A stretch of DNA of 64,000 nt from Pleionea litopenaei (GTDB taxonomy: Bacteria > Pseudomonadota > Gammaproteobacteria > Enterobacterales > Kangiellaceae): positions 3,692,001 through 3,756,000 of the forward strand of contig NZ_CP133548.1 in the NCBI RefSeq assembly GCF_031198435.1, in the 5' to 3' direction. The notes beneath the pieces were generated by a model. That model saw only the letters and a list, made by a program, of their open reading frames with translations, searched no databases and was not told the origin of the DNA. The translations under genes were made by a program, and so were the position numbers. This document shows, piece by piece, positions 1 to 64,000 of the stretch; the first letter of the stretch is position 1; the number at the start of each line of letters is the position of its first letter.

Positions 1-932
1 CCGAAGGTTTGCTCAAGTTGGTCTAGCGTATTCGCTTGGTTATCAAGAATAAACTCAGTTTTTAAGCTAGGAACTTTTTGGTAGTTGTAGGCATCGTGTA
101 GGTAAACTTTATTACAGCAACGTAAAATCGAGTCGGTATCATCCATTACAACCAAACCGAGTTCTTCTGCACGGCAAGCCAGTTGATAAGTAATGTGATT
201 GATGGCCGTTGTTTCGCGAATAAACAGCGCATCGTATTGGTTCAAGTTTGCTAATTCATGCGCTTCAACTGGGTGAACGGCAATACCTAATTTAGCGCCG
301 GCTTTGACAAAGCGATCGAGCGCTCCTTTATTACTAGGCGGCACCTTATCACTCTTATTGACCAACATGGCCATTTCCCAACGAAACTTCTTTTCGTCTT
401 TATGTTTTTGCCAGCGTGAACTGGTGTTGCGCTCGAGTGTCGTAACCGCCTTCGTTTGCTCTGCGTCCGATAATTGATTCAGACTGAGCCTTTGGACATG
501 CGCACGAATACCTTTGGTCTCAGGTACTAAGTCGACCTTTAACAAAGGCGCTGGCCATTCACGAAAAATTCGCGCGGCAATTGAAGGGTAGTTGCCATCG
601 AGCGGGCTTCCCATGCAGATAATCAATTGCACCGGTTCAGTCGGCGCCGCTTCGTTTTTTAATTGCTGGTATTTGAGCCAAAGAAAGGCTCCATCAGCCC
701 GTAGCGCGTTGATGGTTTTAACACTGGGCATAGCAACATGGTGGCGCGCCTCGGCGAGTAATGAACAATAGTAACCTTGGCTCAAGTAACGACTCGTGTC
801 GCAGAGGTTGATAATTCGAGTTTTAGGTTCGCCAAGTTTGGGGTAGTCACGTAAATAATCGGCAAAGCTAATCGCGCCTGCAGGCAGGCTCGAGGTGTTG
901 CTGTCATCGACAACAAACAATGTTTTGTACAT
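1..932 (-). CDS. RimK-family ATP-grasp protein with RLAN-type N-terminus (partial)
   Basis: The gene runs off the left edge, so only the first 310 or so codons are visible. The frame opens MYKTLFVVDD at an ATG (930-932) preceded by a good AAGGACA ribosome site. The part after residue 150 has the character of a RimK-like ATP-grasp pre-domain: a stretch reading DDTDSILRCCNKVYLHDA followed by KVPSLKT matches the usual S-LR-x2-NK-VYL pattern that precedes the ATP-grasp lobe. The N-terminal 190 residues fit the RLAN domain found ahead of ATP-grasp in these proteins. Such enzymes ligate amino acids to peptides or proteins; the substrate of this subfamily is unknown to me. The ATP-binding lobe itself lies outside the window. 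Confidence 0.75.
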   Translation of the reverse strand, partial: MYKTLFVVDDSNTSSLPAGAISFADYLRDYPKLGEPKTRIINLCDTSRYLSQGYYCSLLAEARHHVAMPSVKTINALRADGAFLWLKYQQLKNEAAPTEPVQLIICMGSPLDGNYPSIAARIFREWPAPLLKVDLVPETKGIRAHVQRLSLNQLSDAEQTKAVTTLERNTSSRWQKHKDEKKFRWEMAMLVNKSDKVPPSNKGALDRFVKAGAKLGIAVHPVEAHELANLNQYDALFIRETTAINHITYQLACRAEELGLVVMDDTDSILRCCNKVYLHDAYNYQKVPSLKTEFILDNQANTLDQLEQTF

Positions 933-1098
933 TCAAATATGTCCTTGGTTGAGGGGCTTTGGCGCATCAAGGACTGAAGGTTGGGGCACCCTCTAAACGG
1001 GTAAAGTGCTAGAAGGCAAGGGTATGCTGATCGAGCAAGCTATTTTAATCCACGGTTAGATTTTGTGCACTATTTTTTGTTGATGATTTGTAGATTGT

Positions 1099-1188
1099 GT
1101 AGGTTGGGTTAGCGGAGCGTAACCCAACGAATAGACAGCTGTTTCAGAGGAGAGGCATTGTTGGGTTTTCTTCGTCAACCCAACCTAC
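1099..1188. repeat. REP-type palindrome pair
   Basis: A head-to-head pair of hairpin-forming palindromes: GTAGGTTGGGTTAGCG at one end and its complement-like CAACCCAACCTAC at the other, each able to fold on its own. The same element recurs at 2000-2089, 2129-2159 and as a dense array at 40733-42710. The rest of the 309-base gap between the two flanking genes shows nothing else I can support. Confidence 0.85.
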
Positions 1189-1241
1189 GGGGACAGCCAT
1201 AATAAATTAAGGTTAATAACCTAAATGCGGGTAGCGAGAAC

Positions 1242-1889
1242 CTAATTTTGTGCGGTAATACTGTTTATTGTTTTAGAAACTATTATTCTAAACTCATAAC
1301 TGCCATCGTCTAATATAATCTCTTGATAAATCTTTGTCGTATTATCTGTTATCGTTGAATTCAAGTTTTCCCAAGCATCTTTTGTGGATGCTCTAAAACT
1401 CCCTGCGCATAATCGATCGCCACAATTAAACTGTTGAATCCAAACGTTGCCATCTTGGTATTCTTTATGAACTTGAACAGATTCTAAAAATTTGTTCTTT
1501 TTGGCCAAGTTAGCTTCATAGTTTTTTGAATTTGCCTCTAAACTATCTATTTGCGAGAAAAAGGATTCACTATTCAATAAGGCTATAACATTAGGCTGCG
1601 CAAAAGAATCGTTGACCATCAAATTACTCTCTATGACACTACTTTCTGCTTCTTGTTTTATGATTTTGTTTTCTAATTCATCAGTCTCGCCTGTGCTTCT
1701 CAAGTTGCCTTGATTTTGTTCAGATACAATTTCTTCGTTGTAATCAATACTATGATTCTTTTGGGTAGTCTCATTTGAGGTTTTGGCTTTGGGTTCTGAT
1801 TTACCATTGCTGGCAGTAATAATGTATGGCAAGCCAATGAATATTGAAGAAATTAGAATAATAAGCACGATGAGTTTATTTTTACTCAA
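1242..1889 (-). CDS. hypothetical single-pass membrane protein
   Basis: Not a family I recognise. I chose the TTG at 1887-1889 as start because GAGGT lies 7 bases upstream and because it places a lysine and a hydrophobic segment (residues 5-25, LIVLIILISSIFIGLPYII) right at the N-terminus; the frame stays open back to another TTG at 1970 without a better ribosome site. After the membrane segment comes a long hydrophilic, Asn/Glu/Ser-rich stretch, and near the C-terminus a short two-cysteine motif, CGDRLC, in a predicted compact domain ending in beta-rich sequence. The topology (signal anchor, C-terminus outside) and the paired cysteines suggest a periplasmic domain. Flanked on both sides by REP palindromes, it is likely transcribed alone. 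Confidence 0.55.
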   Translation of the reverse strand: MSKNKLIVLIILISSIFIGLPYIITASNGKSEPKAKTSNETTQKNHSIDYNEEIVSEQNQGNLRSTGETDELENKIIKQEAESSVIESNLMVNDSFAQPNVIALLNSESFFSQIDSLEANSKNYEANLAKKNKFLESVQVHKEYQDGNVWIQQFNCGDRLCAGSFRASTKDAWENLNSTITDNTTKIYQEIILDDGSYEFRIIVSKTINSITAQN

Positions 1890-1999
1890 TGTTGTAACCT
1901 CTAAATTTGTTTTTAGGTCTAGGCGAGATATTTTGAGTTTACCTTTAGTGTTCTTAAAAGAGTAGTGCAAGTATCGATATTGAACTTTGAGATGATTGG

Positions 2000-2089
2000 G
2001 TAGGTTGGGTTAGCGAAGCGTAACCCAACGAATAAACTGCTGTTTCAGGGTAGGGTCATTGTTTGGTTTTCTTCGTCAATCCAACCTAC
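2000..2089. repeat. REP-type palindrome pair
   Basis: Second copy of the paired GTAGGTTGGGTTAGCG...CAATCCAACCTAC element seen at 1099-1188, slightly diverged on its right arm (one CAACCC changed to CAATCC). It lies between the hypothetical membrane protein and the cytochrome b561 gene. Confidence 0.85.
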
Positions 2090-2128
2090 GTCGGTGAGAA
2101 CATCCAAGTTTAACCGTAACGTTAAAGC

Positions 2129-2159
2129 GTAGGTTGGGTTAGCGGAGCGTAACCCAACG
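2129..2159. repeat. single REP-type palindrome
   Basis: A lone half of the paired element: GTAGGTTGGGTTAGCG followed by AGCGTAACCCAACG. It folds as one hairpin. The remaining 480 bases to the next gene contain a degenerate minus-strand terminator-like hairpin at about 2208-2238 (CACCTC / GAGGTG then a T-rich tract on the minus strand) that resembles the ssrA terminator, and nothing else I can identify. Confidence 0.8.
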
Positions 2160-2640
2160 AGTAGATTAAAAACTAAAACCATCATTGAAGTTCAAACCCA
2201 AAAACAAAAGAGGCCCACCTCTTTGAGGTGTAGTGGTTTGCTGATGAAGATTTCACAATAGAGGCTGAAGCGGTCCTGCAATGGTATTGATAAGCTAATG
2301 CGAGTTTATGCTTACGCATGAACTTAGGAACTAAATTCGTCAGACGCTAGCAGGAGCTTGGTAACCTATTGGCAGTGCTCACGCGCTTTGCGAGTAAACG
2401 ATAGTTGATACTTTATTGCTTTTCATGGCTTTATCGCTAAGTCGTCGTTTGTTGAGCATTCGCTCTTATTTTGAAAGTGAGCTACTGGGATAGTTTTGGA
2501 ATATCAAGTCTAGAACGGCAAAAAATATAGATATAGGGCATTTGTCGCATGAAAATTCTTCCACCTAAGACACTCATTGGATGCTCAGAAGCTTAAGCTT
2601 TTTCATACTAAGTCCTCATATAACAATCGAATAGGTACAG

Positions 2641-3384
2641 ATGATGAGTTCTCGAGTTTATGATTTACCTACTAGGGTCTTCCACTGGATTTTTGCAGGG
2701 TCGCTCATTACCGCTTTTACCATTTCAAATACAATTGATGATGAGAACCTCGCTTTTTCTTACCATATGATTTTTGGATTAATCATGGTTTTCAGCGTAG
2801 TAATAAGGATTATCTGGGGACTATTCGGCAGCAAACATGCCAAGTTTTCTGACTTTTCGCTAAATTTGAAGAATTTGGTTAGTTATCTTAAAGGGATATT
2901 AACTGGAACAAATCGGAAATGGGTTGGGCATAATCCGGCTTCCAGTTGGGCAGCAGTGATAATGATGATATTGGCCTTGGGCTTGGGCGTGTCCGGTGTC
3001 TTGATGATTACAGGTGTTGCCGGGGAGGTTTTGGAAGAGGTTCATGAGCTATTAGCCAATACTTTTTTAGTGGTCGTAATATTGCATATAGCTGGTGTTA
3101 TTATACATCAGTCAAAACATAAAGACTCAATCGCTATGAGCATGGTGACTGGCTTCAAACAAGACTTACCCGAAACTACTGAGCCTGTCTCTAGGCATTT
3201 GGGGGTTGGGCTCTTATTTTTGTTTTTGACCGTTGGTTTTTCTGCTTACTTAATTCAAAATTTTGACAGTTCCTCTAGGACTCTCTCTATATTTGGTAGC
3301 CAGCTTCAGTTGTATGAAAATGAAGGAGATGACTTCGATGGTTATAAGCATGGAGAGAGTGAGGAGCACGAAGAGCACGACTAA
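2641..3384 (+). CDS. cytochrome b561-type membrane protein
   Basis: A 247-residue integral membrane protein of the bacterial cytochrome b561 / Ni-Fe hydrogenase b-subunit family, which carries haem b and passes electrons within the inner membrane. It opens VYDLPTRVFHWIFAGS, the typical first helix with the haem-ligand histidine in RxFHW, followed by a histidine in the second helix (AFSYHMIFG) and further histidines in the fourth (VVVILHIAGVIIHQ). A fifth hydrophobic segment near residues 185-210 precedes an acidic, His-rich tail (HGESEEHEEHD) that could bind metal. AGGT lies just ahead of the ATG pair. The LuxR-type gene follows after 8 bases, so the two probably form an operon, linking a redox carrier to a membrane regulator. 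Confidence 0.8.
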   Translation: MMSSRVYDLPTRVFHWIFAGSLITAFTISNTIDDENLAFSYHMIFGLIMVFSVVIRIIWGLFGSKHAKFSDFSLNLKNLVSYLKGILTGTNRKWVGHNPASSWAAVIMMILALGLGVSGVLMITGVAGEVLEEVHELLANTFLVVVILHIAGVIIHQSKHKDSIAMSMVTGFKQDLPETTEPVSRHLGVGLLFLFLTVGFSAYLIQNFDSSSRTLSIFGSQLQLYENEGDDFDGYKHGESEEHEEHD

Positions 3385-3392
3385 GGATTAAT

Positions 3393-3905
3393 ATGAAAAA
3401 TAGAGAACGCATTTTTTTATTAGGCATATTCTGTTTAATAAGCGTTATGATCGTTACGGACCTGATCACTGACTTTGATGAAGGAGTGCCGCTTTGGCAT
3501 ATATTCATTGAAGGAAGTGCAGGGGTAATGTCTATTATTGGTGTTATTTTTATTCTTAGAAATATGCTGCAATTAAAAGTGAGCTTATCGAAAGAATTAC
3601 AGAATTCTTCTGCATATAAGAAAGAAGCTGAGCAATGGCGTATTCATGCAAAAGAGCATATCAACGGTCTGTCGCAGATGATTGAAGCTCAGCTGTCGGA
3701 GTGGGGCCTTACTCCGGCTGAAAAAGAGGTGTCTTTTTTGTTGCTGAAAGGCTTTAGCTTGAATGAAATAGGCGAGTTTAGAGGAACTTCAGAAAAAACG
3801 ATACGCGCCCAACTCAGCGCGGTTTATGCGAAAGCCGGTTTAAAAAACAGAGCAGAATTCGCTGCATTTTTCTTGGAAGATTTGCTTCCAGGTTCTGATA
3901 TTTGA
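3393..3905 (+). CDS. membrane-anchored LuxR-type helix-turn-helix regulator
   Basis: 170 residues: two hydrophobic segments at about 7-26 and 40-58, a short coiled linker (residues 60-105), then a C-terminal LuxR/GerE helix-turn-helix with the typical LTPAEKEVSFLLLKGFSLNEIGEFRGTSEKTIRAQLSAVYAKAGLKNRAEF pattern (shown here only as a description of residues about 109-158). The DNA-binding domain is therefore tethered to the cytoplasmic face of the inner membrane. No receiver or autoinducer domain is present. It sits 8 bases after the cytochrome b561 gene and overlaps no other gene, so it likely senses something about the membrane or its partner. Target genes cannot be read from the sequence. 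Confidence 0.75.
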   Translation: MKNRERIFLLGIFCLISVMIVTDLITDFDEGVPLWHIFIEGSAGVMSIIGVIFILRNMLQLKVSLSKELQNSSAYKKEAEQWRIHAKEHINGLSQMIEAQLSEWGLTPAEKEVSFLLLKGFSLNEIGEFRGTSEKTIRAQLSAVYAKAGLKNRAEFAAFFLEDLLPGSDI

Positions 3906-3961
3906 GTTTGATTTATCTCAAACTCACTCATTGGCTCGAGGGCTTTAACGGTTAAAGTTTT

Positions 3962-4462
3962 GCGCTCCAGGCGCTGCTCGTCGAACCCGTAACACGGGTT
4001 ACTCATCCTTACCTGACCCACAAACAAAAAAGGCCCACCTTTCGGTCGATAGAAAGTTTGCCGGCTTGTCTGTTTTCTGATTTTCGCAACGATCAGTTAC
4101 CGGCGGGAATACTCGGCACATCCATGTGCCTCGCCCTAGCGGGCCATCGTCATACTTCCGATGTTCGGCAGCGCTCCAGTCGCTGCTCGTCGAACCCTTA
4201 ACGCGGGTTTTCATCCACACCAACCCCACAAACAAAAAAGGCCCACCTTTCGGTGAATAGAAAGTTTGCCGGCTTGTCTGTTTTCTGATTTTCGCAACGA
4301 TCAGTTACCGGCGGGAATACTCGGCACATCCATGTGCCTCGCCCTAGCGGGCCATCGTCATACTTCCGATGTTCGGCAGCGCTCCAGGCGCTGCTCGTCG
4401 AACCTTAAACGCGGGTTTTCATCCACACCAACCCCACAAACAAAAAAGGCCCACCTTTCGGT
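3962..4462. repeat. 209-bp tandem repeat array containing ssrA-terminator-like cores
   Basis: Two full units start at 3962 and 4171 and a third at 4379, each opening GCGCTCCAG. Unit lengths are 209 and 208 bp; the third is cut off at 4462 by the IS4-family copy. Every unit contains AAAAAAGGCCCACCTTTCGG, which on the minus strand is the 3' half of the ssrA terminator, plus palindromic GGCACATCCATGTGCC. Before the island arrived this array lay directly downstream of ssrA. Short open frames within it are chance products of the repeat. Confidence 0.85.
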
Positions 4463-4472
4463 GCAACGTAGT

Positions 4473-5810
4473 TCACTTAAGCGGAGCTGCCTTGCGATTA
4501 ACAGGATATCGGGTCTTTGATATTTTTACCGCCCTAGGCCGATTAGGCTTAGGGCGTTTGTCTATAAAAAGGATAGACAAGTCGCCACGCAGACTTTTCA
4601 GACGCTTTGGCGTATTACCCGGAGACACCGCTTTACTCATCACTTTTAGTTGACTCGCAATGAACTGACAAGCGTACTTAAAACTGATTTCGTTGGGCAT
4701 TCGACCATGCTCTACTGCTGCTTGGCTGGCTTCTCGTCTCACCAAGTTATAACCAAGTAATAGCCCCCATAACTCTTGATAGACAAGCTCGACCGTCTTA
4801 CTTCTCAACACCAAAGCATTGTGTTGCATCGAACTTTTTATGTCTCGATACCCCAATTCAATTTCCCATCTTTCGTGATAAAGCTCGGCGACGGATTTTG
4901 CATCGTAGTCTTCCCTAGACAGGGACGTAAACACGGTTTTCTGCTTACCCGCAACTTGATAGGTGACTGCTCTGACTTTCCATTTCTCAGGTAGGTTAGG
5001 ATTCTTCTTGCGTGCCTGTGGAGAGACTTTCATTTCAACCAGCATGTCATCGCTCTCTTTCTCATCCAGAAGTGTGTATTTCACCCCTTTCTTTGCAGGT
5101 AACAACCAATGTCTGTTCGAGCCACTATTTTGGAGAGAAAGCAGTAAGTCTGCGCCATAAAACCCCTTATCTAATAAGGTTACAGAGTTATCAGGTAGGG
5201 AGTTAATAAAGGGCATAGCAAGGGCAATTTCTCCACGACGATATGGGCTTATGGCTGCATCCACAATAACATGGGAGCGAACATTCATCATGGTGACCAC
5301 CCTTAATACCGGATGAGGTGTCTGCCTGTCACTAGATGTATTACCTGAACCAAAATGTTCTCTTAGTTCCGGTGTATCAGCGGTCCGAAAAAGAGCACCA
5401 TCAACAGCAAAGACTTGTAAACCTTGCCAAGTATCTTCAGGGTAACGTTCTAGACCCCAAGTGTGACCACATTGCCTAAACAGCCATTCCGGAGCGGCTT
5501 TACCAAGACGTTGTCTTGCTTGCGTTAGAGCACTTTTTGCTAACAACTCCTCATCAGCCAGTCCTTCTGCACAGACATTCATTCGCCGGGCTACTTCTGC
5601 AATAGGCTCATTGCGGAAGAACGCCATCCCGACAATGAGCCAAAGAACCATATCACTAGGTAAACGACGTCGGCGAATAGTCGCTTTATCGGAAAGTGTT
5701 GCCGCTTTGGCAATCCACTCATCAGGAATATGCTCAGAGAAAGTGGTTAACTGAGCGACATCAACGGGACTTTCTTCAAGAAAGTCGGCAAAACAGTTTT
5801 GGATAGACAT
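4473..5810 (-). CDS. IS4-family transposase (copy 1)
   Basis: 445-residue DDE transposase that cuts and pastes the surrounding IS. The catalytic core is visible: first Asp in FAVDGALFRTADT (about residue 136), second in TLLDKGFYG (about 215), and the YREK signature in YHERWEIELGYRDIK (about 325-339) carrying the catalytic Glu. The N-terminal 90 residues include the RRRRLPSDMVLWLIVGM helix block common in the IS4 subgroup. Length equals that of E. coli IS4 transposase. The ATG follows directly after a hairpin and T-tract, an arrangement that keeps outside transcripts from expressing it. The protein is identical to the one at 26614-27951, so the two copies are recent or kept alike by recombination. 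Confidence 0.9.
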   Translation of the reverse strand: MSIQNCFADFLEESPVDVAQLTTFSEHIPDEWIAKAATLSDKATIRRRRLPSDMVLWLIVGMAFFRNEPIAEVARRMNVCAEGLADEELLAKSALTQARQRLGKAAPEWLFRQCGHTWGLERYPEDTWQGLQVFAVDGALFRTADTPELREHFGSGNTSSDRQTPHPVLRVVTMMNVRSHVIVDAAISPYRRGEIALAMPFINSLPDNSVTLLDKGFYGADLLLSLQNSGSNRHWLLPAKKGVKYTLLDEKESDDMLVEMKVSPQARKKNPNLPEKWKVRAVTYQVAGKQKTVFTSLSREDYDAKSVAELYHERWEIELGYRDIKSSMQHNALVLRSKTVELVYQELWGLLLGYNLVRREASQAAVEHGRMPNEISFKYACQFIASQLKVMSKAVSPGNTPKRLKSLRGDLSILFIDKRPKPNRPRAVKISKTRYPVNRKAAPLK

Positions 5811-5815
5811 AAAAA

Positions 5816-5845
5816 AATCGGAAACCTATAAACAGGTTTCCGATT
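5816..5845 (-). terminator. intrinsic terminator at IS end, copy 1
   Basis: On the minus strand AATCGGAAACC-loop-GGTTTCCGATT is followed by seven T residues that run straight into the transposase ATG. A second palindrome, AAGGATCGGT-CA-ACCGATCCTT, lies 12 bases further out. Such end-proximal terminators insulate a transposase from read-in transcription. Confidence 0.8.
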
Positions 5846-5895
5846 GTCTCTCATCAGAAGGATCGGTCAACCGATCCTTATCTGATCTACATTGC

Positions 5896-6235
5896 GCTAT
5901 AGTGCGGAGAGTTCAATGATCACGAAAGAGCATGGGGCAATCTCTTTCCGACTCTCATGCCTTTTGGCCACAGCGTATTAACCACTTCCGCTGATTCATC
6001 ATATAACGCACCTTATGCGGATTCACTTATGTTCATCATGCTGACTACCTAGCACTCACCCGATTGTGGTTATCAGGAGGGTCGTCTTCTCGCGATTTCG
6101 ATCCCGATTGGCAAATACCAACCTTCGTTACATTGTCAGAGCCGCTACTTTATTCAGGCTCCTAGGTTCATCTGGTGATACAGATGGTTCACTCGTTTAG
6201 CGGTGAACAGCGCTTCATACGACTTCACGTCGCAC
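5896..6235 (-). mobile_element. 5' segment of a split group II intron (intron 2)
   Basis: Read on the minus strand this starts GTGCGACGTGAAG at 6235, the GUGYG start of group II introns, and proceeds through sequence typical of domain I until it is broken by the IS at 5895. The rest of the intron, with its reverse transcriptase and domain V, is at 24784-26603 at the other end of the island. Joining the pieces and counting the 10-bp duplication once gives about 2150 nt. Short apparent open frames here are not genes. Confidence 0.8.
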
Positions 6236-6452
6236 GCCCCAAAATGTTTTAGATTAATTACTCTTTGATACTGCGAGGAAGAGTTTTTTCATACTAAAAG
6301 TTATCCATTCTTATAGAGTGCCGTTCGTTTTGAGGTACCGTAATTTATCGAGGAAGTGAATTTCTCGTTAACTCAATAAATGTTTGGACTCAATAAGCAC
6401 TCCAAATAAATATGCCACAATCCCCCTCTGTTTTAGAGACGGGCTAGCTATA

Positions 6453-6482
6453 AAATAGGAAGCTCAAATGGCTTCCTATTTA
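6453..6482. terminator. terminator hairpin after the first amidohydrolase
   Basis: AAATAGGAAGC and GGCTTCCTATTT pair around a 6-base loop, 31 bases beyond the stop of the minus-strand amidohydrolase. T and A tracts flank it. The rest of 6236-6513 is AT-rich with no gene I can support. Confidence 0.6.
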
Positions 6483-6513
6483 TATGTTGACTACTAAATA
6501 TATGAAAAATAGA

Positions 6514-8313
6514 TCAATGTGAGTGATGCAATAGCCCTGCGGAAATCATAGCTGTAGTTGCGATTTCCTGACATCGTTTGGTGCTTATACAGCTGCCTAA
6601 TGCGACTTGTTGATCAATTGAGTATATCGTTAGCCCTTCTTTTATCGTTTCTAAGACTTTGATATCGGCCAGTGCTTCAGGTTTTGCCGTGAGCGGGTTA
6701 TCAGACAAAATAACCAAGTCAGCGAGTTTACCTACTTCCAGTGAACCTTTGCTTTTCTCTTCTTTGTATTGAGTGGCCGCCCATAATGTTTGCGATTTTA
6801 ATCCGTCCAGCGCCGACACACGTTGTTGTGGCCCCAAAACATGACCAGTACGACTTACGCGGTTAACGGTCGCGGAATAAACACGCATTGAGTTAGGCAG
6901 AGCCACAGGAGAATCATGGTGAGAGGTATAAATCATGCCTAAATCTCGAGCCCAGCCGGTTGGTGATATATTCTCTGCTCGATCTTTGCCTAAAACGGAA
7001 TTCATGTGCCAATCACCCCAATAGAAAGTGTGCATTGGGAAAAACGACGGAAAAACGCCCAAGCGCTTAAATTGCTCTACTTGATCTTTACGAGCGGTCT
7101 GCGCATGTATTGCGATAAAACCTCGGTCTGGTACACCGTGTTTTTTCTCACTCGCTTCAATCCCATTAAGCAATTGATCAATTGCCGCATCACCGTTGAC
7201 ATGGGTTAACAGTTGCCAGCCATTACGTTGTGCTAACTCAATATACTCGGCGGCTTTTTCATCACTCATACTCGGGTAACCTTTGTAGCCTTTCTCTTGA
7301 CCAACCGGTGGAACAAGATAAGGTTCCGTTAGCCAAGCTGTTTTGCCCTGAGGAGAACCATCAAGATTAAGCTTAGCCCCAGCGACGCGGAATCCATTAG
7401 AATACTCGCTTGAGTAATACGGAGGAGAGATAACCTCTTGAGCCACTTGAATATCAGGATACGCGGCCACATCGATAGGGAGTTTTTCCTCTTGAGCTAA
7501 GTTGTACATGGTTTTCACTGCTGAAGTCGAAGCTCGACCTTCCTGAGCAGTGGTATATCCAAAACTCGCGTAAAGCTCCATACCCGCTTTAAAAATGACT
7601 TCATTCTCTTTGGCGTTGAGTTTGGCAAATAGCGGTAGCAAGGTCCCAAAGAAAGCAGTTTCTTCCAGCACACCATTAGGTGTTTTCCCATCACTCTCAC
7701 GACGAATCTTACCGCCATCAGGATCGGTGCTCTCTGTCGTCAAACCTGCCAACTCCAATGCTTTAGTGTTCAAAGTTGCTAAGTGACCTGACTGATGAAT
7801 AATAAGTACCGGAAGGTCTTTAGATACTTCATCCAATTCTTGGCGAGTAGGATGCCTTTGCTCTTTTAGCTGTGAGTCATCATAACCAAACCCCAGGATG
7901 ATTCCATGATTGCCGTTTTCTGGCTTCGCCACCCAAGTTCTTAGTTCTTCTTGCAGCGACGCAATACTATTTACATTACCATCAGGATCGGAAAGTAAGT
8001 TCGCAGATAAAGCTTGAATGCCAGTGGTAAAAACATGTCCATGGCCATCAATGAAGCCCGGGATCATGGTTTTTCCATCTAAATCAACAATTTTTGTCTT
8101 ATCATCTCGTAACTTCATCAGTTCTGATTCTTTACCAACCGCTAAAATTCGACCATTTTTAATCGCTAAAGCTTCAGCGGTAAGGTCAGAGTCGTTGACC
8201 GTAATAATATCTCCGCCAACATAGATTCTATCCGCAAAAGGTTTTGTTGGGCTTGCAGCCAAAGTGATACAACTGACAGATAGTAAAGCGAATGCCAAAG
8301 TTGAGAGCCTCAT
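6514..8313 (-). CDS. exported amidohydrolase family 3 (YtcJ-like)
   Basis: 599 residues with a Sec signal peptide (about 1-20, MRLSTLAFALLSVSCITLAA) and a YtcJ-type metal-dependent amidohydrolase fold. Metal-ligand motifs are in order: HGH in MIPGFIDGHGHV (about 90), HQSGH in the middle, HVNGDAA (about 367), IHAQ, and a late HHDSPVALP (about 470) supplying the catalytic Asp. The C-terminal beta-sandwich strand GSLEVGKLADLVILSDNP is typical. Substrates in this family are varied amides and cyclic imides; I cannot name this one. GGAGGAG precedes the ATG. An IS3-family element ends only 27 bases upstream, so the native promoter has been displaced. A second, unlike YtcJ-type enzyme is at 13131. 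Confidence 0.8.
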   Translation of the reverse strand: MRLSTLAFALLSVSCITLAASPTKPFADRIYVGGDIITVNDSDLTAEALAIKNGRILAVGKESELMKLRDDKTKIVDLDGKTMIPGFIDGHGHVFTTGIQALSANLLSDPDGNVNSIASLQEELRTWVAKPENGNHGIILGFGYDDSQLKEQRHPTRQELDEVSKDLPVLIIHQSGHLATLNTKALELAGLTTESTDPDGGKIRRESDGKTPNGVLEETAFFGTLLPLFAKLNAKENEVIFKAGMELYASFGYTTAQEGRASTSAVKTMYNLAQEEKLPIDVAAYPDIQVAQEVISPPYYSSEYSNGFRVAGAKLNLDGSPQGKTAWLTEPYLVPPVGQEKGYKGYPSMSDEKAAEYIELAQRNGWQLLTHVNGDAAIDQLLNGIEASEKKHGVPDRGFIAIHAQTARKDQVEQFKRLGVFPSFFPMHTFYWGDWHMNSVLGKDRAENISPTGWARDLGMIYTSHHDSPVALPNSMRVYSATVNRVSRTGHVLGPQQRVSALDGLKSQTLWAATQYKEEKSKGSLEVGKLADLVILSDNPLTAKPEALADIKVLETIKEGLTIYSIDQQVALGSCISTKRCQEIATTAMISAGLLHHSH

Positions 8314-8358
8314 TTTGTTTCTCCTCCAAGGAACTATGAATGAATCGCCACCAATAAA

Positions 8359-8825
8359 CTAGACACTTCCCAGCCGTTCTTGGTAACGGGTTTCATACTC
8401 TACCGGTGACAGCAGATTATTGGAACCATGTTTTCGTTTGCTGTTATAAAACATTTCTATGTAATCAAACACATCGCTTCTGGCTTCATCCCGTGTTGAG
8501 TAGATCTTGCGTTTGATCCGTTCACGCTTCAGCAGCTGGAAAAAACTTTCGGCTACAGCGTTATCATGGCAATTTCCGCGTCGGCTCATACTGCCTTGCA
8601 AGCCATGAGTTTTAAGGAATGCCTGCCAATCGTGGCTGGTGTATTGGCTTCCTTGATCGGAATGCACCATCACCTGCTTTTTCGGCTGACGTCGCCAAAC
8701 CGCCATCAGTAATGCGTTTAATACGATGTCTTTACTGATTTGGGAATGCATCGACCAACCTACAACTTTGCGGGAGAACAGATCCACCACGACGGCCAGA
8801 TACAACCACCCTTCGTGTGTCCGGA
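8359..8825 (-). CDS. IS3-family OrfB transposase, 3' exon
   Basis: C-terminal two-thirds of the DDE catalytic domain. After the intron junction the frame reads RTHEGWLYLAVVVDLFSRKVVGW, then HSDQGSQYTSHDW with the second catalytic Asp, NCHDNAVAESFFQLLK with the catalytic Glu, and FYNSKRKHGSNNLLSPVEYE near the end. It joins in frame with the 5' exon (11099-11539) if the intron is removed: TAT-A plus TC-CGG gives Tyr-Ile-Arg, the expected DITYIRTHEGW motif. It has no start of its own, so expression needs splicing. Confidence 0.85.
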
Positions 8826-11098
8826 GTAGAGTAAGAGACTGAGCGTAGTCGAACTATCTCTCAGCCTCTCCTCTCCGAACCGGACGTGCACCTTTCAGCG
8901 CATCCGGCTCTCCATTTAATTGCAGCCGAAGGCCATAGCAACATCTTTGTACTTAGAAGTGACCGTGTTTCGCGCTTCAACGCGACCATATGGATTAGAC
9001 TCAGGCAGCCGCCAACGGAACCGCATCTTGGCGCTGCTCACAAGACGGAACAGTGATGCGCCAGTTACCACACCATTGTTGGATTTACCGAAGTAAGTCC
9101 ATGTTTTCGCCATCTCTGGCGATGGCCTGCGTATTAACGTTTTCATTAGAGATTTAATGCTAGCTTTAAACTTAGCTCCTAACCAATGTGCCAGTTTCCA
9201 GAATACAGCACGGTCTACCTTGTCGTAGATTTTAGCCGTGTAGTCAGTAAAACAATAAAACTGTGACCAGCCTTTCAGCTTTTGGTTGAGTTTGATTATC
9301 TTATCAACGGCACTGCAACTGTGATCTGTAGACAGTTCGTTGGTTAGTGAGCGGGTAAAAGACTTGCATTTGTCTTTCGGTATCCCCGTCACTATTCGCA
9401 TATTTCCCTTGGGTCCGCGTTTACGGATAATGCGGTGCCCTAAGAAGGTGAAACCATCATTAACATGGGTAATATGGGTTTTGTCCATATTCAGTGTTAA
9501 CTTGAGCTTACCTTCTAAGAAGCATTTGCATTGGTTACGTATGGCTTCAGCCTCTTGCTTAGTGCCTTTGACTATCACGACAAAGTCATCCGCATATCGG
9601 CAGAAAGCCACGGCGGGCATCCATGTCCGTGTTTCACCATTTAGAGGCTTGCGTCCTCGTTTGAGACTGTAGTTATTGTACCAACGGTCTTTGCGTGCCT
9701 TTTTACTCAGGTAGCACTGGTTCAAGTATTGGTCGAACTCATTCAACATGATGTTCGACAATAATGGCGAGATAACGCCACCTTGCGGCACACCTTGATG
9801 AGTAGCATAGAACTGGTTCTTTTCAACATGACCCGCTTTCATATACCGCCAAAGCAGGTCAAGAAAGCGACGACAGTTGACCCGTTTACGCACGCATTGC
9901 ATCAATAACTTATGGTGGACCGTGTCAAAGTAGCTCGATAAGTCACCTTCGATTACCCATCGTCCGCTTGTTTCTCTACAATCGGTTAATTGCAGTTTCA
10001 CTGTGCGAATAGCATGATGCACGCTACGCTCTGGCCTGAAACCATAGGAAAGAGGATGAAAATCACTCTCCCATATTGGCTCCATTGCCATGAGCATGGC
10101 ACGTTGTACTATTCGATCACGAAGCGTGGGAATGCCTAAAGGACGTTGTTTACCCTTCGCTTTTGGAATATAGATACGTCTTGCTGGTTGAGGTTGGTAG
10201 TCGCCTGATAACAATTCACTTCTGATGGTTAACAGATAATTATCCAAGCTCTGTTCAAGCTGCACTTTGCTTATTCCATCCACGCCCGGCGTGTTCGCGC
10301 CTTTGGCCGATAAGGTGATACGTGCGGCTTCACGTAGCCAATCGATATGGCTTATCAGCCGCATTAAACGGTCAAACCGTTTCGTCTTATCGTTATCCGC
10401 CCATGTTGCTAACTTGCGTTGCATTTCACTGATTATCAAAGGTCTTCACCTTGTTAGGTCAGCTAGCGTGCTGACGCAAATCAATTAAACTGTGCCCCTT
10501 CGCCATGTAATGCGCTCTCCACATCTCAGACTACTACGAGCACTCCGCCAGCCTATTTATCATCGGGGTCATGCTCCCTTAAAATCTAAATAGACCTTCC
10601 CCGGTTTATCTACCCGAACTCAAGCATGATGAGGAGGATGCCGATCGCAATCTTTACCCTTATCGTTCTGTAAGATGGTGATACTCAAACACCGAATTGC
10701 GGTTTGGTGCTTGTCCCTTGCTTTCACTCGTACATATAGCGAAGCAATTTGGAAGTGATACCGCTTCATATTGTTCACTTCTGCATCACACTGCCTGTTA
10801 ACCCATGTAGGCAGTGGCGACGTTTCAGCCCATAGACGCGAATTAATCGGTTCATGTTCTTCATCCTTCCATCACTCAGTCTAGAGAAGCATCTTGGCTT
10901 AATGAGTTCGCCTCACTTCCCGTTGTCAGCGGGTTACATCACCCCATCAGCATACGATAGGTCACTGCCGCTCAGACTCAGTCACCTACCCAACTAGATG
11001 ACGCTATACCTCCTTCACTCCTGTTTAGAATGTATAGATTCCTGATAGATTCGTGATCCGTTTATGCTATCCATGCAAGTGCCGGATTCCGGGCACAC
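8826..11098 (-). mobile_element. group II intron (intron 1) inside IS3 orfB
   Basis: 2273 nt on the minus strand. The 5' end is GTGTGCCCGG, matching GUGYG, immediately after exon sequence ATCACTTATA; the 3' end is CTCTAC, matching the AY rule, followed by exon TCCGGACAC. Precise removal restores the orfB reading frame, which fixes both splice sites. It encodes one reverse transcriptase; the 660 bases between its 5' end and that gene are the structured ribozyme domains I-III. The last 90 bases hold the domain V/VI region. Confidence 0.85.
8916..10439 (-). CDS. ltrA: group II intron reverse transcriptase/maturase (intron 1)
   Basis: 507 residues that reverse-transcribe the intron and help it splice. 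Visible blocks: NTPGVDG (about 48), RRIYIPKAKGKQRPLGIPTLRDR, the palm signature YADDFVVI (about 283-290), QGGVISPLLSN (about 220), and GFTFLGHRI, then an X/maturase domain with LNQKLKGWSQFYCF. There is no HNH endonuclease domain at the C-terminus, so mobility would rely on nicked or replicating target DNA. The frame may start at the TTG at 10439, which has AAGGTGA upstream, or at the ATG at 10424 (MQRKLATW). All key RT residues are intact, so it could be active. Confidence 0.9.
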   Translation of the reverse strand: MIISEMQRKLATWADNDKTKRFDRLMRLISHIDWLREAARITLSAKGANTPGVDGISKVQLEQSLDNYLLTIRSELLSGDYQPQPARRIYIPKAKGKQRPLGIPTLRDRIVQRAMLMAMEPIWESDFHPLSYGFRPERSVHHAIRTVKLQLTDCRETSGRWVIEGDLSSYFDTVHHKLLMQCVRKRVNCRRFLDLLWRYMKAGHVEKNQFYATHQGVPQGGVISPLLSNIMLNEFDQYLNQCYLSKKARKDRWYNNYSLKRGRKPLNGETRTWMPAVAFCRYADDFVVIVKGTKQEAEAIRNQCKCFLEGKLKLTLNMDKTHITHVNDGFTFLGHRIIRKRGPKGNMRIVTGIPKDKCKSFTRSLTNELSTDHSCSAVDKIIKLNQKLKGWSQFYCFTDYTAKIYDKVDRAVFWKLAHWLGAKFKASIKSLMKTLIRRPSPEMAKTWTYFGKSNNGVVTGASLFRLVSSAKMRFRWRLPESNPYGRVEARNTVTSKYKDVAMAFGCN

Positions 11099-11539
11099 TA
11101 TAAGTGATATCTGTTACCCATACCTCATCAGGCGTTACCGGATTAAACTGACGCTGTAAACGGTTAGGCACGACGACATGGCTATCACCCTTGCGATACC
11201 TCGGCTTGCGGTAACCAACCTGTGCTTTTAACCCCTCAGATTGCATCAACCGGTAAACCCGGTTAATACCACAGCGCTCGCCCGTATCACGTAAATCAGA
11301 ATGGATCTTACGGTAGCCATACACGCAACCAGATTCGAGCCAGAACTGCTTAATTAAACCTGTAAGCCGACGGTTTGCCTTATCACGCTTTGACGACGGC
11401 AGCTTGCTCCATGCATAAAAACCACTGGGGTGAACATCCAGCATGTTACACAGCCAGCGTACCGGCCACCGGTCGCTGTGCTCCTTGATAAAGGCGTACC
11501 TCAGTCGGACAGCTTTGCGAAGTACGCCGCGGCTTTTTT
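11099..11539 (-). CDS. IS3-family OrfB transposase, 5' exon
   Basis: N-terminal part of OrfB, including the HTH_21-like block (HPSGFYAWSKLPSSKRDKAN region), YGYRKIHSDLRDTG and the start of the rve integrase core ending DEVWVTDITY, with the first catalytic Asp. It is entered by a -1 frameshift from orfA at a run of seven A followed by G (minus strand, 11533-11540), the usual IS3 slippery site, because orfB lacks a good start of its own. It is interrupted by the group II intron after the codon for Tyr. Reading on into the intron gives a false stop after about ten residues. Confidence 0.8.
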
Positions 11540-11785
11540 TAAAATGTCGCGCTCTTCAGTGGCCCGTTTTAGCTCTTTTTGCAGGCGTTTAATTTCTGCC
11601 TGCGCCTCAGATAAATCATTGTGTTGTTTGTTATCAGGGCCATACTTCTTCACCCAGGCATACAGGCTGTGTGTGGTGATATCTAGACGCTTAGCAACAT
11701 CAGCGATGGAATGACCGCGATCAACAACTTGTTTAACCGCTTCGATTTTGAATTTTTCAGGATAGCGTTTGCCGCTCATAAGCAC
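11501..11785 (-). CDS. IS3-family OrfA
   Basis: 94-residue DNA-binding protein of the IS3 family. The N-terminal helix-turn-helix reads RYPEKFKIEAVKQVVDRGHSIADVAKRL (roughly residues 6-33; given as a description), followed by THSLYAWVKKYG and a leucine-zipper-like coiled coil, EAQAEIKRLQKELKRATEE. It opens at MLMSGKRYP; the second Met (MSGKRYP) is the more usual start. The A-rich slippery site near its end allows ribosomes to shift into orfB and make the fused OrfAB transposase. Confidence 0.85.
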   Translation of the reverse strand: MLMSGKRYPEKFKIEAVKQVVDRGHSIADVAKRLDITTHSLYAWVKKYGPDNKQHNDLSEAQAEIKRLQKELKRATEERDILKKAAAYFAKLSD

Positions 11786-11842
11786 CTCTCTTTGAGTTAG
11801 TTTATCTAACTAAGAGGTGTCTAGGAAACTAGTGGCGATTCA

Positions 11843-12273
11843 AAAAAATGACTGGCAATAAGTAAAAAGTGTAGATTAATCAGGTAGACTTTACCTATTT
11901 GATACTAATTAAGTTACATACAAAGGTGAGAAGTAAGGCTAGTGCTTTAAATAATTGAAAGTATTAAATTTACGTCTAAACGATAAACCATCCGACGGAT
12001 AGGGAACTCATTCTCGGGATACATAAGAACAGACGTTCTAATCTGCGCCAGTAGGACTGGGCACCTTACTAAGCGACTTTTCCATACCTGAAGTTATTCA
12101 TGAATGTCTAATGCTCGATTTTTCGAAACTCATTATTGTCCAATGGGCGTTTGAGCTCGTACTGTTCCCTCATACCGTTCCTTCTGTAATGACATCGTAC
12201 TGTCCGACAGCGCTCGAAGCTGAATTGGTAGCCAGACTTTATATTGACCAATAGCATCCAAGAGGAGGTCAAC
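11843..12273. other. intergenic segment upstream of the tyrosine recombinase
   Basis: About 430 bases without a credible gene between the IS3 element and the recombinase. I see no repeat shared with other parts of the window and no clear promoter; it may contain the recombinase's own sites, but nothing in the sequence proves this. Confidence 0.4.
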
Positions 12274-12873
12274 ATGAGAAAGTTACCTTCAGGAAAATGT
12301 AGCGGCATAAAAAGGCCATTCAAGCTTGAAGAAATCTGGCGAATCAGGACTAGACTTGAGCTTGAAAACGACCTGATGCAGCTTGCTCTGCTAAACCTAG
12401 GCATTGATAGTAAGCTGAGAGCGAGTGATTTACTAAAGTTGCATGTATACGATGTTTCTTCGCAAGGAGTGATTTATGAAAGGGTTCAATGCATCCAGCA
12501 AAAAACGGGCACTGACGTACACTATGAAATTACTCCTAGAACGCAGCAAAGTATCAGTCGCTGGATCTACTCCGCATCCCTCGAAGCAAGTAGCTTTTTG
12601 TTTCCAAGTTGTCGTCGCAAAGGGCAGCCTACCAGTTACTCATTTTATCGTTCGGTTATCAGGTGTTGGGCTGTAAAACTGGGGTTGAATGCAGACTATT
12701 ATGGGACTCATTCAATGCGTCGCACCAAAGCTACTTTGATCTATGCCAAAACAAAAAACATCAGGGCGGTACAGATTCTACTGGGGCATTCGAAGCTAGA
12801 TAACACGATTCGTTATCTTGGCGTTGTTGAACTGGAAGATGCTCTGAAGCTTTCAGAGCAAACGGACTGCTAG
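12274..12873 (+). CDS. short tyrosine recombinase/integrase
   Basis: 199 residues consisting almost only of the catalytic domain, like FimB/FimE in size. Catalytic residues are visible: the first Arg in DSKLRASDLLKL (about 48), the HxxR box in YGTHSMRRTKATLI (about 148-151), the second-half His in LLGHSKLDN (about 172) and the Tyr nucleophile in TIRYLGV (about 181). AGGAGGT lies 5 bases ahead of the ATG at 12274, which decides that start over an upstream in-frame Met. Relatives of this compact type occur widely on plasmids and islands of Proteobacteria. A terminator hairpin follows at 12886. It may act on island or cassette sites, but no att sites are evident. Confidence 0.85.
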   Translation: MRKLPSGKCSGIKRPFKLEEIWRIRTRLELENDLMQLALLNLGIDSKLRASDLLKLHVYDVSSQGVIYERVQCIQQKTGTDVHYEITPRTQQSISRWIYSASLEASSFLFPSCRRKGQPTSYSFYRSVIRCWAVKLGLNADYYGTHSMRRTKATLIYAKTKNIRAVQILLGHSKLDNTIRYLGVVELEDALKLSEQTDC

Positions 12874-12885
12874 TGGTATTGATAC

Positions 12886-12914
12886 AGGCTTTTCTCTATT
12901 GTTGAAAAGCCTTT
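12886..12914 (+). terminator. terminator after the recombinase gene
   Basis: AGGCTTTTC and GAAAAGCCT pair around a 9-base loop, 13 bases past the stop codon, followed by a short T-containing tail. Confidence 0.6.
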
Positions 12915-13130
12915 GCCCAAAAGTGTTTTAGAGCAATTGCCGACAACATTTCCTAGAGCTTTTCTACCCATCATTTGCATCATTTAGCCAGCTTCTTTAG
13001 GGACAGCGAAAATGCACAGTCACAGTACACCTATAATTGTATGTATTGACACTTCTAGCCATCTTGAGTATGGTGTTTCTTTAATAGGTTAAAGTGAATT
13101 GCCATGTGCTTGTACCGTTGTGGAGGTCAT

Positions 13131-15029
13131 ATGTTTTTAGCGAAAAAACTCTCAGTTATTTCTGTTTCACTGCTGCTCTCACTACCTAGTATCGTAGGAG
13201 CGGAGGCCCTTCGGTTGCAAGATCTTGACGATCTCGCTGAACCCCTATCTCAAACGGTAATCTATACAGCTAGGAAGTTCATTACTATGAATCCGGCTAA
13301 ACCGACAGCCGACGCTATTGCGATACGTGACGGGAAATTCGTGGCTGTTGGTAATTTGGATGAAGTCAGTGCGACGGTTGGCAAAGATGCGTATCTCGAT
13401 CAATCATTTGATGGCAAAGTAGTAATGCCTGGATTTGTTGAGCAACACGTTCATCCAGTTCTAGCTGCGTTGGCAATGAACATGACGGTTATATCAATTG
13501 AGGATTGGGATACGATTGATGGGTTCTCTGCTGCGGTGCGCGACGAGAAGAGTTACCACACGCGCTTAATCGAAGCACTCACAACGCATAAAGATAAAAC
13601 GAAGCCTTTCATTACCTGGGGGTATCACCATTACTTCCATGGAGAAATGTCACGCGAGTTGCTTGATAAGTTAGCTCCGGATTTTCCTGTCTTCGTATGG
13701 CACCGCTCACAGCATGAATTTTACCTAAATACATCAGCGCTTAAGTTGACTGGTATCGACGAGGCTTATGTCTCCGGCCTAGGGGCGAGTGCAATGTCAA
13801 TGATTGATATGTCGAAGGGACATTTCTTCGAACAAGGCGTGATTGGAATTCTGCCAAAACTGACCCCTTACCTAGCGTCAGCGGAGCAATTTAGACGAGG
13901 ACTTGAATATACTGAAATTTATTACCATCGCAACGGTATCACTCTTGCCTGTGAGCCCGGCGGGTTTCTTTCCCAAAAATTGCAAGAAGCCGTCAACGCT
14001 GTATATTCGGATGATGATACGCCGTTCAATCACTGCTTTATTGGTGACGGAAAAAGCTTTTATGCAGTAAAGCCCGATGACCAAACCAGTCTTCTAGCAG
14101 AGACACGCAAGGTTGAGAGTTGGGGCAATGGTCGCACATGGTATTTACCTGGTCAGGTAAAACTTTTTACTGATGGCGCAATCTATGGCCAGCTTATGCA
14201 GATGAAAGATGGGTATACCGACGGTCACCATGGTGCTTGGATCATCGACCCGCCAGAATTTGGTTTCATGTTCCAGACATATTGGGATGCTGACTATCAA
14301 ATCCACGTACATAATAACGGTGATGCGGGTATGGATGTATTGCTAGCCGAGCTAGAAAAGGCTATGAAGCGTAAGCCTCGCAAAAACCACCGTACGGTGC
14401 TAGTGCATTTCGGTTTTGCCCAGCCGGAACAGGTTAAACGTTGGATCGAGCTTGGCGGTATCGTGAGCTCGAACCCATACTATGTGACGGCGCTAGCTGG
14501 ACGTTATGCCAAGCTGGGTATCGGCCCTGAACGCTCAGCTAACATGGTTCCGAATGGAGATGTTTTAAAATACGGCGGCTCGCTTTCTTTCCATTCTGAC
14601 ATGCCGATGGCGCCAGCGAAGCCGATGCAACTCGTATGGTCGGCAGTCAATCGGCTTACCGCAGAAGGGGAAGTCACAGGACAACGGCATAAGGTTCCAC
14701 TCGATATTGCTTTACGAGCAATCACTATAGATGCCGCATACTCTATTCAGATGGAGAACAAAGTTGGGTCGATTGAAATAGGCAAGGACGCAAATTTGAC
14801 TGTGTTAGAACAGAGTCCATACGAAGTGGCTCCAGAAAAACTTAAAGACATTCAAGTGTGGGGGACGATGTTAGAAGGACGTTTACAGCCAGTGGAGCAT
14901 TCTCCGAAAAAAACTAAATCGATTCTTGGAACGAATATATCTAATGAATCACTTGGGGAGACAGTTCAGAGTGCGGTAACAGAGAGACTAACGAGGCTGT
15001 TATCTCATGAGCATGTAGACAGAAATTAG
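13131..15029 (+). CDS. second exported amidohydrolase family 3 (YtcJ-like)
   Basis: 632 residues from the ATG at 13131, chosen because GGAGGT lies 5 bases upstream and it yields a clean signal peptide (MFLAKKLSVISVSLLLSLPSIVGAEA). The metal site follows the family: HVH in MPGFVEQHVHPV (about 103), WHRSQHEFYLN, IHVHNNGDAGMD (about 400), LVHFGFA, and HSDMPMAP (about 497) with the catalytic Asp. The C-terminal GSIEIGKDANLTVLEQSPYE strand closes the composite domain. It differs clearly in sequence from the enzyme at 6514, so this is not a recent duplicate. Likely periplasmic hydrolysis of an amide or imide; substrate unknown. Confidence 0.8.
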   Translation: MFLAKKLSVISVSLLLSLPSIVGAEALRLQDLDDLAEPLSQTVIYTARKFITMNPAKPTADAIAIRDGKFVAVGNLDEVSATVGKDAYLDQSFDGKVVMPGFVEQHVHPVLAALAMNMTVISIEDWDTIDGFSAAVRDEKSYHTRLIEALTTHKDKTKPFITWGYHHYFHGEMSRELLDKLAPDFPVFVWHRSQHEFYLNTSALKLTGIDEAYVSGLGASAMSMIDMSKGHFFEQGVIGILPKLTPYLASAEQFRRGLEYTEIYYHRNGITLACEPGGFLSQKLQEAVNAVYSDDDTPFNHCFIGDGKSFYAVKPDDQTSLLAETRKVESWGNGRTWYLPGQVKLFTDGAIYGQLMQMKDGYTDGHHGAWIIDPPEFGFMFQTYWDADYQIHVHNNGDAGMDVLLAELEKAMKRKPRKNHRTVLVHFGFAQPEQVKRWIELGGIVSSNPYYVTALAGRYAKLGIGPERSANMVPNGDVLKYGGSLSFHSDMPMAPAKPMQLVWSAVNRLTAEGEVTGQRHKVPLDIALRAITIDAAYSIQMENKVGSIEIGKDANLTVLEQSPYEVAPEKLKDIQVWGTMLEGRLQPVEHSPKKTKSILGTNISNESLGETVQSAVTERLTRLLSHEHVDRN

Positions 15030-15419
15030 TGCTGATTGATCTGGCAGCATGTGTATCTCAGACTGAAGTCTAGATTGTTTCTATCCAGAACTTTCACAGT
15101 TGGCACTTTGCCAGAACTATCACTGCTGGCACACTTATGCCCCTTTTCGTGCTGGCGAAAACTAACGGAACCCACCTCATCCCGAGAATTTTCGATAGAT
15201 TTTCTAATGCCAACCGTGAGCTGCGTAAAAATACCCCATTTTGTCGTATTTCTCATTCTCGCTTTTGAAGTATTACATGCTACCCTAGCAAAAACATGTG
15301 GTTACGATAGAGTTCAGTTTTCATTAGATGTATAAAAAAACCAAATGGAGTGTTTGAAAGCCCCTGTTTGGGATCGAATAAATTGTTAGTTGATAAAATG
15401 CTTCACTAAAGGAACAAGA
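15030..15419. other. intergenic segment before the CBASS operon
   Basis: 390 bases with no credible gene. It includes imperfectly repeated GGCACTTTGCCAG/CTGGCACAC-like words near 15095-15135 and an AT-rich tract just upstream of the CD-NTase gene that could hold its promoter. No further structure is apparent. Confidence 0.4.
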
Positions 15420-16319
15420 ATGAGTAGGGATTGGGAGTCAATTTTTTCAAGATGGGCGCAAGGGCCAAGTCAAACTGAGCAGGAGCGAGCTGAAAACGCA
15501 GAACGCCAAATCAGGCAGGCAATTCAAAATAGCTCTAAGCTTCAAAGTCGAAATATAAAAGTAATTACTCAAGGTTCTTACAGAAATCGGGTAAATGTAA
15601 GAAAAGATAGTGACGTTGATATCGGTGTAATTTGTTATGACGCTTTTTTCCCAGAATATCCTGACGATAACGTCAAAGCAGAATTGAATAAAAGTTTTAG
15701 CGATGGCACTTACTCTTATTTGACTTTTAAAAATGAGCTTGAAGAAGCTCTAGTTGCTCGATTTGGTAGAGCTTCCGTATCTAGAGGTAGTAAGTCTTTC
15801 GACATTAAGGAAAACACTTATCGGGTAGAGTCAGACGTAGCAGCGTTCTTTGAACATAGAAGGTATATGTCTACCACTAGGTACTTATCAGGCGTAGAAA
15901 TGCGGCCTGATGATGGCAAACCGTTTATCGTACGAAATTGGCCAGAGCAACATTATTCTAATGGCGTATCAAAGAACGACGCTACATCCAGAAGATACAA
16001 GCGCGTTGTTCGAATTCTTAAAACTCTATCCAATGAAATGGCCGAAAATGGTATCAAGTCAGCCAAAGACGCTCCCAGCTTTTTGATCGAATGCTTAGTT
16101 TTTAATGCTTCAAACTCCTGCTTCAACTATTCAACATATAACCAAATGGTTCGTGCAGTTCTTGCTGAAACTTTTAACAATACAATTAATGATGAAAAAT
16201 GTTCTGAATGGGGTGAAGTTAGTGAGCTTAAGTACTTATTTCGAGGCTCACAGCCTTGGACGAGGCAGGAAGCGCATCAGTTCTTAAGCGATGCATGGGA
16301 CTACATAGGTTACGAGTAA
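15420..16319 (+). CDS. CBASS CD-NTase (cyclic oligonucleotide synthase)
   Basis: 299 residues. On phage infection such enzymes make a cyclic di- or oligonucleotide that activates the partner effector. The nucleotidyltransferase core is plain: QGSYRNRVNVRKDSDVDIGV (about 53-72) carries the GS motif and the DxD metal pair, and the third Asp is in YRVESDVAAFFE (about 140). Following the palm is a helical OAS-like C-terminal domain (SRRYKRVVRILKTL, APSFLIECLVFN). Length is normal. AAGGA precedes the ATG at 15420. The stop codon overlaps the start of the Cap15-like gene (TAATG), so the two are coupled. The product nucleotide cannot be told from the sequence. Confidence 0.88.
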   Translation: MSRDWESIFSRWAQGPSQTEQERAENAERQIRQAIQNSSKLQSRNIKVITQGSYRNRVNVRKDSDVDIGVICYDAFFPEYPDDNVKAELNKSFSDGTYSYLTFKNELEEALVARFGRASVSRGSKSFDIKENTYRVESDVAAFFEHRRYMSTTRYLSGVEMRPDDGKPFIVRNWPEQHYSNGVSKNDATSRRYKRVVRILKTLSNEMAENGIKSAKDAPSFLIECLVFNASNSCFNYSTYNQMVRAVLAETFNNTINDEKCSEWGEVSELKYLFRGSQPWTRQEAHQFLSDAWDYIGYE

Positions 16320-16951
16320 TGCTAACTAGACTTCATATTTCATCATTTATTGGTCTCACGATCGCGGTTTGGTTACTTGCTCTTTGGGTTCAAGGTATGC
16401 CTGTACTCAGTGCGGACTTTGTAAAACCATTTGGTACAGTAGTTGGTGTAATAACTCTGTTTGTAACCTTGTTTAACAAATACATGTGGTCATGGAAAAT
16501 ATTTAAAGGTTGGTATGTTAAAAGACCGGACTTGAGGGGGACGTGGAAAGTTGAGCTGAAAAGTAGCTGGATAGACCCTAACACTGGTGAAGGCGTTGCG
16601 CCAATCTATGGATATGCAGTCATCAGGCAATCGTTAACATCTCTTAGTTTGAGGCTGATGACAAAGGAATCTAGATCCGTTTTGGTGGCTCACAGTATAG
16701 AGCAGCAAGAAGATGAAGATCTGTTCAAGCTAGTTGGTGTTTATCGAAATGAACCCAAAATTGAATTACAGGGTGTAAGAAGCGAAATGCATCATGGCTC
16801 TTTCGCCCTAGAAATTCATGGTTCTCCAGTCGAAGAACTAGAAGGGCATTATTGGACAGATAGAGCAACCAAAGGTGGAATGAAATTGGTTGGTCGTGTG
16901 GAAAAATTATATAGCACATATGAGCAAGCAGAGCGTGAAATCGGCAACTAA
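16319..16951 (+). CDS. Cap15-like CBASS membrane effector
   Basis: 210 residues starting at the ATG that overlaps the CD-NTase stop. Two transmembrane helices at about 6-24 and 40-60 are followed by a compact beta-rich domain opening RPDLRGTWKVELKSSWIDP (about 73-91), with YGYAVIRQS, VYRNEPKIEL, HHGSFALEIHG and LEGHYWTDRATKGGMKLVGR. That layout, two TM helices and a C-terminal beta-barrel receptor for cyclic nucleotides, is the Cap15 family, which disrupts the inner membrane when bound to the signal. No third or fourth CBASS gene (Cap2/Cap3 or HORMA/TRIP13) is present, so this is a minimal type I operon. Identification rests on motif recall and context. Confidence 0.82.
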   Translation: MLTRLHISSFIGLTIAVWLLALWVQGMPVLSADFVKPFGTVVGVITLFVTLFNKYMWSWKIFKGWYVKRPDLRGTWKVELKSSWIDPNTGEGVAPIYGYAVIRQSLTSLSLRLMTKESRSVLVAHSIEQQEDEDLFKLVGVYRNEPKIELQGVRSEMHHGSFALEIHGSPVEELEGHYWTDRATKGGMKLVGRVEKLYSTYEQAEREIGN

Positions 16952-17136
16952 CAGATATGATCCCTTCCGGGTCAATAGGCAATAGCATTCTTTTGGCTGC
17001 ATCAGCAGCCAATGCTCTCGAACAACAAAGCCGTCTGCTTCGCTTTATCCAATTTGAAATTATCCGAAGTGTTTGCTTTAGAGCATAAGGTCTAACTGAT
17101 TTCTGTCCAAAAGTTTGCTTCGGCACAGATTCAGCG

Positions 17137-17280
17137 CATGTTTTCACACTTTCTTTGGATAGCTACGTTGATTGAGTCTAAGTTTCAATCTTTATTGTCA
17201 GATTTGGCCTCTGCCTCTGGTAGCCACGATAGAAACGAGTTTCGGAAGTAGAAAAGTTTCAAACTTTAATGTCCTCTGAT
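17137..17280 (-). repeat. about 140-bp inverted repeat, left copy
   Basis: The reverse complement aligns with 23299-23434 over its whole length with scattered mismatches and one 4-base gap. It contains two copies of an 18-base motif, GACAATAAAGATTGAAAC and GACATTAAAGTTTGAAAC, about 73 bases apart. The stretch between the Cap15 stop and this repeat (16952-17136) includes a hairpin at about 16985-17017 (AGCATT...GGCTGC-ATCA-GCAGCC-AATGCT) with no T-tract and no gene. Confidence 0.8.
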
Positions 17281-17289
17281 AATAAGACG

Positions 17290-17492
17290 TGTCAATATTA
17301 GCTCTCTCACTGTCAATCATAGTCAATAATTAGGATTATAAAGAGGTGTCAATGCTTTTGGGTTCGATATTAACCGTAGTTCTTTTATTATCGGGGTTGT
17401 ATGACTGTCAATCTTCTATACATTCGCACACTACAAAGCACAATTGGGATCTTCCAGATTGACAGGTCGTGTGTGAAGTTGAAAGATTGACA
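17290..17492. promoter_or_regulatory. cluster of TGTCAAT heptamers upstream of a recombinase remnant
   Basis: TGTCAAT occurs at 17290, 17311, 17347 and 17406, with AGTCAAT at 17321, and in inverted orientation (ATTGACA) at 17458 and 17486. All lie in the 225 bases before the frameshifted recombinase-like gene. Such a cluster suggests protein-binding sites, for example the recombinase's own sites or operators. Confidence 0.6.
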
Positions 17493-17515
17493 GTTGTCTA
17501 TTAAAGGAGGCGGCT

Positions 17516-18102
17516 GTGCTAAGTAAAAAAGACAGGATTATTACGATATCGCATTTGAAGGATACGCATAGCGATGTCACATCAGAAGCGTTAACTTCGA
17601 AATCTATCGAGAATAAATGTAGCAACGGGGACTCATACTTTATTACGCGTTGCGTTGCATTTGGGGAGGAGCAGGATTTGTACTTGTTTCCCTTCTTGCT
17701 TGAAAAGGATGGCTCGCCCTGGACTGATGCTAATGCCTTTTTTTTCAATCAGGTCGAGATTTTAAAAAAGGGTTTACAAAGTCTGATTCGATCTTAAATA
17801 AAGCAAGTTGGTTATTAGATTTCAAAATCTTCTGTGAGGATGAAGACATTAATCTCATGTCTTTAGCAGGTCGCAAACCAAAAAGGCCGTCTTACCGGTA
17901 TTTCCTTGAGTTGCTTTCAATGCTTGAAAAAGGTCAGATTACTAGAAAAGGGCTCAATCAGAAAACTAAAATAGTATATGACTTTTATAATTATTTATCT
18001 TCGCTACCAAATTCAACTATCGACATGGAGCGTGTTGATACCGTTAATTCCGTGAGGATATATACGCAGAATACATATGGTATGAGCCACTCAATTGAAG
18101 TT
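17516..18102 (+). pseudogene. N-terminal remnant of a tyrosine-recombinase-like protein, frameshifted and truncated
   Basis: The GTG at 17516 has a strong AAAGGAGG site. The frame runs to 17797, but at a TTTTAAAAAAGGG run near 17761-17772 the continuation moves to another frame: NAFFFNQVEILKK then GFTKSDSILNKASWLLDFKI, IFCEDEDINLMSLAGRKPKRPSYRYF and NQKTKIVYDFYNYLSSLP. That helical pattern resembles the SAM-like core-binding domain of phage-type integrases (LLDF, RPSYRYF, VxxFYxYL). The catalytic domain is missing because the Tn3-family element starts at 18103. The single-base frameshift in a homopolymer could be mutation or sequencing error. I cannot assign a named integrase family. Confidence 0.55.
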
Positions 18103-21100
18103 GGGGTTCTAGGGATTTTCCCCTCTAAAAAGACTTAATCCTCTGTAGACCACACCAATAAATGGCTGCGGAGGTGGGTTACTACTTATAAGTGTGGCAA
18201 ATTAGGTAAATATCGTACATTTAATACGGAACAGCCCTGATATGGCCATCAAAAACGAAATTACTATTCTCACGAGAGCAGAACAGGCAGATCTTTATTC
18301 CCCACCCATTTTTTCAATCGAAGAACAACGTCTGTACTTTTCTCTGAACGATGCGGAATTGGCAGTTTTTCGGTCAATTCGTCTCAGAGCTCATAGATGT
18401 TACTTTGTCGCGATTTTGGGATACTTCAAATCAAAGCCCGTCATCCTAGATATCGCTTACTCGCAGGTTTCTAAGGATTTAATGTTCATCAGTAAAGAGC
18501 TGCTTGGCGGCAAGGGGCTCAGACCATTCACTCCCTCACAAAAACAAAAAGATCGACTCTACGCAAAAGTATTAGACCTTGCTGGTTATCACAAATGGGA
18601 CGAAAGTCAGCACTTCAATTCTCTTTTCGACCACCTTGTTCAGGTGGGCAATGCCTGGCTGGAGCCGCGTTACCTCTTTGATACTGCTATTGAATTCCTA
18701 ACCAGTCACAGCATTGCTATCCCTAGGTACACCGTACTCCAGAGACTGATAAGCAGAGCGATGCAGCAGGTCAGAAAAGACCTGGCGCACCAACTTAATC
18801 AACTCACCAGTCCTGAACTTCACGTCTTTCTGGACAGCATAACAGCCATTGATGACGGACTAAGCCTGAACCAGCTCAGAGGCGGTGCAAAAAGTCTGAC
18901 CGTACCTGAACTTAAAAAAGAGCTTGCCCTTTATCATCAGTTAGCGCCATGGCGCACGCAAATCAATGGCGTTATCGATGGGCTTAATCTGTCTCTTAAA
19001 AATCGACAACACTTCGGTGAGCTCATCAACTATTACGGTAGTAAACTCAAACGATTCAAACGCGCACAGCAGCATCTATGGTTGCTATGTCACCTGACAG
19101 AGCGGATACAACTGGCACTGGAACGGTTAACTGATGGGTTCATTTACCATATCCGCAAGCAACAAGAAGCTGCCAACACCTTTGCACAACAAGCAGTGTT
19201 CCTGTCCTGGCAGTCAGCCGCGGACAATGTCACGAAAGCGGCAGAGTTACTGCATCTGTTTGTGGATGAGAACATTGATGATAATCAACCCTTCTCAGTA
19301 GTCAGACAACAGGCATTGAAGGTCATGAATGACAGGGATATCCAGACCCTCTGCCTTTACCTGAAAAAACAGAAACGGACCGTGGAAGAGTACCAGTGGC
19401 AACATTACGATGAACAATGCAATCTCCTGGAGCAACTGTTAAGGCAGGTGTTTTTGTGCCTTGAATGTGAGGCCGGTAAAGGCTCAGAAGCCGTCGTCGC
19501 CCAACTTCAACAGATGCAGACGGAAATCGCATTCGGTGGACCACTGAAGACGATGGATACGTCGCTCATCCCGAAAAAGCACCTCCCATGGTTGGTTAAA
19601 CAGGATAACGTTAACCCGCAACGTTACGAATGGCTGCTCTACCGGCAGTTAACCTCACGACTGAATGGACGCATTTATTTGCCAAATGTTACCAAATACC
19701 GCGCACTGGAAGACGACCTGATCCCCCAGACATCGCAGGATACCTTGCTGGCCTCATCAACACTGGACAGACTAAAACAGCCCGCAGAGTTATTGTTACA
19801 GGAGAAACAACACCGGCTGGAAAGTGCACTCAAAGACGTTGCTCTCCATATTGATGAGGGAGACAATCGAAATGTGATCATGAAAAATCGTACCGGTACC
19901 CGCTGGCGTCTGCCGACCAAAAGCGCTACATCTCTGGTCAACAATCCCTTTTTTAAGCGAATGCAACCGGTCGGTATCGCGGATGTACTGCGGTATGTAG
20001 AGCGCGAAACCGGGTTCATGAAATGTCTGACTCATGTACTTCCGATACAAAAACAAGGGTTCACTCATCAGGATGATTTACTGGCCATTCTGATTGCCAA
20101 CGCCACTCACCGTGGTGTGTATGGCATGGCGCAGATCTCCGATCGAAGCTATGAACACCTGAGTACGGTGCAGGCCAACTATATCCGGCCTGAAACGCTG
20201 CATGACGCCAGCGACGTGATCAATAATGCGGTTGCAGCGCTACCCATCTTCCGCCACTACCATATTCAGGAGGACCAGCTGCATGCCAGTGCGGATGGTC
20301 AGAAATTCGAAACCCATCTGGAAACCTTTAAAACCCGGTACTCCTCTAAGTATTTCGGCACCAACAAAGGGATCACGGCCATGACACTGGTGGCCAACCA
20401 CAGCGCCCTCAATGCTCGGATCATCGGTTCCAACGAGCACGAATCACACTATATTTATGACCTGTTACAATCCAACAGCAGTGAAATCAAACCTGACGTA
20501 CTCTCGACAGATACACACGGTGTCAATCATGTTAACTTCGCCTTACTGGATCTATGCGGTTACAGTTTTGCACCGCGATACGCGCAGTTCAGTAGTGTCA
20601 TCAATGATCTGTTTGATGTGACTGAAAGTGAACAAGGCAGCACCATACTGGCGCTAAAGAAGCCTATCAGAACGAATGTTATTACAACGGGATGGCAAGA
20701 TATCAGGCGTATTGTTCTGTCACTTCAGACAAAGCGGACGACACAAGCAATGCTGGTAAGAAAGTTGTCTGGTTACCCTTCTGGACACCCAATATTACAG
20801 GCTCTGACGGAGTATAATCGACTGGTTAAAGCGCAATATTTACTTGACTACATCGACGATGCCAGTTTGCGGCAGTATGTGCAACGTGCCCTGAACCGGG
20901 GAGAAGCATGGCACTTCCTTAGACGAGCCATTGCGTCGGTGAATGGTGATCAGTTCCGTGGCAAAAACGAGTCTGAAATCGCTATCTGGAATGAATGCGC
21001 AAGATTGCTTGCCAACGCGATCATCTACTTCAACTCCGCGATACTGAGTCATCTTCTGGGACACTTTGAAGCGAGAGGAGATGAAGAGAAAGCGGGTATC

Positions 21101-21314
21101 ACTCGTGCTGTTTCGCCCGTTGCGTGGCAAAATATCAACTTAAGCGGAACGTATAACTTCACTAATACTGGGAAATTGCCCAATATTGGCGAAATAACAA
21201 GGCCGATAGTGGATGATTAGGCTCCAAGCTGAAAGTAAACCACCTCCGCAGCCATTTATTGGTGTGGTCTACAGAGGATTATGTCTTTTTAGAGGGGAAA
21301 ATCCCTAGAACCCC
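18103..21314 (+). mobile_element. Tn3-family element with 75-bp terminal inverted repeats
   Basis: 3212 bp. The ends 18103-18177 and 21240-21314 are inverted repeats of 75 bp with one mismatch, opening GGGGTTCTAGGGATTTTCCC. It carries only tnpA; there is no resolvase gene or evident res site. The flanking five bases differ (AAGTT left, ATATT right), and different genes are truncated on each side, so the usual 5-bp duplication has been lost, probably through an adjacent deletion. Confidence 0.9.
18242..21220 (+). CDS. tnpA: Tn3-family transposase TnpA
   Basis: 992 residues, normal for the family, which performs replicative transposition by DDE chemistry. The N-terminal region (LTRAEQADLYSPPIFSIEEQ) is the DUF4158 DNA-binding domain that recognises the inverted repeats. 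The catalytic half carries SADGQKFETH (first Asp, about residue 680), STDTHGVNHVNFALLDLCGYSFAPRY (second Asp, about 755-780; described, not quoted in full) and the GEAWHFLRRAI/NESEIAIWNECARLLANAI tail with the catalytic Glu. The ORF is intact, so the element may be mobile if a resolvase acts in trans. The ribosome site before the ATG at 18242 is weak (CGGAAC). Confidence 0.92.
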   Translation: MAIKNEITILTRAEQADLYSPPIFSIEEQRLYFSLNDAELAVFRSIRLRAHRCYFVAILGYFKSKPVILDIAYSQVSKDLMFISKELLGGKGLRPFTPSQKQKDRLYAKVLDLAGYHKWDESQHFNSLFDHLVQVGNAWLEPRYLFDTAIEFLTSHSIAIPRYTVLQRLISRAMQQVRKDLAHQLNQLTSPELHVFLDSITAIDDGLSLNQLRGGAKSLTVPELKKELALYHQLAPWRTQINGVIDGLNLSLKNRQHFGELINYYGSKLKRFKRAQQHLWLLCHLTERIQLALERLTDGFIYHIRKQQEAANTFAQQAVFLSWQSAADNVTKAAELLHLFVDENIDDNQPFSVVRQQALKVMNDRDIQTLCLYLKKQKRTVEEYQWQHYDEQCNLLEQLLRQVFLCLECEAGKGSEAVVAQLQQMQTEIAFGGPLKTMDTSLIPKKHLPWLVKQDNVNPQRYEWLLYRQLTSRLNGRIYLPNVTKYRALEDDLIPQTSQDTLLASSTLDRLKQPAELLLQEKQHRLESALKDVALHIDEGDNRNVIMKNRTGTRWRLPTKSATSLVNNPFFKRMQPVGIADVLRYVERETGFMKCLTHVLPIQKQGFTHQDDLLAILIANATHRGVYGMAQISDRSYEHLSTVQANYIRPETLHDASDVINNAVAALPIFRHYHIQEDQLHASADGQKFETHLETFKTRYSSKYFGTNKGITAMTLVANHSALNARIIGSNEHESHYIYDLLQSNSSEIKPDVLSTDTHGVNHVNFALLDLCGYSFAPRYAQFSSVINDLFDVTESEQGSTILALKKPIRTNVITTGWQDIRRIVLSLQTKRTTQAMLVRKLSGYPSGHPILQALTEYNRLVKAQYLLDYIDDASLRQYVQRALNRGEAWHFLRRAIASVNGDQFRGKNESEIAIWNECARLLANAIIYFNSAILSHLLGHFEARGDEEKAGITRAVSPVAWQNINLSGTYNFTNTGKLPNIGEITRPIVDD

Positions 21315-21518
21315 ATATTGAATGAGTTCTATCAAGTTACGTTCAGAAAGAAACTGTATGGCTCAATGGAAGAGTTGCAGAAAGATCTGGACGAATGGAT
21401 GGATTACTACAACAATCATCGTACTCATCAAGGAAAAATGTGCTGTGGCAGAACGCCAATAGAAACATTAGAGGATGGGAAATCAATCTGGGCTGAAAAG
21501 AATCTAGCCCAGATATAA
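21315..21518 (+). pseudogene. IS481-family transposase, C-terminal fragment
   Basis: Directly at the right end of the Tn3-family element a frame continues without a start codon: ILNEFYQVTFRKKLYGSMEE, then WMDYYNNHRTHQGKMCCGRTP and IETLEDGK. This is the C-terminal end of an IS481-type DDE transposase (the NxxRTHQGK and GRTPIE motifs). The first three-quarters, including most of the catalytic core, are gone. No matching N-terminal part lies on the left of the Tn3 element, so DNA was deleted. Confidence 0.8.
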
Positions 21519-21659
21519 TCTGACAGGCACCGAGTCGAAAAGTGGATAACTGTCAGATCAGGTCTAAATTAGTACAATTAATGTAATTGGTATTACCCAT
21601 ATTTTTGCTCGTTCCATCATAGATATGAGATCAGATCGCAACGAGCTAGAAAGGTTCAA

Positions 21660-23162
21660 TTAGATTTGAGCAACAACGCCGTCTTGATCTGGTTCAGCCA
21701 AGGCACATACCACCCTATTTCTGGTTTTTTTGGCTTCGTATAATAATTTGTCAGCAAAACCATAAACCTCTTTAAGTGTGAGCAAAGAGTGTTGCTGATA
21801 AATAAAACCACCAATAGAGATAGTTGCATAGTCAGATACCGAATTTCCTGAATGTTCGATGTGTAATGCCTCGATCTTATTTTTTATATGATTAAGTAAA
21901 TTCATGGTTTTATTTAAATCTTGCGATACGGTCACAATTGCAAATTCTTCGCCTCCAATACGATAAACATGATCGCTGGCTCGTCTTAAACTGGTTTTTA
22001 ATTCATTGGCGATCAGTTTAAGGCATTTATCACCACTCGGATGACCATATATATCGTTGTACTGTTTGAAGTGATCGACATCAATGATGGCTACGCTAAT
22101 AAACGGGTGTGAATCCGCTTCAAATAAGGCGTTGGTATCAGCTTCGAAGGCTCTTCTGTTTAAAATACCAGTCAATGGGTCTGTGGTTGAATGCACTCTG
22201 TCAGAGATGTTGTCAATAATGTTGATGTACTTCACCCTTGATGAGTTCTCGTTGGCGGGGGTGATTTTATATACAAGATGCAGATTTTCGTTAGGGAAAT
22301 CTACCCGTTGTTGATAAAAGCCTTGGCTGTGAATGCTGGCTTTGATTTCATCAGCCAACCATCGGGTTTTAGCGGCGATGGGTGATAAGTAGGCCTCCTC
22401 GTGCGGTTTAACATTCCCTGTCAGGTTAATCATGGCTTGATTGACTTCTAACACGCGAAAGTCGTCATCAAGCTTGGCGATTGCTATGTTGTCATCAATA
22501 AGTGTGCTTTTTTCATTTAAGGCCAAATGATAGTGATGCGTTCTGTGTTTGATAAAAACGCCCCCCAAAATCGTGTAGAAAAAAATAATGGCAGAGGAGA
22601 TAAGAACCGATATTTTTAATGCCGATTTAGAGTATTTATATTGTTGGTTGGATTTCTCTAATTTGCTATATGCAAAATTTAGGATTACATTCAGATGATT
22701 ATTTACATCTTGGGTCCACTCTTTTTCTATATTGTAAATATCAAGAAGGTCACCAATCGTATGCTTGCGATTTAGACTTTTCAGTACACCCCATTCCAGC
22801 GATGAATTATTTACTGATCGTTTAAGGTTATCGATATCAACGCTTGGCCCTAAGTAATGTTCTGATATGGCCGCCATGGTTGTATTTATCTTGGTCTTTA
22901 TTGAAAGATGATTTTGTTTTAGCTTGTCAACATCCTTGTTTTGGCTATTGAGTGTGATGTTCTTGATGTTGACCATCATCTCATTGATGTCGGATTTTAA
23001 GGAGAGAGCTTCATTAATCACTCTTTCAGGATGCCTTTCAATTAAGTTTCGATGCTTTTGAATATCTATGATATTTTTAGCAACCAACGAGCCGGAAACC
23101 ATAAAGCCTAAAAGAAAAAGCATGTTAATAATAATGATTTGTTTTTTACTTAAATTGTTCAC
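21660..23162 (-). CDS. membrane diguanylate cyclase with PAS domain
   Basis: 500 residues that should make cyclic di-GMP. Layout: TM helix about 9-28, a periplasmic four-helix-type sensor about 30-180, TM helix about 188-208, a PAS-like domain about 220-320, and a GGDEF domain about 330-490 opening TDPLTGILNRRAF. The active-site loop is RIGGEEF, a functional variant, and RASD five residues upstream is an intact inhibitory I-site. GTG start at 23162 with AGGT upstream. It lies inside the inverted-repeat-bounded segment of the island, so it is probably acquired cargo that could alter biofilm behaviour of the host. The ligand of the periplasmic domain is unknown. Confidence 0.85.
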   Translation of the reverse strand: MNNLSKKQIIIINMLFLLGFMVSGSLVAKNIIDIQKHRNLIERHPERVINEALSLKSDINEMMVNIKNITLNSQNKDVDKLKQNHLSIKTKINTTMAAISEHYLGPSVDIDNLKRSVNNSSLEWGVLKSLNRKHTIGDLLDIYNIEKEWTQDVNNHLNVILNFAYSKLEKSNQQYKYSKSALKISVLISSAIIFFYTILGGVFIKHRTHHYHLALNEKSTLIDDNIAIAKLDDDFRVLEVNQAMINLTGNVKPHEEAYLSPIAAKTRWLADEIKASIHSQGFYQQRVDFPNENLHLVYKITPANENSSRVKYINIIDNISDRVHSTTDPLTGILNRRAFEADTNALFEADSHPFISVAIIDVDHFKQYNDIYGHPSGDKCLKLIANELKTSLRRASDHVYRIGGEEFAIVTVSQDLNKTMNLLNHIKNKIEALHIEHSGNSVSDYATISIGGFIYQQHSLLTLKEVYGFADKLLYEAKKTRNRVVCALAEPDQDGVVAQI

Positions 23163-23298
23163 GCATATTTACCTAACTGTAAAGAAAGCGAGCACAGTAT
23201 GCTTCGGGTTTAATTGCAAGTAATTGATTATGATCGATTTTTTTATGGGTAATGGATTTATCCTACAGATGGTAAGGGATAATCTTACGGCGATCTAA

Positions 23299-23446
23299 GT
23301 GTCAGCGGACATTAAAGATTAGAACTTTTCTACTTCCGAAGCTCGTTTCTATCATGGCTACTAGTAGCCGATTGGACAATAAAGTTCGAAACTTAGGTTC
23401 TATCAATATGGCTATCTAAGAAAAGTGTGACAACAAAGTTTGAAAC
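23299..23446 (+). repeat. about 140-bp inverted repeat, right copy
   Basis: Matches the reverse complement of 17137-17280. It carries three copies of the iterated motif: GACATTAAAGATTAGAAC (about 23307), GACAATAAAGTTCGAAAC (about 23376) and GACAACAAAGTTTGAAAC (23429-23446). The IS256-family element is inserted right after the third motif and has duplicated its last 8 bases, TTTGAAAC. Confidence 0.8.
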
Positions 23447-24762
23447 GAGACTGTAACTAATTTTGTGTAACTGCTTATCACCACATACTCTATTGAGAGT
23501 AAAGGATAGGCAGATGCAAATGAATAAGAAAGAGCTTGAAGCTTTCGCAAAGGAAGCGGCCAAAGGAATTAAAACGCCTGAGGACTTGAACGAATTTAGC
23601 CAGATGTTGAAAAAAATCACCGTTGAAGCGGCACTGAACGCAGAAATGGATGAACATCTGGGCTACGAAAAACACCAACAGTCCACATCAACCAATAGCC
23701 GAAACGGCAAGAGCAGCAAGCGCGTTAAAACCGAAGATGGCGAGTTTGAACTCGATACGCCTCGTGACCGCGAAGGCTCCTTTGACCCCAAACTCGTCAA
23801 AAAGCACCAAACCCGTTTTACGTCCATGGACGACAAAATTCTCTGGCTTTACGCGCAAGGCATGAGCACCCGTGAAATCGTCAATGCCTTTGACGAATGG
23901 TATGGTGCTGAGATATCGCCCACGCTGGTGTCCCGTGTTACCAATGCGGTTATCGAGCAAGTCGTTGAGTGGCAGTCACGCCCACTTGATGCTGTTTATC
24001 CCATTGTCTACCTGGATTGCATCGTGGTGAAGATCCGCCAGGATAAACGGGTCATCAACAAATCCATCTTCTTAGCACTGGGGATCAATACCGAAGGTCA
24101 CAAAGAGCTGATGGGTATGTGGATTGCTGAGAACGAAGGTGCTAAGTTCTGGTTAAACGTCCTGACGGAGCTTCAACAACGAGGTGTTGAAGACATCCTG
24201 ATTGCATGCGTAGACGGCCTCAAGGGCTTCCCTGACGCCATTAACACCGTTTTCCCTCAGACCCATATCCAACTGTGTATCGTGCACATGGTACGCAACT
24301 CCCTCAAATATGTGTCGTGGAAGGATTACAAAGCGGTCACGGCTGATTTAAAGCAAGTGTATCGCTCAGCGACTGAGGATGAAGCCTTGCTTGAGCTGGA
24401 ACGCTTTGGTGAAGTATGGGACGACCAATACCCACAAATCACCAAATCATGGCGTAACCATTGGCAGAACTTGAATACGCTGTTCAACTATCCTGAGGAT
24501 ATCCGCAAGGCCATCTACACAACCAACGCGATTGAGTCGCTCAACAGTGTCATTCGCAAAGCAATTAAGAAACGGAAAATCTTCCCCAGCGATGATTCAG
24601 CCAGAAAGATGGTTTACCTGGCGATTAAAGATGCCAGCAAGAAATGGACGATGCCCATTCAAAACTGGCGTCAGGCAATGAGTCGTTTTATTATCGAATT
24701 CGAGGAACGCCTCGAAAACCACATTAACTAAACGGCAGTTACACAGAATCTGTTACAGGCTC
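23447..24762 (+). mobile_element. IS256-family insertion sequence
   Basis: 1316 bp with inverted ends GAGACTGTAAC...TGTGTAACTGC (left) and GAGCCTGTAAC...TGTGTAACTGC (right, reverse complement). Flanked on both sides by TTTGAAAC, a perfect 8-bp target duplication, so it is an intact simple insertion. Confidence 0.93.
23514..24731 (+). CDS. IS256-family transposase
   Basis: 405 residues, typical mutator-type transposase. The catalytic Asp residues are in VYLDCIVVKIR (about 164) and ACVDGLKGFPDAI (about 230), followed by HMVRNSLKYV, and the Glu in TTNAIESLNSVIRK (about 340), all intact. The signature LGYEKH...RNGKSSKRVKTEDGE is present near residues 47-77. AAAGGA lies ahead of the ATG at 23514; an open extension upstream to 23463 is not needed. 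Together with its perfect target duplication this indicates a recent, possibly active insertion. Confidence 0.93.
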   Translation: MQMNKKELEAFAKEAAKGIKTPEDLNEFSQMLKKITVEAALNAEMDEHLGYEKHQQSTSTNSRNGKSSKRVKTEDGEFELDTPRDREGSFDPKLVKKHQTRFTSMDDKILWLYAQGMSTREIVNAFDEWYGAEISPTLVSRVTNAVIEQVVEWQSRPLDAVYPIVYLDCIVVKIRQDKRVINKSIFLALGINTEGHKELMGMWIAENEGAKFWLNVLTELQQRGVEDILIACVDGLKGFPDAINTVFPQTHIQLCIVHMVRNSLKYVSWKDYKAVTADLKQVYRSATEDEALLELERFGEVWDDQYPQITKSWRNHWQNLNTLFNYPEDIRKAIYTTNAIESLNSVIRKAIKKRKIFPSDDSARKMVYLAIKDASKKWTMPIQNWRQAMSRFIIEFEERLENHIN

Positions 24763-24783
24763 TTTGAAACTCGCTTTTGTCGA

Positions 24784-26603
24784 GTAGACGACACCTGTTA
24801 CCAAGTGTCGTCCCTCTAAGAACCCAGCGTGCAACTTTCACCGCACTAGGCTCAAGCCTTCACGAAGGCACCGATTGGCACCCAGCAACTTATAAAGCAG
24901 TGAGAGCAGGTTCATGCCAAGAGTTACGGCATTGCTTCTTTGATTTTCTCTTTGCCAAGTATTCTTGGTATTGAGGATCAAAAGGCGTAGCGGCACTCCT
25001 GATTTTGACATGTCTCTCTATTGGCACCTTAGCTATTTGAAACAGATTGAACTGACAATCCATATTCATGATCTTCTGCCAACCGTGAAATTGCCATTGA
25101 CCTTGACGGTTGATGAAGTATTTAAGCGCGATCCAAGTTCTTGATTTTGTTGGATGACGCCTTTTAGCCCAATGCCATAACGTATGGAATAGCTTGTGAC
25201 CTACATATCCGAATACCTGTTTAGCCACGCAGTGTCGATAGTAATTCGACCAGCCCCTGAGTTTCGGATTTATCAACTTGATTAAATCGTTAACAGGGAT
25301 GGTTGCGTGCTTTTTGATGAGTTCGCGCAAGTTGCTCAAGAACAGTAGTGTGTTGGATTTGCTCGGTTTAATGAGCAATTTCCCTTTGTACTTTCTATGG
25401 TTAAAACCTAGGAAGTCAAAACCATTACTGATATGAGTAATATGCGTTTTCTCTTCGGATAGTGTTAAGCCTCTTTCTGCTAAGAAATCAGCAATCAACG
25501 GTTTGATATCGTTCTCCAGCACTTCCTTTGAAGCACAGGTGACGACGAAATCGTCGGCGTATCCAATAAAGTTGGCTCTAGCACCCTTTTTGAGTGCAGT
25601 CGACTTTATGCGCTGCTCAAGTCCTGCAAGCGTCATGAGCATCAAGGTTGGGGATATGACCCCGCCTTGTGGTGTTCCCTCGTCAGTGCGATAGAACAGC
25701 CCTTTGTCCATAAAACCAGACTTTAACCATTGTTCCAACATACGTTTATCGATGGCAATGTTATCCATTAGCCATTGATGTCCGATCTTATCGAAACAGG
25801 CTTTGATGTCACCCTCAAGAACCCATTGAGCAGATCGTTTCATAGCCAAGCACTTGAAGCACTGCGCTATAGCATCAGCAGTGCTTCGGTTTGACCTAAA
25901 ACCATAGCTGTTAGGGTCGGCAAGTGTTTCTGATACTGGCTCCAGAGCAAGAAGATGAAGCGCTTGCTGCGCTCTATCGACCATGCAGGGGATACCCAGT
26001 GGTCTGAGCTTGCCGTTTTTCTTTGGGATGTAGATACGTTTGAGCGGCTTGGCTTGATAAGCTTTTCTGCTCAATTGATTGACTGCTTTCATGCGGCGCG
26101 TATCTGTGTTCCAGATAACGCCGTCGATTCCAGGCGTTTTACTGCCTTTGTTTTGTGATACCCGCTTAACAGCAAGAAGTTTTGCCGAACGCGAGTGAGT
26201 CAGTATCCACTGCAACGCTTTCGCTTTGCCGTGTTTACCTTCTCGTGTTGCCTTTGCAATACGCATCTGAAGCTTTAAAACATGGGATTCAACGGCTTTC
26301 CAATTGATGGATTGCCATTGAGCACTGTCAGGAGAGGCACTAATCTCTTTTGAAATCATCATTTGCGTTTCTCCTTGAATAAAGTTCTTCAAATTATCTT
26401 GCAACGGAAGACCAGTCGGAAGTCAGCTCACTTTCGTGATCAGATATGAATCTGTATCTGCATCGTTACAATGCAGCCTTCGCTTTTTCCAACATCCTCT
26501 GCCTGCATCACTATCGGTCGCAGAGACTTTCCCAGAGGGAGTGATACAGGTTTACCGTGTTCCGTATGTCGCGCAATGTCAGTGTAGATGCCCGCTATAG
26601 TGC
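24784..26603 (-). mobile_element. 3' segment of the split group II intron (intron 2)
   Basis: On the minus strand it starts at the IS boundary (26603), runs through domain I-III sequence, the reverse transcriptase gene, then a domain V hairpin recognisable as GAGCCTAGTGCGGTGAAAGT with partner CACGCTGGGTTC, and a domain VI stem ACGACAC...GTGTCGT ending CTAC at 24784. The 5' 340 nt are at 5896-6235. The IS inserted between them, then the circle opened there. Confidence 0.85.
24890..26362 (-). CDS. ltrA: group II intron reverse transcriptase/maturase (intron 2)
   Basis: 490 residues from the ATG pair at 26362, chosen because AAGGAG lies 8 bases upstream. Motifs: SKTPGIDGVIW (about 78), KRIYIPKKNGKLRPLGIP (about 106-123), DPNSYGFRSNRSTADAI, EGTPQGGVISPTLM, the catalytic FIGYADDFVVT (about 258), GFDFLGFNHR, and LRGWSNYYRH in the X domain. 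The tail (PIERHVKIRSAATPFDPQYQEYL) resembles that of chloroplast-like class introns whose HNH domain is missing or reduced. RT residues are intact, but the ribozyme is split over 20 kb, so it can no longer splice in cis from this locus; the protein could act in trans. Confidence 0.9.
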   Translation of the reverse strand: MMISKEISASPDSAQWQSINWKAVESHVLKLQMRIAKATREGKHGKAKALQWILTHSRSAKLLAVKRVSQNKGSKTPGIDGVIWNTDTRRMKAVNQLSRKAYQAKPLKRIYIPKKNGKLRPLGIPCMVDRAQQALHLLALEPVSETLADPNSYGFRSNRSTADAIAQCFKCLAMKRSAQWVLEGDIKACFDKIGHQWLMDNIAIDKRMLEQWLKSGFMDKGLFYRTDEGTPQGGVISPTLMLMTLAGLEQRIKSTALKKGARANFIGYADDFVVTCASKEVLENDIKPLIADFLAERGLTLSEEKTHITHISNGFDFLGFNHRKYKGKLLIKPSKSNTLLFLSNLRELIKKHATIPVNDLIKLINPKLRGWSNYYRHCVAKQVFGYVGHKLFHTLWHWAKRRHPTKSRTWIALKYFINRQGQWQFHGWQKIMNMDCQFNLFQIAKVPIERHVKIRSAATPFDPQYQEYLAKRKSKKQCRNSWHEPALTAL

Positions 26604-26613
26604 GCAACGTAGT

Positions 26614-27951
26614 TCACTTAAGCGGAGCTGCCTTGCGATTAACAGGATATCGGGTCTTTGATATTTTTACCGCCCTAGGCCGATTAGGCTTAGGGCGTTT
26701 GTCTATAAAAAGGATAGACAAGTCGCCACGCAGACTTTTCAGACGCTTTGGCGTATTACCCGGAGACACCGCTTTACTCATCACTTTTAGTTGACTCGCA
26801 ATGAACTGACAAGCGTACTTAAAACTGATTTCGTTGGGCATTCGACCATGCTCTACTGCTGCTTGGCTGGCTTCTCGTCTCACCAAGTTATAACCAAGTA
26901 ATAGCCCCCATAACTCTTGATAGACAAGCTCGACCGTCTTACTTCTCAACACCAAAGCATTGTGTTGCATCGAACTTTTTATGTCTCGATACCCCAATTC
27001 AATTTCCCATCTTTCGTGATAAAGCTCGGCGACGGATTTTGCATCGTAGTCTTCCCTAGACAGGGACGTAAACACGGTTTTCTGCTTACCCGCAACTTGA
27101 TAGGTGACTGCTCTGACTTTCCATTTCTCAGGTAGGTTAGGATTCTTCTTGCGTGCCTGTGGAGAGACTTTCATTTCAACCAGCATGTCATCGCTCTCTT
27201 TCTCATCCAGAAGTGTGTATTTCACCCCTTTCTTTGCAGGTAACAACCAATGTCTGTTCGAGCCACTATTTTGGAGAGAAAGCAGTAAGTCTGCGCCATA
27301 AAACCCCTTATCTAATAAGGTTACAGAGTTATCAGGTAGGGAGTTAATAAAGGGCATAGCAAGGGCAATTTCTCCACGACGATATGGGCTTATGGCTGCA
27401 TCCACAATAACATGGGAGCGAACATTCATCATGGTGACCACCCTTAATACCGGATGAGGTGTCTGCCTGTCACTAGATGTATTACCTGAACCAAAATGTT
27501 CTCTTAGTTCCGGTGTATCAGCGGTCCGAAAAAGAGCACCATCAACAGCAAAGACTTGTAAACCTTGCCAAGTATCTTCAGGGTAACGTTCTAGACCCCA
27601 AGTGTGACCACATTGCCTAAACAGCCATTCCGGAGCGGCTTTACCAAGACGTTGTCTTGCTTGCGTTAGAGCACTTTTTGCTAACAACTCCTCATCAGCC
27701 AGTCCTTCTGCACAGACATTCATTCGCCGGGCTACTTCTGCAATAGGCTCATTGCGGAAGAACGCCATCCCGACAATGAGCCAAAGAACCATATCACTAG
27801 GTAAACGACGTCGGCGAATAGTCGCTTTATCGGAAAGTGTTGCCGCTTTGGCAATCCACTCATCAGGAATATGCTCAGAGAAAGTGGTTAACTGAGCGAC
27901 ATCAACGGGACTTTCTTCAAGAAAGTCGGCAAAACAGTTTTGGATAGACAT
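26614..27951 (-). CDS. IS4-family transposase (copy 2)
   Basis: 445 residues, identical to the product at 4473-5810, with the same DDE and YREK motifs intact. The gene lies downstream of ssrA in the same direction and would receive its read-through, but the hairpin and T-tract at 27951-27986 intervene right before the ATG. Identity of the two copies supports recombination between them as the way the island entered and a ready way for it to leave. Confidence 0.9.
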   Translation of the reverse strand: MSIQNCFADFLEESPVDVAQLTTFSEHIPDEWIAKAATLSDKATIRRRRLPSDMVLWLIVGMAFFRNEPIAEVARRMNVCAEGLADEELLAKSALTQARQRLGKAAPEWLFRQCGHTWGLERYPEDTWQGLQVFAVDGALFRTADTPELREHFGSGNTSSDRQTPHPVLRVVTMMNVRSHVIVDAAISPYRRGEIALAMPFINSLPDNSVTLLDKGFYGADLLLSLQNSGSNRHWLLPAKKGVKYTLLDEKESDDMLVEMKVSPQARKKNPNLPEKWKVRAVTYQVAGKQKTVFTSLSREDYDAKSVAELYHERWEIELGYRDIKSSMQHNALVLRSKTVELVYQELWGLLLGYNLVRREASQAAVEHGRMPNEISFKYACQFIASQLKVMSKAVSPGNTPKRLKSLRGDLSILFIDKRPKPNRPRAVKISKTRYPVNRKAAPLK

Positions 27952-27956
27952 AAAAA

Positions 27957-27986
27957 AATCGGAAACCTATAAACAGGTTTCCGATT
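27957..27986 (-). terminator. IS-borne terminator now serving ssrA
   Basis: Same hairpin as at 5816-5845: AATCGGAAACC / GGTTTCCGATT with a 7-T tail on the minus strand. Because the original ssrA terminator is broken by the IS, this is the first complete intrinsic terminator downstream of ssrA. Confidence 0.75.
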
Positions 27987-28036
27987 GTCTCTCATCAGAA
28001 GGATCGGTCAACCGATCCTTATCTGATCTACATTGC

Positions 28037-28051
28037 ACCTTTCGGTGAGCC
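28037..28051 (-). terminator. broken half of the original ssrA terminator
   Basis: On the minus strand the remaining part is GGCTCACCGAAAGGT; the missing GGGCC and T-tract lie at 4443-4452 on the far side of the island. Rejoined they give GGCTCACC-GAAA-GGTGGGCC followed by six T. Confidence 0.8.
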
Positions 28052-28061
28052 TTATTTTGTT

Positions 28062-28407
28062 TGGTGGAGCCGGCGGGAATCGAACCCGCGTCCGCAAATC
28101 CTCTGCTTAAGGTTCTACATGTGTAGTCTCGTCTTTAATTTAACCTAGCAGTTTCCGACGGACAGGAGCTGATAGGTGAGCTTGTTTAAGTTTAGCGGTT
28201 GGGCCACAAGCAAGCTTACCCGCGAGTCCCTGTGTATGTCTGTCGAGTTCCTACCAAGGACGCTCAGAGTCGACAGTTAGCCTTAAGCGGCTAAAGCGTA
28301 GTTTTCGTCGTTTGCGACTATTAAATTCAGCTAGTGTTTACGAGGTTCGCTGACACCTCGACATGCCCCTTAAGTTTTGTAATCCACGTCGAAGCCAGGT
28401 CGGCCCC
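28062..28407 (-). ncRNA. ssrA: transfer-messenger RNA (tmRNA)
   Basis: 346 nt. The 5' end reads GGGGCCGACCTGGCTTCGAC and the 3' end GGTTCGATTCCCGCCGGCTC-CACCA, forming the tRNA-Ala-like acceptor and T arm. The resume codon and tag are within GCAAACGACGAAAACTACGC-TTTAGCCGCTTAA, giving ANDENYALAA, the gammaproteobacterial tag that rescues stalled ribosomes and marks proteins for ClpXP. CCA is encoded. Its terminator has been interrupted by the IS-bounded island, but the mature RNA sequence is intact. Confidence 0.97.
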
Positions 28408-28639
28408 AAAATCGATAAAACTTAAAGATTGATTGTTAAAACTAACAATTGGGGTCATTATCCCATAATCAAGAGTTTCAGGCTATTATTTAAAACATGT
28501 TGAATTATATGAATTTTTCGCAGAGGCTGCGAAATGGGTCATGGTTCACAAGTTGAGATATTGGTGTATTTGCCAAACACTCGAAAATACGTACACTAAG
28601 CTGAATAATTACAATAACTTAAACGGGGGCAGTTCTCGC

Positions 28640-29440
28640 GTGGAGTCGCAGTCAAACCCACAGTGGCAGTACCAGTACCGTTCTGATCCTGGGCGTGTTC
28701 GTGAATTGAACGAAGATGCTTGTTTGTGCAATCCGGAGCTCGGGCTTTGGGTCGTGGCCGACGGTATGGGCGGACATTCGTGCGGTGAAGTGGCCAGCGC
28801 GTTAGCCATTGAGTCCATTGAGCGGAGCATTGCGTCTGGGATTGGTTTAGCTGATGCGGTGCAGCAGGCGCACTTAGACATCCTCGCTGCCGCCGATAAT
28901 GGTAATGGTGCCGATGGCATGGGAACGACAGTAGTCGCCCTACAAGACTTTGGCGAAGGTTATCGCATAGCGTGGGTCGGCGATTCGCGAGCCTACGTTT
29001 GGGATGGCGCAACGGGGCGTCTATCTCGAGTAACCCAAGATCACTCGCTGGTGGAAAGGTTGTTGTCATCGGGATTGATTTCCGCGGAAGAGGCGAAGTC
29101 GCATCCGCAACGTCATCTCATAACTCAATGCCTCGGTTCAAAAGAGTTAGAGCGAGTCAAGGTAGATGAAGTAACATTGGAGTGGCAACCCGAACAAGTC
29201 ATGTTATTGTGCAGTGATGGCTTAACGGAAGAGTTAGCCGACAACGACATGTTAACGATTTTCTCAGCTCAAACCGATTTAGAGAAGTCTGCTGATCGAT
29301 TATTACGCATGGCGCTGAATAAAGGAGGCCAAGATAACATTTCAATTATCTTGGTGAAGTCGCCAAAAGATCGGCCGAGTGGGCTTGCGGGCGCATTTTA
29401 TGGGCTAAAGGTTTGGTTTCGCAAAATATTAAAAAAGTAA
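28640..29440 (+). CDS. PP2C-family Ser/Thr protein phosphatase
   Basis: About 266 residues from a GTG at 28640 with GGGGG upstream; the frame is open back to an ATG at 28541, but that extension is not family-like. The enzyme removes phosphate from Ser/Thr using two metal ions. Signature motifs are all present: RVRELNEDACL (first metal Asp/Glu), VVADGMGGHSCGEVAS, GMGTTVVAL, AWVGDSRAYVWD, LLCSDGLTEEL and GGQDNISIILV with the last metal Asp. The C-terminus is basic and ends LKVWFRKILKK. It heads a cluster with an FHA protein and a transmembrane kinase, and likely reverses that kinase. No type VI secretion genes are nearby. Confidence 0.88.
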   Translation: MESQSNPQWQYQYRSDPGRVRELNEDACLCNPELGLWVVADGMGGHSCGEVASALAIESIERSIASGIGLADAVQQAHLDILAAADNGNGADGMGTTVVALQDFGEGYRIAWVGDSRAYVWDGATGRLSRVTQDHSLVERLLSSGLISAEEAKSHPQRHLITQCLGSKELERVKVDEVTLEWQPEQVMLLCSDGLTEELADNDMLTIFSAQTDLEKSADRLLRMALNKGGQDNISIILVKSPKDRPSGLAGAFYGLKVWFRKILKK

Positions 29441-29540
29441 TAACAAAGTAATAAAAGGCAGGGAGCATAAGGGATACGGAAAGCACGATACTTAGGACAG
29501 TTGAACAGGAAGTTTATTGGTTAAATTAAGTGGGGTAACT

Positions 29541-30059
29541 ATGACCGATAAAAAGCAAAAAGTAGGTCCTCAAGGCACACAGGTCTTTGACCTGAGTGAA
29601 GTTGAGAGTCTGCTTGCGAAGGAATTAAAAGAACAACATACCGATGGCAATGGTCATCCTGCTTTGGTTGGGATCAGCAAGCCGTTTTCTGGGCAAAAAT
29701 TCCTGTTAACGCAAAAAAAATATCAAGTTGGACGAACCGCCGACAGCGATATTCGAATCGATGAGCCAAGCGTCTCTTCGACTCATGCGAAAGTTGTTTA
29801 TGTTGAAGATCAATGGAAGGTTGTTAACCTTTTATCTTCCAACGGCACCTATGTTAATGGCGATAAGGTGTCGGAAAGTGATATTTACCCCGGCGATCAA
29901 ATTCGCTTCGGTGGCGTAGAATTTATGTTTTGTTTGATAGATGACAAAGGAAAGTCAAAGCACGGTGCGGGAGGCAGCAGTACATTTGCGAAAGTGGCCA
30001 TTGTTGGCACTGTCGTGATTGCCGCGTTAGCCGCCGCTGCTTACCTGTTTATGAAGTAA
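29541..30059 (+). CDS. tail-anchored FHA-domain protein
   Basis: 172 residues from the ATG at 29541 (GGGG upstream); an in-frame TTG 24 bases earlier is less likely. FHA domains bind phosphothreonine. The domain occupies about residues 52-135 with the conserved YQVGRTADSDIRI, PSVSSTHAKV and NLLSSNGTYVNG blocks, so the Arg, Ser, His and Asn that contact phosphothreonine are in place. The last 22 residues are a hydrophobic helix (VAIVGTVVIAALAAAAYLFM) that would anchor it in the membrane, with the FHA domain in the cytoplasm. Lying between phosphatase and kinase, it is the likely phospho-dependent partner. TQVFD near the N-terminus may be the phospho-acceptor. Confidence 0.85.
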   Translation: MTDKKQKVGPQGTQVFDLSEVESLLAKELKEQHTDGNGHPALVGISKPFSGQKFLLTQKKYQVGRTADSDIRIDEPSVSSTHAKVVYVEDQWKVVNLLSSNGTYVNGDKVSESDIYPGDQIRFGGVEFMFCLIDDKGKSKHGAGGSSTFAKVAIVGTVVIAALAAAAYLFMK

Positions 30060-30112
30060 GCAAATGCGGCCATTTATGTGGGTTAAGCAAGCTTGGTTAA
30101 GTAAAAGGTAGG

Positions 30113-31939
30113 GTGCACGTGCAGTCTCGATTTAAAACCTCTTTAGGTCAGCCAAACGAAGGGTCGGCTGAAACAGAGGCAACATCAAACTCTGAGTCTC
30201 AGAAAACCTCGCAAGCTGCGGTTAAGCCGTACGCACGTCCTAAAAATATTGGTCGCTACAAAGTGATTGATGAGTTAGGACGTGGCGCCATGGCATACGT
30301 TTACAAAGCCTATGATCCCGAGATCGATCGCTTTCTGGCGGTGAAAGTGCTGCGCGAAGAGTTAGCGAACGACAACGATTACCGTGGCGGATTTATTCAT
30401 GAGGCGAAGCTCGCCGGACAGCTAGCGCATCCTGGCATTGTGACTGTGTATGATGTTGGCGTCGCTGACGATAAACCTTATATAGCGATGGAGTTGCTTG
30501 ATGGCATTCCGTTAGACGAATTATTGAAAAAACGTGGACGATTGAGTCTGCACTTCGTGATTTCAATTATGGTTCAGCTGACGCGCGCTTTGCATTATGC
30601 GCACAAGCAAGGTGTTACTCATCGCGATATTAAGCCCGGAAATATTATTTGTTTAGCGGATAATAAAACCGTCAAGTTAACCGATTTTGGTATTGCTCAA
30701 CTTGATGATTCGCTCGCTTCGGCGGGAAAAACGCAAGAAAAGGTGCTGGGCACTCCAGAGTATATGGCGCCCGAACAAGTTCTCGGTCATAAACTGGATG
30801 CTCGGTCAGACCTCTATTCACTCGGCACCCTGGTTTATACCATGGTGACTGGCAGTACACCGTTTCATGCCGACGATTATGGCGAGTTATTTCGACAAAT
30901 CATCAAAGACAAGCCTGCGGATATGTCGGTGGAAGGGATTGCGATACCTGACGAACTGCAAGATATCGTTCGTAAACTTTTAAGCAAGCAACCCGATAAG
31001 CGTTATCAAAGCTCGGCCGAATTAATGCGCGATATTCGTGAGTTGCTCGATGTGTTAGAAAGCAGTGCCAAAGAACAAGCGCGACCAGGATTTGTTTCTT
31101 TAAGACTTCGATGGACATTGGGTATGGCGGGCTTAGTCTCCTTAACCATGTTGATCGGATTAGTGGTGGTGTATTTTCAACAGTTTGCTTCAATGCGCAG
31201 TTTGGCGACTGACTATGGCTATTCGACAACCAGACTTATTGCGTTTGAAGTCGCAGAGCCCGTATTACTTAATGATGCAACAGCGTTAGAAGCTATTGTT
31301 AATGACCTGCGAAATAATCAAGATATTGAGTACATCAATATTCGAGATCAAAAAAACGTTGTGATTGCCTCGACCTTATCGAGTGAAGTTGGCAAGGTGT
31401 TTTCTGGGTTTAAAGAGTCTGAGCTGTTAGATGAAACAAGCAATGCCTCTATTTATACTCGTGATGTCAATGCCGATCATAAAGTCTTAGATATCGACTC
31501 AGCAATTACTTATCAAAGTAAACAAGTTGGCCGAGTGATGATTACGGTTTCAGCCGATAAATTGGTGCAATCGACAAAGTTAACTCTGCTGATTATGATC
31601 ATTTTAATGATCGTCACGCTACTGGCGGTCTTTTTTATGACGCTGGCATTTGCTCGACAAATTTCTGCACAATCGGCGCGCTTAGCCTTGGCATTAGAAA
31701 GAATGCGACGTGGCCAGTTTAATCGTCGTTTAACTGTTGAGCGAAATGATGAGTTTGGGCGAGTGAGTATTGCCTTTAATCAAATGGCAGAGTCGTTAGA
31801 AAAACGTTTTGAGAAAAAATCACCAAGGATTTCAGGTGATACTGAGAAGCTCTTAGTGACCAAACCTGATGGTCAAGAAGCCAAAGCCACGGATGATGAT
31901 GTGTCGACAGTGATTTTAGAGAAAAAGCTGAAAGGGTAA
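30113..31939 (+). CDS. transmembrane Ser/Thr kinase with sensor and HAMP domains
   Basis: 608 residues. The kinase domain is N-terminal (about 45-310) and complete: LGRGAMAYVYKA Gly loop, AVKVL lysine, HRDIKPGN catalytic loop, TDFG metal Asp and GTPEYMAPEQ. A TM helix at about 340-362 leads to a periplasmic domain of some 130 residues that resembles sensor regions of chemoreceptors, then a second TM helix (about 488-512) and a cytoplasmic HAMP domain (ALERMRRGQFNRRLTVERNDEFGRV; described). HAMP after a bacterial Ser/Thr kinase is unusual, as most carry PASTA or no output. GTG start at 30113 or 30119, behind AAAAGG. With the phosphatase and FHA protein upstream it forms a full phosphorylation circuit. 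Confidence 0.85.
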   Translation: MHVQSRFKTSLGQPNEGSAETEATSNSESQKTSQAAVKPYARPKNIGRYKVIDELGRGAMAYVYKAYDPEIDRFLAVKVLREELANDNDYRGGFIHEAKLAGQLAHPGIVTVYDVGVADDKPYIAMELLDGIPLDELLKKRGRLSLHFVISIMVQLTRALHYAHKQGVTHRDIKPGNIICLADNKTVKLTDFGIAQLDDSLASAGKTQEKVLGTPEYMAPEQVLGHKLDARSDLYSLGTLVYTMVTGSTPFHADDYGELFRQIIKDKPADMSVEGIAIPDELQDIVRKLLSKQPDKRYQSSAELMRDIRELLDVLESSAKEQARPGFVSLRLRWTLGMAGLVSLTMLIGLVVVYFQQFASMRSLATDYGYSTTRLIAFEVAEPVLLNDATALEAIVNDLRNNQDIEYINIRDQKNVVIASTLSSEVGKVFSGFKESELLDETSNASIYTRDVNADHKVLDIDSAITYQSKQVGRVMITVSADKLVQSTKLTLLIMIILMIVTLLAVFFMTLAFARQISAQSARLALALERMRRGQFNRRLTVERNDEFGRVSIAFNQMAESLEKRFEKKSPRISGDTEKLLVTKPDGQEAKATDDDVSTVILEKKLKG

Positions 31940-32090
31940 TGATTTAGGCTTACATTCTCTGCATTAGTTAAATTAACATTCCGCGACAGAATATTTAATC
32001 TACATAAACCTTAATGATAAATTAGGTCTTTTGAATGTATTTAATGAAATAAAAAATTTATATGAAGGAAAGTAGTTTAAGGAGGAAGCC

Positions 32091-32660
32091 ATGTACTTTC
32101 GAGTTTTGGAAAGAGCAATTGTTGTTACTCTGATTCTTATTTTAATTGGTTGCACGAGCAAGCTGTCAAAGATTGAAGTTGACGTTGCATCTAAGCCTAC
32201 AGAAGGAAAAGGTTACTTACTATTAGAAGTGAATACGGATATTAGTCTCAATACTGTCGAGATTAGGGGAGAGTCAAGAGTCGACTTAACAGAAAAAGAT
32301 CTTCGAGAAGGCAGTAATTACATTCTTGTACAGCTGGATGCAGGAGAGTACTACATCAATAGCGTCACGCGCAAAAGTGGATACTGGAAGTTCTCGATTA
32401 AAAGTAACGAGGAGTACTATAAATTTAGCGTTAACCCGAATTCGATTAGCTATATTGGAACTCTGGCGGTTCGAAGCAACGAGTACACAGCTCTTGAAAG
32501 CATGATATTAATCAATAACTCCTCTTTTGCACTTGAATTTATGCATGAAAGATTTCCAAATATTTTGCAGAGTAGAGTTATGATATATAGCGGTCCAGGA
32601 ACGGATGCCTTTTTAGAAAACATGCATAAGCCGGAAAATGCTTCGGAGATTACAATATGA
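32091..32660 (+). CDS. predicted lipoprotein of unknown function
   Basis: 189 residues with a clear lipoprotein signal: hydrophobic core VVTLILILI and lipobox LIGC, Cys about residue 21. Two residues after Cys are Thr-Ser, with no Asp at +2, so outer-membrane sorting is expected. The mature part is beta-rich (GKGYLLLEVNTDISLNTVEI, AGEYYINSVT, GYWKFSI), like a DUF2846-type or immunoglobulin-like sandwich, but I do not recognise the family. AAGGAGG precedes the ATG. The stop overlaps the start of the S9 peptidase gene by 4 bases (ATGA), so the two are translationally coupled and likely act together at the envelope. Confidence 0.7.
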   Translation: MYFRVLERAIVVTLILILIGCTSKLSKIEVDVASKPTEGKGYLLLEVNTDISLNTVEIRGESRVDLTEKDLREGSNYILVQLDAGEYYINSVTRKSGYWKFSIKSNEEYYKFSVNPNSISYIGTLAVRSNEYTALESMILINNSSFALEFMHERFPNILQSRVMIYSGPGTDAFLENMHKPENASEITI

Positions 32661-35467
32661 ATAAATTAGTGGGATTATTTGTAGTTGCTGGCTTACTATT
32701 TATTAACATTGTAAATGCCAATAGTTATATTGAGCCTAAAAAGTTATTTGATAACCCGACAGCTTCTAGATACATACTTAGTGAAAATGCGCAATATTTG
32801 CTAGGCAGGCGTTTGTTTAATGGAAGAGGCTACCTTGAACTTGTAAATGTTGAAGACCTCTCGTCGACTAAGTTAATTCACTTTGATTTTAGAAATCAGA
32901 CATACATTATTGATTATTTTTGGATAGATAATCACCATGTCTATTTAAAAGGATTGTACAACGGTATTGCTATGCAGTACCTAGTGAAATTGGAATTTTC
33001 TGCAGATGAAATCAAATTTGTAGTAGATAGTATTCCAGATAAATACAAGTTGCTTTCAAAAAGACTCGATAATGATGGGCGGCTCTGGGTATTAGAACGC
33101 ATTCGTACTCACCGAACTTTATACTCGTTAACTATTGATGACCTCACGAAATCAAATCCTGAAAATGCGAAGACTTTTGACTATCCACTAGACGACGCAA
33201 TAAATTACTTTTTAAATCATGATGGCAAACCGGCATTTGGTTTAACCAGTGAAAATGAAGAAATTTACGTTTGGTTGCTCGATAAGAATAATCAGTGGAA
33301 AAAATCTTATGGGTTACTGAGCACTCGGAGTAAATTTAATGTTGTAGGATGGATTGATGAGAATAAAGTCGCTGTTCTCTCAAACGAAAATACAGATAAA
33401 GTTGTTTTGATAGAGTTCGACTTATCGAAAAATGAGTATGGAGATATTCTTTTTGAACATGCTAAGTATGATCTGACCGTTGCTAGAATGAACTCAAAAG
33501 GAGAAGTAGTCTTAGTTGGCTATATGGATCACGGCATGATCAATTATGAGTACATCGATTCTGAGTTATCTGAAGAAAGACAGCGAGTGCAAGCACTTTT
33601 CGCTAATAAAAGAATTGCCATTCAGTCAATGGAAGGAAGTACACTTGTAGTTTATGCCTATGCATCGGGTGACTCCGGCTCCTTTTATTTAGTTGATATT
33701 AATAGTAATAAAATAAAACATCTTCGTTATTCGTACGATCAACACAAAGATATAAAGTTAACACCAACGGTCGTTAAAGTTGTCAAAAATCGTGAGGGTG
33801 AAGAGCTAGAAACTTATTTTACGCCGGCTGCAAAATTTTCTGATTTGAATGTGTTACTGGTGATGCCACATGGTGGACCCGTTGGTGTTCGTGACGATAA
33901 TTATTATGATCCTCTTATTCAGTTCTTGAGTAATCGAGGCTATAGCATTCTACGTGTGAATTATTCCGGAAGTACAGGCTTTGGAAAAGCTCACATGGAA
34001 AAGGGAAGGGGGCAGCTAGGTTTAAAAATCGAACGTGATATTGTCGACTCAGTTAATGCTTTGCTCAAAGAACGCTCTTTTAAAAAACGATGCTCGATAG
34101 GGTTTAGTTATGGTGGTTATTCAGCTTTTATGTTGGCTGTTGATCAACCTAATGACTATCAGTGTGTAGTCGCAGGATTTGGTATCTACGATTTAAAGCT
34201 ATTATTTAATGATTCTAATTTTGCTGCGATCAAAGAGTATAGAGAAGCCGTTGAATATGTCGTAGGTGAAGAGTCAGAAGACCTGAAAGAACGCTCTCCA
34301 GTTTATTTAGCAGATAAATTAAACTCGCCAATATTAATTGTAGGTGGAAAAGAAGATCCTCGAGCTCGAATTGAGCATTCAAATCGACTGAAGTACATGT
34401 TAGGTCAATACAAGAAGGAATATGAGTATTTATATTACAATGATACAGGACATGGACACGATTCTTGGAATTGGGATATTCATCAAGCAATTTTAACGGA
34501 TCAATTTATTCGGAAATCTCTTGAATTACCAGCTATTAAAGATAAGAAGTTAAGAGCTGAGGACTATTTTACTCTAGCATCAGCTTATGAATTTGATGAT
34601 ATTGTCGATAACAATACAGTGAAAGCAGTCGCTTTATACCGCGATGCAGCTGCTTTGGGGCATGCAAACTCCGCGTTTAATTTAGCGGCCATTGTTCATC
34701 GAGGTGATGGCGTCACAAAAAATTATAATATGGCCGTTGAATTTTATAGACGAGCCGATGAGTTAAACTTCCCCGATGCAGGAATTCGACTCTATAACAT
34801 TTATAGTGACAAATATGAAGGTCCATATGACGAGAAACTAGCGATAAAATATTTAAGGAGAGGTGCAAAACTAGAGCATCAGCCTGCCATTCAAAAGCTA
34901 GCCTCGATTTTATGCGATGCTGAAAAAATTGATAATAATTTAAGTGAGTGTATCGCAAACCTTTCTAAAATAGACACGAAAGATAAGGATTCATTTAAAA
35001 TTGTGCAATCTATCGCTGATAGTTTTTTCTCGAGTGATAATGTCGAGCGTATCGAAACGATAAAGAATTACTTTAGTACCAGTCATGCAATTGATAGTGG
35101 TCAATTAACAATTAAAAAAAACTCGCATGGAATATATCGATGGGGTCAATATAGCAAGTATGATATTGAAAAACCGGTTGAAGTTCCTGCAGAAGTTCAA
35201 TATGGCTACTATCTTAAGTTTGGCTTGAGATCACCTGTTGAAGAAGACGCAAGTAAATTGGTTCCGGTGAAAGTAAGGTGGTCCTATATAGAGGACGAAG
35301 CTGAAAAACCCTTGTTTTCAAGTTATAAAGTTTATGAAGTAGGTGCAGATTATCGCTTAAGTTACTTACTGTTAAAGGAAGAGGAAACTGTTTCTGGGAA
35401 ATATGCCTTGGAAATACTAAACCTAGAAGATGAGTTACTTTTAAGACAAGTCTTCTACATTGATTAA
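32657..35467 (+). CDS. exported S9 prolyl-oligopeptidase-type peptidase fused to Sel1 repeats
   Basis: 936 residues: signal peptide (1-21, ending VNA), an N-terminal beta-propeller-like region to about 390, then an alpha/beta-hydrolase peptidase domain with GFSYGGYSAF (Ser about 484), VGGKEDPRARIEHS (Asp) and NDTGHGHDSW (His). This is the S9 serine peptidase triad. From about 640 there are Sel1-like repeats (AVALYRDAAALGHANSAFNLA, AVEFYRRADELNFPDAG, AIKYLRRGAKLEHQPAIQKLA), then a C-terminal beta domain of some 120 residues. The Sel1 extension, which usually mediates protein binding, is uncommon on S9 peptidases. It overlaps the upstream lipoprotein gene by 4 bases. Codon use is AT-rich compared with neighbours. 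Confidence 0.82.
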   Translation: MNKLVGLFVVAGLLFINIVNANSYIEPKKLFDNPTASRYILSENAQYLLGRRLFNGRGYLELVNVEDLSSTKLIHFDFRNQTYIIDYFWIDNHHVYLKGLYNGIAMQYLVKLEFSADEIKFVVDSIPDKYKLLSKRLDNDGRLWVLERIRTHRTLYSLTIDDLTKSNPENAKTFDYPLDDAINYFLNHDGKPAFGLTSENEEIYVWLLDKNNQWKKSYGLLSTRSKFNVVGWIDENKVAVLSNENTDKVVLIEFDLSKNEYGDILFEHAKYDLTVARMNSKGEVVLVGYMDHGMINYEYIDSELSEERQRVQALFANKRIAIQSMEGSTLVVYAYASGDSGSFYLVDINSNKIKHLRYSYDQHKDIKLTPTVVKVVKNREGEELETYFTPAAKFSDLNVLLVMPHGGPVGVRDDNYYDPLIQFLSNRGYSILRVNYSGSTGFGKAHMEKGRGQLGLKIERDIVDSVNALLKERSFKKRCSIGFSYGGYSAFMLAVDQPNDYQCVVAGFGIYDLKLLFNDSNFAAIKEYREAVEYVVGEESEDLKERSPVYLADKLNSPILIVGGKEDPRARIEHSNRLKYMLGQYKKEYEYLYYNDTGHGHDSWNWDIHQAILTDQFIRKSLELPAIKDKKLRAEDYFTLASAYEFDDIVDNNTVKAVALYRDAAALGHANSAFNLAAIVHRGDGVTKNYNMAVEFYRRADELNFPDAGIRLYNIYSDKYEGPYDEKLAIKYLRRGAKLEHQPAIQKLASILCDAEKIDNNLSECIANLSKIDTKDKDSFKIVQSIADSFFSSDNVERIETIKNYFSTSHAIDSGQLTIKKNSHGIYRWGQYSKYDIEKPVEVPAEVQYGYYLKFGLRSPVEEDASKLVPVKVRWSYIEDEAEKPLFSSYKVYEVGADYRLSYLLLKEEETVSGKYALEILNLEDELLLRQVFYID

Positions 35468-35542
35468 GAATTACTAATTCAGCAGGGAAAGTTAAGTATA
35501 GTAGAAATGCGTTCTGCGGACGCTCTTCACATTTTATAAAAT

Positions 35543-35597
35543 ATCTCGGGAATTTGTGATTTTTCACACATCATAGTGTGTACAAGTTCCCCGAGAT
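35543..35597. terminator. long imperfect hairpin between S9 peptidase and metalloprotease
   Basis: ATCTCGGG-AATTTGT pairs with ACAAGTTCCCCGAGAT, and the loop holds its own small hairpin, CACAC-ATCATA-GTGTG. Probably a terminator for the S9 operon, though the T-tract is poor. Confidence 0.5.
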
Positions 35598-35649
35598 TAT
35601 TCTCCATAAGGTCATAATGAAATTGCTTTGGACCAGAAGCAATGTCTTA

Positions 35650-35677
35650 TTGAAAGTCGAGTTGTCTTCAATATAAA
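35650..35677 (+). promoter_or_regulatory. sigma-70-type promoter of the metalloprotease gene
   Basis: TTGAAA at 35650-35655 and TATAAA at 35672-35677, 16 bases apart, 22 bases before the ATG region; CGGAG serves as ribosome site. Confidence 0.5.
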
Positions 35678-35699
35678 ACCATAATACGGAGACTCAAGA

Positions 35700-37559
35700 A
35701 TGAATTTTCCTCAAAAAAGCATTGGTGCTGCGCTGCTCGCGCTTGGACTAATGACACAACCTCTCAGCGCGGCTGATGCGTTATTCTCGCCCGCCAAAAA
35801 AAGCGCCGCTGTTCAACTGAATAAAGGTGAATCAGACGCTCAATACATGAAGCTTAATGCGAGTGTATTGCAGCAGAATGTCGATAGCTTGATGTTTAAC
35901 CTTGGCCAAAAAGGCGCAAGCGTTGCTCATAAAGTATCTGCCGAAACCAATGCACAAGGTAGTTTAGTTTGGCGTGGTAGCTTTAAGCCTGCTGCAGATG
36001 CCAAAAGCACCAATCTTACCGACGATAGCGTCATTTTAGTTAAACGTGCCACCGGAGTAACCGGTAGTGTGCGTATCGATGGACAGCTTTATAAGATTCG
36101 TCCAGTCGGTAACGGCTTACATGCCATTATTAAAATGAACGATGCTGAAATGCCAGGTGATCATCCACCAGCGGCAATGAGCATTTTAGAACAAAAAAGT
36201 AATTTCAACTTTGAGCAATTAATGGCTCAATCAATCGAGTTACAAGACGTTGAAACTCAAGCCACCGCCGATATTCGTGTGTTGGTAGCTTATACGTCTG
36301 CGGCAAACAATGCGGTATCTGATATTCAAGGTCTAATCGAACTTGCTGTGGCAGAGACCAATACGGGCTACTCGAACAGTGGTGTCGATGTCACTATGAC
36401 GTTGGCGCATACTTACCAAGTCAGTTACAACGAAAGCAACTTCAGCACAGATTTGGCCTATTTCCGTAATCAAAATGACGGCGTTATGGACGAAGTTCAC
36501 GGCAAACGTGATCAATACGGTGCGGACGTTGCTGTGATCATCACTAACGTTACCGACTACTGTGGCTTAGCTTCTGATATCGGTTCAACGTCTTCTACCG
36601 CCTTTGCTGCGGTTTATCATGGTTGTGCCACGGGTTACTATTCCTTTGGGCACGAAGTCGGTCACTTACAAGCCGCTCGTCATGATCCTAGCAATGACCC
36701 AACCAACACGCCTTATGCGTTTGGTCATGGGTATCAATACGCATCAGGTAACTGGCGTACTATTATGGCTTACAACTGCTCTGGCGGTTGTACCCGAATC
36801 AACTGGTGGTCTAACCCCAATAAAACTCGTAACGGTGTTGCCATGGGAACCACGTCTCGCAGCGATAATGCTCGGGTATTAAACTTGACTTCGCCAGCCA
36901 TTGCGAACTTTAAAGGTGGTACCACACCGCCTCCTCCTCCAGGAGATACTGAGTTAACCAATGGACAAGCAGAGACTAATTTGTCGGGTGCGCAAGGGAG
37001 CGAGTCATTCTTTTATCTTGATGTACCTGCAGGTGCAACCAGCTTGAGTTTCGACACCAGCGGCGGATCAGGTGACGTCGATATGTACGTTAAGTTTGGT
37101 TCAAAACCAACAACCTCTAGCTACGATTGCCGTCCTTACCGCAATGGTAATAACGAAACTTGTACCATTAGCAATATTCAATCAGGACGTTACTACGTAA
37201 TGCTTCGCGCTTACAGTGCGTACTCAGGTGTGAGCTTAGAAGGCAATTACTCAAGCACGACCGGTGGAAGCTTTAACCGCTCGAACTTGTCAGATTCACA
37301 AGGTGGATGGCAGCACTATACAGTGACCATTCCTGCCGGACGTTCTTCATTCGATATCAATATGTCGGGTGGTAGCGGTGATGCCGATTTGTACGTACGT
37401 CGTGGATCACAGCCAACGACCTCAAGCTACGATTGTCGACCTTACCGTAACGGTAATAGTGAAAGCTGTAGTTTCTCTAACCCACAATCAGGTACTTGGT
37501 ATATCAGCGTTCGAGCTTACAATGCTTACTCGGGTGTTAATATTAATGCTACTTGGTAG
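35700..37559 (+). CDS. secreted metzincin-type zinc metalloprotease with two PPC domains
   Basis: 619 residues. Signal peptide about 1-24 (ending LSAA), a propeptide-like region to about 195, then a metzincin catalytic domain. HEVGHLQAARHD at 318-329 is the extended zinc site (His318, His322, His328, Glu319), and TIMAY with Met356 is the Met-turn. A proline-rich linker TTPPPPPGD joins two bacterial pre-peptidase C-terminal domains (about 420-515 and 525-615), both with GDVDMYV/GDADLYV and repeated TTSSYDCRPYRNGN. Such proteases are exported by Sec and type II secretion and lose the PPC domains on maturation. It has its own promoter and a strong terminator at 37628, so it is a single-gene unit. 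Confidence 0.9.
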   Translation: MNFPQKSIGAALLALGLMTQPLSAADALFSPAKKSAAVQLNKGESDAQYMKLNASVLQQNVDSLMFNLGQKGASVAHKVSAETNAQGSLVWRGSFKPAADAKSTNLTDDSVILVKRATGVTGSVRIDGQLYKIRPVGNGLHAIIKMNDAEMPGDHPPAAMSILEQKSNFNFEQLMAQSIELQDVETQATADIRVLVAYTSAANNAVSDIQGLIELAVAETNTGYSNSGVDVTMTLAHTYQVSYNESNFSTDLAYFRNQNDGVMDEVHGKRDQYGADVAVIITNVTDYCGLASDIGSTSSTAFAAVYHGCATGYYSFGHEVGHLQAARHDPSNDPTNTPYAFGHGYQYASGNWRTIMAYNCSGGCTRINWWSNPNKTRNGVAMGTTSRSDNARVLNLTSPAIANFKGGTTPPPPPGDTELTNGQAETNLSGAQGSESFFYLDVPAGATSLSFDTSGGSGDVDMYVKFGSKPTTSSYDCRPYRNGNNETCTISNIQSGRYYVMLRAYSAYSGVSLEGNYSSTTGGSFNRSNLSDSQGGWQHYTVTIPAGRSSFDINMSGGSGDADLYVRRGSQPTTSSYDCRPYRNGNSESCSFSNPQSGTWYISVRAYNAYSGVNINATW

Positions 37560-37627
37560 TTGTAGCTTGTACTAGCGGTTGTTTCTCTCATCGCGGGTTA
37601 ATGCGGTGAGTGATGACAATCGATAAA

Positions 37628-37661
37628 CCTGTGGTTACACTGTGTGGCCACAGGTTTTTTT
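37628..37661 (+). terminator. terminator of the metalloprotease gene
   Basis: CCTGTGG and CCACAGG around a 13-base loop, followed by seven T. It lies 14 bases before the proposed start of the DTW-domain gene. Confidence 0.85.
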
Positions 37662-37674
37662 ATGCGTATTGATT

Positions 37675-38346
37675 GTGAGTACTAAGCGCCGCTATTGCCA
37701 GACATGTCATTTTCCAGAAGTAACCTGCGTCTGTGCAGCGGTTCAGCCGATCGCATCAAGTATCACTCCGATTATTTTGCAACACCCTAATGAGCAAGGT
37801 CACACTAAGAATACCGCGCGGTTGATTGAGCTTGTATTGCCTCAAACGCAAGTATACATCGGTGAGAGGCTAGAAGATTTTATCGAGTTACGAGAAAGAT
37901 TAGTCGGCAAGCCCTGTTGGTTGTTGTACCCTGATTCTCGAGCCATGGTTTATGACGTTGGGGCCGATCGTTTAAAGTCATCGCATGCGAAGTCAGACAA
38001 TACAAGAAGCAACCTTATTGAACATCCATCTTGGCCCACTCACTTATTGTTGATTGACGCAACATGGCGCAAAGCTCAAAAAATGTATGCTTTGAATCCA
38101 TGGTTGAAGCAACTTCCATGCGTCAGGCTGCAAGCCCACGAAACCTCTCAATACTTGATTCGAAAACATAAAGACAAACAATCATTATCAACGATCGAGT
38201 CATTGATGATGTGTTTATTGAAACGAGAGCCGAAGGTGGCAGACGCATTAAACAAGTTATTTGTTCACTTCAAAAATGTAAAAGTCTCGGCGATGCCAGA
38301 AAGTATTCAACATAAATTATTGAATACTAAGAAAGTGGATATTTAG
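37675..38346 (+). CDS. tapT: DTW-domain tRNA-uridine aminocarboxypropyltransferase
   Basis: 223 residues from the GTG at 37675; the frame is open further back to 37642 but that part lies within the upstream terminator. The family (YfiP/TapT) transfers the aminocarboxypropyl group of SAM to U47 of tRNAs, making acp3U. Visible: a Cys cluster CQTCHFPEVTCVC (about 7-19) typical of the N-terminal zinc-binding part, LQHPNEQGHTKNTARL, the LLYPDSRAM region, and the DTW-type motif LLIDATWRKAQKM (about 133-145). Length is close to E. coli YfiP. It converges on the ABC-F gene; a shared hairpin separates them. Confidence 0.82.
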   Translation: MSTKRRYCQTCHFPEVTCVCAAVQPIASSITPIILQHPNEQGHTKNTARLIELVLPQTQVYIGERLEDFIELRERLVGKPCWLLYPDSRAMVYDVGADRLKSSHAKSDNTRSNLIEHPSWPTHLLLIDATWRKAQKMYALNPWLKQLPCVRLQAHETSQYLIRKHKDKQSLSTIESLMMCLLKREPKVADALNKLFVHFKNVKVSAMPESIQHKLLNTKKVDI

Positions 38347-38401
38347 TGGTTATCAATAATACGATTTTTCCTTGGCTAAACCGTTCTAAACAAACCAAGA
38401 T

Positions 38402-38430
38402 AAAAAAAGCTCGCATAAAGCGAGCTTTTT
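38402..38430. terminator. bidirectional terminator between tapT and the ABC-F gene
   Basis: AAAAAAGCTCGC-ATAAA-GCGAGCTTTTT, a perfect stem with A-tract on one side and T-tract on the other, between convergent genes. Confidence 0.85.
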
Positions 38431-38453
38431 GATGAGTAGACTTAAGCGATTGC

Positions 38454-40037
38454 TTAAACAACGCCTTGGCTTTTTAGGTACTCTTCATAATTACCTTGGA
38501 AGTGCACAACGCCTTCTGGAGTAATATCGACCACTTGGGTTGCCAATGACGATACAAACTCTCGATCATGGCTGACAAAAAACAAGGTTCCGGGGTAGTT
38601 TTCAAGTGCTAAGTTCAACGATTCGATCGACTCCATGTCTAAGTGATTCGTTGGTTCGTCCATAATCAATACATTAGGGTTAATCAAGGTCATCTTGCCA
38701 AATAACATGCGACCTTTTTCTCCGCCCGATAAAACTTTAACGCTTTTCTTTACATCGTCGTTTGAAAACAACATGCGACCTAATGCGCCACGAACTAATT
38801 GATCATCGCCAGTGGTCCATTGCTTCATCCAATCGAATACATTCATATCCTCGACGAAATCATCTGCATGATCTTGAGCAACATAACCAAACGCTGCTTG
38901 TTCAGCCCATTTTATTTTACCTGCATCGGCTTCAACTTCGCCAAGTAGGCATCGCAGTAACGTCGTTTTTCCGGCACCGTTAGGACCAATGATGGCGATT
39001 CGCTCTCCTGCTTCAATTTGCAGGTTGAGATCTTTGAATAATGTTTTTTCAAACGATTTGCTGAGACCTTCGACGGTAAGAGCTAAGCGATGAAGTTTCT
39101 TTTCTTGTTCAAATTTAATGTATGGGTTAACACGACTAGAGGGTTTGATATCTGCCAGTTGAATTTTTTCGATTTGTTTGGCGCGAGATGTCGCTTGCTT
39201 GGCTTTCGACGCATTGGCTGAGAAGCGACTGACAAAGCTTTGCAGTTCGGCAATTTGCGCTTTCTTCTTAGCATTCTCGTTCAGCATTTTTTCACGCGCT
39301 TGAGTCGCTGCAGTCATGTATTCATCATAGTTACCTGGGAATAGGCGAATTTCACCGTAATCTAAATCAGCCATGTGCGTGCATACGGTGTTCAAAAAGT
39401 GACGATCATGGGAAATAATAACCATGGTACTGTTTCGTGCGACTAAGACTTGTTCTAACCAACGGATGGTATTAATGTCTAAGTTATTGGTGGGTTCGTC
39501 TAGCAATAGTACATCTGGATCAGAAAACAGCGCTTGAGCAAGCAGTACTCTAAGCTTCCATCCCGGCGCAATTTCACTCATAGGACCAAAGTGTTGTTCA
39601 GTGGGGATGTCTAAACCAAGAAGTAGTTCGCCGGCACGGCTCTCAGCAGTGTATCCATCCATTTCTGCAAATTTGACCTCGAGGTCGGCAACTTCCATAC
39701 CTTCTTCTTCGCTCATTTCTGCTTGGCTATAAATGTAGTCGCGACGTTCTTTGACTTTCCACAGTTCGGTATTGCCCATTAATACCGTGTCCATCACCGA
39801 ATAAGCTTCGAATGCGAACTGATCTTGGCGTAATTTACCGAGTCGCACATCTTCACCAAGCATGACATTTCCAGCAGATGGCTCTAGATCGCCACCTAAA
39901 ATTTTCATAAAGGTTGATTTACCACAGCCATTTGCGCCAATTAACCCGTAGCGGTTGCCGTTATTAAATTTAACCGACACGTTTTCAAATAAGGGTTTAG
40001 CGCCAAACTGCATGGCAATGTTTGCGGTCGCGATCAC
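38454..40037 (-). CDS. ybiT: ABC-F family ATPase, YbiT-like
   Basis: 527 residues from a GTG at 40037, which matches the E. coli YbiT start ([12 protein letters not shown]); the frame stays open to 40112. ABC-F proteins bind the ribosomal E site and relieve stalled or slow translation. Both nucleotide-binding domains are complete: Walker [10 protein letters not shown] and GPNGAGKTT, Walker [13 protein letters not shown] and [12 protein letters not shown], with a linker (ARSKMLNEN-type helix pair, about 245-300) between. The second signature is LSGGEKGR; the first is degenerate (IAPGWKLR), as in YbiT. No membrane segment is present. Adjacent to a DUF1428 gene in the opposite direction. Confidence 0.88.
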
Positions 40038-40364
40038 GGGACAATTTCCAAAGTTGCTCAAAAAAAGGACGCGCAGTTTAACGGAATATTGAGCCCTACG
40101 AAACCTTAACAATAGGTTTGCTGCTATTGGTTTGGACTAAGCTGGCTACGCTGATTAGCGTAAAAAGGTTAAGCCACCCCAATTAGTTATCAATTTTCAA
40201 TAGCTTATATTGACTACTGCAAGAGTTTTCTAAACATTTCCCAATTAATAGCTTGTTAAAGGGAAGTCAGAAACAGTCACAAAAGTTAATGCCTTAAAGC
40301 CGGACTCACGGCTGGCCTTTCATGTATAGTTAGTATTCCGCGTTTAAAAAGGAAGAATATAGCA

Positions 40365-40718
40365 ATGTCTTACATCGATTGTTTTGTTGCGGCAGTACCC
40401 ACTGAAAATAAGGATAAATACCTTGAGCACGCGAAGTATATGGCTGAGGTGTTTAAAGAGTTTGGTGCCCTAGAGATTGTCGAGAATTGGGGCGATGATG
40501 TGCCAGATGGAAAGATTACTTCACTGCCTCTGGCCGTTAAAGCCGACAGCTCAGAAACCGTCGTGTTTTCTTGGGTCGTTTGGCCATCGAAAGAAGTACG
40601 CGATTCAGGATGGGCAGCGATGATGGAAGACCCGCGTATGGCCCCCGATCAAAACCCGATGCCTTTTGATGGCAAACGATTAATTTATGGCGGCTTTAAT
40701 ACCATATTGAAGTGTTAA
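40365..40718 (+). CDS. DUF1428 family protein (YbaA-like)
   Basis: 117 residues with the family pattern MSYIDCFVAAVPTENKDKYL at the start and DGKRLIYGGFNTIL at the end. These are small ferredoxin-like alpha-beta-barrel proteins of unknown function, dimeric in known structures. AAGGAAG precedes the ATG. It stands alone: the 327-base region upstream is shared with the divergent ABC-F gene and contains a GC-rich inverted repeat near 40297-40321 but no other gene; downstream begins the REP array. Confidence 0.88.
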   Translation: MSYIDCFVAAVPTENKDKYLEHAKYMAEVFKEFGALEIVENWGDDVPDGKITSLPLAVKADSSETVVFSWVVWPSKEVRDSGWAAMMEDPRMAPDQNPMPFDGKRLIYGGFNTILKC

Positions 40719-40732
40719 TCTTTGATGCGAAT

Positions 40733-41353
40733 GTTGGGTTTCCTTCGTCAACCCAACCTACGCTGAAAGAGTACCTCGATGTTAAATTCTGATTTAATAA
40801 GGTAGGTTGGGTTAGCGCAGCGTAACCCAACGGATAACTTACGGTATCAGGATTGAGCGAATGCTGGGTTTCCTTCGTCAACCCAGCCTACGGTGAAAGA
40901 GTTCCTCGATATTAAACTCTGAGTTAATAAGGTAGGTTGAGTTAGCGCAGCGTAACCCAACGGATAACTTACGGTATCCGGATTGAGCGATTGTTGGGTT
41001 TCCTCCGTCAACCCAACCTACGCTGAAAGAGTTCCTCGATGTTAAATTCTGAGTTAATAAGGTAGGTTGGGTTAGCGCAGCGTAACCCAACGGATAACTT
41101 ACGGTATCCGGAATGAGCGATTGTTGGGTTTCCTCCGTCAACCCAACCTACGCTGAAAGAGTACCTCGATGTTAAATTCTGATTTAATAAGGTAGGTTGG
41201 GTTAGCGCAGCGTAACCCAACGGATAACTTGCGTTATCAGGATTGAGCGATTGTTGGGTTTCCTCCGTCAACCCAACCTACGGTGAAAGAGTTCCTCGAT
41301 ATTAAACTCTGAGTTAATAAAGTAGGTTGAGTTAGCGCAGCGAAAGCTAGCGG
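40733..41353. repeat. REP array, block 1 (five 130-bp units)
   Basis: Units start at 40733, 40863, 40993, 41123 and 41253 with GTTGGGTTTCC. Each holds two hairpins: GTTGGGTT-TCCTTCGTC-AACCCAAC and GTTGGGTTA-GCGCAGCG-TAACCCAAC, joined by a conserved spacer. The last palindrome (41321-41353) is decayed. Open frames reading MTEETQQSLNPD... across it are translations of the repeat and not genes. Confidence 0.92.
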
Positions 41354-41424
41354 ATAGGGATATATTTAAGGTTAAATGATGTCGACCAATTTAATGGAAT
41401 GTATTTTTTTGAAAGGACGTTCAA

Positions 41425-41955
41425 ATGCATTATCGAAGAACGAGAGTTAAAGGTGCGTCTTATTTCTTTACTGTTAACTTAGCGGATCGAGATGGGACTA
41501 CTTTTGTAGATTTTATTGATCATTTACAAGAAGCGTTTCGACAGGTTAAAGAAAGGCATCCCTTTGAGAATAATGGAATAGTTATCTTACCCGAACATAT
41601 TCATACGATTTGGACGATGCCACTTGATGATTGTAACTACTCGATGAGATGGCGATTAATTAAATCTGCTTTTTCGAGAAGTTTGCCGAAAACTGAACGA
41701 ATAAGTCAATCGAGAAAAAGTAAAGCAGAACGTGGAGTTTGGCAAAGAAGATTTTGGGAGCATAAAATAAGAAACGAAATCGACTACGCAAGACATATAG
41801 ATTACATGTACTTTAATCCTGTTAGACATGGGTATGTAGAGAGAGTCCAAGATTGGCCTCATTCATCGTTTCATCGAGATGTTCGAAATAAGGTCTATCC
41901 GATTGATTGGGGAGGAGGTGTCGACATAACGATAAATGCAGGAGAAAGAAATTAA
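41425..41955 (+). CDS. REP-associated tyrosine transposase (RAYT)
   Basis: 176 residues of the Y1_Tnp/TnpA-REP family, single-strand HUH transposases related to IS200/IS605 and linked to spreading REP palindromes. It opens MHYRRTRVKGASYFFTVNLADR, the normal N-terminus, and carries the HUH motif in LPEHIHTIWTMP (His about 56-58) and the Tyr-containing IDYMYFNPVRHGYV helix (about 129-142), followed by WPHSSFHRDV. AAGGA precedes the ATG. It lies in the middle of the repeat array, between blocks 1 and 2, which is the standard arrangement for a RAYT with its cognate REPs. The catalytic residues appear intact, so it may still be active. Confidence 0.93.
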   Translation: MHYRRTRVKGASYFFTVNLADRDGTTFVDFIDHLQEAFRQVKERHPFENNGIVILPEHIHTIWTMPLDDCNYSMRWRLIKSAFSRSLPKTERISQSRKSKAERGVWQRRFWEHKIRNEIDYARHIDYMYFNPVRHGYVERVQDWPHSSFHRDVRNKVYPIDWGGGVDITINAGERN

Positions 41956-41961
41956 TTAGAT

Positions 41962-42710
41962 GTTGGGTTTCCTCCGTCAACCCAACCTACGGTGAAAGAG
42001 TTCCTCGATATTAAACTCTGAGTTAATAAGGTAGGTTGGGTTAGCGCAGCGTAACCCAACGGATAACTTGCGGTATCAGGATTGAGCGATTGTTGGGTTT
42101 CCTCCGTCAACCCAACCTACGCTGAAAGAGTACCTCAATGTTAAATTCTGATTTAATAAGGTAGGTTGGGTTAGCGCAGCGTAACCCAACGGATAACTTG
42201 CGGTATCAGGATTGAGCGATTGTTGGGTTTCCTCCGTCAACCCAACCTACGGTGAAAGAGTTCCTCGATATTAAACTCTGAGTTAATAAAGTAGGTTGGG
42301 TTAGCGCAGCGTAACCCAACGGATAACTTACGGTATCAGGATTGAGCGATTTTTGGTTTTTTCCGTCAACCCAACCTACGGTGAAAGAGTGCCTCGATAT
42401 TAAACTCTGAGTTAATAAAGTAGGTTGGGTTAGCGCAGCGTAACCCAACGGATAACTTGCGGTATCAGGATTGAGCGATTGTTGGGTTTCCTCCGTCAAC
42501 CCAACCTACGGTGAAAGAGTTCCTCGATATTAAACTCTGAGTTAATTAGGTAGGTTGGGTTAGCGCAGCGTAACCCAACGGATAACTTGCGGTATCAGGA
42601 TTGAGCGATTGTTGGTTTTTTCCGTCAACCCAACCTACGGTGAAAGAGTTCCTCGATATTAAACTCTGAGTTAATTAGGTAGGTTGGGTTAGCGCAGCGT
42701 AACCCAACGG
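41962..42710. repeat. REP array, block 2 (six 130-bp units)
   Basis: Units start at about 41962, 42092, 42222, 42351, 42481 and 42611, same structure as block 1, ending with a complete GTTGGGTTAGCG...TAACCCAACGG palindrome. Two units have a shortened right arm (TTGGTTTTTTCCGTC). Confidence 0.92.
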
Positions 42711-42845
42711 ATAACTTGTAATATCCGACTAAAGTATAAGCTTTAGGATATGTTTAATTCTTTGCATACACGATAAAATATTGTGAACTGGTGGTTAGTC
42801 CATGCCAGTAAATAATGATTGTTAATAATGCTAAGGGTGGCGTCA

Positions 42846-43256
42846 TTGCTGATTTGTTCTGAAGACGGATGGGTGGATATATGGGTAAATGGAGAACCAC
42901 CTAGGGAATGGCCATACAATAAGGTCAAGAAATACCAATCAGTGGCAATTTATTGCTTGGATGAAAATCAGACTGTTTATTTGGCGAGACCTGAATACAC
43001 CTTTCCCAGTTTCTACTCTAAAATGTTAGCTTGGATTACCAGTGCGCTATTACCGGTTGACGTGTCATTTTCGAAAGCGGATGGCATGACCTTAGATTCT
43101 TTCCGAAAACTGCTTATCAGTGCTTTAACAAAAAATAGTGAGCGGTTAACTCAATTTGAAAGTCATGATGAAATTTCGGAGCAACTGTCTTCAATTTCTA
43201 GTTATCGACAAGCGTTAAATCTTTATCAAAAATTAGGTTGGTTCTCGACTTACTAA
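42846..43256 (+). CDS. hypothetical protein
   Basis: About 136 residues. I propose the TTG at 42846 because AAGGGTGG lies 5-9 bases upstream, giving MLICSEDGWVDIWVNGEPPREW; an ATG at 42828 is possible but lacks a ribosome site. No signal peptide or membrane helix. Features visible: an N-terminal beta-rich part (VAIYCLDENQTVYLARPE) and a C-terminal helical part (MTLDSFRKLLISALTKNSERLTQF, about 85-110; described). I do not recognise the family. It converges on the DnaJ-related gene with only 13 bases between their stops. Confidence 0.6.
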   Translation: MLICSEDGWVDIWVNGEPPREWPYNKVKKYQSVAIYCLDENQTVYLARPEYTFPSFYSKMLAWITSALLPVDVSFSKADGMTLDSFRKLLISALTKNSERLTQFESHDEISEQLSSISSYRQALNLYQKLGWFSTY

Positions 43257-43269
43257 TCACTGAACAAGG

Positions 43270-43869
43270 CTAGTCGACAATCAACTTTAACTGTTCATAG
43301 GCGGCTTTAATTTGTAGAAACATCTTGGTATCACCCCCTTTATCAGGATGGTGCTGCTGACTCAGTTTCTGGAATTGCTTTTTTAGCAGTGACTTCGATA
43401 TTGTCGAATGCTCTTCTAGCTTTAATAGTTTAATGGCCTCAGATTTCTCGTCTAATGCTAGGTACTTCTTCCAAAATACTTGTTGTAACTCGACAACTTG
43501 TTCTGGCGTTAAATAAAGGTTCTCTACATTTAAATAATAGTCACCTAAAGGCTGTCGATTTGACAGTTGCTGGTCTGCCGTTTGAGTCATCACAAAAGCA
43601 ATACGGGTTGCAGAAATTTCTAAGTAACGATTGGATGTCGCTGGTTTTTTTAGCAACTCTTTTTGAAGGTGATATAAATGATGTTGTAACCAAAAGTGTT
43701 TTTGATACAGTTGCGAATCATCGGGAAGGACAGTGAAAAAATGCGGTAACTCGCGCTCAATGGCTTTCATTAGCTCATACTCTGAACAAGGTAAGTGTTG
43801 CTCGAGTAACGTTAGTAGCTGATGTAATGACTGAGGTGTTGCTGCAAGTGATGGATTTACTTCATACAT
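43270..43869 (-). CDS. DnaJ-related protein with C-terminal J domain
   Basis: 199 residues: an N-terminal helical domain of the DNAJ_related type (SLHQLLTLLEQHLPCSEYELMKAIE, about 14-38; described) and a C-terminal J domain carrying the HPD motif in QKLSQQHHPDKGGDTKMFLQIKAAYEQLK (about 167-195; described). J domains stimulate the ATPase of Hsp70/DnaK; having it at the C-terminus is the rule in this family. The substrate role is unknown. It sits 10 bases downstream of another minus-strand gene of unknown function and may share its transcript. Confidence 0.85.
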   Translation of the reverse strand: MYEVNPSLAATPQSLHQLLTLLEQHLPCSEYELMKAIERELPHFFTVLPDDSQLYQKHFWLQHHLYHLQKELLKKPATSNRYLEISATRIAFVMTQTADQQLSNRQPLGDYYLNVENLYLTPEQVVELQQVFWKKYLALDEKSEAIKLLKLEEHSTISKSLLKKQFQKLSQQHHPDKGGDTKMFLQIKAAYEQLKLIVD

Positions 43870-43879
43870 ACATGAATGA

Positions 43880-44347
43880 TTAGTGATCTTTTAAGCGCAC
43901 GATGCGATCACTGTGAGTCACCGCTTTAAAAATGCCTCTAACCGATGGCACCGCGGTCAAATCAATTTCAATCGCATGAAAGTTGAGTTTGGGATCTTGA
44001 ATAAGGTTTTTCATTTTTGATGATTTGAACAAGCTAATCAGCATAAACTTGATCAACTGTTTGTCTTTGACTTCTTCGAGAATCGCTTCTTGATCAGAAA
44101 CAGAAATATCTTTAACGTGACGGAAACGGGGCATCAATTTTGGCGCAATGCCAATTTCTACTTGTACTTCTTCTATTTCAAATCCGGCTTTCTCAAATAG
44201 AGGGAATGCATTAGTCACTTCGCTAATCACGGCTTTGAGCTTTTCAACGCCTAGCTCACTGAAGCCACCCGTTGGGGGCGCCTGTTCTGCGTTAGATGAG
44301 GTCGTTGAGTTACCGGTTAATCGTTGAAAAAGAGACTTAAAAGGCAC
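43880..44347 (-). CDS. hypothetical protein upstream of the J-domain gene
   Basis: 155 residues from a GTG at 44347 (MPFKSLFQRLTGNS...); an upstream TTG in frame lacks support. After a low-complexity linker (TTSSNAEQAPPTGG) the body has alternating helices and strands, with LKAVISEVTNAFPLFEKAGFEIEEVQVEIGIAPKLMPRF in the middle (described, not a motif). No signal peptide, membrane helix or catalytic motif. I do not recognise it. The neighbouring J-domain gene and ttcA are read the same way, so the three could be co-transcribed. Confidence 0.6.
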   Translation of the reverse strand: MPFKSLFQRLTGNSTTSSNAEQAPPTGGFSELGVEKLKAVISEVTNAFPLFEKAGFEIEEVQVEIGIAPKLMPRFRHVKDISVSDQEAILEEVKDKQLIKFMLISLFKSSKMKNLIQDPKLNFHAIEIDLTAVPSVRGIFKAVTHSDRIVRLKDH

Positions 44348-44437
44348 AAGCAGCTCGCTTCGATTTAAAAATACAGTATTATGCAATCATCGTACAATTA
44401 CAAGGACAGCCGTTCAAAGCGAGCCGTTAGGCTTGTG

Positions 44438-45355
44438 TTAATCAACTTTGACCATCGAAATTACATTACTCTTTTGTTCTTCGATATCGTCAGGATCGGG
44501 TGTTGGGTTGCTAAAGGTCTCTTTATCGAAAGCGGTATCGCCATCTGCAAATGCTTGTCCAAGACGCTCAAACTGTTGAAAATCATACAACTTGGTGTCA
44601 AGCAAATGAGACGAAGCTACGTTTCTTAATGAGTTAAATATCGACTCAATACGTCCGGGAAACTTGCGATCCCATTCCTTCAACATTTCTTTAATGACTT
44701 TTCGTTGCAGATTCTCTTGAGAGCCGCACAAATTACAAGGAATAATCGGAAACTCTCGCATCTCTGAATAGCGAACAATATCTTTTTCTCGACAGTAAGC
44801 TAAAGGACGAATAACCACATGTTTACCGTCGTCACTAAGGAGTTTGGCGGGCATAGACTTCATCTTGCCGCCAAAAAACATGTTCAAAAACAGGGTCTCT
44901 ATGATGTCTTCACGGTGATGGCCAAGCGCAATCTTAGTGATATTATGTGTTTCTGCCCAATGATAGATAATACCGCGACGCAATCTTGAGCACAGTGCAC
45001 AAGTGGTTTTGCCCTCGGGCACTTTCTCTTTGACAATCGAATAGGTGTCTTCTTCGATAATATGAAAAGGTACGCCTATTTCTTTCAAGTAAGTTGGTAA
45101 AACATGCTCCGGAAACCCCGGTTGTTTCTGATCCAAGTTTACTGCGATGAGCTCAAAGTTTACGGGCGCGTGTTTTTGCAGGTTCAGCAAAATATCCAGC
45201 ATGGTGTAGGAATCTTTTCCGCCCGAGAGGCAGACCATCACACGATCACCATCCTCGATCATATTGAAATCGGCAATCGCCTGACCGACATTACGTCGTA
45301 GCTTCTTTTGCAGCTTGTTTTGGTTGGTTTTGTCTTTTTTGGCGGTTGTTGGCAT
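44438..45355 (-). CDS. ttcA: tRNA 2-thiocytidine(32) synthetase TtcA
   Basis: 305 residues from the ATG at 45355 (MPTTAKKDK); the frame is open 13 codons further. TtcA makes 2-thiocytidine at position 32 of certain tRNAs, using ATP to activate the base and an iron-sulfur cluster. Seen: PP-loop [10 protein letters not shown] (about 46-55), the first CxxC in [13 protein letters not shown] (about 122-125) and the second CxxC in [10 protein letters not shown] (about 207), the cluster ligands. [11 protein letters not shown] matches the family. Length is normal. It diverges from the DUF6279 lipoprotein gene. Confidence 0.95.
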
Positions 45356-45509
45356 AGTCGAATACAAACATTGAGGGGTTTCTGGGCGGCACATTATACT
45401 GATGTGATGGCGGTGACGGAATAAGTCGAATGAATTTTATCCAAAAATGTTACTCAAACGTAGTAATATCAATGGGTTAGTCAGTTGAGTTTATCGATAT
45501 AGGGGCACT

Positions 45510-46349
45510 ATGAAGACGCGAATTGCAGTGATTTTAGTGGCGGTGCTGTTTTTACAGGGTTGTGGCTTGAAGTTTTGGTACAACCGCCTTGATTGGGTCG
45601 TTCCCTGGTACGTCGACGATTTTGTTGAACTAACAGAGCCTCAGGAGCAGCGGTTAGAGGATCTATTGGTACGTCAAACCCAGTGGCATCGTCAGCAAGA
45701 GTTACCGAAATACGTTGCATTCTTAGAGGTCGTTCGCCAAGACATTACCGACGGCACGGTGGTCGAAAACTACTATCTAAGACGGTTACAAATGAGTTCA
45801 TTTTATGAAACCTTGGTTGCCCAGATGGCTCCTCAGTTGTCTCAATTAATGATTTCTCTGAATGAATCTCAAATGGAAAGCTTATTAAAAAATTTGAAAG
45901 AGCAAGATCAAGACCTTTTGAAGGAGCGAGCTGAGGAATCGGCAGAGGAAAGAGTCGAGCAAATTTATCAAAATATTAAAGACAGTATTGAAGACTGGAC
46001 TGGCCGACTAACAACTGAACAGCGACAAGTTGTAAAACAGTGGGCGTCGAAAATAGAAGACACCACCCAACTCCGCATGGCTTATCGACAAGAGTGGCGC
46101 GAAGCGGTTCTTATAGAATATCAATTAGCAAAAGTCGATGATAATCATCGTGCGTTTGAAGATTTAATAATCAATGCAGATCAGTTTCAGTCATCGCAAC
46201 TAAAACAAGCTTATCGACAAAATGCGGTGACCGGAGAACAGTATATCAGCGAAATTTTTTCGATGTTAACGGACAAACAAAGAAAGCGCTTAGTCTATCG
46301 AATTGATCAATATATCGAAGATTTTAATGACTTGATTAACGATCAATAA
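45510..46349 (+). CDS. DUF6279 family lipoprotein
   Basis: 279 residues. Lipoprotein signal MKTRIAVILVAVLFLQGC, lipobox LQGC with Cys18. The mature protein starts GLKFWYNRLDWVVPWYVDDFV, the hallmark opening of this family in gammaproteobacteria, and is otherwise all-helical with long amphipathic, Glu/Gln-rich helices (LKNLKEQDQDLLKERAEESAEERVEQIY; described). Function is not known; likely outer-membrane periplasmic side. Stands alone between divergent ttcA and the cold-shock gene. Confidence 0.85.
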   Translation: MKTRIAVILVAVLFLQGCGLKFWYNRLDWVVPWYVDDFVELTEPQEQRLEDLLVRQTQWHRQQELPKYVAFLEVVRQDITDGTVVENYYLRRLQMSSFYETLVAQMAPQLSQLMISLNESQMESLLKNLKEQDQDLLKERAEESAEERVEQIYQNIKDSIEDWTGRLTTEQRQVVKQWASKIEDTTQLRMAYRQEWREAVLIEYQLAKVDDNHRAFEDLIINADQFQSSQLKQAYRQNAVTGEQYISEIFSMLTDKQRKRLVYRIDQYIEDFNDLINDQ

Positions 46350-46749
46350 TTTTGATGTTGAATACTGTTTTCGGTCAAGAATTCAGGAGAACGCTGTTAA
46401 CATTGAACGATTATCTTACTTTAATAAAAATGACTAGAGTTCAAAAAATAGCTAAGTGCATTTTTGCACTGGATCAGTGCTAATCTGTATTCAAAAGAAG
46501 TGATAAATGCCGAAGCATAATGAACTTGGTCACAGCTTTTTATAAGACGATGCAAATTGGTGCATGCCAAAAAAGATTCTCTTGTCATGCTACTGTCATA
46601 CCTGAAAATTATCTTTACAACGCACGCCAGATACTTAATACTGGTTGTGCTGTGAAATGACAGCGAGTAGTTATGTATTTGCAATATCGAAGACCTTTCT
46701 GCAGTACCTCGTTTTGTTTAATCGTAAGTTATTCCTGTGATTTCACCAT

Positions 46750-46781
46750 CTGTAAATAACGGTTTATTTACAGTTTTTTTT
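46750..46781 (+). terminator. terminator-like hairpin in the leader of the cold-shock gene
   Basis: CTGTAAATAA-CGGT-TTATTTACAG, a perfect 10-bp AU-rich stem with a 4-base loop, followed by eight T. Only 28 bases separate the T-run from the csp start codon, enough for the ribosome site (CAGGAG) but not for a normal promoter, so csp transcripts probably cross it. The rest of the 460-base gap upstream (46350-46749) contains GTGCA-rich small inverted repeats near 46454-46480 and no gene. Confidence 0.75.
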
Positions 46782-46809
46782 GTTTAAGATAGATCTCAGG
46801 AGTTTAACA

Positions 46810-47019
46810 ATGTCAGTAACGACCGGACAGGTAAAATGGTTTAATGAAACCAAAGGTTTTGGATTTTTAGAGCAAGAGAATGGTCCTGATGTATTCGTAC
46901 ATTTCAGCTCTATTCAATCTGAAGGATTCAAAACTTTATCCGAAGGCCAAAAGGTACAATTTGAAATTCAAGATGGTCAGAAAGGTCCTCAAGCCGCAAA
47001 TGTACAAGTGCTCGCTTAA
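46810..47019 (+). CDS. cold-shock protein, CspA family
   Basis: 69 residues, one cold-shock domain (OB fold) that binds single-stranded RNA/DNA as a chaperone. RNP1 is in KGFGFLEQE (about 15-23) and RNP2 in DVFVHFSSI (about 29-37), both with the aromatic residues intact. AGGAG sits 8 bases before the ATG at 46810; an upstream in-frame ATG at 46780 lies in the terminator tail and is unlikely. Followed by a strong terminator (47039). The terminator-like hairpin just before it suggests regulation by antitermination, an activity known for this protein family. Confidence 0.92.
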
Positions 47020-47038
47020 TACGATCACTTATTTGTGG

Positions 47039-47064
47039 AACCGCGGCTAGCCGCGGTTTTTTTA
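47039..47064 (+). terminator. terminator of the cold-shock gene
   Basis: AACCGCGGCTAGCCGCGGTT, a perfect palindrome, followed by a T-run. Confidence 0.9.
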
Positions 47065-47263
47065 TGTCTCGAATAAGTGTTGTTATTTAAAAGATTCATT
47101 AAATCCTATTGACGATTTTAGATTAAATTATAGTGACTTTTAGTAAGCACTCGTCGGATATTGTGATGGTGATGACAATCGTTTGAAACTTGGGCGCTGA
47201 GATGAAAGCCGACAGATTGAAACCGAGAGAGCAAAACCTTGAGATTGAGAGCTTGATACAGTG

Positions 47264-47312
47264 TATAATTGCTTAGTGCATAAAAATTTAGTGCATAATA
47301 ATTTAGGGCATA
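47264..47312 (+). promoter_or_regulatory. TATAAT box followed by three 15-bp direct repeats
   Basis: TATAAT at 47264 is followed by TTAGTGCATAAAAAT, TTAGTGCATAATAAT and TTAGGGCAT at 47273, 47288 and 47303. They lie 240 bases before the DUF2007 gene. The rest of 47065-47552 is AT-rich; AGGCTTGAAATA also occurs twice near 47467 and 47491. Possibly regulatory; no gene seen. Confidence 0.4.
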
Positions 47313-47552
47313 GCATTATCCGTGTTCAAAGTTTAGTTTTATCGTTCATACAATCATTTTGCTCACGATCACCTCTTATTGAGAAGCCTTTTATTTAGCG
47401 TCTAAATGTGTTTAAGATAAATGCGTTCAATAAGATACTCATAGTCGCTGTGACTATACAATTCTTAGGCTTGAAATACCGATTTCGAAGGCTTGAAATA
47501 TGGATTTTATTCAGAGAAAGTTCTAATTAGAAAGTGCTAATAGGAGAGTTCG

Positions 47553-47864
47553 ATGAACAAAGAATTATGTCGATGTTTTAATGCCATTGAAGCCAATATT
47601 CTGAAAGGACTTTTACATCATCAGGGCATTAACGTGCAGTTAATGGGCGAAACATTGCAAGGAGCCGTTGGTGAGCTTCCTCCTGATGCCGCTCAGGTTA
47701 CCGTCCTTGTCGATTCAGATGACTACCAGCAAGCGTTAGCCTGTTATCAACAGTTTCAAAAGCAATCTTCCTCGCCTCCATGGTTTTGCTCAAAGTGCCA
47801 AGAGCATAACGAGGGTAGCTTTGACTTTTGCTGGCGCTGTGGAGAGCCCTCAGCGGATCAATAG
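47553..47864 (+). CDS. DUF2007 domain protein with zinc ribbon
   Basis: 103 residues. The N-terminal 70 residues are a DUF2007-type signal-transducing fold (FNAIEANILKGLLHHQGINVQLMG), found in small regulatory proteins. The C-terminus carries a RanBP2-type zinc ribbon, WFCSKCQEHNEGSFDFCWRCG, with four Cys in CxxC...CxxC. AGGAG before the ATG. The stop codon falls inside the first unit of an 18-bp tandem repeat, so the C-terminal PSADQ has arisen with the repeat. Function unknown. Confidence 0.8.
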   Translation: MNKELCRCFNAIEANILKGLLHHQGINVQLMGETLQGAVGELPPDAAQVTVLVDSDDYQQALACYQQFQKQSSSPPWFCSKCQEHNEGSFDFCWRCGEPSADQ

Positions 47865-47917
47865 CCCTCAGCGGATCAATAGCTCTCAGCAGATTAGTAG
47901 CCCTCAGCAGAACAAGA
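47846..47917. repeat. 18-bp tandem repeat over the stop codon of the DUF2007 gene
   Basis: Four units of AGCCCTCAGCGGATCAAT (47846, 47864, 47882, 47900), the last two diverged. The first unit encodes the last codons of the upstream gene and each unit contains an in-frame TAG, so the repeat does not lengthen the protein. Confidence 0.85.
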
Positions 47918-48017
47918 GCCTTAGCCAATGAGTCACCCTCAACGGGGCAAATAGGCTTACGCGAAAAATGAGCAAGGTTAATGACTATCGATAAAACCGG
48001 CTGTTCATTCATCAAAT

Positions 48018-48635
48018 TTAATCAAGTGGCGCAAGGGAATACCGCTGCTCTTTGAGCTGCTCTGGTAATTTATGCCAACAGGCAAAGCTCAACTGCGCCT
48101 GCCTAGCGTAATCTGGAAAAGGTAAGCTTCCAAAAAAGAAAGCCAGCATCTGTGCGTTGTGAGCCGCTTCGATATCGTATCGATAATCTCCAACATAGGC
48201 GACTTCATTAGCCGAAACTTGCCATTGCCTGAGAATGGAAAGCAGTGCGTCAGGGTTCGGTTTGGGCGGCGCACATTCTCGGGTTAATACGATATCAAAG
48301 CTTAGATTATTGCTTTTGAGCTTATGCTCAGTCGCACGACGAGAGTTTCGAGTGACCAGTGCGCAAGCTATATTATGCTGTTGCAGCCAACTCAAAAACT
48401 CTCGAACACCGGGTATTATTCGAGAATCTAGAGCATCTTGCCATTCGTACTCCTCGACTGTCTTTTCAGCAAGGTTGCGCTGTGAAGGCGGTAATTGCTT
48501 CATAAAATCAATCAAATCTTGCTCAGCAGGACAGCCTAGTTCTGCTTTAATGGCCGAAAAATTGAGCTTGGATTCGACCAACGTACCGTAGAGATCGAAT
48601 ATGAAGCCTTTTAATTGATAAGAAGAATGATTCAT
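48018..48635 (-). CDS. HAD-superfamily hydrolase
   Basis: 205 residues of the haloacid dehalogenase fold. Motif I is GFIFDLYGTLV (about 10-20): the nucleophile Asp is present but the usual second Asp is Tyr, the form found in haloacid dehalogenases and some phosphatases that lack the acid/base Asp. Motif II is ALVTRNS (about 97), motif III Lys is in PPKPNPD, and motif IV is VGDYRYDIEAAHNA (about 148). The cap inserted after motif I is alpha-helical (subclass I). Substrate not known; whether it is a phosphatase is uncertain because of the Tyr. The stop of the adjacent GDPD gene lies 7 bases upstream, so the two are likely one operon. Confidence 0.8.
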   Translation of the reverse strand: MNHSSYQLKGFIFDLYGTLVESKLNFSAIKAELGCPAEQDLIDFMKQLPPSQRNLAEKTVEEYEWQDALDSRIIPGVREFLSWLQQHNIACALVTRNSRRATEHKLKSNNLSFDIVLTRECAPPKPNPDALLSILRQWQVSANEVAYVGDYRYDIEAAHNAQMLAFFFGSLPFPDYARQAQLSFACWHKLPEQLKEQRYSLAPLD

Positions 48636-48642
48636 TTTCGTT

Positions 48643-49407
48643 TTAAGGTTGTTTTAAAGTAGGTGCCTCGAGCAATCCGGTATCTGAGAAAATACTTGCG
48701 CATCCTGCGCCCCAACAGCGTTCAGCGGTTATCTTTTTATTGACCGTAAAACACATAATGTCGAAAGGAGCATAATAAGCCAGCCGGATTAAATCGGTAT
48801 AAATCAACTGCTGATTGATATGCAGTGACGTGCAACCCAAGCGTTCAGTTAAAGCAACGATTTCATCCGCCGTGTTTAATTCAAAGTTATCGACTACCAG
48901 CGCTCGCGGAGTTCGAGGACGCAACTGTTGACACAGGGTTAGCGCGGCAACGGAATAGCTTGAAAAGAGTATTTCTGGGTTGGCATGTCGGCTTTGTAAG
49001 AGTTGGTGAACCGCTTCTACTGTCGCTTGATCCTGGTCGACGTTCGGCTTAATTTCTAGGTTAATGCCGAGCCGTAACTCAAGGCAAAGGTCGAGAACTT
49101 CATCGAGTGTGGGGATGGTTTCTCCAATAAAGTCTTGGGAAAACCAACCGCCAGCATCTAAGGTTTTTAAGTGGGCAGCGGAATAGTCGACAAATAAGCC
49201 TTGTCCGTTGCTGGTTCGTTCAAGTTCTGCATCGTGAAAAAGCATGGGAATCCCATCAGCACTTAATCGAACATCGGTTTCAAACCATCGGAAGCCGTTA
49301 AGAGCGGCGAGTCGAAAGCTGGCCATGGTATTTTCAGGAGCAAAGGCACTCAATCCACGATGGGCAATGATGGTTGGAAAATCTGTAAAATGGAACTTCA
49401 GTGCCAT
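48643..49407 (-). CDS. glycerophosphodiester phosphodiesterase (UgpQ-like)
   Basis: 254 residues. It hydrolyses glycerophosphodiesters to glycerol 3-phosphate and an alcohol. The TIM-barrel active site is clear: IIAHRGLSAFAPENT (His/Arg/Glu, about 13-27), ETDVRLSADGIPMLFHD (Glu, Asp and His, about 43-59) and LGINLEIKP (Glu about 117). No signal peptide, so cytoplasmic like UgpQ. Length is typical of UgpQ. Divergent from the nucleoside-recognition transporter gene and 7 bases ahead of the HAD gene. Confidence 0.9.
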   Translation of the reverse strand: MALKFHFTDFPTIIAHRGLSAFAPENTMASFRLAALNGFRWFETDVRLSADGIPMLFHDAELERTSNGQGLFVDYSAAHLKTLDAGGWFSQDFIGETIPTLDEVLDLCLELRLGINLEIKPNVDQDQATVEAVHQLLQSRHANPEILFSSYSVAALTLCQQLRPRTPRALVVDNFELNTADEIVALTERLGCTSLHINQQLIYTDLIRLAYYAPFDIMCFTVNKKITAERCWGAGCASIFSDTGLLEAPTLKQP

Positions 49408-49565
49408 GCTGATATACTCGACAGGTGAAACGAGCCACAGTTACGTTTGGTAAAATCTATGGTTAAGTGTTAATGAGAAATAGGGTAGCGTCAACCACTC
49501 TGGTAGAAGTTGATGCATAAGAAATAAGTTATTTACCTTCAATAAAATGAAATCAGAAGAAATGA

Positions 49566-50795
49566 ATGAATAAGCTTTGGGGATCATTATTTGCGGTGTC
49601 TTTTTTAGCCGCGATTTTTCAATGGTTGTGGTTAGATAATCCAGCCATCTTCGGGCAAATGATGAATGCAATTTTTGATATGGCTCGACTAAGTATTGAA
49701 ATTGCGCTCGGTTTGGTCGGTTTATTATGTTTTTGGATGGGGATTTTGCGCTTGGCTGAAGCCTCGGGTGCGATGGGTTTGTTATCACGCTTGCTAACCC
49801 CTCTGTTTGCCAGACTGATGCCTGAAGTACCTCGTAATCATCCTGCGTTGGGCCATATCACGATGAATATGGCAGCAAACTTTATGGGGCTAGATAATGC
49901 TGCGACACCCGCAGGTATCAAAGCCATGGAGAGTTTGCAGTCGCTGAATCCGAAAGCGGATACAGCGAGTAATGCACAAATCTTATTTTTAGTGCTGAAC
50001 ACGTCTTCAGTCACTCTATTCCCAGTCACTATATTAATGTATCGAGCACAACAGGGCGCTGCGCAACCGGCTGACGTGTTTATCCCGATCTTGTTAGCGA
50101 CGGCAGCTTCGACTCTGGTCGGATTAATTGGAGTCGCGTTGGTCCAGCGCTTGAAGTTGTGGGACCGAGTTATTGCGACTTATCTCGGTGCTGCGGTCGC
50201 GGTACTAGGCGTTATTTTATGGGGAATGCTGCAGTTACCCGAGAGTGAAATGGCTAATGTATCGGCAGCGGTGGGGAACGGGTTAATTTTATTCGCAGTG
50301 TGTGCGTTCGTGATTACGGCAATGTGGCGCAAGGTTGCTGTGTACGATGAGTTCATTGACGGCGCCAGTGAAGGTTTTCGGCTTGCGGTACGAATCATGC
50401 CCTATTTGGTTGCGATGCTCGTTGCCATTGGACTGTTACGTGCCAGCGGTGTGCTCGATTCAGTGGTTGCGGTTATCGCGACTCTTGTCCAATGGCTGGG
50501 GGGAGACACGCGCTTTGTTGAAGCTCTGCCAACGGGTCTCATGAAACCTTTTTCTGCCAGTGGCGCTCGCGCTATGATGCTTGAAACGATGAATACTCAC
50601 GGAGTCGACTCATTTGCTGCAAGGCTCGCGGCGGTTTTTCAAGGCAGTACGGAAACAACCTTTTATGTCTTAGCGGTTTATTTCGGTGCGGTAAATATTA
50701 AAAAATTGCGACACGCCATTGGCTGTGGCTTGCTCGCGGATCTTGGCGGTTTAGTTGCAGCGATACTTGTTTGTTATTGGTTCTTCGCAGGGTGA
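49566..50795 (+). CDS. nucleoside-recognition (Gate) domain membrane protein, SpmA-SpmB fusion type
   Basis: 409 residues, about ten hydrophobic segments. It consists of two Gate (nucleoside-recognition) domains in tandem, like Bacillus SpmA and SpmB fused into one chain. The first has ITMNMAANFMGLDNAATPAG (about 96-115), the second LPTGLMKPFSASGARAMM (about 320-337) and FQGSTETTFYVLAVYFG. Non-sporulating bacteria keep this fusion; its substrate is unknown. The ATG is preceded by weak AAGAAATG sequence. Upstream divergent to GDPD; downstream a 500-base AT-rich gap. Confidence 0.85.
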   Translation: MNKLWGSLFAVSFLAAIFQWLWLDNPAIFGQMMNAIFDMARLSIEIALGLVGLLCFWMGILRLAEASGAMGLLSRLLTPLFARLMPEVPRNHPALGHITMNMAANFMGLDNAATPAGIKAMESLQSLNPKADTASNAQILFLVLNTSSVTLFPVTILMYRAQQGAAQPADVFIPILLATAASTLVGLIGVALVQRLKLWDRVIATYLGAAVAVLGVILWGMLQLPESEMANVSAAVGNGLILFAVCAFVITAMWRKVAVYDEFIDGASEGFRLAVRIMPYLVAMLVAIGLLRASGVLDSVVAVIATLVQWLGGDTRFVEALPTGLMKPFSASGARAMMLETMNTHGVDSFAARLAAVFQGSTETTFYVLAVYFGAVNIKKLRHAIGCGLLADLGGLVAAILVCYWFFAG

Positions 50796-51040
50796 AAGCC
50801 GTTAGCCTCATAAAAAATATCATCGCCATCATGGCAGTCTAATCATCTCGGTAAGGAATTTTGGCCGATATAGAGGGTAGTCACAATAGGCAAATTTCGC
50901 TCCATTTCATGTTCTTTTGAGGTGCAGTTAGTGGTTACTTTGCTTTGGTCAGTTTTGGCAGTAGCCATCGACGACATGACTTCGACATAACAAGAACATG
51001 AAAGCTGTGAGTAATTAAATTTCAAACTGAAAGTCAATAG

Positions 51041-51260
51041 TAATCCACAGAAAAAATTTAATTAATTTTGGCGCTTTGCACAAAGGGCAATCAATCTGAG
51101 TATTTCTTAATCTAAACTAAAAGTGCTTCTAACTTATTGATTTATAAGTAATTATAAAAACAGGTTAAAAAATGTACAATTTAACAAGGGGTGTGGTTTT
51201 ATCGGGGCTCAACGACCTTTTAAAAAACTTTTCCCCATAGTTATCCACAGGATCTGTGGA
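51041..51260. other. AT-rich intergenic segment with DnaA-box-like sites
   Basis: TTATCCACA (a consensus DnaA box) at 51241-51249 and TAATCCACA at 51041-51049, with a very AT-rich tract between them, and the palindrome TCCACAG-GAT-CTGTGGA at 51244-51260. It lies in a 504-base gap (50796-51299) without a believable gene. Confidence 0.45.
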
Positions 51261-51299
51261 AACATTATTACAGCTCAGTGACACCGCAGATCTGTCCAA

Positions 51300-51896
51300 T
51301 TATGACAGCTTTGTGGCACTCGCAACGGTGTAGTTTTTACCCTGTTTTAGCTTAGTGTAATTGCCAAAAACCTCATTGAAGTTTCGTTTCATGTATTGTC
51401 GCAAACCATTAATGGTCACCACGACAAATTGTCCGCCGGGTTTTAAATGGTGAAGTGCGTCATTGAGAAATAAGGTGAGCATTTCGTTGCCCACTTTTGC
51501 CGGAATATTCGATACGATCAAGTCAAATGTCTGATCTTCGAGCTGTTCTAGCCCATTTGACAGTATCGCTTTCGCATTATTAATGCCGTTAAGTTTGACG
51601 TTCTGATTTGCAAAATTTACCGCGACAAAGTCTTTGTCGGCCATGATCACCTGGCCTTTCGGCGCTAACTTGGCCAAAGTGATTCCGAGCACGCCATATC
51701 CGCATCCAAGATCGAAACAATCGGCATCTTCTTTAATATCGATATAATCGAGCATTAATCGACTGCCTTCGTCCACCTCTCGTGGCGAAAAGACTCCCCA
51801 AGTAGATTGAAAGCGAAATGGGAAGCCACGTAATTGCGTATCAAATTGAATAGGTTGGCGTAGCTGCTCGGTTAATGGCAATTTCGCAGGTGTCAT
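51300..51896 (-). CDS. small-domain SAM methyltransferase, RsmC-like
   Basis: 198 residues of the MTS (methyltransferase small) family. The SAM-binding motif is ADCFDLGCGYGVLGITLAKL (about 58-77), and the post-I Asp is in VIMADKD. The substrate-site motif normally NPPF appears as VSNIPAK (about 128-134), with a proline retained. Homologues modify guanine N2 in rRNA (RsmC, RlmG), but this protein has only the catalytic domain, lacking the RsmC N-terminal pseudo-domain, so the precise target is uncertain. Gene stands alone, facing the DnaA-box gap. Confidence 0.78.
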   Translation of the reverse strand: MTPAKLPLTEQLRQPIQFDTQLRGFPFRFQSTWGVFSPREVDEGSRLMLDYIDIKEDADCFDLGCGYGVLGITLAKLAPKGQVIMADKDFVAVNFANQNVKLNGINNAKAILSNGLEQLEDQTFDLIVSNIPAKVGNEMLTLFLNDALHHLKPGGQFVVVTINGLRQYMKRNFNEVFGNYTKLKQGKNYTVASATKLS

Positions 51897-52120
51897 AGTG
51901 CTGGCCTTCTTACTGGTCGCTCGAGTAGGTCGACGTGACTTTCGAGCAGTTGCTGTCGAGTGAGTGTTTGGCGCTGATTATACCGGATAATTATCGATCG
52001 CCTAGCGGCTCAGCTGTGAAAAACGCCTGAGTGCGTCAATTGTGGGTTGGGATCAGATAAATAGCTGAGTTAAAATAGTCGTTTCTGTATAACTAAGCGA
52101 TCGATAAAGGAAGTTAGACC

Positions 52121-52453
52121 ATGAGTTCATCTCCGATTTACAAAGTTATTTTTGTGAATCAAGGGCAAACCTATGAAATTTATGCCAAAGCCGTTGAGTC
52201 GAGTCTCATCTACGGATTTATTGAGGTAGAGCAGCTGTTGTTTGGAGAAAGATCGAACGTCGTCGTTGATCCGAGTGAAGAAAAACTTAAAGCCGAGTTT
52301 GACGGTGTTCAAAAGACATTTATTCCAATGCATGCTGTCATTCGAATTGACCAAGTATCACAGCAAGGGAACGCTAAGATTTCTGACCACAAAGGAAGTA
52401 ACGTGGTGACTCACTTACCGTTTCCGGCAGGAAAACCCAACCGACCTGAATAA
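52121..52453 (+). CDS. DUF1820 family protein
   Basis: 110 residues with the DUF1820 pattern PIYKVIFVNQGQTYEIYAK (about 5-23) and LYGFIEVE-type middle (LIYGFIEVEQLLFGE), PSEEKLKAEFDGVQ, and HAVIRIDQV. Conserved in many gammaproteobacteria; function not known. AAGGAAG precedes the ATG. The rlmM gene follows after about 40 bases, read the same way. Confidence 0.85.
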   Translation: MSSSPIYKVIFVNQGQTYEIYAKAVESSLIYGFIEVEQLLFGERSNVVVDPSEEKLKAEFDGVQKTFIPMHAVIRIDQVSQQGNAKISDHKGSNVVTHLPFPAGKPNRPE

Positions 52454-52492
52454 ATAATAGCGAAGAGTTTGCAATAAATGAGTACTCACTAA

Positions 52493-53563
52493 ATGGCAAT
52501 TGGCGCAATACAAACAGCCGATAGGTTACTGTTATTATGTCGGCCTGGCTTTGAGTCAGACTGCGGGCTGGAAATTCAGGCTTTGGCAGAATCGATCGGC
52601 GTGTACGGTTATATCAAAACAAAGTCTCGGCAAGGTTTCGTCGAGTTCATTCTATATGACGTTAGTCGGCTAAAGGATATCGTTGACCTTATAAAGGTTG
52701 ACCGCCTTATATTTTCTCGCGATGCCATGATGACGGGTCCGCTTATTGAAAACTTAAATACCTTGGATCGAGTGAGTGACATGTTAGCGGTGTTGAGTCC
52801 AAGCTTTCGCTGCAGCAAAATTGTCGATTGGGCCGTTGATAGTAATGAAGGGAAGTCATTGTCGAAGCTCACTCGCAAATTGTTGAAACCACTTGAGTTA
52901 GGGCTTGAGTCGGCGGGACACTGGCAAGCTGAAAATCATGACTCTCTGTGTATGCTTTTTACAGCAACGGATCAATGTTACTTGGGCAGTTTACCTCGCA
53001 ATGCTTGCCCAAAGTGGCCCAATAGCATTGCTCATCTACGTTTTCCTGCTGCGGCTCCGAGCCGCTCAACCCTAAAGCTCGAAGAAGCTATTTTGTTTTT
53101 TCTTGATGCGAAAGAACAGCAACGAGCGTTCGGGCTAGGTAAGACAGCGGTTGATTTAGGGGCCTGCCCGGGTGGCTGGACCTATCAATTAGTCCGGCGC
53201 GAACTGCAAGTCACTGCCATCGACAATGGCCCAATGGATGAGCAGCTTATGGCCACCGGACAAGTTGACCATTTAAAAGTGGATGGCTTTCATTATCAGC
53301 CAAAATATCCGGTCAATTGGTTGGTTTGCGATATGATTGAAAAACCATTGCGCATCGCAGAGTTGATGGCAGATTGGGTCGCCCAAGGGTGGGCTCAAAG
53401 CGCTATTTTCAACTTGAAACTGCCGATGAAAAAACGTTATCAAGAAGTTGTTCTTTGCCAACAAGTGATTGCTGAGCGCTTGGGTGCGAAACCCTATGAG
53501 TTAAAAATCAAACAGCTGTATCATGATCGTGAAGAGGTCACGGCGTATTTGCATGCCCTCTGA
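52493..53563 (+). CDS. rlmM: 23S rRNA (cytidine-2498-2'-O)-methyltransferase RlmM
   Basis: 356 residues. RlmM methylates C2498 of 23S rRNA. The N-terminal THUMP-related part begins LLLLCRPGFESDCGLEI (about 12-28); the catalytic Rossmann domain has AVDLGACPGGWTYQLV (about 220-235) as SAM site and WLVCDMIEKP (about 281-290) with the catalytic Asp, then LKLPMKKR with the active Lys. Size is as in E. coli. It follows DUF1820 and precedes queF in the same direction, so a small operon of RNA-modification genes is plausible. Confidence 0.95.
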   Translation: MAIGAIQTADRLLLLCRPGFESDCGLEIQALAESIGVYGYIKTKSRQGFVEFILYDVSRLKDIVDLIKVDRLIFSRDAMMTGPLIENLNTLDRVSDMLAVLSPSFRCSKIVDWAVDSNEGKSLSKLTRKLLKPLELGLESAGHWQAENHDSLCMLFTATDQCYLGSLPRNACPKWPNSIAHLRFPAAAPSRSTLKLEEAILFFLDAKEQQRAFGLGKTAVDLGACPGGWTYQLVRRELQVTAIDNGPMDEQLMATGQVDHLKVDGFHYQPKYPVNWLVCDMIEKPLRIAELMADWVAQGWAQSAIFNLKLPMKKRYQEVVLCQQVIAERLGAKPYELKIKQLYHDREEVTAYLHAL

Positions 53564-53620
53564 TCGCAAGGCTTCTCGCAGCCAGAGTGCCGTGAAATTC
53601 AGTTAATTTAAGGTTTAGAC

Positions 53621-54442
53621 ATGAGTAACGAAATTCCATTAGGTAAGACAACCGATTACCCTACTCAGTACGCTCCCGAGTTATTGTTTCCGGTCGCTCG
53701 GCAACCTAAGCGTGATGAAATAGGTGTTCCTGAGAATGTAGATTGGTACGGAGCGGACCTGTGGACAGCGTATGAAGTCAGCTGGTTAAATGTTCAGGGC
53801 AAACCAGAAGTTGCCATCGTTGAATTCGAGTTTGCGGCAGACTCCCCAAATATTGTCGAGTCGAAATCGTTTAAATTGTATTTGAACTCGTTTAATCAAG
53901 AGCGGTTTGCGTCGCAAGATGAACTGATCGCTCGCTTGAATCATGACCTGTCTAAAGCATGCGGTAAACCATTAGAGAATTTGCGATGCTACTCATTAGA
54001 CGCTTATCAAGGCCTTGGGTTTGGGCAGCTTAATGGTCAATTAATCGATGAACTTGAAGTGACTTGTGATGAATATGATTACAATCCGCAACTTTTGAAA
54101 TTAAAAGAGCCCGCTGTTGAAGTATCGGAAACGCTCTATACCCATCTATTAAAGAGTAATTGTTTGATTACCTCACAGCCAGACTGGGCGACATTAGTCA
54201 TCGAATATACTGGTCCTAAAATCGATGCGGCAAGTCTGTTGCAATATGTGGTGTCTTTTCGCAATCACAATGAATTTCACGAACAATGCGTAGAGCGAAT
54301 TTTTCAAGATTTGAGCCAACATTGCCAACCACGTCAGTTATTGGTTCAAGCTCGATATACCCGTCGGGGAGGACTCGATATCAATCCTTGGCGGAGTAAC
54401 TTTGCAACTCAGCGGCCATTTATGAGACTTGCTAGACAATAA
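53621..54442 (+). CDS. queF: NADPH-dependent 7-cyano-7-deazaguanine reductase QueF
   Basis: 273 residues, the long (YqcD-unlike, bimodular) QueF form of gammaproteobacteria. It reduces preQ0 to preQ1 in queuosine synthesis. The N-terminal half has IVEFEFAADSPNIVESKSFKLYLNSF (the family SKSFKLY motif, about 68-93; described); the C-terminal half has the catalytic Cys in SNCLITSQPDWATL (about 187-200) and the substrate Glu in FRNHNEFHEQC (about 222). Other queuosine genes are not in the window. Good conservation at both active-site halves. Confidence 0.95.
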   Translation: MSNEIPLGKTTDYPTQYAPELLFPVARQPKRDEIGVPENVDWYGADLWTAYEVSWLNVQGKPEVAIVEFEFAADSPNIVESKSFKLYLNSFNQERFASQDELIARLNHDLSKACGKPLENLRCYSLDAYQGLGFGQLNGQLIDELEVTCDEYDYNPQLLKLKEPAVEVSETLYTHLLKSNCLITSQPDWATLVIEYTGPKIDAASLLQYVVSFRNHNEFHEQCVERIFQDLSQHCQPRQLLVQARYTRRGGLDINPWRSNFATQRPFMRLARQ

Positions 54443-54549
54443 CGCCATAATTCGCTTCGAGATAGGGTAAAAAGTGTGACCGATTGCGCCGAACTTGGCG
54501 AATTAGCGATCTATCCTTTGGTTAAATCGTCAACGATCAGGAGGTCACT

Positions 54550-54933
54550 ATGGCGTATTTAGTTTTGTTAACGGAAGGACAATCGGGTCCACGCTTCATT
54601 TTAGAGAAGTCTTCAGTGACGATAGGTCGTTCACCTGAGTGTGACATACACTTAGAAGACCCCTCAGTAAGTTTTCAGCATGCTCAGTTGAGTATTGAAA
54701 ATTTGAGTGATGACGGCGGTGAAATTTGGATCGAAGATATTAACAGCACCAATGGAACCTTTGTTAATAACGACAAGGTTAACCGTCGCCAGTTGCGAAA
54801 TAATGACAGTATAAACATAGGGTTAAGTAACTTTCGCTTCGTCGATGAAGGGTTTTCTACCCTAGAAAACACCCAGCAAATCAAGAAATCTTGGATCCCT
54901 GGGGTTTATTATTTGAAAGACAAATCTGCCTAA
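54550..54933 (+). CDS. FHA-domain protein
   Basis: 127 residues, essentially one FHA domain binding phosphothreonine. Blocks: VTIGRSPECDIHLEDPSVSFQHAQL (about 24-48, Arg, Ser and His that touch the phosphate) and EDINSTNGTFVNNDKV (Asn, about 60-77). A short C-terminal tail (SWIPGVYYLKDKSA) follows. No membrane segment, in contrast with the FHA protein at 29541. AGGAGGT precedes the ATG. No kinase is adjacent; the transmembrane kinase at 30113 is a candidate partner. Confidence 0.88.
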   Translation: MAYLVLLTEGQSGPRFILEKSSVTIGRSPECDIHLEDPSVSFQHAQLSIENLSDDGGEIWIEDINSTNGTFVNNDKVNRRQLRNNDSINIGLSNFRFVDEGFSTLENTQQIKKSWIPGVYYLKDKSA

Positions 54934-55091
54934 ATTGCATCGGCAAGTGCTGCGTAATCGTGCCTTGCCCACTGCCTAAAATCCTTTGCTATACTACTTG
55001 TCCGATTTCTTATAGATTGAATATATCGCGAAAGTCGTTAGAATAGCCTGCCACTGGGTGAGCGCCTAATTACAAAGAGAACCGATTGACC

Positions 55092-56048
55092 ATGAGCATG
55101 CACTTTTTAGAGTTTGAGCAGCCTATCGCTGAATTAGAAGCACAAATCGAAGAACTTCGTTTAGTGGGAAGCGATGCCGAGATCAATATTTCGGAAGAAA
55201 TTGCTCGATTGCAAAAGAAGAGTCGTGAATTAACCGAGCAAATTTTTAGTGATCTCGATGCCTGGCAAATCGCTCAATTGGCTCGTCATCCACAACGTCC
55301 TTACACGCAAGATTACCTTGATACTATCTTTACCGATTTTGAAGAGTTGTGTGGTGACCGTGCTTTTGCCAATGATTGGGCGATGGTTGGCGGTATCGCT
55401 CGGCTTAACGATCAACCGGTGATGGTTATCGGCCATCAGAAAGGTCGCGACACCAAAGAGAAAATTAAGCGTAATTTTGGTATGCCACGTCCCGAAGGCT
55501 ATCGTAAAGCCTTACGCCTAATGCATATGGCAGAGCGATTTAAATTACCAATCGTTACCTTTATCGATACTCCCGGGGCCTACCCTGGCGTTGGCGCTGA
55601 GGAACGTGGGCAAAGTGAGGCGATTGCGCGTAACTTAAAAGAGATGGCGCGTCTTAAAACTCCGATTGTTTGTACCGTCATCGGAGAAGGTGGTTCAGGT
55701 GGTGCTCTTGCGATAGGTGTTGGCGATCGAGTCAATATGCTTCAGAACTCTACCTATTCGGTTATTTCACCGGAAGGCTGTGCTTCGATATTGTGGAAAA
55801 GCGCCGATAAAGCGAAAGAAGCCGCCCAAGCAATGGGGATTACAGCTGACCGATTAAAAAGTTTGAAATTGATCGATGCGATTGTTCCAGAACCACTCGG
55901 CGGTGCTCATCGAGACACGGTCGTTATGGCGGAACGTTTAAAACAGCGTATTACCGATGACTTACGAGATTTACAAGCGCTTTCGATTGAAGAGTTATTA
56001 GATCGCCGATATCAACGACTCATGTCATTCGGCGAATACACCGAGTAA
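55092..56048 (+). CDS. accA: acetyl-CoA carboxylase carboxyltransferase subunit alpha
   Basis: 318 residues from the ATG at 55092 ([16 protein letters not shown], matching E. coli [16 protein letters not shown]); a TTG two codons earlier is rejected. AccA pairs with AccD to transfer CO2 from biotin to acetyl-CoA, the first step of fatty-acid synthesis. Seen: [12 protein letters not shown], the [20 protein letters not shown] loop (about 158-177), [15 protein letters not shown] and the [11 protein letters not shown] motif. A strong terminator follows at 56074, then tilS. Confidence 0.97.
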
Positions 56049-56073
56049 TTGCAACAAACCATGAACACCAAAG

Positions 56074-56108
56074 GTGTACACGAGGCATTGGCCTGTGTAC
56101 ACTTTTTT
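56074..56108 (+). terminator. intrinsic terminator between accA and tilS
   Basis: GTGTACA...TGTACAC with a T-run (six T), 26 bases past accA and only 25 bases before the tilS ATG. Confidence 0.85.
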
Positions 56109-56133
56109 ATTCTGACCGAAAAACTCGTAATTT

Positions 56134-57492
56134 ATGACCCTCGCTCTTGATGTTGCGCAACAAGCCTTACAGCACTTACCAAAACTAAAACGATTTTGGG
56201 TTGGGTTGAGTGGTGGAATAGACTCTTCAGTACTGTTGCACTTATGTCATACAACCTGCCCTAAGCATATCCAACTTAAAGCGATTCATGTAAACCACGG
56301 ATTAAGTCCTAATGCCGATCAATGGCAGCGTCATTGCCAAAGTGTTTGCAAAAAGTTGGGAGTTGAATTGATCACTGTTGATGTAGCGGTGAATGAACAA
56401 GGTAAAGGCATAGAAGACGCGGCGAGACAAGCTCGTTGGAAAGCCTACGAGGAAGTGATTGGCGGCGCGAAGGGACTGGTTGAACATGAGCTTTTAGTTC
56501 TCGGCCACCATGCTGACGACCAAGCAGAAACGCTGTTGCTTAATCTATTGCGTGGTAGTGGTTTGCGCGGTGCTCAAGGCATGTCTCACTTTACTCAACG
56601 TCAGATATTCAGTGTTTTCCGACCTATGTTGAATATTGAAAAAACAGCAATTGTTGATTATGCCCGGCATTATGGGTTGAACTGGGTGGATGATGAATCT
56701 AATCAAGATGTTTATTTTCGACGTAACTTTTTACGCCAAGAAATATTTCCTACCTTGGTCAAGCAGTGGCCTGCGTATGCATCAACGATGGGGCGCTTTT
56801 GCCAAAATATGCAAGCGTTGAACTCGGTCGTTGATGAGTGGTTACAAGAAGACCTCGTAAAAGTGCTCGATAACGATAAATTGAACTTAGATGTTCTCTC
56901 TCAGTGGTCACTACACCGACAGAAACAAATTTTACTTTATTGGTTGCAACAATCAACGCACTATGCGCCTCCAGCAAGTCAGCTCAATGAGTTCGTACGT
57001 CAAATTAACTCAAGTAAAGAAGCCGATGTTGGTCGCTGTGAACTGCGTTTTTCGAAATGGGCGTTGATTCAATCAAAACGACACTTGGAATTAATCCAGC
57101 AAACCCAGTTAGATGTAACGGCTTTTCACTATGTTTGGGATGACCTCTCCAAGCCTATCGCTGTACCTGAAATATCCGCTCAATTAACCAGCGATGCGGC
57201 AAACGATCTTTCCAACTCACCGTTATTGATTAGACCTCCCAAAATCAATGAAGTCGTCACGGTTCGAAGTCGTGTTGGAGGAGAGCGAGCTTGGCCAAGT
57301 TATCGCGGTAAAGCAAATTCACTCAAGAAAATATACCAAGAAATGGGTGTTCCTAATTGGTTGAGAGAAACCACGCCACTCATTTTTTACGATCAAGAAC
57401 TGGTTTGTGCGGTTGGACAATTTGTCGATCGTCGCTTCTTATCGAATGAAACTGAGAGCCTGCAGTTCACACTGCAGCCGTTAGAAAATTAA
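56134..57492 (+). CDS. tilS: tRNA(Ile)-lysidine synthetase TilS
   Basis: 452 residues. TilS converts C34 of the CAU-anticodon tRNA-Ile to lysidine so that it reads AUA; essential. The N-terminal PP-loop is GLSGGIDSSVLLHL (about 23-36), followed by the AIHVNHGL region and LGHHADDQAETLLLNLLRGSGLRG (about 125-148; described), then the substrate-binding helices and a C-terminal TilS domain with VRSRVGGERAWPSYRG and LKKIYQEMGVPNW. No ribosome site is obvious before the ATG, and no room for a promoter after the terminator, so expression depends on reading through from accA. Confidence 0.95.
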   Translation: MTLALDVAQQALQHLPKLKRFWVGLSGGIDSSVLLHLCHTTCPKHIQLKAIHVNHGLSPNADQWQRHCQSVCKKLGVELITVDVAVNEQGKGIEDAARQARWKAYEEVIGGAKGLVEHELLVLGHHADDQAETLLLNLLRGSGLRGAQGMSHFTQRQIFSVFRPMLNIEKTAIVDYARHYGLNWVDDESNQDVYFRRNFLRQEIFPTLVKQWPAYASTMGRFCQNMQALNSVVDEWLQEDLVKVLDNDKLNLDVLSQWSLHRQKQILLYWLQQSTHYAPPASQLNEFVRQINSSKEADVGRCELRFSKWALIQSKRHLELIQQTQLDVTAFHYVWDDLSKPIAVPEISAQLTSDAANDLSNSPLLIRPPKINEVVTVRSRVGGERAWPSYRGKANSLKKIYQEMGVPNWLRETTPLIFYDQELVCAVGQFVDRRFLSNETESLQFTLQPLEN

Positions 57493-57589
57493 TCAGTAAT
57501 ACAACAAACATTAAGTCGACTGTGATACCAGCACTTTGAACTAGAGCTGCATTGCATAGCTGATTCTAAATATTGAGGAACGCAGAATA

Positions 57590-59047
57590 ATGAGTTTAGC
57601 GCATTTACAACCAACAACACTTTGGTCGATTTTTGAAAAGCTGAACGCTTGCCCGCGGCCGTCTTCGCATGAGCAAAAAGTGATGTCAGAAATAGCGGCT
57701 TTTTGTGACCAGCATCAGCTGCATTATGTGTACGATGACATCGGCAATATGATCATTCGTAAACCAGCAACTCCAGGCATGGAAGACCGTCCGGGAATCA
57801 TTATGCAAGGACACGTTGATATGGTTCCGCAAAAAACTAAGAACAGCGAGCATGACTTTATTAACGACCCCATTCAAATGTACATTGATGGTGACTGGGT
57901 GACGGCTAAAGATACAACTCTTGGTGCAGACAATGGCATCGGAGTTGCTGCGGCATTAGCGATCTTAATCGAGCCTGACTTACAACACGGTCCCTTAGAA
58001 GTACTTTTAACGGTTGATGAAGAAAGTGGCATGACTGGCGCTAAACATTTAGCACCCAATCTTCTGCAGGGCAGTGTGTTACTAAATTTAGATACCGAAG
58101 ACGAAGGTGAATTGTATTTAGGATGTGCCGGTGGCGTCGATGTGACTGCTTATGTTCCTTTGCAAAAACAACCGGTGCCGAATAACTGGAGTGCCGTAAA
58201 AGTTAATTTTAGTGGACTTCGCGGAGGTCACTCCGGGCTTGATATTGATAAAGGTAGAGCGAACGCGAATCTATTAATTAATCAAGTATTGGCAAATGCT
58301 CATGCGCATTTTGGTGCGCTTGGATTTTCGTTTTCAGGGGGAACCCTGCGTAATGCAATCGCACGAGATGCAAGTGTCGAGATGGTTTTGCCAGCGGATA
58401 AAGTTGCTGAGTTAACAAGTGTCATAGAGACGTTTACTGAAACTTTAAGCCAGCAATTTCAAGGGATTGAAAGCGCCATTAACGGAGAGATTCAAGCAAT
58501 ACCAATACCTTCTGAAGTCTGGGACGAAGCAACGACGGCGCGAGTTATTTCAATGTTGGATCATTGTGTTCATGGTGTAACAAAAATGAGTGAGGTTTTC
58601 GATGGTGTGGTGGAAACTTCGAATAACTTAGCGGTAATTGAGACACAACCTGAGCAACTTGTGATTCAGTGCATGGTTCGTAGTTTAAATAACCAAGGTC
58701 GGGATGAATTAGCTCAACAATTACAGCAAGGGTTGTCACAGCTGGGGGCGACCGTAGAGTGCAGCGGAGAATATCCTGGGTGGTTGCCTAACGATGAGTC
58801 AAAAGTACTTACGATTATGCAACAAGCACATGAAGAACTCACGGGTGCAGCAGCAAAGGTTAAAGTTATTCACGCTGGATTAGAGTGTGGACTACTGAGT
58901 GAACATTATCCGCATTGGGATATGATTTCGTTCGGGCCGACCATTCGGCATGCTCACTCACCAGATGAAAAGGTTTTGATTCCTTCGGTAAGTTCTTTTT
59001 GGCAATTATTGTGCAAAACAATTTGCATGGTTAGCGAAAAATATTAG
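57590..59047 (+). CDS. pepD: aminoacyl-histidine dipeptidase PepD
   Basis: 485 residues, M20-family cytosolic di-zinc dipeptidase that cleaves Xaa-His dipeptides such as carnosine. Zinc ligands: His in MQGHVDMVP (about 79), Asp in LGADNGIGVA (about 118), Glu pair in TVDEESGMTGA (about 148), Asp in NLDTEDEGELYLGCAG and late His in RHAHSPDEKV (about 461). The lid domain with SGLRGGHSGLDIDKGRAN is typical of PepD. Own upstream region; terminator unclear. Converges on the GGDEF-EAL gene. Confidence 0.95.
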   Translation: MSLAHLQPTTLWSIFEKLNACPRPSSHEQKVMSEIAAFCDQHQLHYVYDDIGNMIIRKPATPGMEDRPGIIMQGHVDMVPQKTKNSEHDFINDPIQMYIDGDWVTAKDTTLGADNGIGVAAALAILIEPDLQHGPLEVLLTVDEESGMTGAKHLAPNLLQGSVLLNLDTEDEGELYLGCAGGVDVTAYVPLQKQPVPNNWSAVKVNFSGLRGGHSGLDIDKGRANANLLINQVLANAHAHFGALGFSFSGGTLRNAIARDASVEMVLPADKVAELTSVIETFTETLSQQFQGIESAINGEIQAIPIPSEVWDEATTARVISMLDHCVHGVTKMSEVFDGVVETSNNLAVIETQPEQLVIQCMVRSLNNQGRDELAQQLQQGLSQLGATVECSGEYPGWLPNDESKVLTIMQQAHEELTGAAAKVKVIHAGLECGLLSEHYPHWDMISFGPTIRHAHSPDEKVLIPSVSSFWQLLCKTICMVSEKY

Positions 59048-59091
59048 CGCGCACATTCGTCGCGCTCGACATTGCCCTGTTTGAAGTCTGT

Positions 59092-61767
59092 TTAAGAGTT
59101 GTATTTTACAATCAACTCTTTTGCATCTTCTCCCGACACTGGGCGAGAATAAAAGTATCCTTGTGCGTGTTGAATGCCAAGTTCTTTTAACATCTTGGTA
59201 TGCTTTTCTGATTCGACGCCTTCTGCAATAACACCTTTCTTTAAATGTTTGCACATGTAGGCAATGGTTTTAACAATGGTGTGATGCTCTTCACTATGGT
59301 CCATTTGATAAATAAATGAACGATCAATTTTTATGGTGTGAAGCGTAAACTTATGCAAATAACTCAGTGATGAATAACCGGTTCCAAAGTCATCAAGAAG
59401 TACTTGAATGTCTTGCTCGGCAAGCGACTTTAAAAGTTGTTGCGCTAATTCGGCATTTTCGATTAATAGTCCTTCCGTAATTTCAACCTTTAAAGCTTTA
59501 GCTGGTAATTGGTTTTCGTTCAACGCCATCTCTATTTCGCTTAACAAATCGTGATGTTCAATTTGCTTAGAACTAAAATTAACACTGATACTAATATCTT
59601 TGGCTTGCGGATATTGTGTTTGCCAAAATTTCAAAGTGCCAAGAGAATGATGTAAGATGAACTGTCCAATGCTGTGGATCATTCCTGTTTCTTCGGTAAT
59701 CGGAATAAATTCATCAGGGGGGATAAAACCCAAATCAGCATGAATCCATCGGGCGAGCGCTTCGAAGGCAACCAGTCGTCCGGTTGGCAAGTCGATGATT
59801 GGTTGATAGAAAACTTTGATTTCGTTGCGTTCTAATGCGTGACGTAAATCATTTTCAATTTTTAGTCGCTTCATTGCCGCGTTATGCATTTCAACATCAA
59901 ATAATGCATAACGAGCTTTTCCGGATTCTTTAGCATGATACATCGCGGCGTCTGCATCGCGTAATACATCATCGGGCTTTTTGTAATTATCATTACTGAT
60001 AGTCACGCCGATCGAAGTCGACGTAAAAACGGTTTGCTCATTGAGTTGAAAGGGTTTTGATATTGAGTCGATGATTCTATCGGCAGTGATTGCCGCGTCG
60101 CGAGCATTATCAACACCTTTTAAAAGCACGCAGAACTCGTCTCCGCCAAGTCGAGCGACGGTATCTTCAGGGCGAACACATTCTTCGAGCCGTTGAGCAA
60201 CTTCTTGAAGTAACGCATCACCCATTAAATGCCCGAGACTATCATTGATAACTTTAAATCGGTCTAAATCAAGGAATAGAACGGAGAAGCTGACTTGGTG
60301 ATCACGCTCTCGTTGTTTTAGAATCTGTTCGAGTCGGTTGGTAAACAGTGCCCGGTTTGGTAATCCGGTTAAGCTATCGTGAAAGGCTTCGTAGGCAAGC
60401 TTTTTTTGCATTTTATTACGTTCATCAAGCATGCCTTTGAGCGTATTGTTTGTGACCGATAACTCTCGAGTTCGTTCTTCGACACGTTTTTCTAATTGAT
60501 CATTAATTATTTTTAGATCTTGATGCGCTTTTCGTAAGCTGTCGGAACTGCGTTTGCGATTGAGTGCAGTGGCGACTTGTTGTGATACAAACATCAATAC
60601 TTCTTCGTCTAGAGGTGTATACGACTTACCGCGAATATAGCTTTGAACAGCAAGTACTCCAATAACGGTTTCTTTGTAAAATAAAGGAACACCTAACCAA
60701 GTTTCAGGCGAGGTGCCATGAAAAACGTTTTTCTTGTGCCAGTCATCAATATTCTTCTTATTGATCAGCAAAGGTCGACCGGTTCTTAAAACCCATTCGG
60801 TGGGGGAGCATTTATCGATATCAAGAGAGTCATCGAGTTTCCGCTCTTCTACGCTCGCATCAAATTCATCGATTAAATAAGGAAAGGTTAATACTTTGTT
60901 TTTCTGTTCGAAAATACAGATATAAAAATTTTTCGACGGCATGATGCCGTTGATAATACTGTGCAATGATAAATAAAACTCATCAAGATCACGCGTCGTA
61001 TTGGTTAGCTCTGAAATTTTAAATAAAGCCGCTTGCAGACGCTCCGCTCGCTCTCGTTCTTGAATCTGACCTTCGAGATCTTCATTGATCTTTTGTAGCA
61101 TTGCGGTACGTTGCGCGACTTTTTGTTCAAGCCGCTCGTTGTAATACTTTAGCTGTCGTTCATATTGTTTCTGATTTAACACCGCTGCAATTTGTTGTGA
61201 TACGAAAATCAGCAGGTCTTTGTCTTGCTCGGTGTAGCGTATATTGTCGTCATAACTTTGCACCACCATAACGCCGATGGTGGTGTTGTTAACTTTAAGT
61301 GGAATGCCCATCCAATGTTTCATGGGTGAACCTCGAACTTGAATTTCTCCTGCGTCAGATAATTCTTTTAGTTTGGGCTCATCAGCCAGTAGAGCATTTC
61401 CTGTTCGAATCGTGTATCCGGTCAAGGTCGATTTAAACGCTTCGATGGGCTCAGGATCCCAAGTCGTTGGATCAAAGTCATCGTCTTCTTGTTCATCGTG
61501 GAAGAACTCAAAGCTTACGAACTGCTTATCGGTCGACAGCAAGGCAATATAAAAGTTATTGGCGTACATCAGCTTGCCAATGATTTGGCGCAGATCTTCG
61601 TAAAACAGCTTTAACTCTTTTACCTGACTGGATAATGAGGCAATCTGGAGTAAGGCATTTTGAACTTTTTCGGCGTACAGCTTCTCTTCAATCAATTTGT
61701 CCAATTGATTGTTGGTGTCGTCCGAGCTGTTTTGCTGCGGTTGATTAGTCAGGATAATATCGTCCAA
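59092..61767 (-). CDS. dual GAF, GGDEF-EAL cyclic-di-GMP protein
   Basis: 891 residues, cytoplasmic. Two GAF domains (about 45-195 and 265-410), each followed by a coiled coil of the KRVEERTREL type, then a GGDEF domain (about 465-620) and an EAL domain (about 630-885). Both output domains look active: RLGGDEF with the I-site RPED five residues before it, and EAL motif FEALARW, DDFGTGYSSLSYL, KIDRSF and EGVES. The protein could both make and break cyclic di-GMP, with the GAF domains choosing. GAF ligands are not evident. No TM helices. It is read alone; the patatin gene upstream is separated by 66 bases. Confidence 0.92.
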   Translation of the reverse strand: MDDIILTNQPQQNSSDDTNNQLDKLIEEKLYAEKVQNALLQIASLSSQVKELKLFYEDLRQIIGKLMYANNFYIALLSTDKQFVSFEFFHDEQEDDDFDPTTWDPEPIEAFKSTLTGYTIRTGNALLADEPKLKELSDAGEIQVRGSPMKHWMGIPLKVNNTTIGVMVVQSYDDNIRYTEQDKDLLIFVSQQIAAVLNQKQYERQLKYYNERLEQKVAQRTAMLQKINEDLEGQIQERERAERLQAALFKISELTNTTRDLDEFYLSLHSIINGIMPSKNFYICIFEQKNKVLTFPYLIDEFDASVEERKLDDSLDIDKCSPTEWVLRTGRPLLINKKNIDDWHKKNVFHGTSPETWLGVPLFYKETVIGVLAVQSYIRGKSYTPLDEEVLMFVSQQVATALNRKRSSDSLRKAHQDLKIINDQLEKRVEERTRELSVTNNTLKGMLDERNKMQKKLAYEAFHDSLTGLPNRALFTNRLEQILKQRERDHQVSFSVLFLDLDRFKVINDSLGHLMGDALLQEVAQRLEECVRPEDTVARLGGDEFCVLLKGVDNARDAAITADRIIDSISKPFQLNEQTVFTSTSIGVTISNDNYKKPDDVLRDADAAMYHAKESGKARYALFDVEMHNAAMKRLKIENDLRHALERNEIKVFYQPIIDLPTGRLVAFEALARWIHADLGFIPPDEFIPITEETGMIHSIGQFILHHSLGTLKFWQTQYPQAKDISISVNFSSKQIEHHDLLSEIEMALNENQLPAKALKVEITEGLLIENAELAQQLLKSLAEQDIQVLLDDFGTGYSSLSYLHKFTLHTIKIDRSFIYQMDHSEEHHTIVKTIAYMCKHLKKGVIAEGVESEKHTKMLKELGIQHAQGYFYSRPVSGEDAKELIVKYNS

Positions 61768-61833
61768 CTGGTTGATTTTTAACTACTATTGGTACACAAA
61801 GCATAGCTAAAACTGACTCAATTGCCAGAAATA

Positions 61834-62976
61834 TTATCCTTGATGAGCAAAAAATTGAATTATTTCATCGCGTTTGGCAACAGCGTCTTGATATCCCAGT
61901 TGAATCAGCTCTCGGGTGAACGGCTTTTCAAATAAAAGATAGCTAAGAACCGCATCGCCACTGCTGCCGTCGATTCCGACTCGGCGTAAGAAAAACTGCA
62001 AGGCTTTGGGCATTGATGAAAAGTGTTCTCGAGCGATTAAACTCAGATCTTGTGAAGGGTTGATAACCAGAGTTTCAATGCGCTTTAAGTTGAAATGCTT
62101 ACTCTTAATACGCTCTGGGATCTTATCAAGTGTTGCGTTGATACGATGCAGTCTTTCTAGGTCAGAATCTAAGCTGTCAATAAAAACGCTGTCTAGCAAA
62201 TGCCCACCGATTTCTGCAATCGTCGGATATCCCTCTGGGTGAGACAACTCATCATTGGGAGCGTACACTGGATCGACACCGACCACCAAAATGCGATCGG
62301 CACCGAGGTGCAACGCAGGACTCAGTGGAGATAAAAAGCGCATGCTGCCGTCGCCGCAATAGTGGTCGCCCAATCGAGTGACTGGGAACACCATGGGAAT
62401 GGCAGAAGAGGCAAGCAGATGATGCTTGTTAATGATAGCTGGGTGACCGCGGCGGCGATGTCGACGCCAGATATCCGTATTGGCGGCAGCTTGAAAGAAC
62501 GAAATCGATTCGCCACTGGTGTAACTCGAGGCCGTGACACACAGCGCATCTAATGCGCCTTGCGCAATCGCTTTTTCAATAAGTGGGTAGGGAATAACTC
62601 GATCAAGCAACTCAGCGAGTGGTGCATTATTGAGTAGGCCGATAGCGCCGCGATGTTTACCGCCAATTAAAAAGCGCAGCCAGCGCATCGAGTTACGCCA
62701 AAGGCCCCAAAAGTCGGTTCGAAAAATTTGGTCGCAATGAAATTCTGCCCATACATTCTCGAGTCGACGCATACCCAACCGAAAATGTTGGGCGTATGCC
62801 GCGGTGACGGTTGCGTTTATAGCGCCAGCCGAGGTTCCTGAAATAATTGGGAAAGGATTGTTATGAGTGGTTAGCGGTAATAACTCTGAAACAGCTTTAA
62901 GAACGCCAACTTGGTAAGCTGCTCGTGCTCCGCCACCGGACAAGACCAACGCGGTTTTGTGGTTTCGAGCGGTCAT
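61834..62976 (-). CDS. patatin-like phospholipase
   Basis: 380 residues. The patatin hydrolase site is complete: oxyanion loop SGGGARAAYQVGVL (about 13-26), nucleophile in GTSAGAINA (Ser about 49) and catalytic Asp in CGDGSMR (about 209). It is the RssA/ExoU-type family that cleaves acyl chains from lipids. A stretch rich in Arg and Trp (about 90-105, WGLWRNSMRWLRFL) may touch membranes. The start overlaps the stop of the lytic transglycosylase by 4 bases (ATGA), so the pair is translationally coupled; a joint envelope role is possible. Confidence 0.9.
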   Translation of the reverse strand: MTARNHKTALVLSGGGARAAYQVGVLKAVSELLPLTTHNNPFPIISGTSAGAINATVTAAYAQHFRLGMRRLENVWAEFHCDQIFRTDFWGLWRNSMRWLRFLIGGKHRGAIGLLNNAPLAELLDRVIPYPLIEKAIAQGALDALCVTASSYTSGESISFFQAAANTDIWRRHRRRGHPAIINKHHLLASSAIPMVFPVTRLGDHYCGDGSMRFLSPLSPALHLGADRILVVGVDPVYAPNDELSHPEGYPTIAEIGGHLLDSVFIDSLDSDLERLHRINATLDKIPERIKSKHFNLKRIETLVINPSQDLSLIAREHFSSMPKALQFFLRRVGIDGSSGDAVLSYLLFEKPFTRELIQLGYQDAVAKRDEIIQFFAHQG

Positions 62977-63539
62977 GCTTTCCAGCGTTTTCGTAGTGCT
63001 CGGTAAACTTTCATTGGGTATTTCATTTTACCGTAACTACCGTTGTAACGAGCTAATGCATTTGTCACGTTTTTGCGCTCTCGTTTAATGTATAAACTCA
63101 AGATAGCACAGCCATAGCGAATGTTGGTTTCGATATCCATTAAGTTGTCATCAGGGTGGCCAATTTCTTCTTTCCAAAATGGCATGATTTGCATTAATCC
63201 ACGAGCGCCAACACGGCTAATGGCAAAACGTTCAAAGTTAGATTCAACTTCCATCACTGCCAATACTAGTTGTGGATCGAGCTTGTAGGCTTTCGCGTAT
63301 TTATGAGTCAACTTTAAAATGGTAAAGCGCTCTTTTTCCGGAACGTTGGGTGCCCGACGTGCCAGACGTTTCGACATGTCTTTCATCCAAACCTCGGCTT
63401 CGAAGCGATCGGTGAAGGAGTGCTCTTCGTCGAGTAAAGCTTTCAGCTCGTTGCGAAAATTGTCGTCGGGGCGCTCCTGGTTGGCAAGCAACCAGTGAGA
63501 CGACAAGAATACGAGTAACAATAATGTGGTTCTTAACAT
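62973..63539 (-). CDS. exported SLT-type lytic transglycosylase
   Basis: 188 residues. Signal peptide MLRTTLLLLVFLSSHWLLAN (about 1-20), then one SLT lysozyme-like domain that cleaves the peptidoglycan glycan chain. Catalytic Glu is in LAVMEVESNF (about 99), followed by ISRVGARGLMQIMP (about 107-120), YGCAILSLYIKR and ALARYNGSYGKMKYP, the family signature. Small, without LysM or other binding modules. It leads the two-gene operon with the patatin-like gene. Confidence 0.92.
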   Translation of the reverse strand: MLRTTLLLLVFLSSHWLLANQERPDDNFRNELKALLDEEHSFTDRFEAEVWMKDMSKRLARRAPNVPEKERFTILKLTHKYAKAYKLDPQLVLAVMEVESNFERFAISRVGARGLMQIMPFWKEEIGHPDDNLMDIETNIRYGCAILSLYIKRERKNVTNALARYNGSYGKMKYPMKVYRALRKRWKA

Positions 63540-63592
63540 ATCGATTTTATTGTGAATGAACGCCCCAATCGCGTAGTTCCGTTATTCTTTAA

Positions 63593-64000
63593 TTATAGTG
63601 CGAGTTTCTGGTTTAAAAAGTCGACTGCGTCGGCCATTGCTACATCAACTTTTTCATTGGTTCGCCGTGATTTGTATTCAAAGGTGCCTTGGTCGATACC
63701 TTTGTCTGAAATTACAATCCTATGAGGCACACCCATCAGTTCCATATCGGCAAACATGACGCCAGGTCGTTCTTTCCGATCATCGAAAATAACTTCAATG
63801 CCTTGTTCACTGAGTGAGGCGTAAAGTTGTTCCGCCGCTTCTTGTACTCGGTGTGAGCGATGCATGTTCATCGGAACGATGGCAACGGTAAAGGGTGCGA
63901 TAGCATCTGGCCAAATGATGCCGTAGTCATCGTGGTTTTGTTCAATTGCGGCCGCGACAATACGGCTGACACCTACACCGTAACAACCCATGGCGAGGGT
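63593..64000 (-). CDS. proS: prolyl-tRNA synthetase, C-terminal part (gene continues past the window)
   Basis: 136 codons are visible. The class II motif 3 end [21 protein letters not shown] opens the fragment, with the Arg that binds ATP, followed by the anticodon-binding domain: [39 protein letters not shown] and [16 protein letters not shown] (described by key words). The order and length match the bacterial-type ProS with its editing domain, which would lie upstream, outside the window. The gene is read towards the lytic transglycosylase, 53 bases away. Confidence 0.95.

Follow-up and report, generated by a model that had tools for sequence, protein, structure and literature searches.

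Two copies of an insertion sequence (IS) lie in the same orientation in the window, the 64,000-nucleotide stretch of DNA analysed here, and bound an island adjacent to the gene for tmRNA. The features at the borders of the island are as follows.

4452–4463, unstranded: T1 target duplication, left, CACCTTTCGGTG; half of the split ssrA terminator
4464–5894, minus strand: IS copy A, assigned to the IS4 family, 1431 bp; transposase at 4473–5810, minus strand
5895–5906, unstranded: T2 target duplication adjoining IS copy A, CGCTATAGTGCG
5907–6235, minus strand: 5′ part of group II intron B, severed from the remainder by the IS; Rfam group-II-D1D4-7 at 6052–6187
24779–26592, minus strand: 3′ part of group II intron B; maturase at 24890–26404 and domain V–VI match at 24779–24855
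26593–26604, unstranded: T2 target duplication adjoining IS copy B, CGCTATAGTGCG
26605–28035, minus strand: IS copy B, 1431 bp, identical to copy A; transposase at 26614–27951
28036–28047, unstranded: T1 target duplication, right, CACCTTTCGGTG; other half of the ssrA terminator
28062–28407, minus strand: ssrA (tmRNA), the gene whose terminator is the insertion site

An earlier, sequence-only reading of this DNA had described two IS copies of 1433 bp in the same orientation. Identical stretches of that length are indeed present, spaced by 22,141 bp, and with this boundary the flanks are ACCTTTCGGT outside and GCTATAGTGC inside. Identity and orientation stand, whereas the length of the element is corrected to 1431 bp, the outermost G/C of each 1433-bp repeat being most likely a target base outside the IS. 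This assignment is made because the duplications grow by exactly two bases when the boundary is moved inward by one base on each side, as found in all 22 paired sites of related copies (paired manually from contig ends via the shared duplication) and in seven of ten full-length relatives. Full-length relative L067 has no duplication with either boundary, L078 has an 11-bp duplication with the old boundary and none with the new one (an alignment end offset in the script), and in L077 one outer base misfits.

With the 1431-bp boundary, both the outer flanks (T1) and the inner flanks (T2) are exact duplications of 12 bp; the matching flank pairs noted previously are thus confirmed, at 12 bp rather than the 10 bp then given. 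The duplications match in crossed pairs only, and neither IS copy has a duplication across its own two flanks. With equal base frequencies, two 12-mers at set positions would agree exactly by chance about once in 16.8 million cases (4^12). Within the window T2 has no other occurrence, and T1 has a single one, at 4244, where a tandem repeat of 208 bp also holds a copy of the same arm of the terminator. A further copy of the IS, the third and likewise identical, lies elsewhere on the chromosome in a terminator-like hairpin, with an ordinary duplication of 10 bp, which shows that the IS inserts independently in this chromosome.

The two interrupted sites

A single group II intron is divided between the inner flanks, its halves being separated by 20.7 kb, and the T2 insertion site is a hairpin inside this intron. 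The rejoined intron aligns unbroken to an intron of the Vibrio plasmid pVIBHAR (2166 nt, 93.8%, two gap openings), and the alignment crosses the junction at 1825 with no gap at T2. A 600-nt junction probe matches 109 plasmid records, and in 32 of these at least 80% of the probe is covered at a single location. An IS256 element considered as a candidate for spanning the intron junction was rejected, as it is complete on one side.

The outer flanks rejoin into the ssrA terminator hairpin, with a folding energy of -50.1 kcal/mol (76-nt fold). Among the four congeners that are the closest genomes compared, none of them of the same species, the ssrA terminator is uninterrupted in two, G001 and G002. 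The empty terminator that the sequence-only reading had proposed to look for in relatives is therefore present, and both flank pairs prove continuous in relatives that lack the IS, the intron in plasmids and the terminator in these two congeners.

The insertion sequence and its targets

The single ORF of the IS encodes an IS4-type DDE transposase with profile matches to PF13006 (4.2e-25), PF01609 (1.8e-23) and NF033592 IS4 (2e-82, above cut-off), and its translation contains, by eye, the sequence YHERWEIELGYRDIK, corresponding to the Y(2)R(3)E(6)K motif of the IS4 family as described in PMC2266710. The profile matches together with the motif bear out the previous family assignment and place the element in the IS4 family, probably in subgroup IS4. 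The ends of the element are CAATG on the right and CAACG on the left, to be compared with subgroup ends of -AATR. Among the plasmid matches listed, the nearest named relative is ISAeme15 (∼68% at the nucleotide level), of which no mention was found in the literature searched. The IS was found in none of the 39 other family genomes at E ≤ 1e-20, with at most nine candidates scored per genome, and its arrival in this genome therefore looks recent.

Besides the 12 bp at T1 and T2, duplications measure 10 bp at the third copy and 10–13 bp at the 22 paired relative sites; in the ten full-length relatives, given the 1431-bp-type boundary, seven measure 10–14 bp (14 in one case) and three are without duplication. 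Under a strict hairpin rule, with a random control drawn from this window only, the relatives insert mainly into intrinsic terminators: four of the 22 paired sites fail the rule, as does one (L072) of the seven full-length sites with a duplication, L067, L077 and L078 having been left out. The same rule rejects T1 on account of one pair that is C-A on the plus strand, equivalent to G-U in RNA, and rejects T2 on account of a hairpin of only 4 bp, and it accepts the site of the third copy. No description of this terminator-preferring IS clade was recognised in titles and the beginnings of abstracts, or in parts of PMC2266710 and PMC6382973. The present case documents an IS clade strongly preferring intrinsic terminators, a preference that would make docking mild for the host.

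Cargo and plasmid affinity

One IS and 20.7 kb of cargo make up a unit of 22,141 bp, which carries the following features between the intron halves.

6514–8313, minus strand: amidohydrolase (Amidohydro_3)
8359–11785, minus strand: IS3-family transposase pieces (8359–8805 and 11067–11785), split by group II intron A
About 8823–11120, within the preceding feature: group II intron A; maturase at 8916–10439
12244–12873, plus strand: short tyrosine recombinase, 209 aa, with relatives on marine Vibrio plasmids
13104–15029, plus strand: second amidohydrolase
15390–16319, plus strand: CBASS oligonucleotide cyclase; NCBIfam matches below cut-offs
16256–16951, plus strand: Cap15-like CBASS effector (2TM)
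18102–21315, plus strand: Tn3-family element, ISShfr9-like, 99.9% to plasmid copies; flanks without a 5-bp duplication
21660–23162, minus strand: diguanylate cyclase (GGDEF)
23447–24762, plus strand: IS256-family element with 28-bp inverted repeats and 8-bp duplication TTTGAAAC (by eye)

Part of the cargo, judged by sequence similarity, matches marine Vibrio plasmids. The CBASS stretch shows 97.8% to a V. navarrensis plasmid over 31% of a 6.3-kb query, and the recombinase shows 90% at the amino acid level to a V. europaeus plasmid match. Of 2634 matching plasmid records, none reaches 80% coverage of the cargo at a single location. Kinship of the island with the two small contigs of the same genome was considered and rejected: comparison of the window with the 6,568-bp contig and with the first 20,000 of the 35,039 bp of the other gave no match, and the cargo halves, compared with the whole genome, matched neither contig.

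No replication gene was recognised in the 23 ORFs scanned out of 87 (at least 45 aa), the others being shorter or overlapping scanned genes, and within this set the earlier statement that no such gene is seen in the circle holds. The Tn3-family element adjoins an integrase-core (rve) remnant; since its flanks also lack a 5-bp duplication, a deletion beside it is conceivable, and such a deletion could have removed the replication region. A closure point of the original circle was searched for and none was found.

Joining routes and known systems

The identical IS copies, the crossed 12-bp duplications and the continuity of each empty site in relatives together indicate a circular permutation, the pattern expected of a circle joined through a shared IS, and the unit very probably existed at one time as a circle, or as a self-tandem, with just one IS. 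In a simple composite transposon the inner flanks would be unrelated, whereas here they are a 12-bp duplication inside one intron. The proposal that one IS had inserted once into a circular (or self-tandem) molecule, and that this molecule later ended up at T1, is supported independently by the split intron and by the continuous ssrA terminator.

In the account that we prefer, to which as a whole we give slightly better than an even chance, a circular DNA, 22,141 bp long with its one IS and probably derived from part of a plasmid of marine gammaproteobacteria, would have gained that IS4-family element at T2, and the same IS would also have settled at the chromosomal ssrA terminator (T1). The circle would then have joined the chromosome at the T1 IS, the most likely mechanism being homologous recombination over the 1431 bp in which the two IS copies agree, giving the product T1-IS-T2...T2-IS-T1. 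The circle would have been a free molecule rather than a tandem, and either its replication region was lost or it never was a full plasmid; the reverse reaction could release it again. Against this account, neither a genome with a lone IS at the ssrA terminator nor a circle with one IS was found, and no plasmid record reached the 80% coverage of the cargo given above. It also speaks against the recombination account that, in the absence of a replication gene, the circle would not have lasted through two independent IS events, unless it lost that gene afterwards or was part of a larger plasmid.

Recombination with an IS already at T1 was also the joining step chosen by the sequence-only reading, and it remains the favoured route, with roughly even prospects of being correct, although the footprint does not single it out: recombination, the transposition of a composite out of a dimer, a replicative cointegrate and an error of assembly would all produce it. 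Similarly, the rule that the matching flanks of a composite transposon are confined to the outside is valid for the simple form but not for a composite derived from a dimer, and the exclusion of composite transposition is incomplete because both dimer transposition and a replicative cointegrate leave the same footprint.

It is possible, if rather doubtful, that the outermost IS ends of two T2-context copies in a dimer or tandem moved together to the ssrA terminator as a cut-and-paste composite. The footprint would be identical, the IS looks recently arrived, and T1 is a typical target, related copies lying mostly in terminators, so that a single transposition would suffice with no prior IS at T1; IS4-family elements, moreover, are regarded as conservative movers, which counts in favour of this route. 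However, it requires a dimer or tandem as well as a 22-kb composite transposition, and no dimer or donor was seen. A replicative cointegrate, in which the IS of the circle would copy itself into T1 and fuse both molecules, likewise yields the observed arrangement, but is improbable; IS4-family elements are not known to follow this route. Cointegration is known for the IS26 family (PMC6952201), and the word "cointegrate" is missing from the main text of PMC2266710, which is no test of the route.

An assembly error is quite improbable. In that case a separate 22-kb circle with one IS would have been joined in silico, via the shared 1431 bp, to a chromosome that has one IS copy at T1, and exactly this footprint would be expected; the genome contains three copies of the IS, whose length exceeds that of short reads, and many related-copy matches stop at contig ends in three draft genomes. 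The window, however, lies in a 4.38-Mb contig of a three-contig assembly with 100% completeness, as would be expected if long reads were used, and a separate plasmid is made less likely by a cargo with no recognised replication gene. We consider very improbable an ordinary composite formed with no circle between two copies of the intron bearing the IS at an identical position, the IS having been duplicated together with the intron: the inner flanks would likewise be complementary halves of the intron family, but no second copy of intron B was found in the genome (40 of 44 candidates scored), and the intron would have to carry the IS with it to another site and insert there in the same orientation. 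A genomic island made by an integrase at the 3′ end of ssrA can practically be dismissed, for although ssrA is a common attachment site, and G001 has an integrase-bearing element of ∼6.8 kb (PF00589, 3.3e-18) bounded by ssrA on one side and by a 55-bp duplicate of the ssrA 3′ end on the other, the far border here lacks a further copy of the ssrA 3′ end (elsewhere in the window the best matches are of 11–15 nt, E 0.61) and each border coincides exactly with an IS end and has a duplication.

The island, foreign mobile DNA set within the terminator of a housekeeping RNA gene, is a clean example of a known route of DNA uptake in bacteria and represents no new system. Owing to the intron split by the IS, the circular ancestry of an integrated island is readable here from sequence alone, and the cargo suggests that Vibrio-plasmid-like DNA with a CBASS antiphage module entered a non-Vibrio chromosome in this way at a terminator, an entry site where few functions are broken. 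More speculatively, and with a low probability, the terminator-preferring IS4 clade might act as a docking system that keeps copies at harmless terminators where one-copy circles dock and leave by recombination. If true, this would give the IS4 family an equivalent of the IS26 translocatable unit, with genes left unbroken.

The F plasmid integrates into the chromosome through a shared IS (Hfr formation), and the arrangement proposed here is alike, recombination between an IS on the circle and one on the chromosome giving direct IS repeats with crossed duplications; unlike F, the island has no recognised replication or transfer genes, and its chromosomal site is the ssrA terminator. IS26 belongs to the IS6 family and has a targeted conservative reaction of its own, whereas the IS of the island belongs to the IS4 family, for which we know of no reaction of this type. 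In the IS26 translocatable unit (PMC4894685, PMC6952201), as proposed here, a one-IS circle joins an IS-bearing molecule and recreates a direct pair. The IS2-like megacircle transposon of Burkholderia thailandensis (PMC6350997) is also a large IS-flanked segment that forms a one-IS circle and inserts beside a pre-existing IS copy; it spans ∼210 kb with a junction detected by PCR, whereas the circle of the island is deduced from its DNA. With the IS4 subgroup (PMC2266710) the element shares the transposase family, the YREK motif, duplications of 10–13 bp and, as in some members, insertion specificity in target arms; the word "terminator" is missing from the main text of that paper, whereas a preference for intrinsic terminators is measured here.

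Target duplications at the two IS copies

The window occupies positions 3,692,001-3,756,000 of contig C1, which comprises 4,380,405 bp in an assembly of three contigs, and the flanking 10-mers named in the sequence-only reading were found where it had placed them. Its two identical copies in the same orientation are likewise present, as 1433-bp stretches with a spacing of 22,141 bp, and the duplications match in crossed pairs only, neither IS copy matching across its own two flanks. The length of 1433 bp did not hold. Moving the boundary inward adds two bases to the duplication in all 22 paired sites of related copies, indicating that one base at each end of the 1433-bp stretch is target; the IS then measures 1431 bp and the duplications 12 bp, CACCTTTCGGTG outside (T1) and CGCTATAGTGCG inside (T2). 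These pairs were formed among 24 left and 26 right contig-end flanks, leaving two left and four right flanks unpartnered, in three draft genomes having 52 IS matches, two internal ones being left out of the flank set. The shift behaves likewise in 7 of 10 full-length relatives, the exceptions being L067, which lacks a duplication under either boundary, L078, offset at the alignment end, and L077, in which one outer base misfits. A third identical copy elsewhere on the chromosome shows the usual footprint of a simple insertion, a duplication of 10 bp.

Features of the IS copies and their flanks
4464-5894, left IS copy, 1431 bp, boundary from paired sites of relatives
26605-28035, right IS copy, 1431 bp, boundary from paired sites of relatives
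28062-28407, minus strand, ssrA
6052-6187, minus strand, group II intron 5' domain (Rfam)
24779-24855, group II intron domain V-VI match (Rfam)
24890-26404, intron maturase, between the domain V-VI match and the right IS

Directly left of the island, 4003-4462 holds a tandem array of a 208-bp unit (two complete copies and part of a third); every unit includes a terminator arm resembling that of ssrA, and the T1 sequence recurs there at 4244. Repeats of ~130 bp occur at 40601-42778 and also at 1066-2168, with the palindrome GTAGGTTGGGTTAGCG...CGTAACCCAAC.

Inner flanks and cargo

Rejoined at T2, the inner flanks give a group II intron of ~2.16 kb that aligns in one piece with its counterpart in Vibrio campbellii pVIBHAR (93.8% identity over 2166 nt); the alignment opens two gaps, neither of them at T2, and crosses the junction at position 1825. 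In all, 109 plasmid records matched a 600-nt probe that has the junction at its centre, and 32 of them did so with at least 80% coverage in one place. In a V. rumoiensis plasmid (L024) the intron is likewise colinear across the T2 point and is interrupted by an IS110-family element (about 7828-9163 of that locus), which occupies the same intron hairpin as T2 although it belongs to a different IS family. Because the inner flanks are halves of one intron, the island ends were formerly adjacent, and the sequence comparison makes it highly probable that the ancestral molecule was circular or a self-tandem. The circle proposed by the sequence-only reading is upheld in that form.

The cargo between the inner flanks includes two amidohydrolases, IS3-family transposase pieces split by a second group II intron, a short tyrosine recombinase, a Tn3-family element, a diguanylate cyclase, and an IS256-family element. 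A two-gene CBASS module (cyclase and Cap15-like effector) lies at 15390-16951. The stretch holding it shares 97.8% identity with a V. navarrensis plasmid, the Tn3-family element is 99.9% identical to plasmid copies, many enterobacterial plasmids among them, and the tyrosine recombinase has 90% amino-acid identity on a V. europaeus plasmid. These matches to marine plasmids concern some of the cargo modules; the best DNA identity of the first amidohydrolase in plasmid records is 72%. With a threshold of E<=1e-60, none of 39 other family genomes had the diguanylate cyclase, and the second amidohydrolase turned up in one of the 39, as a partial match at 42%; in one of these searches no more than 38 candidates were scored per genome. 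As the earlier reading had noted, no replication gene is visible: none was recognised in the 23 cargo ORFs scanned out of 87 of at least 45 aa. Since no 5-bp duplication flanks the Tn3-family element, such a gene may have been lost in a deletion next to it. Group II intron A (8823-11120) has a second chromosomal copy at 698019-700316 of C1 (99.8% over 2298 bp), and an inverted repeat pair of ~145 bp, 77% alike, lies 6 kb apart at 17138-17287 and 23294-23435.

The ssrA terminator and the insertion preference of the IS

T1 adjoins the ssrA 3' end, just past it. The rejoined outer flanks fold into a hairpin of -50.1 kcal/mol for 76 nt followed by T residues on the ssrA strand; by this fold, T1 is the terminator. 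The empty ssrA terminator that the reading proposed to seek in relatives is present as a continuous site in congeners G001 and G002, in G001 at a second ssrA 3' end past a ~6.8-kb element. The match in congener G004 begins at query base 26, beyond the terminator, and G003 has partial ssrA pieces only. The G001 element (within L236, G001:C9:627600-636000) encodes an integrase together with a phage replication gene A-type protein. Its position between ssrA and a 55-bp duplicate of the 3' end and terminator of that gene suggests that ssrA serves as an attachment site in this genus; at the far island border, no comparable ssrA 3' copy was found in the window.

The IS is an IS4-family element whose translation, read by eye, contains the YREK motif, and it makes duplications of 10-13 bp. 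Both features fit subgroup IS4 as characterised in PMC2266710, and the IS ends agree with the subgroup consensus in part only. In one scan of genome contigs, with fragments below 150 residues set aside, the closest amino-acid copies among the best 80 of 402 were from a Vibrionaceae MAG (98%), Shewanella indica (97%, partial), Shewanella chilikensis (94%, partial), Thaumasiovibrio occultus (92%), Vibrio gelatinilyticus (92%, partial), and Aliagarivorans taiwanensis (91%). None of 39 further genomes from the host's family yielded the IS (E<=1e-20, at most nine candidates scored per genome).

Under a strict rule, an intrinsic terminator is present at 18 of 22 paired sites and at 6 of the 7 full-length sites that have a duplication, compared with 42 of 20,000 random positions of the window. 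The third copy passes this rule; T1 and T2 fail it, T2 being a short hairpin only. By this rule, related copies lie mostly in intrinsic terminators. PMC2266710 describes marked insertion specificity in some subgroup IS4 elements, and the word "terminator" is absent from its main text. The strong terminator preference is the less common part of this case.

Possible routes of joining and comparison with known systems

A circle carrying one IS would, on recombining with an IS already resident at T1, yield T1-IS-T2...T2-IS-T1. We prefer this route, at about an even chance, because 1431 identical bases are on offer and the IS has inserted alone in this chromosome, as the third copy. The same arrangement would follow from two other routes, cut-and-paste transposition out of a dimer by way of its two outer IS ends, or a replicative cointegrate. 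The homologous recombination with an IS at T1 named in the sequence-only reading is therefore retained as the preferred one of several routes giving the same footprint, while its circle, or a self-tandem, is highly probable. An assembly error across the shared IS would leave an identical picture.

In Hfr-type integration, a plasmid enters the chromosome through an IS common to both. The island may be likened in function to this process, to the translocatable unit of IS26, and to the B. thailandensis megacircle (PMC6350997). The island belongs to this known class of shared-IS circle integrations as a new member, one with an IS4-family element.
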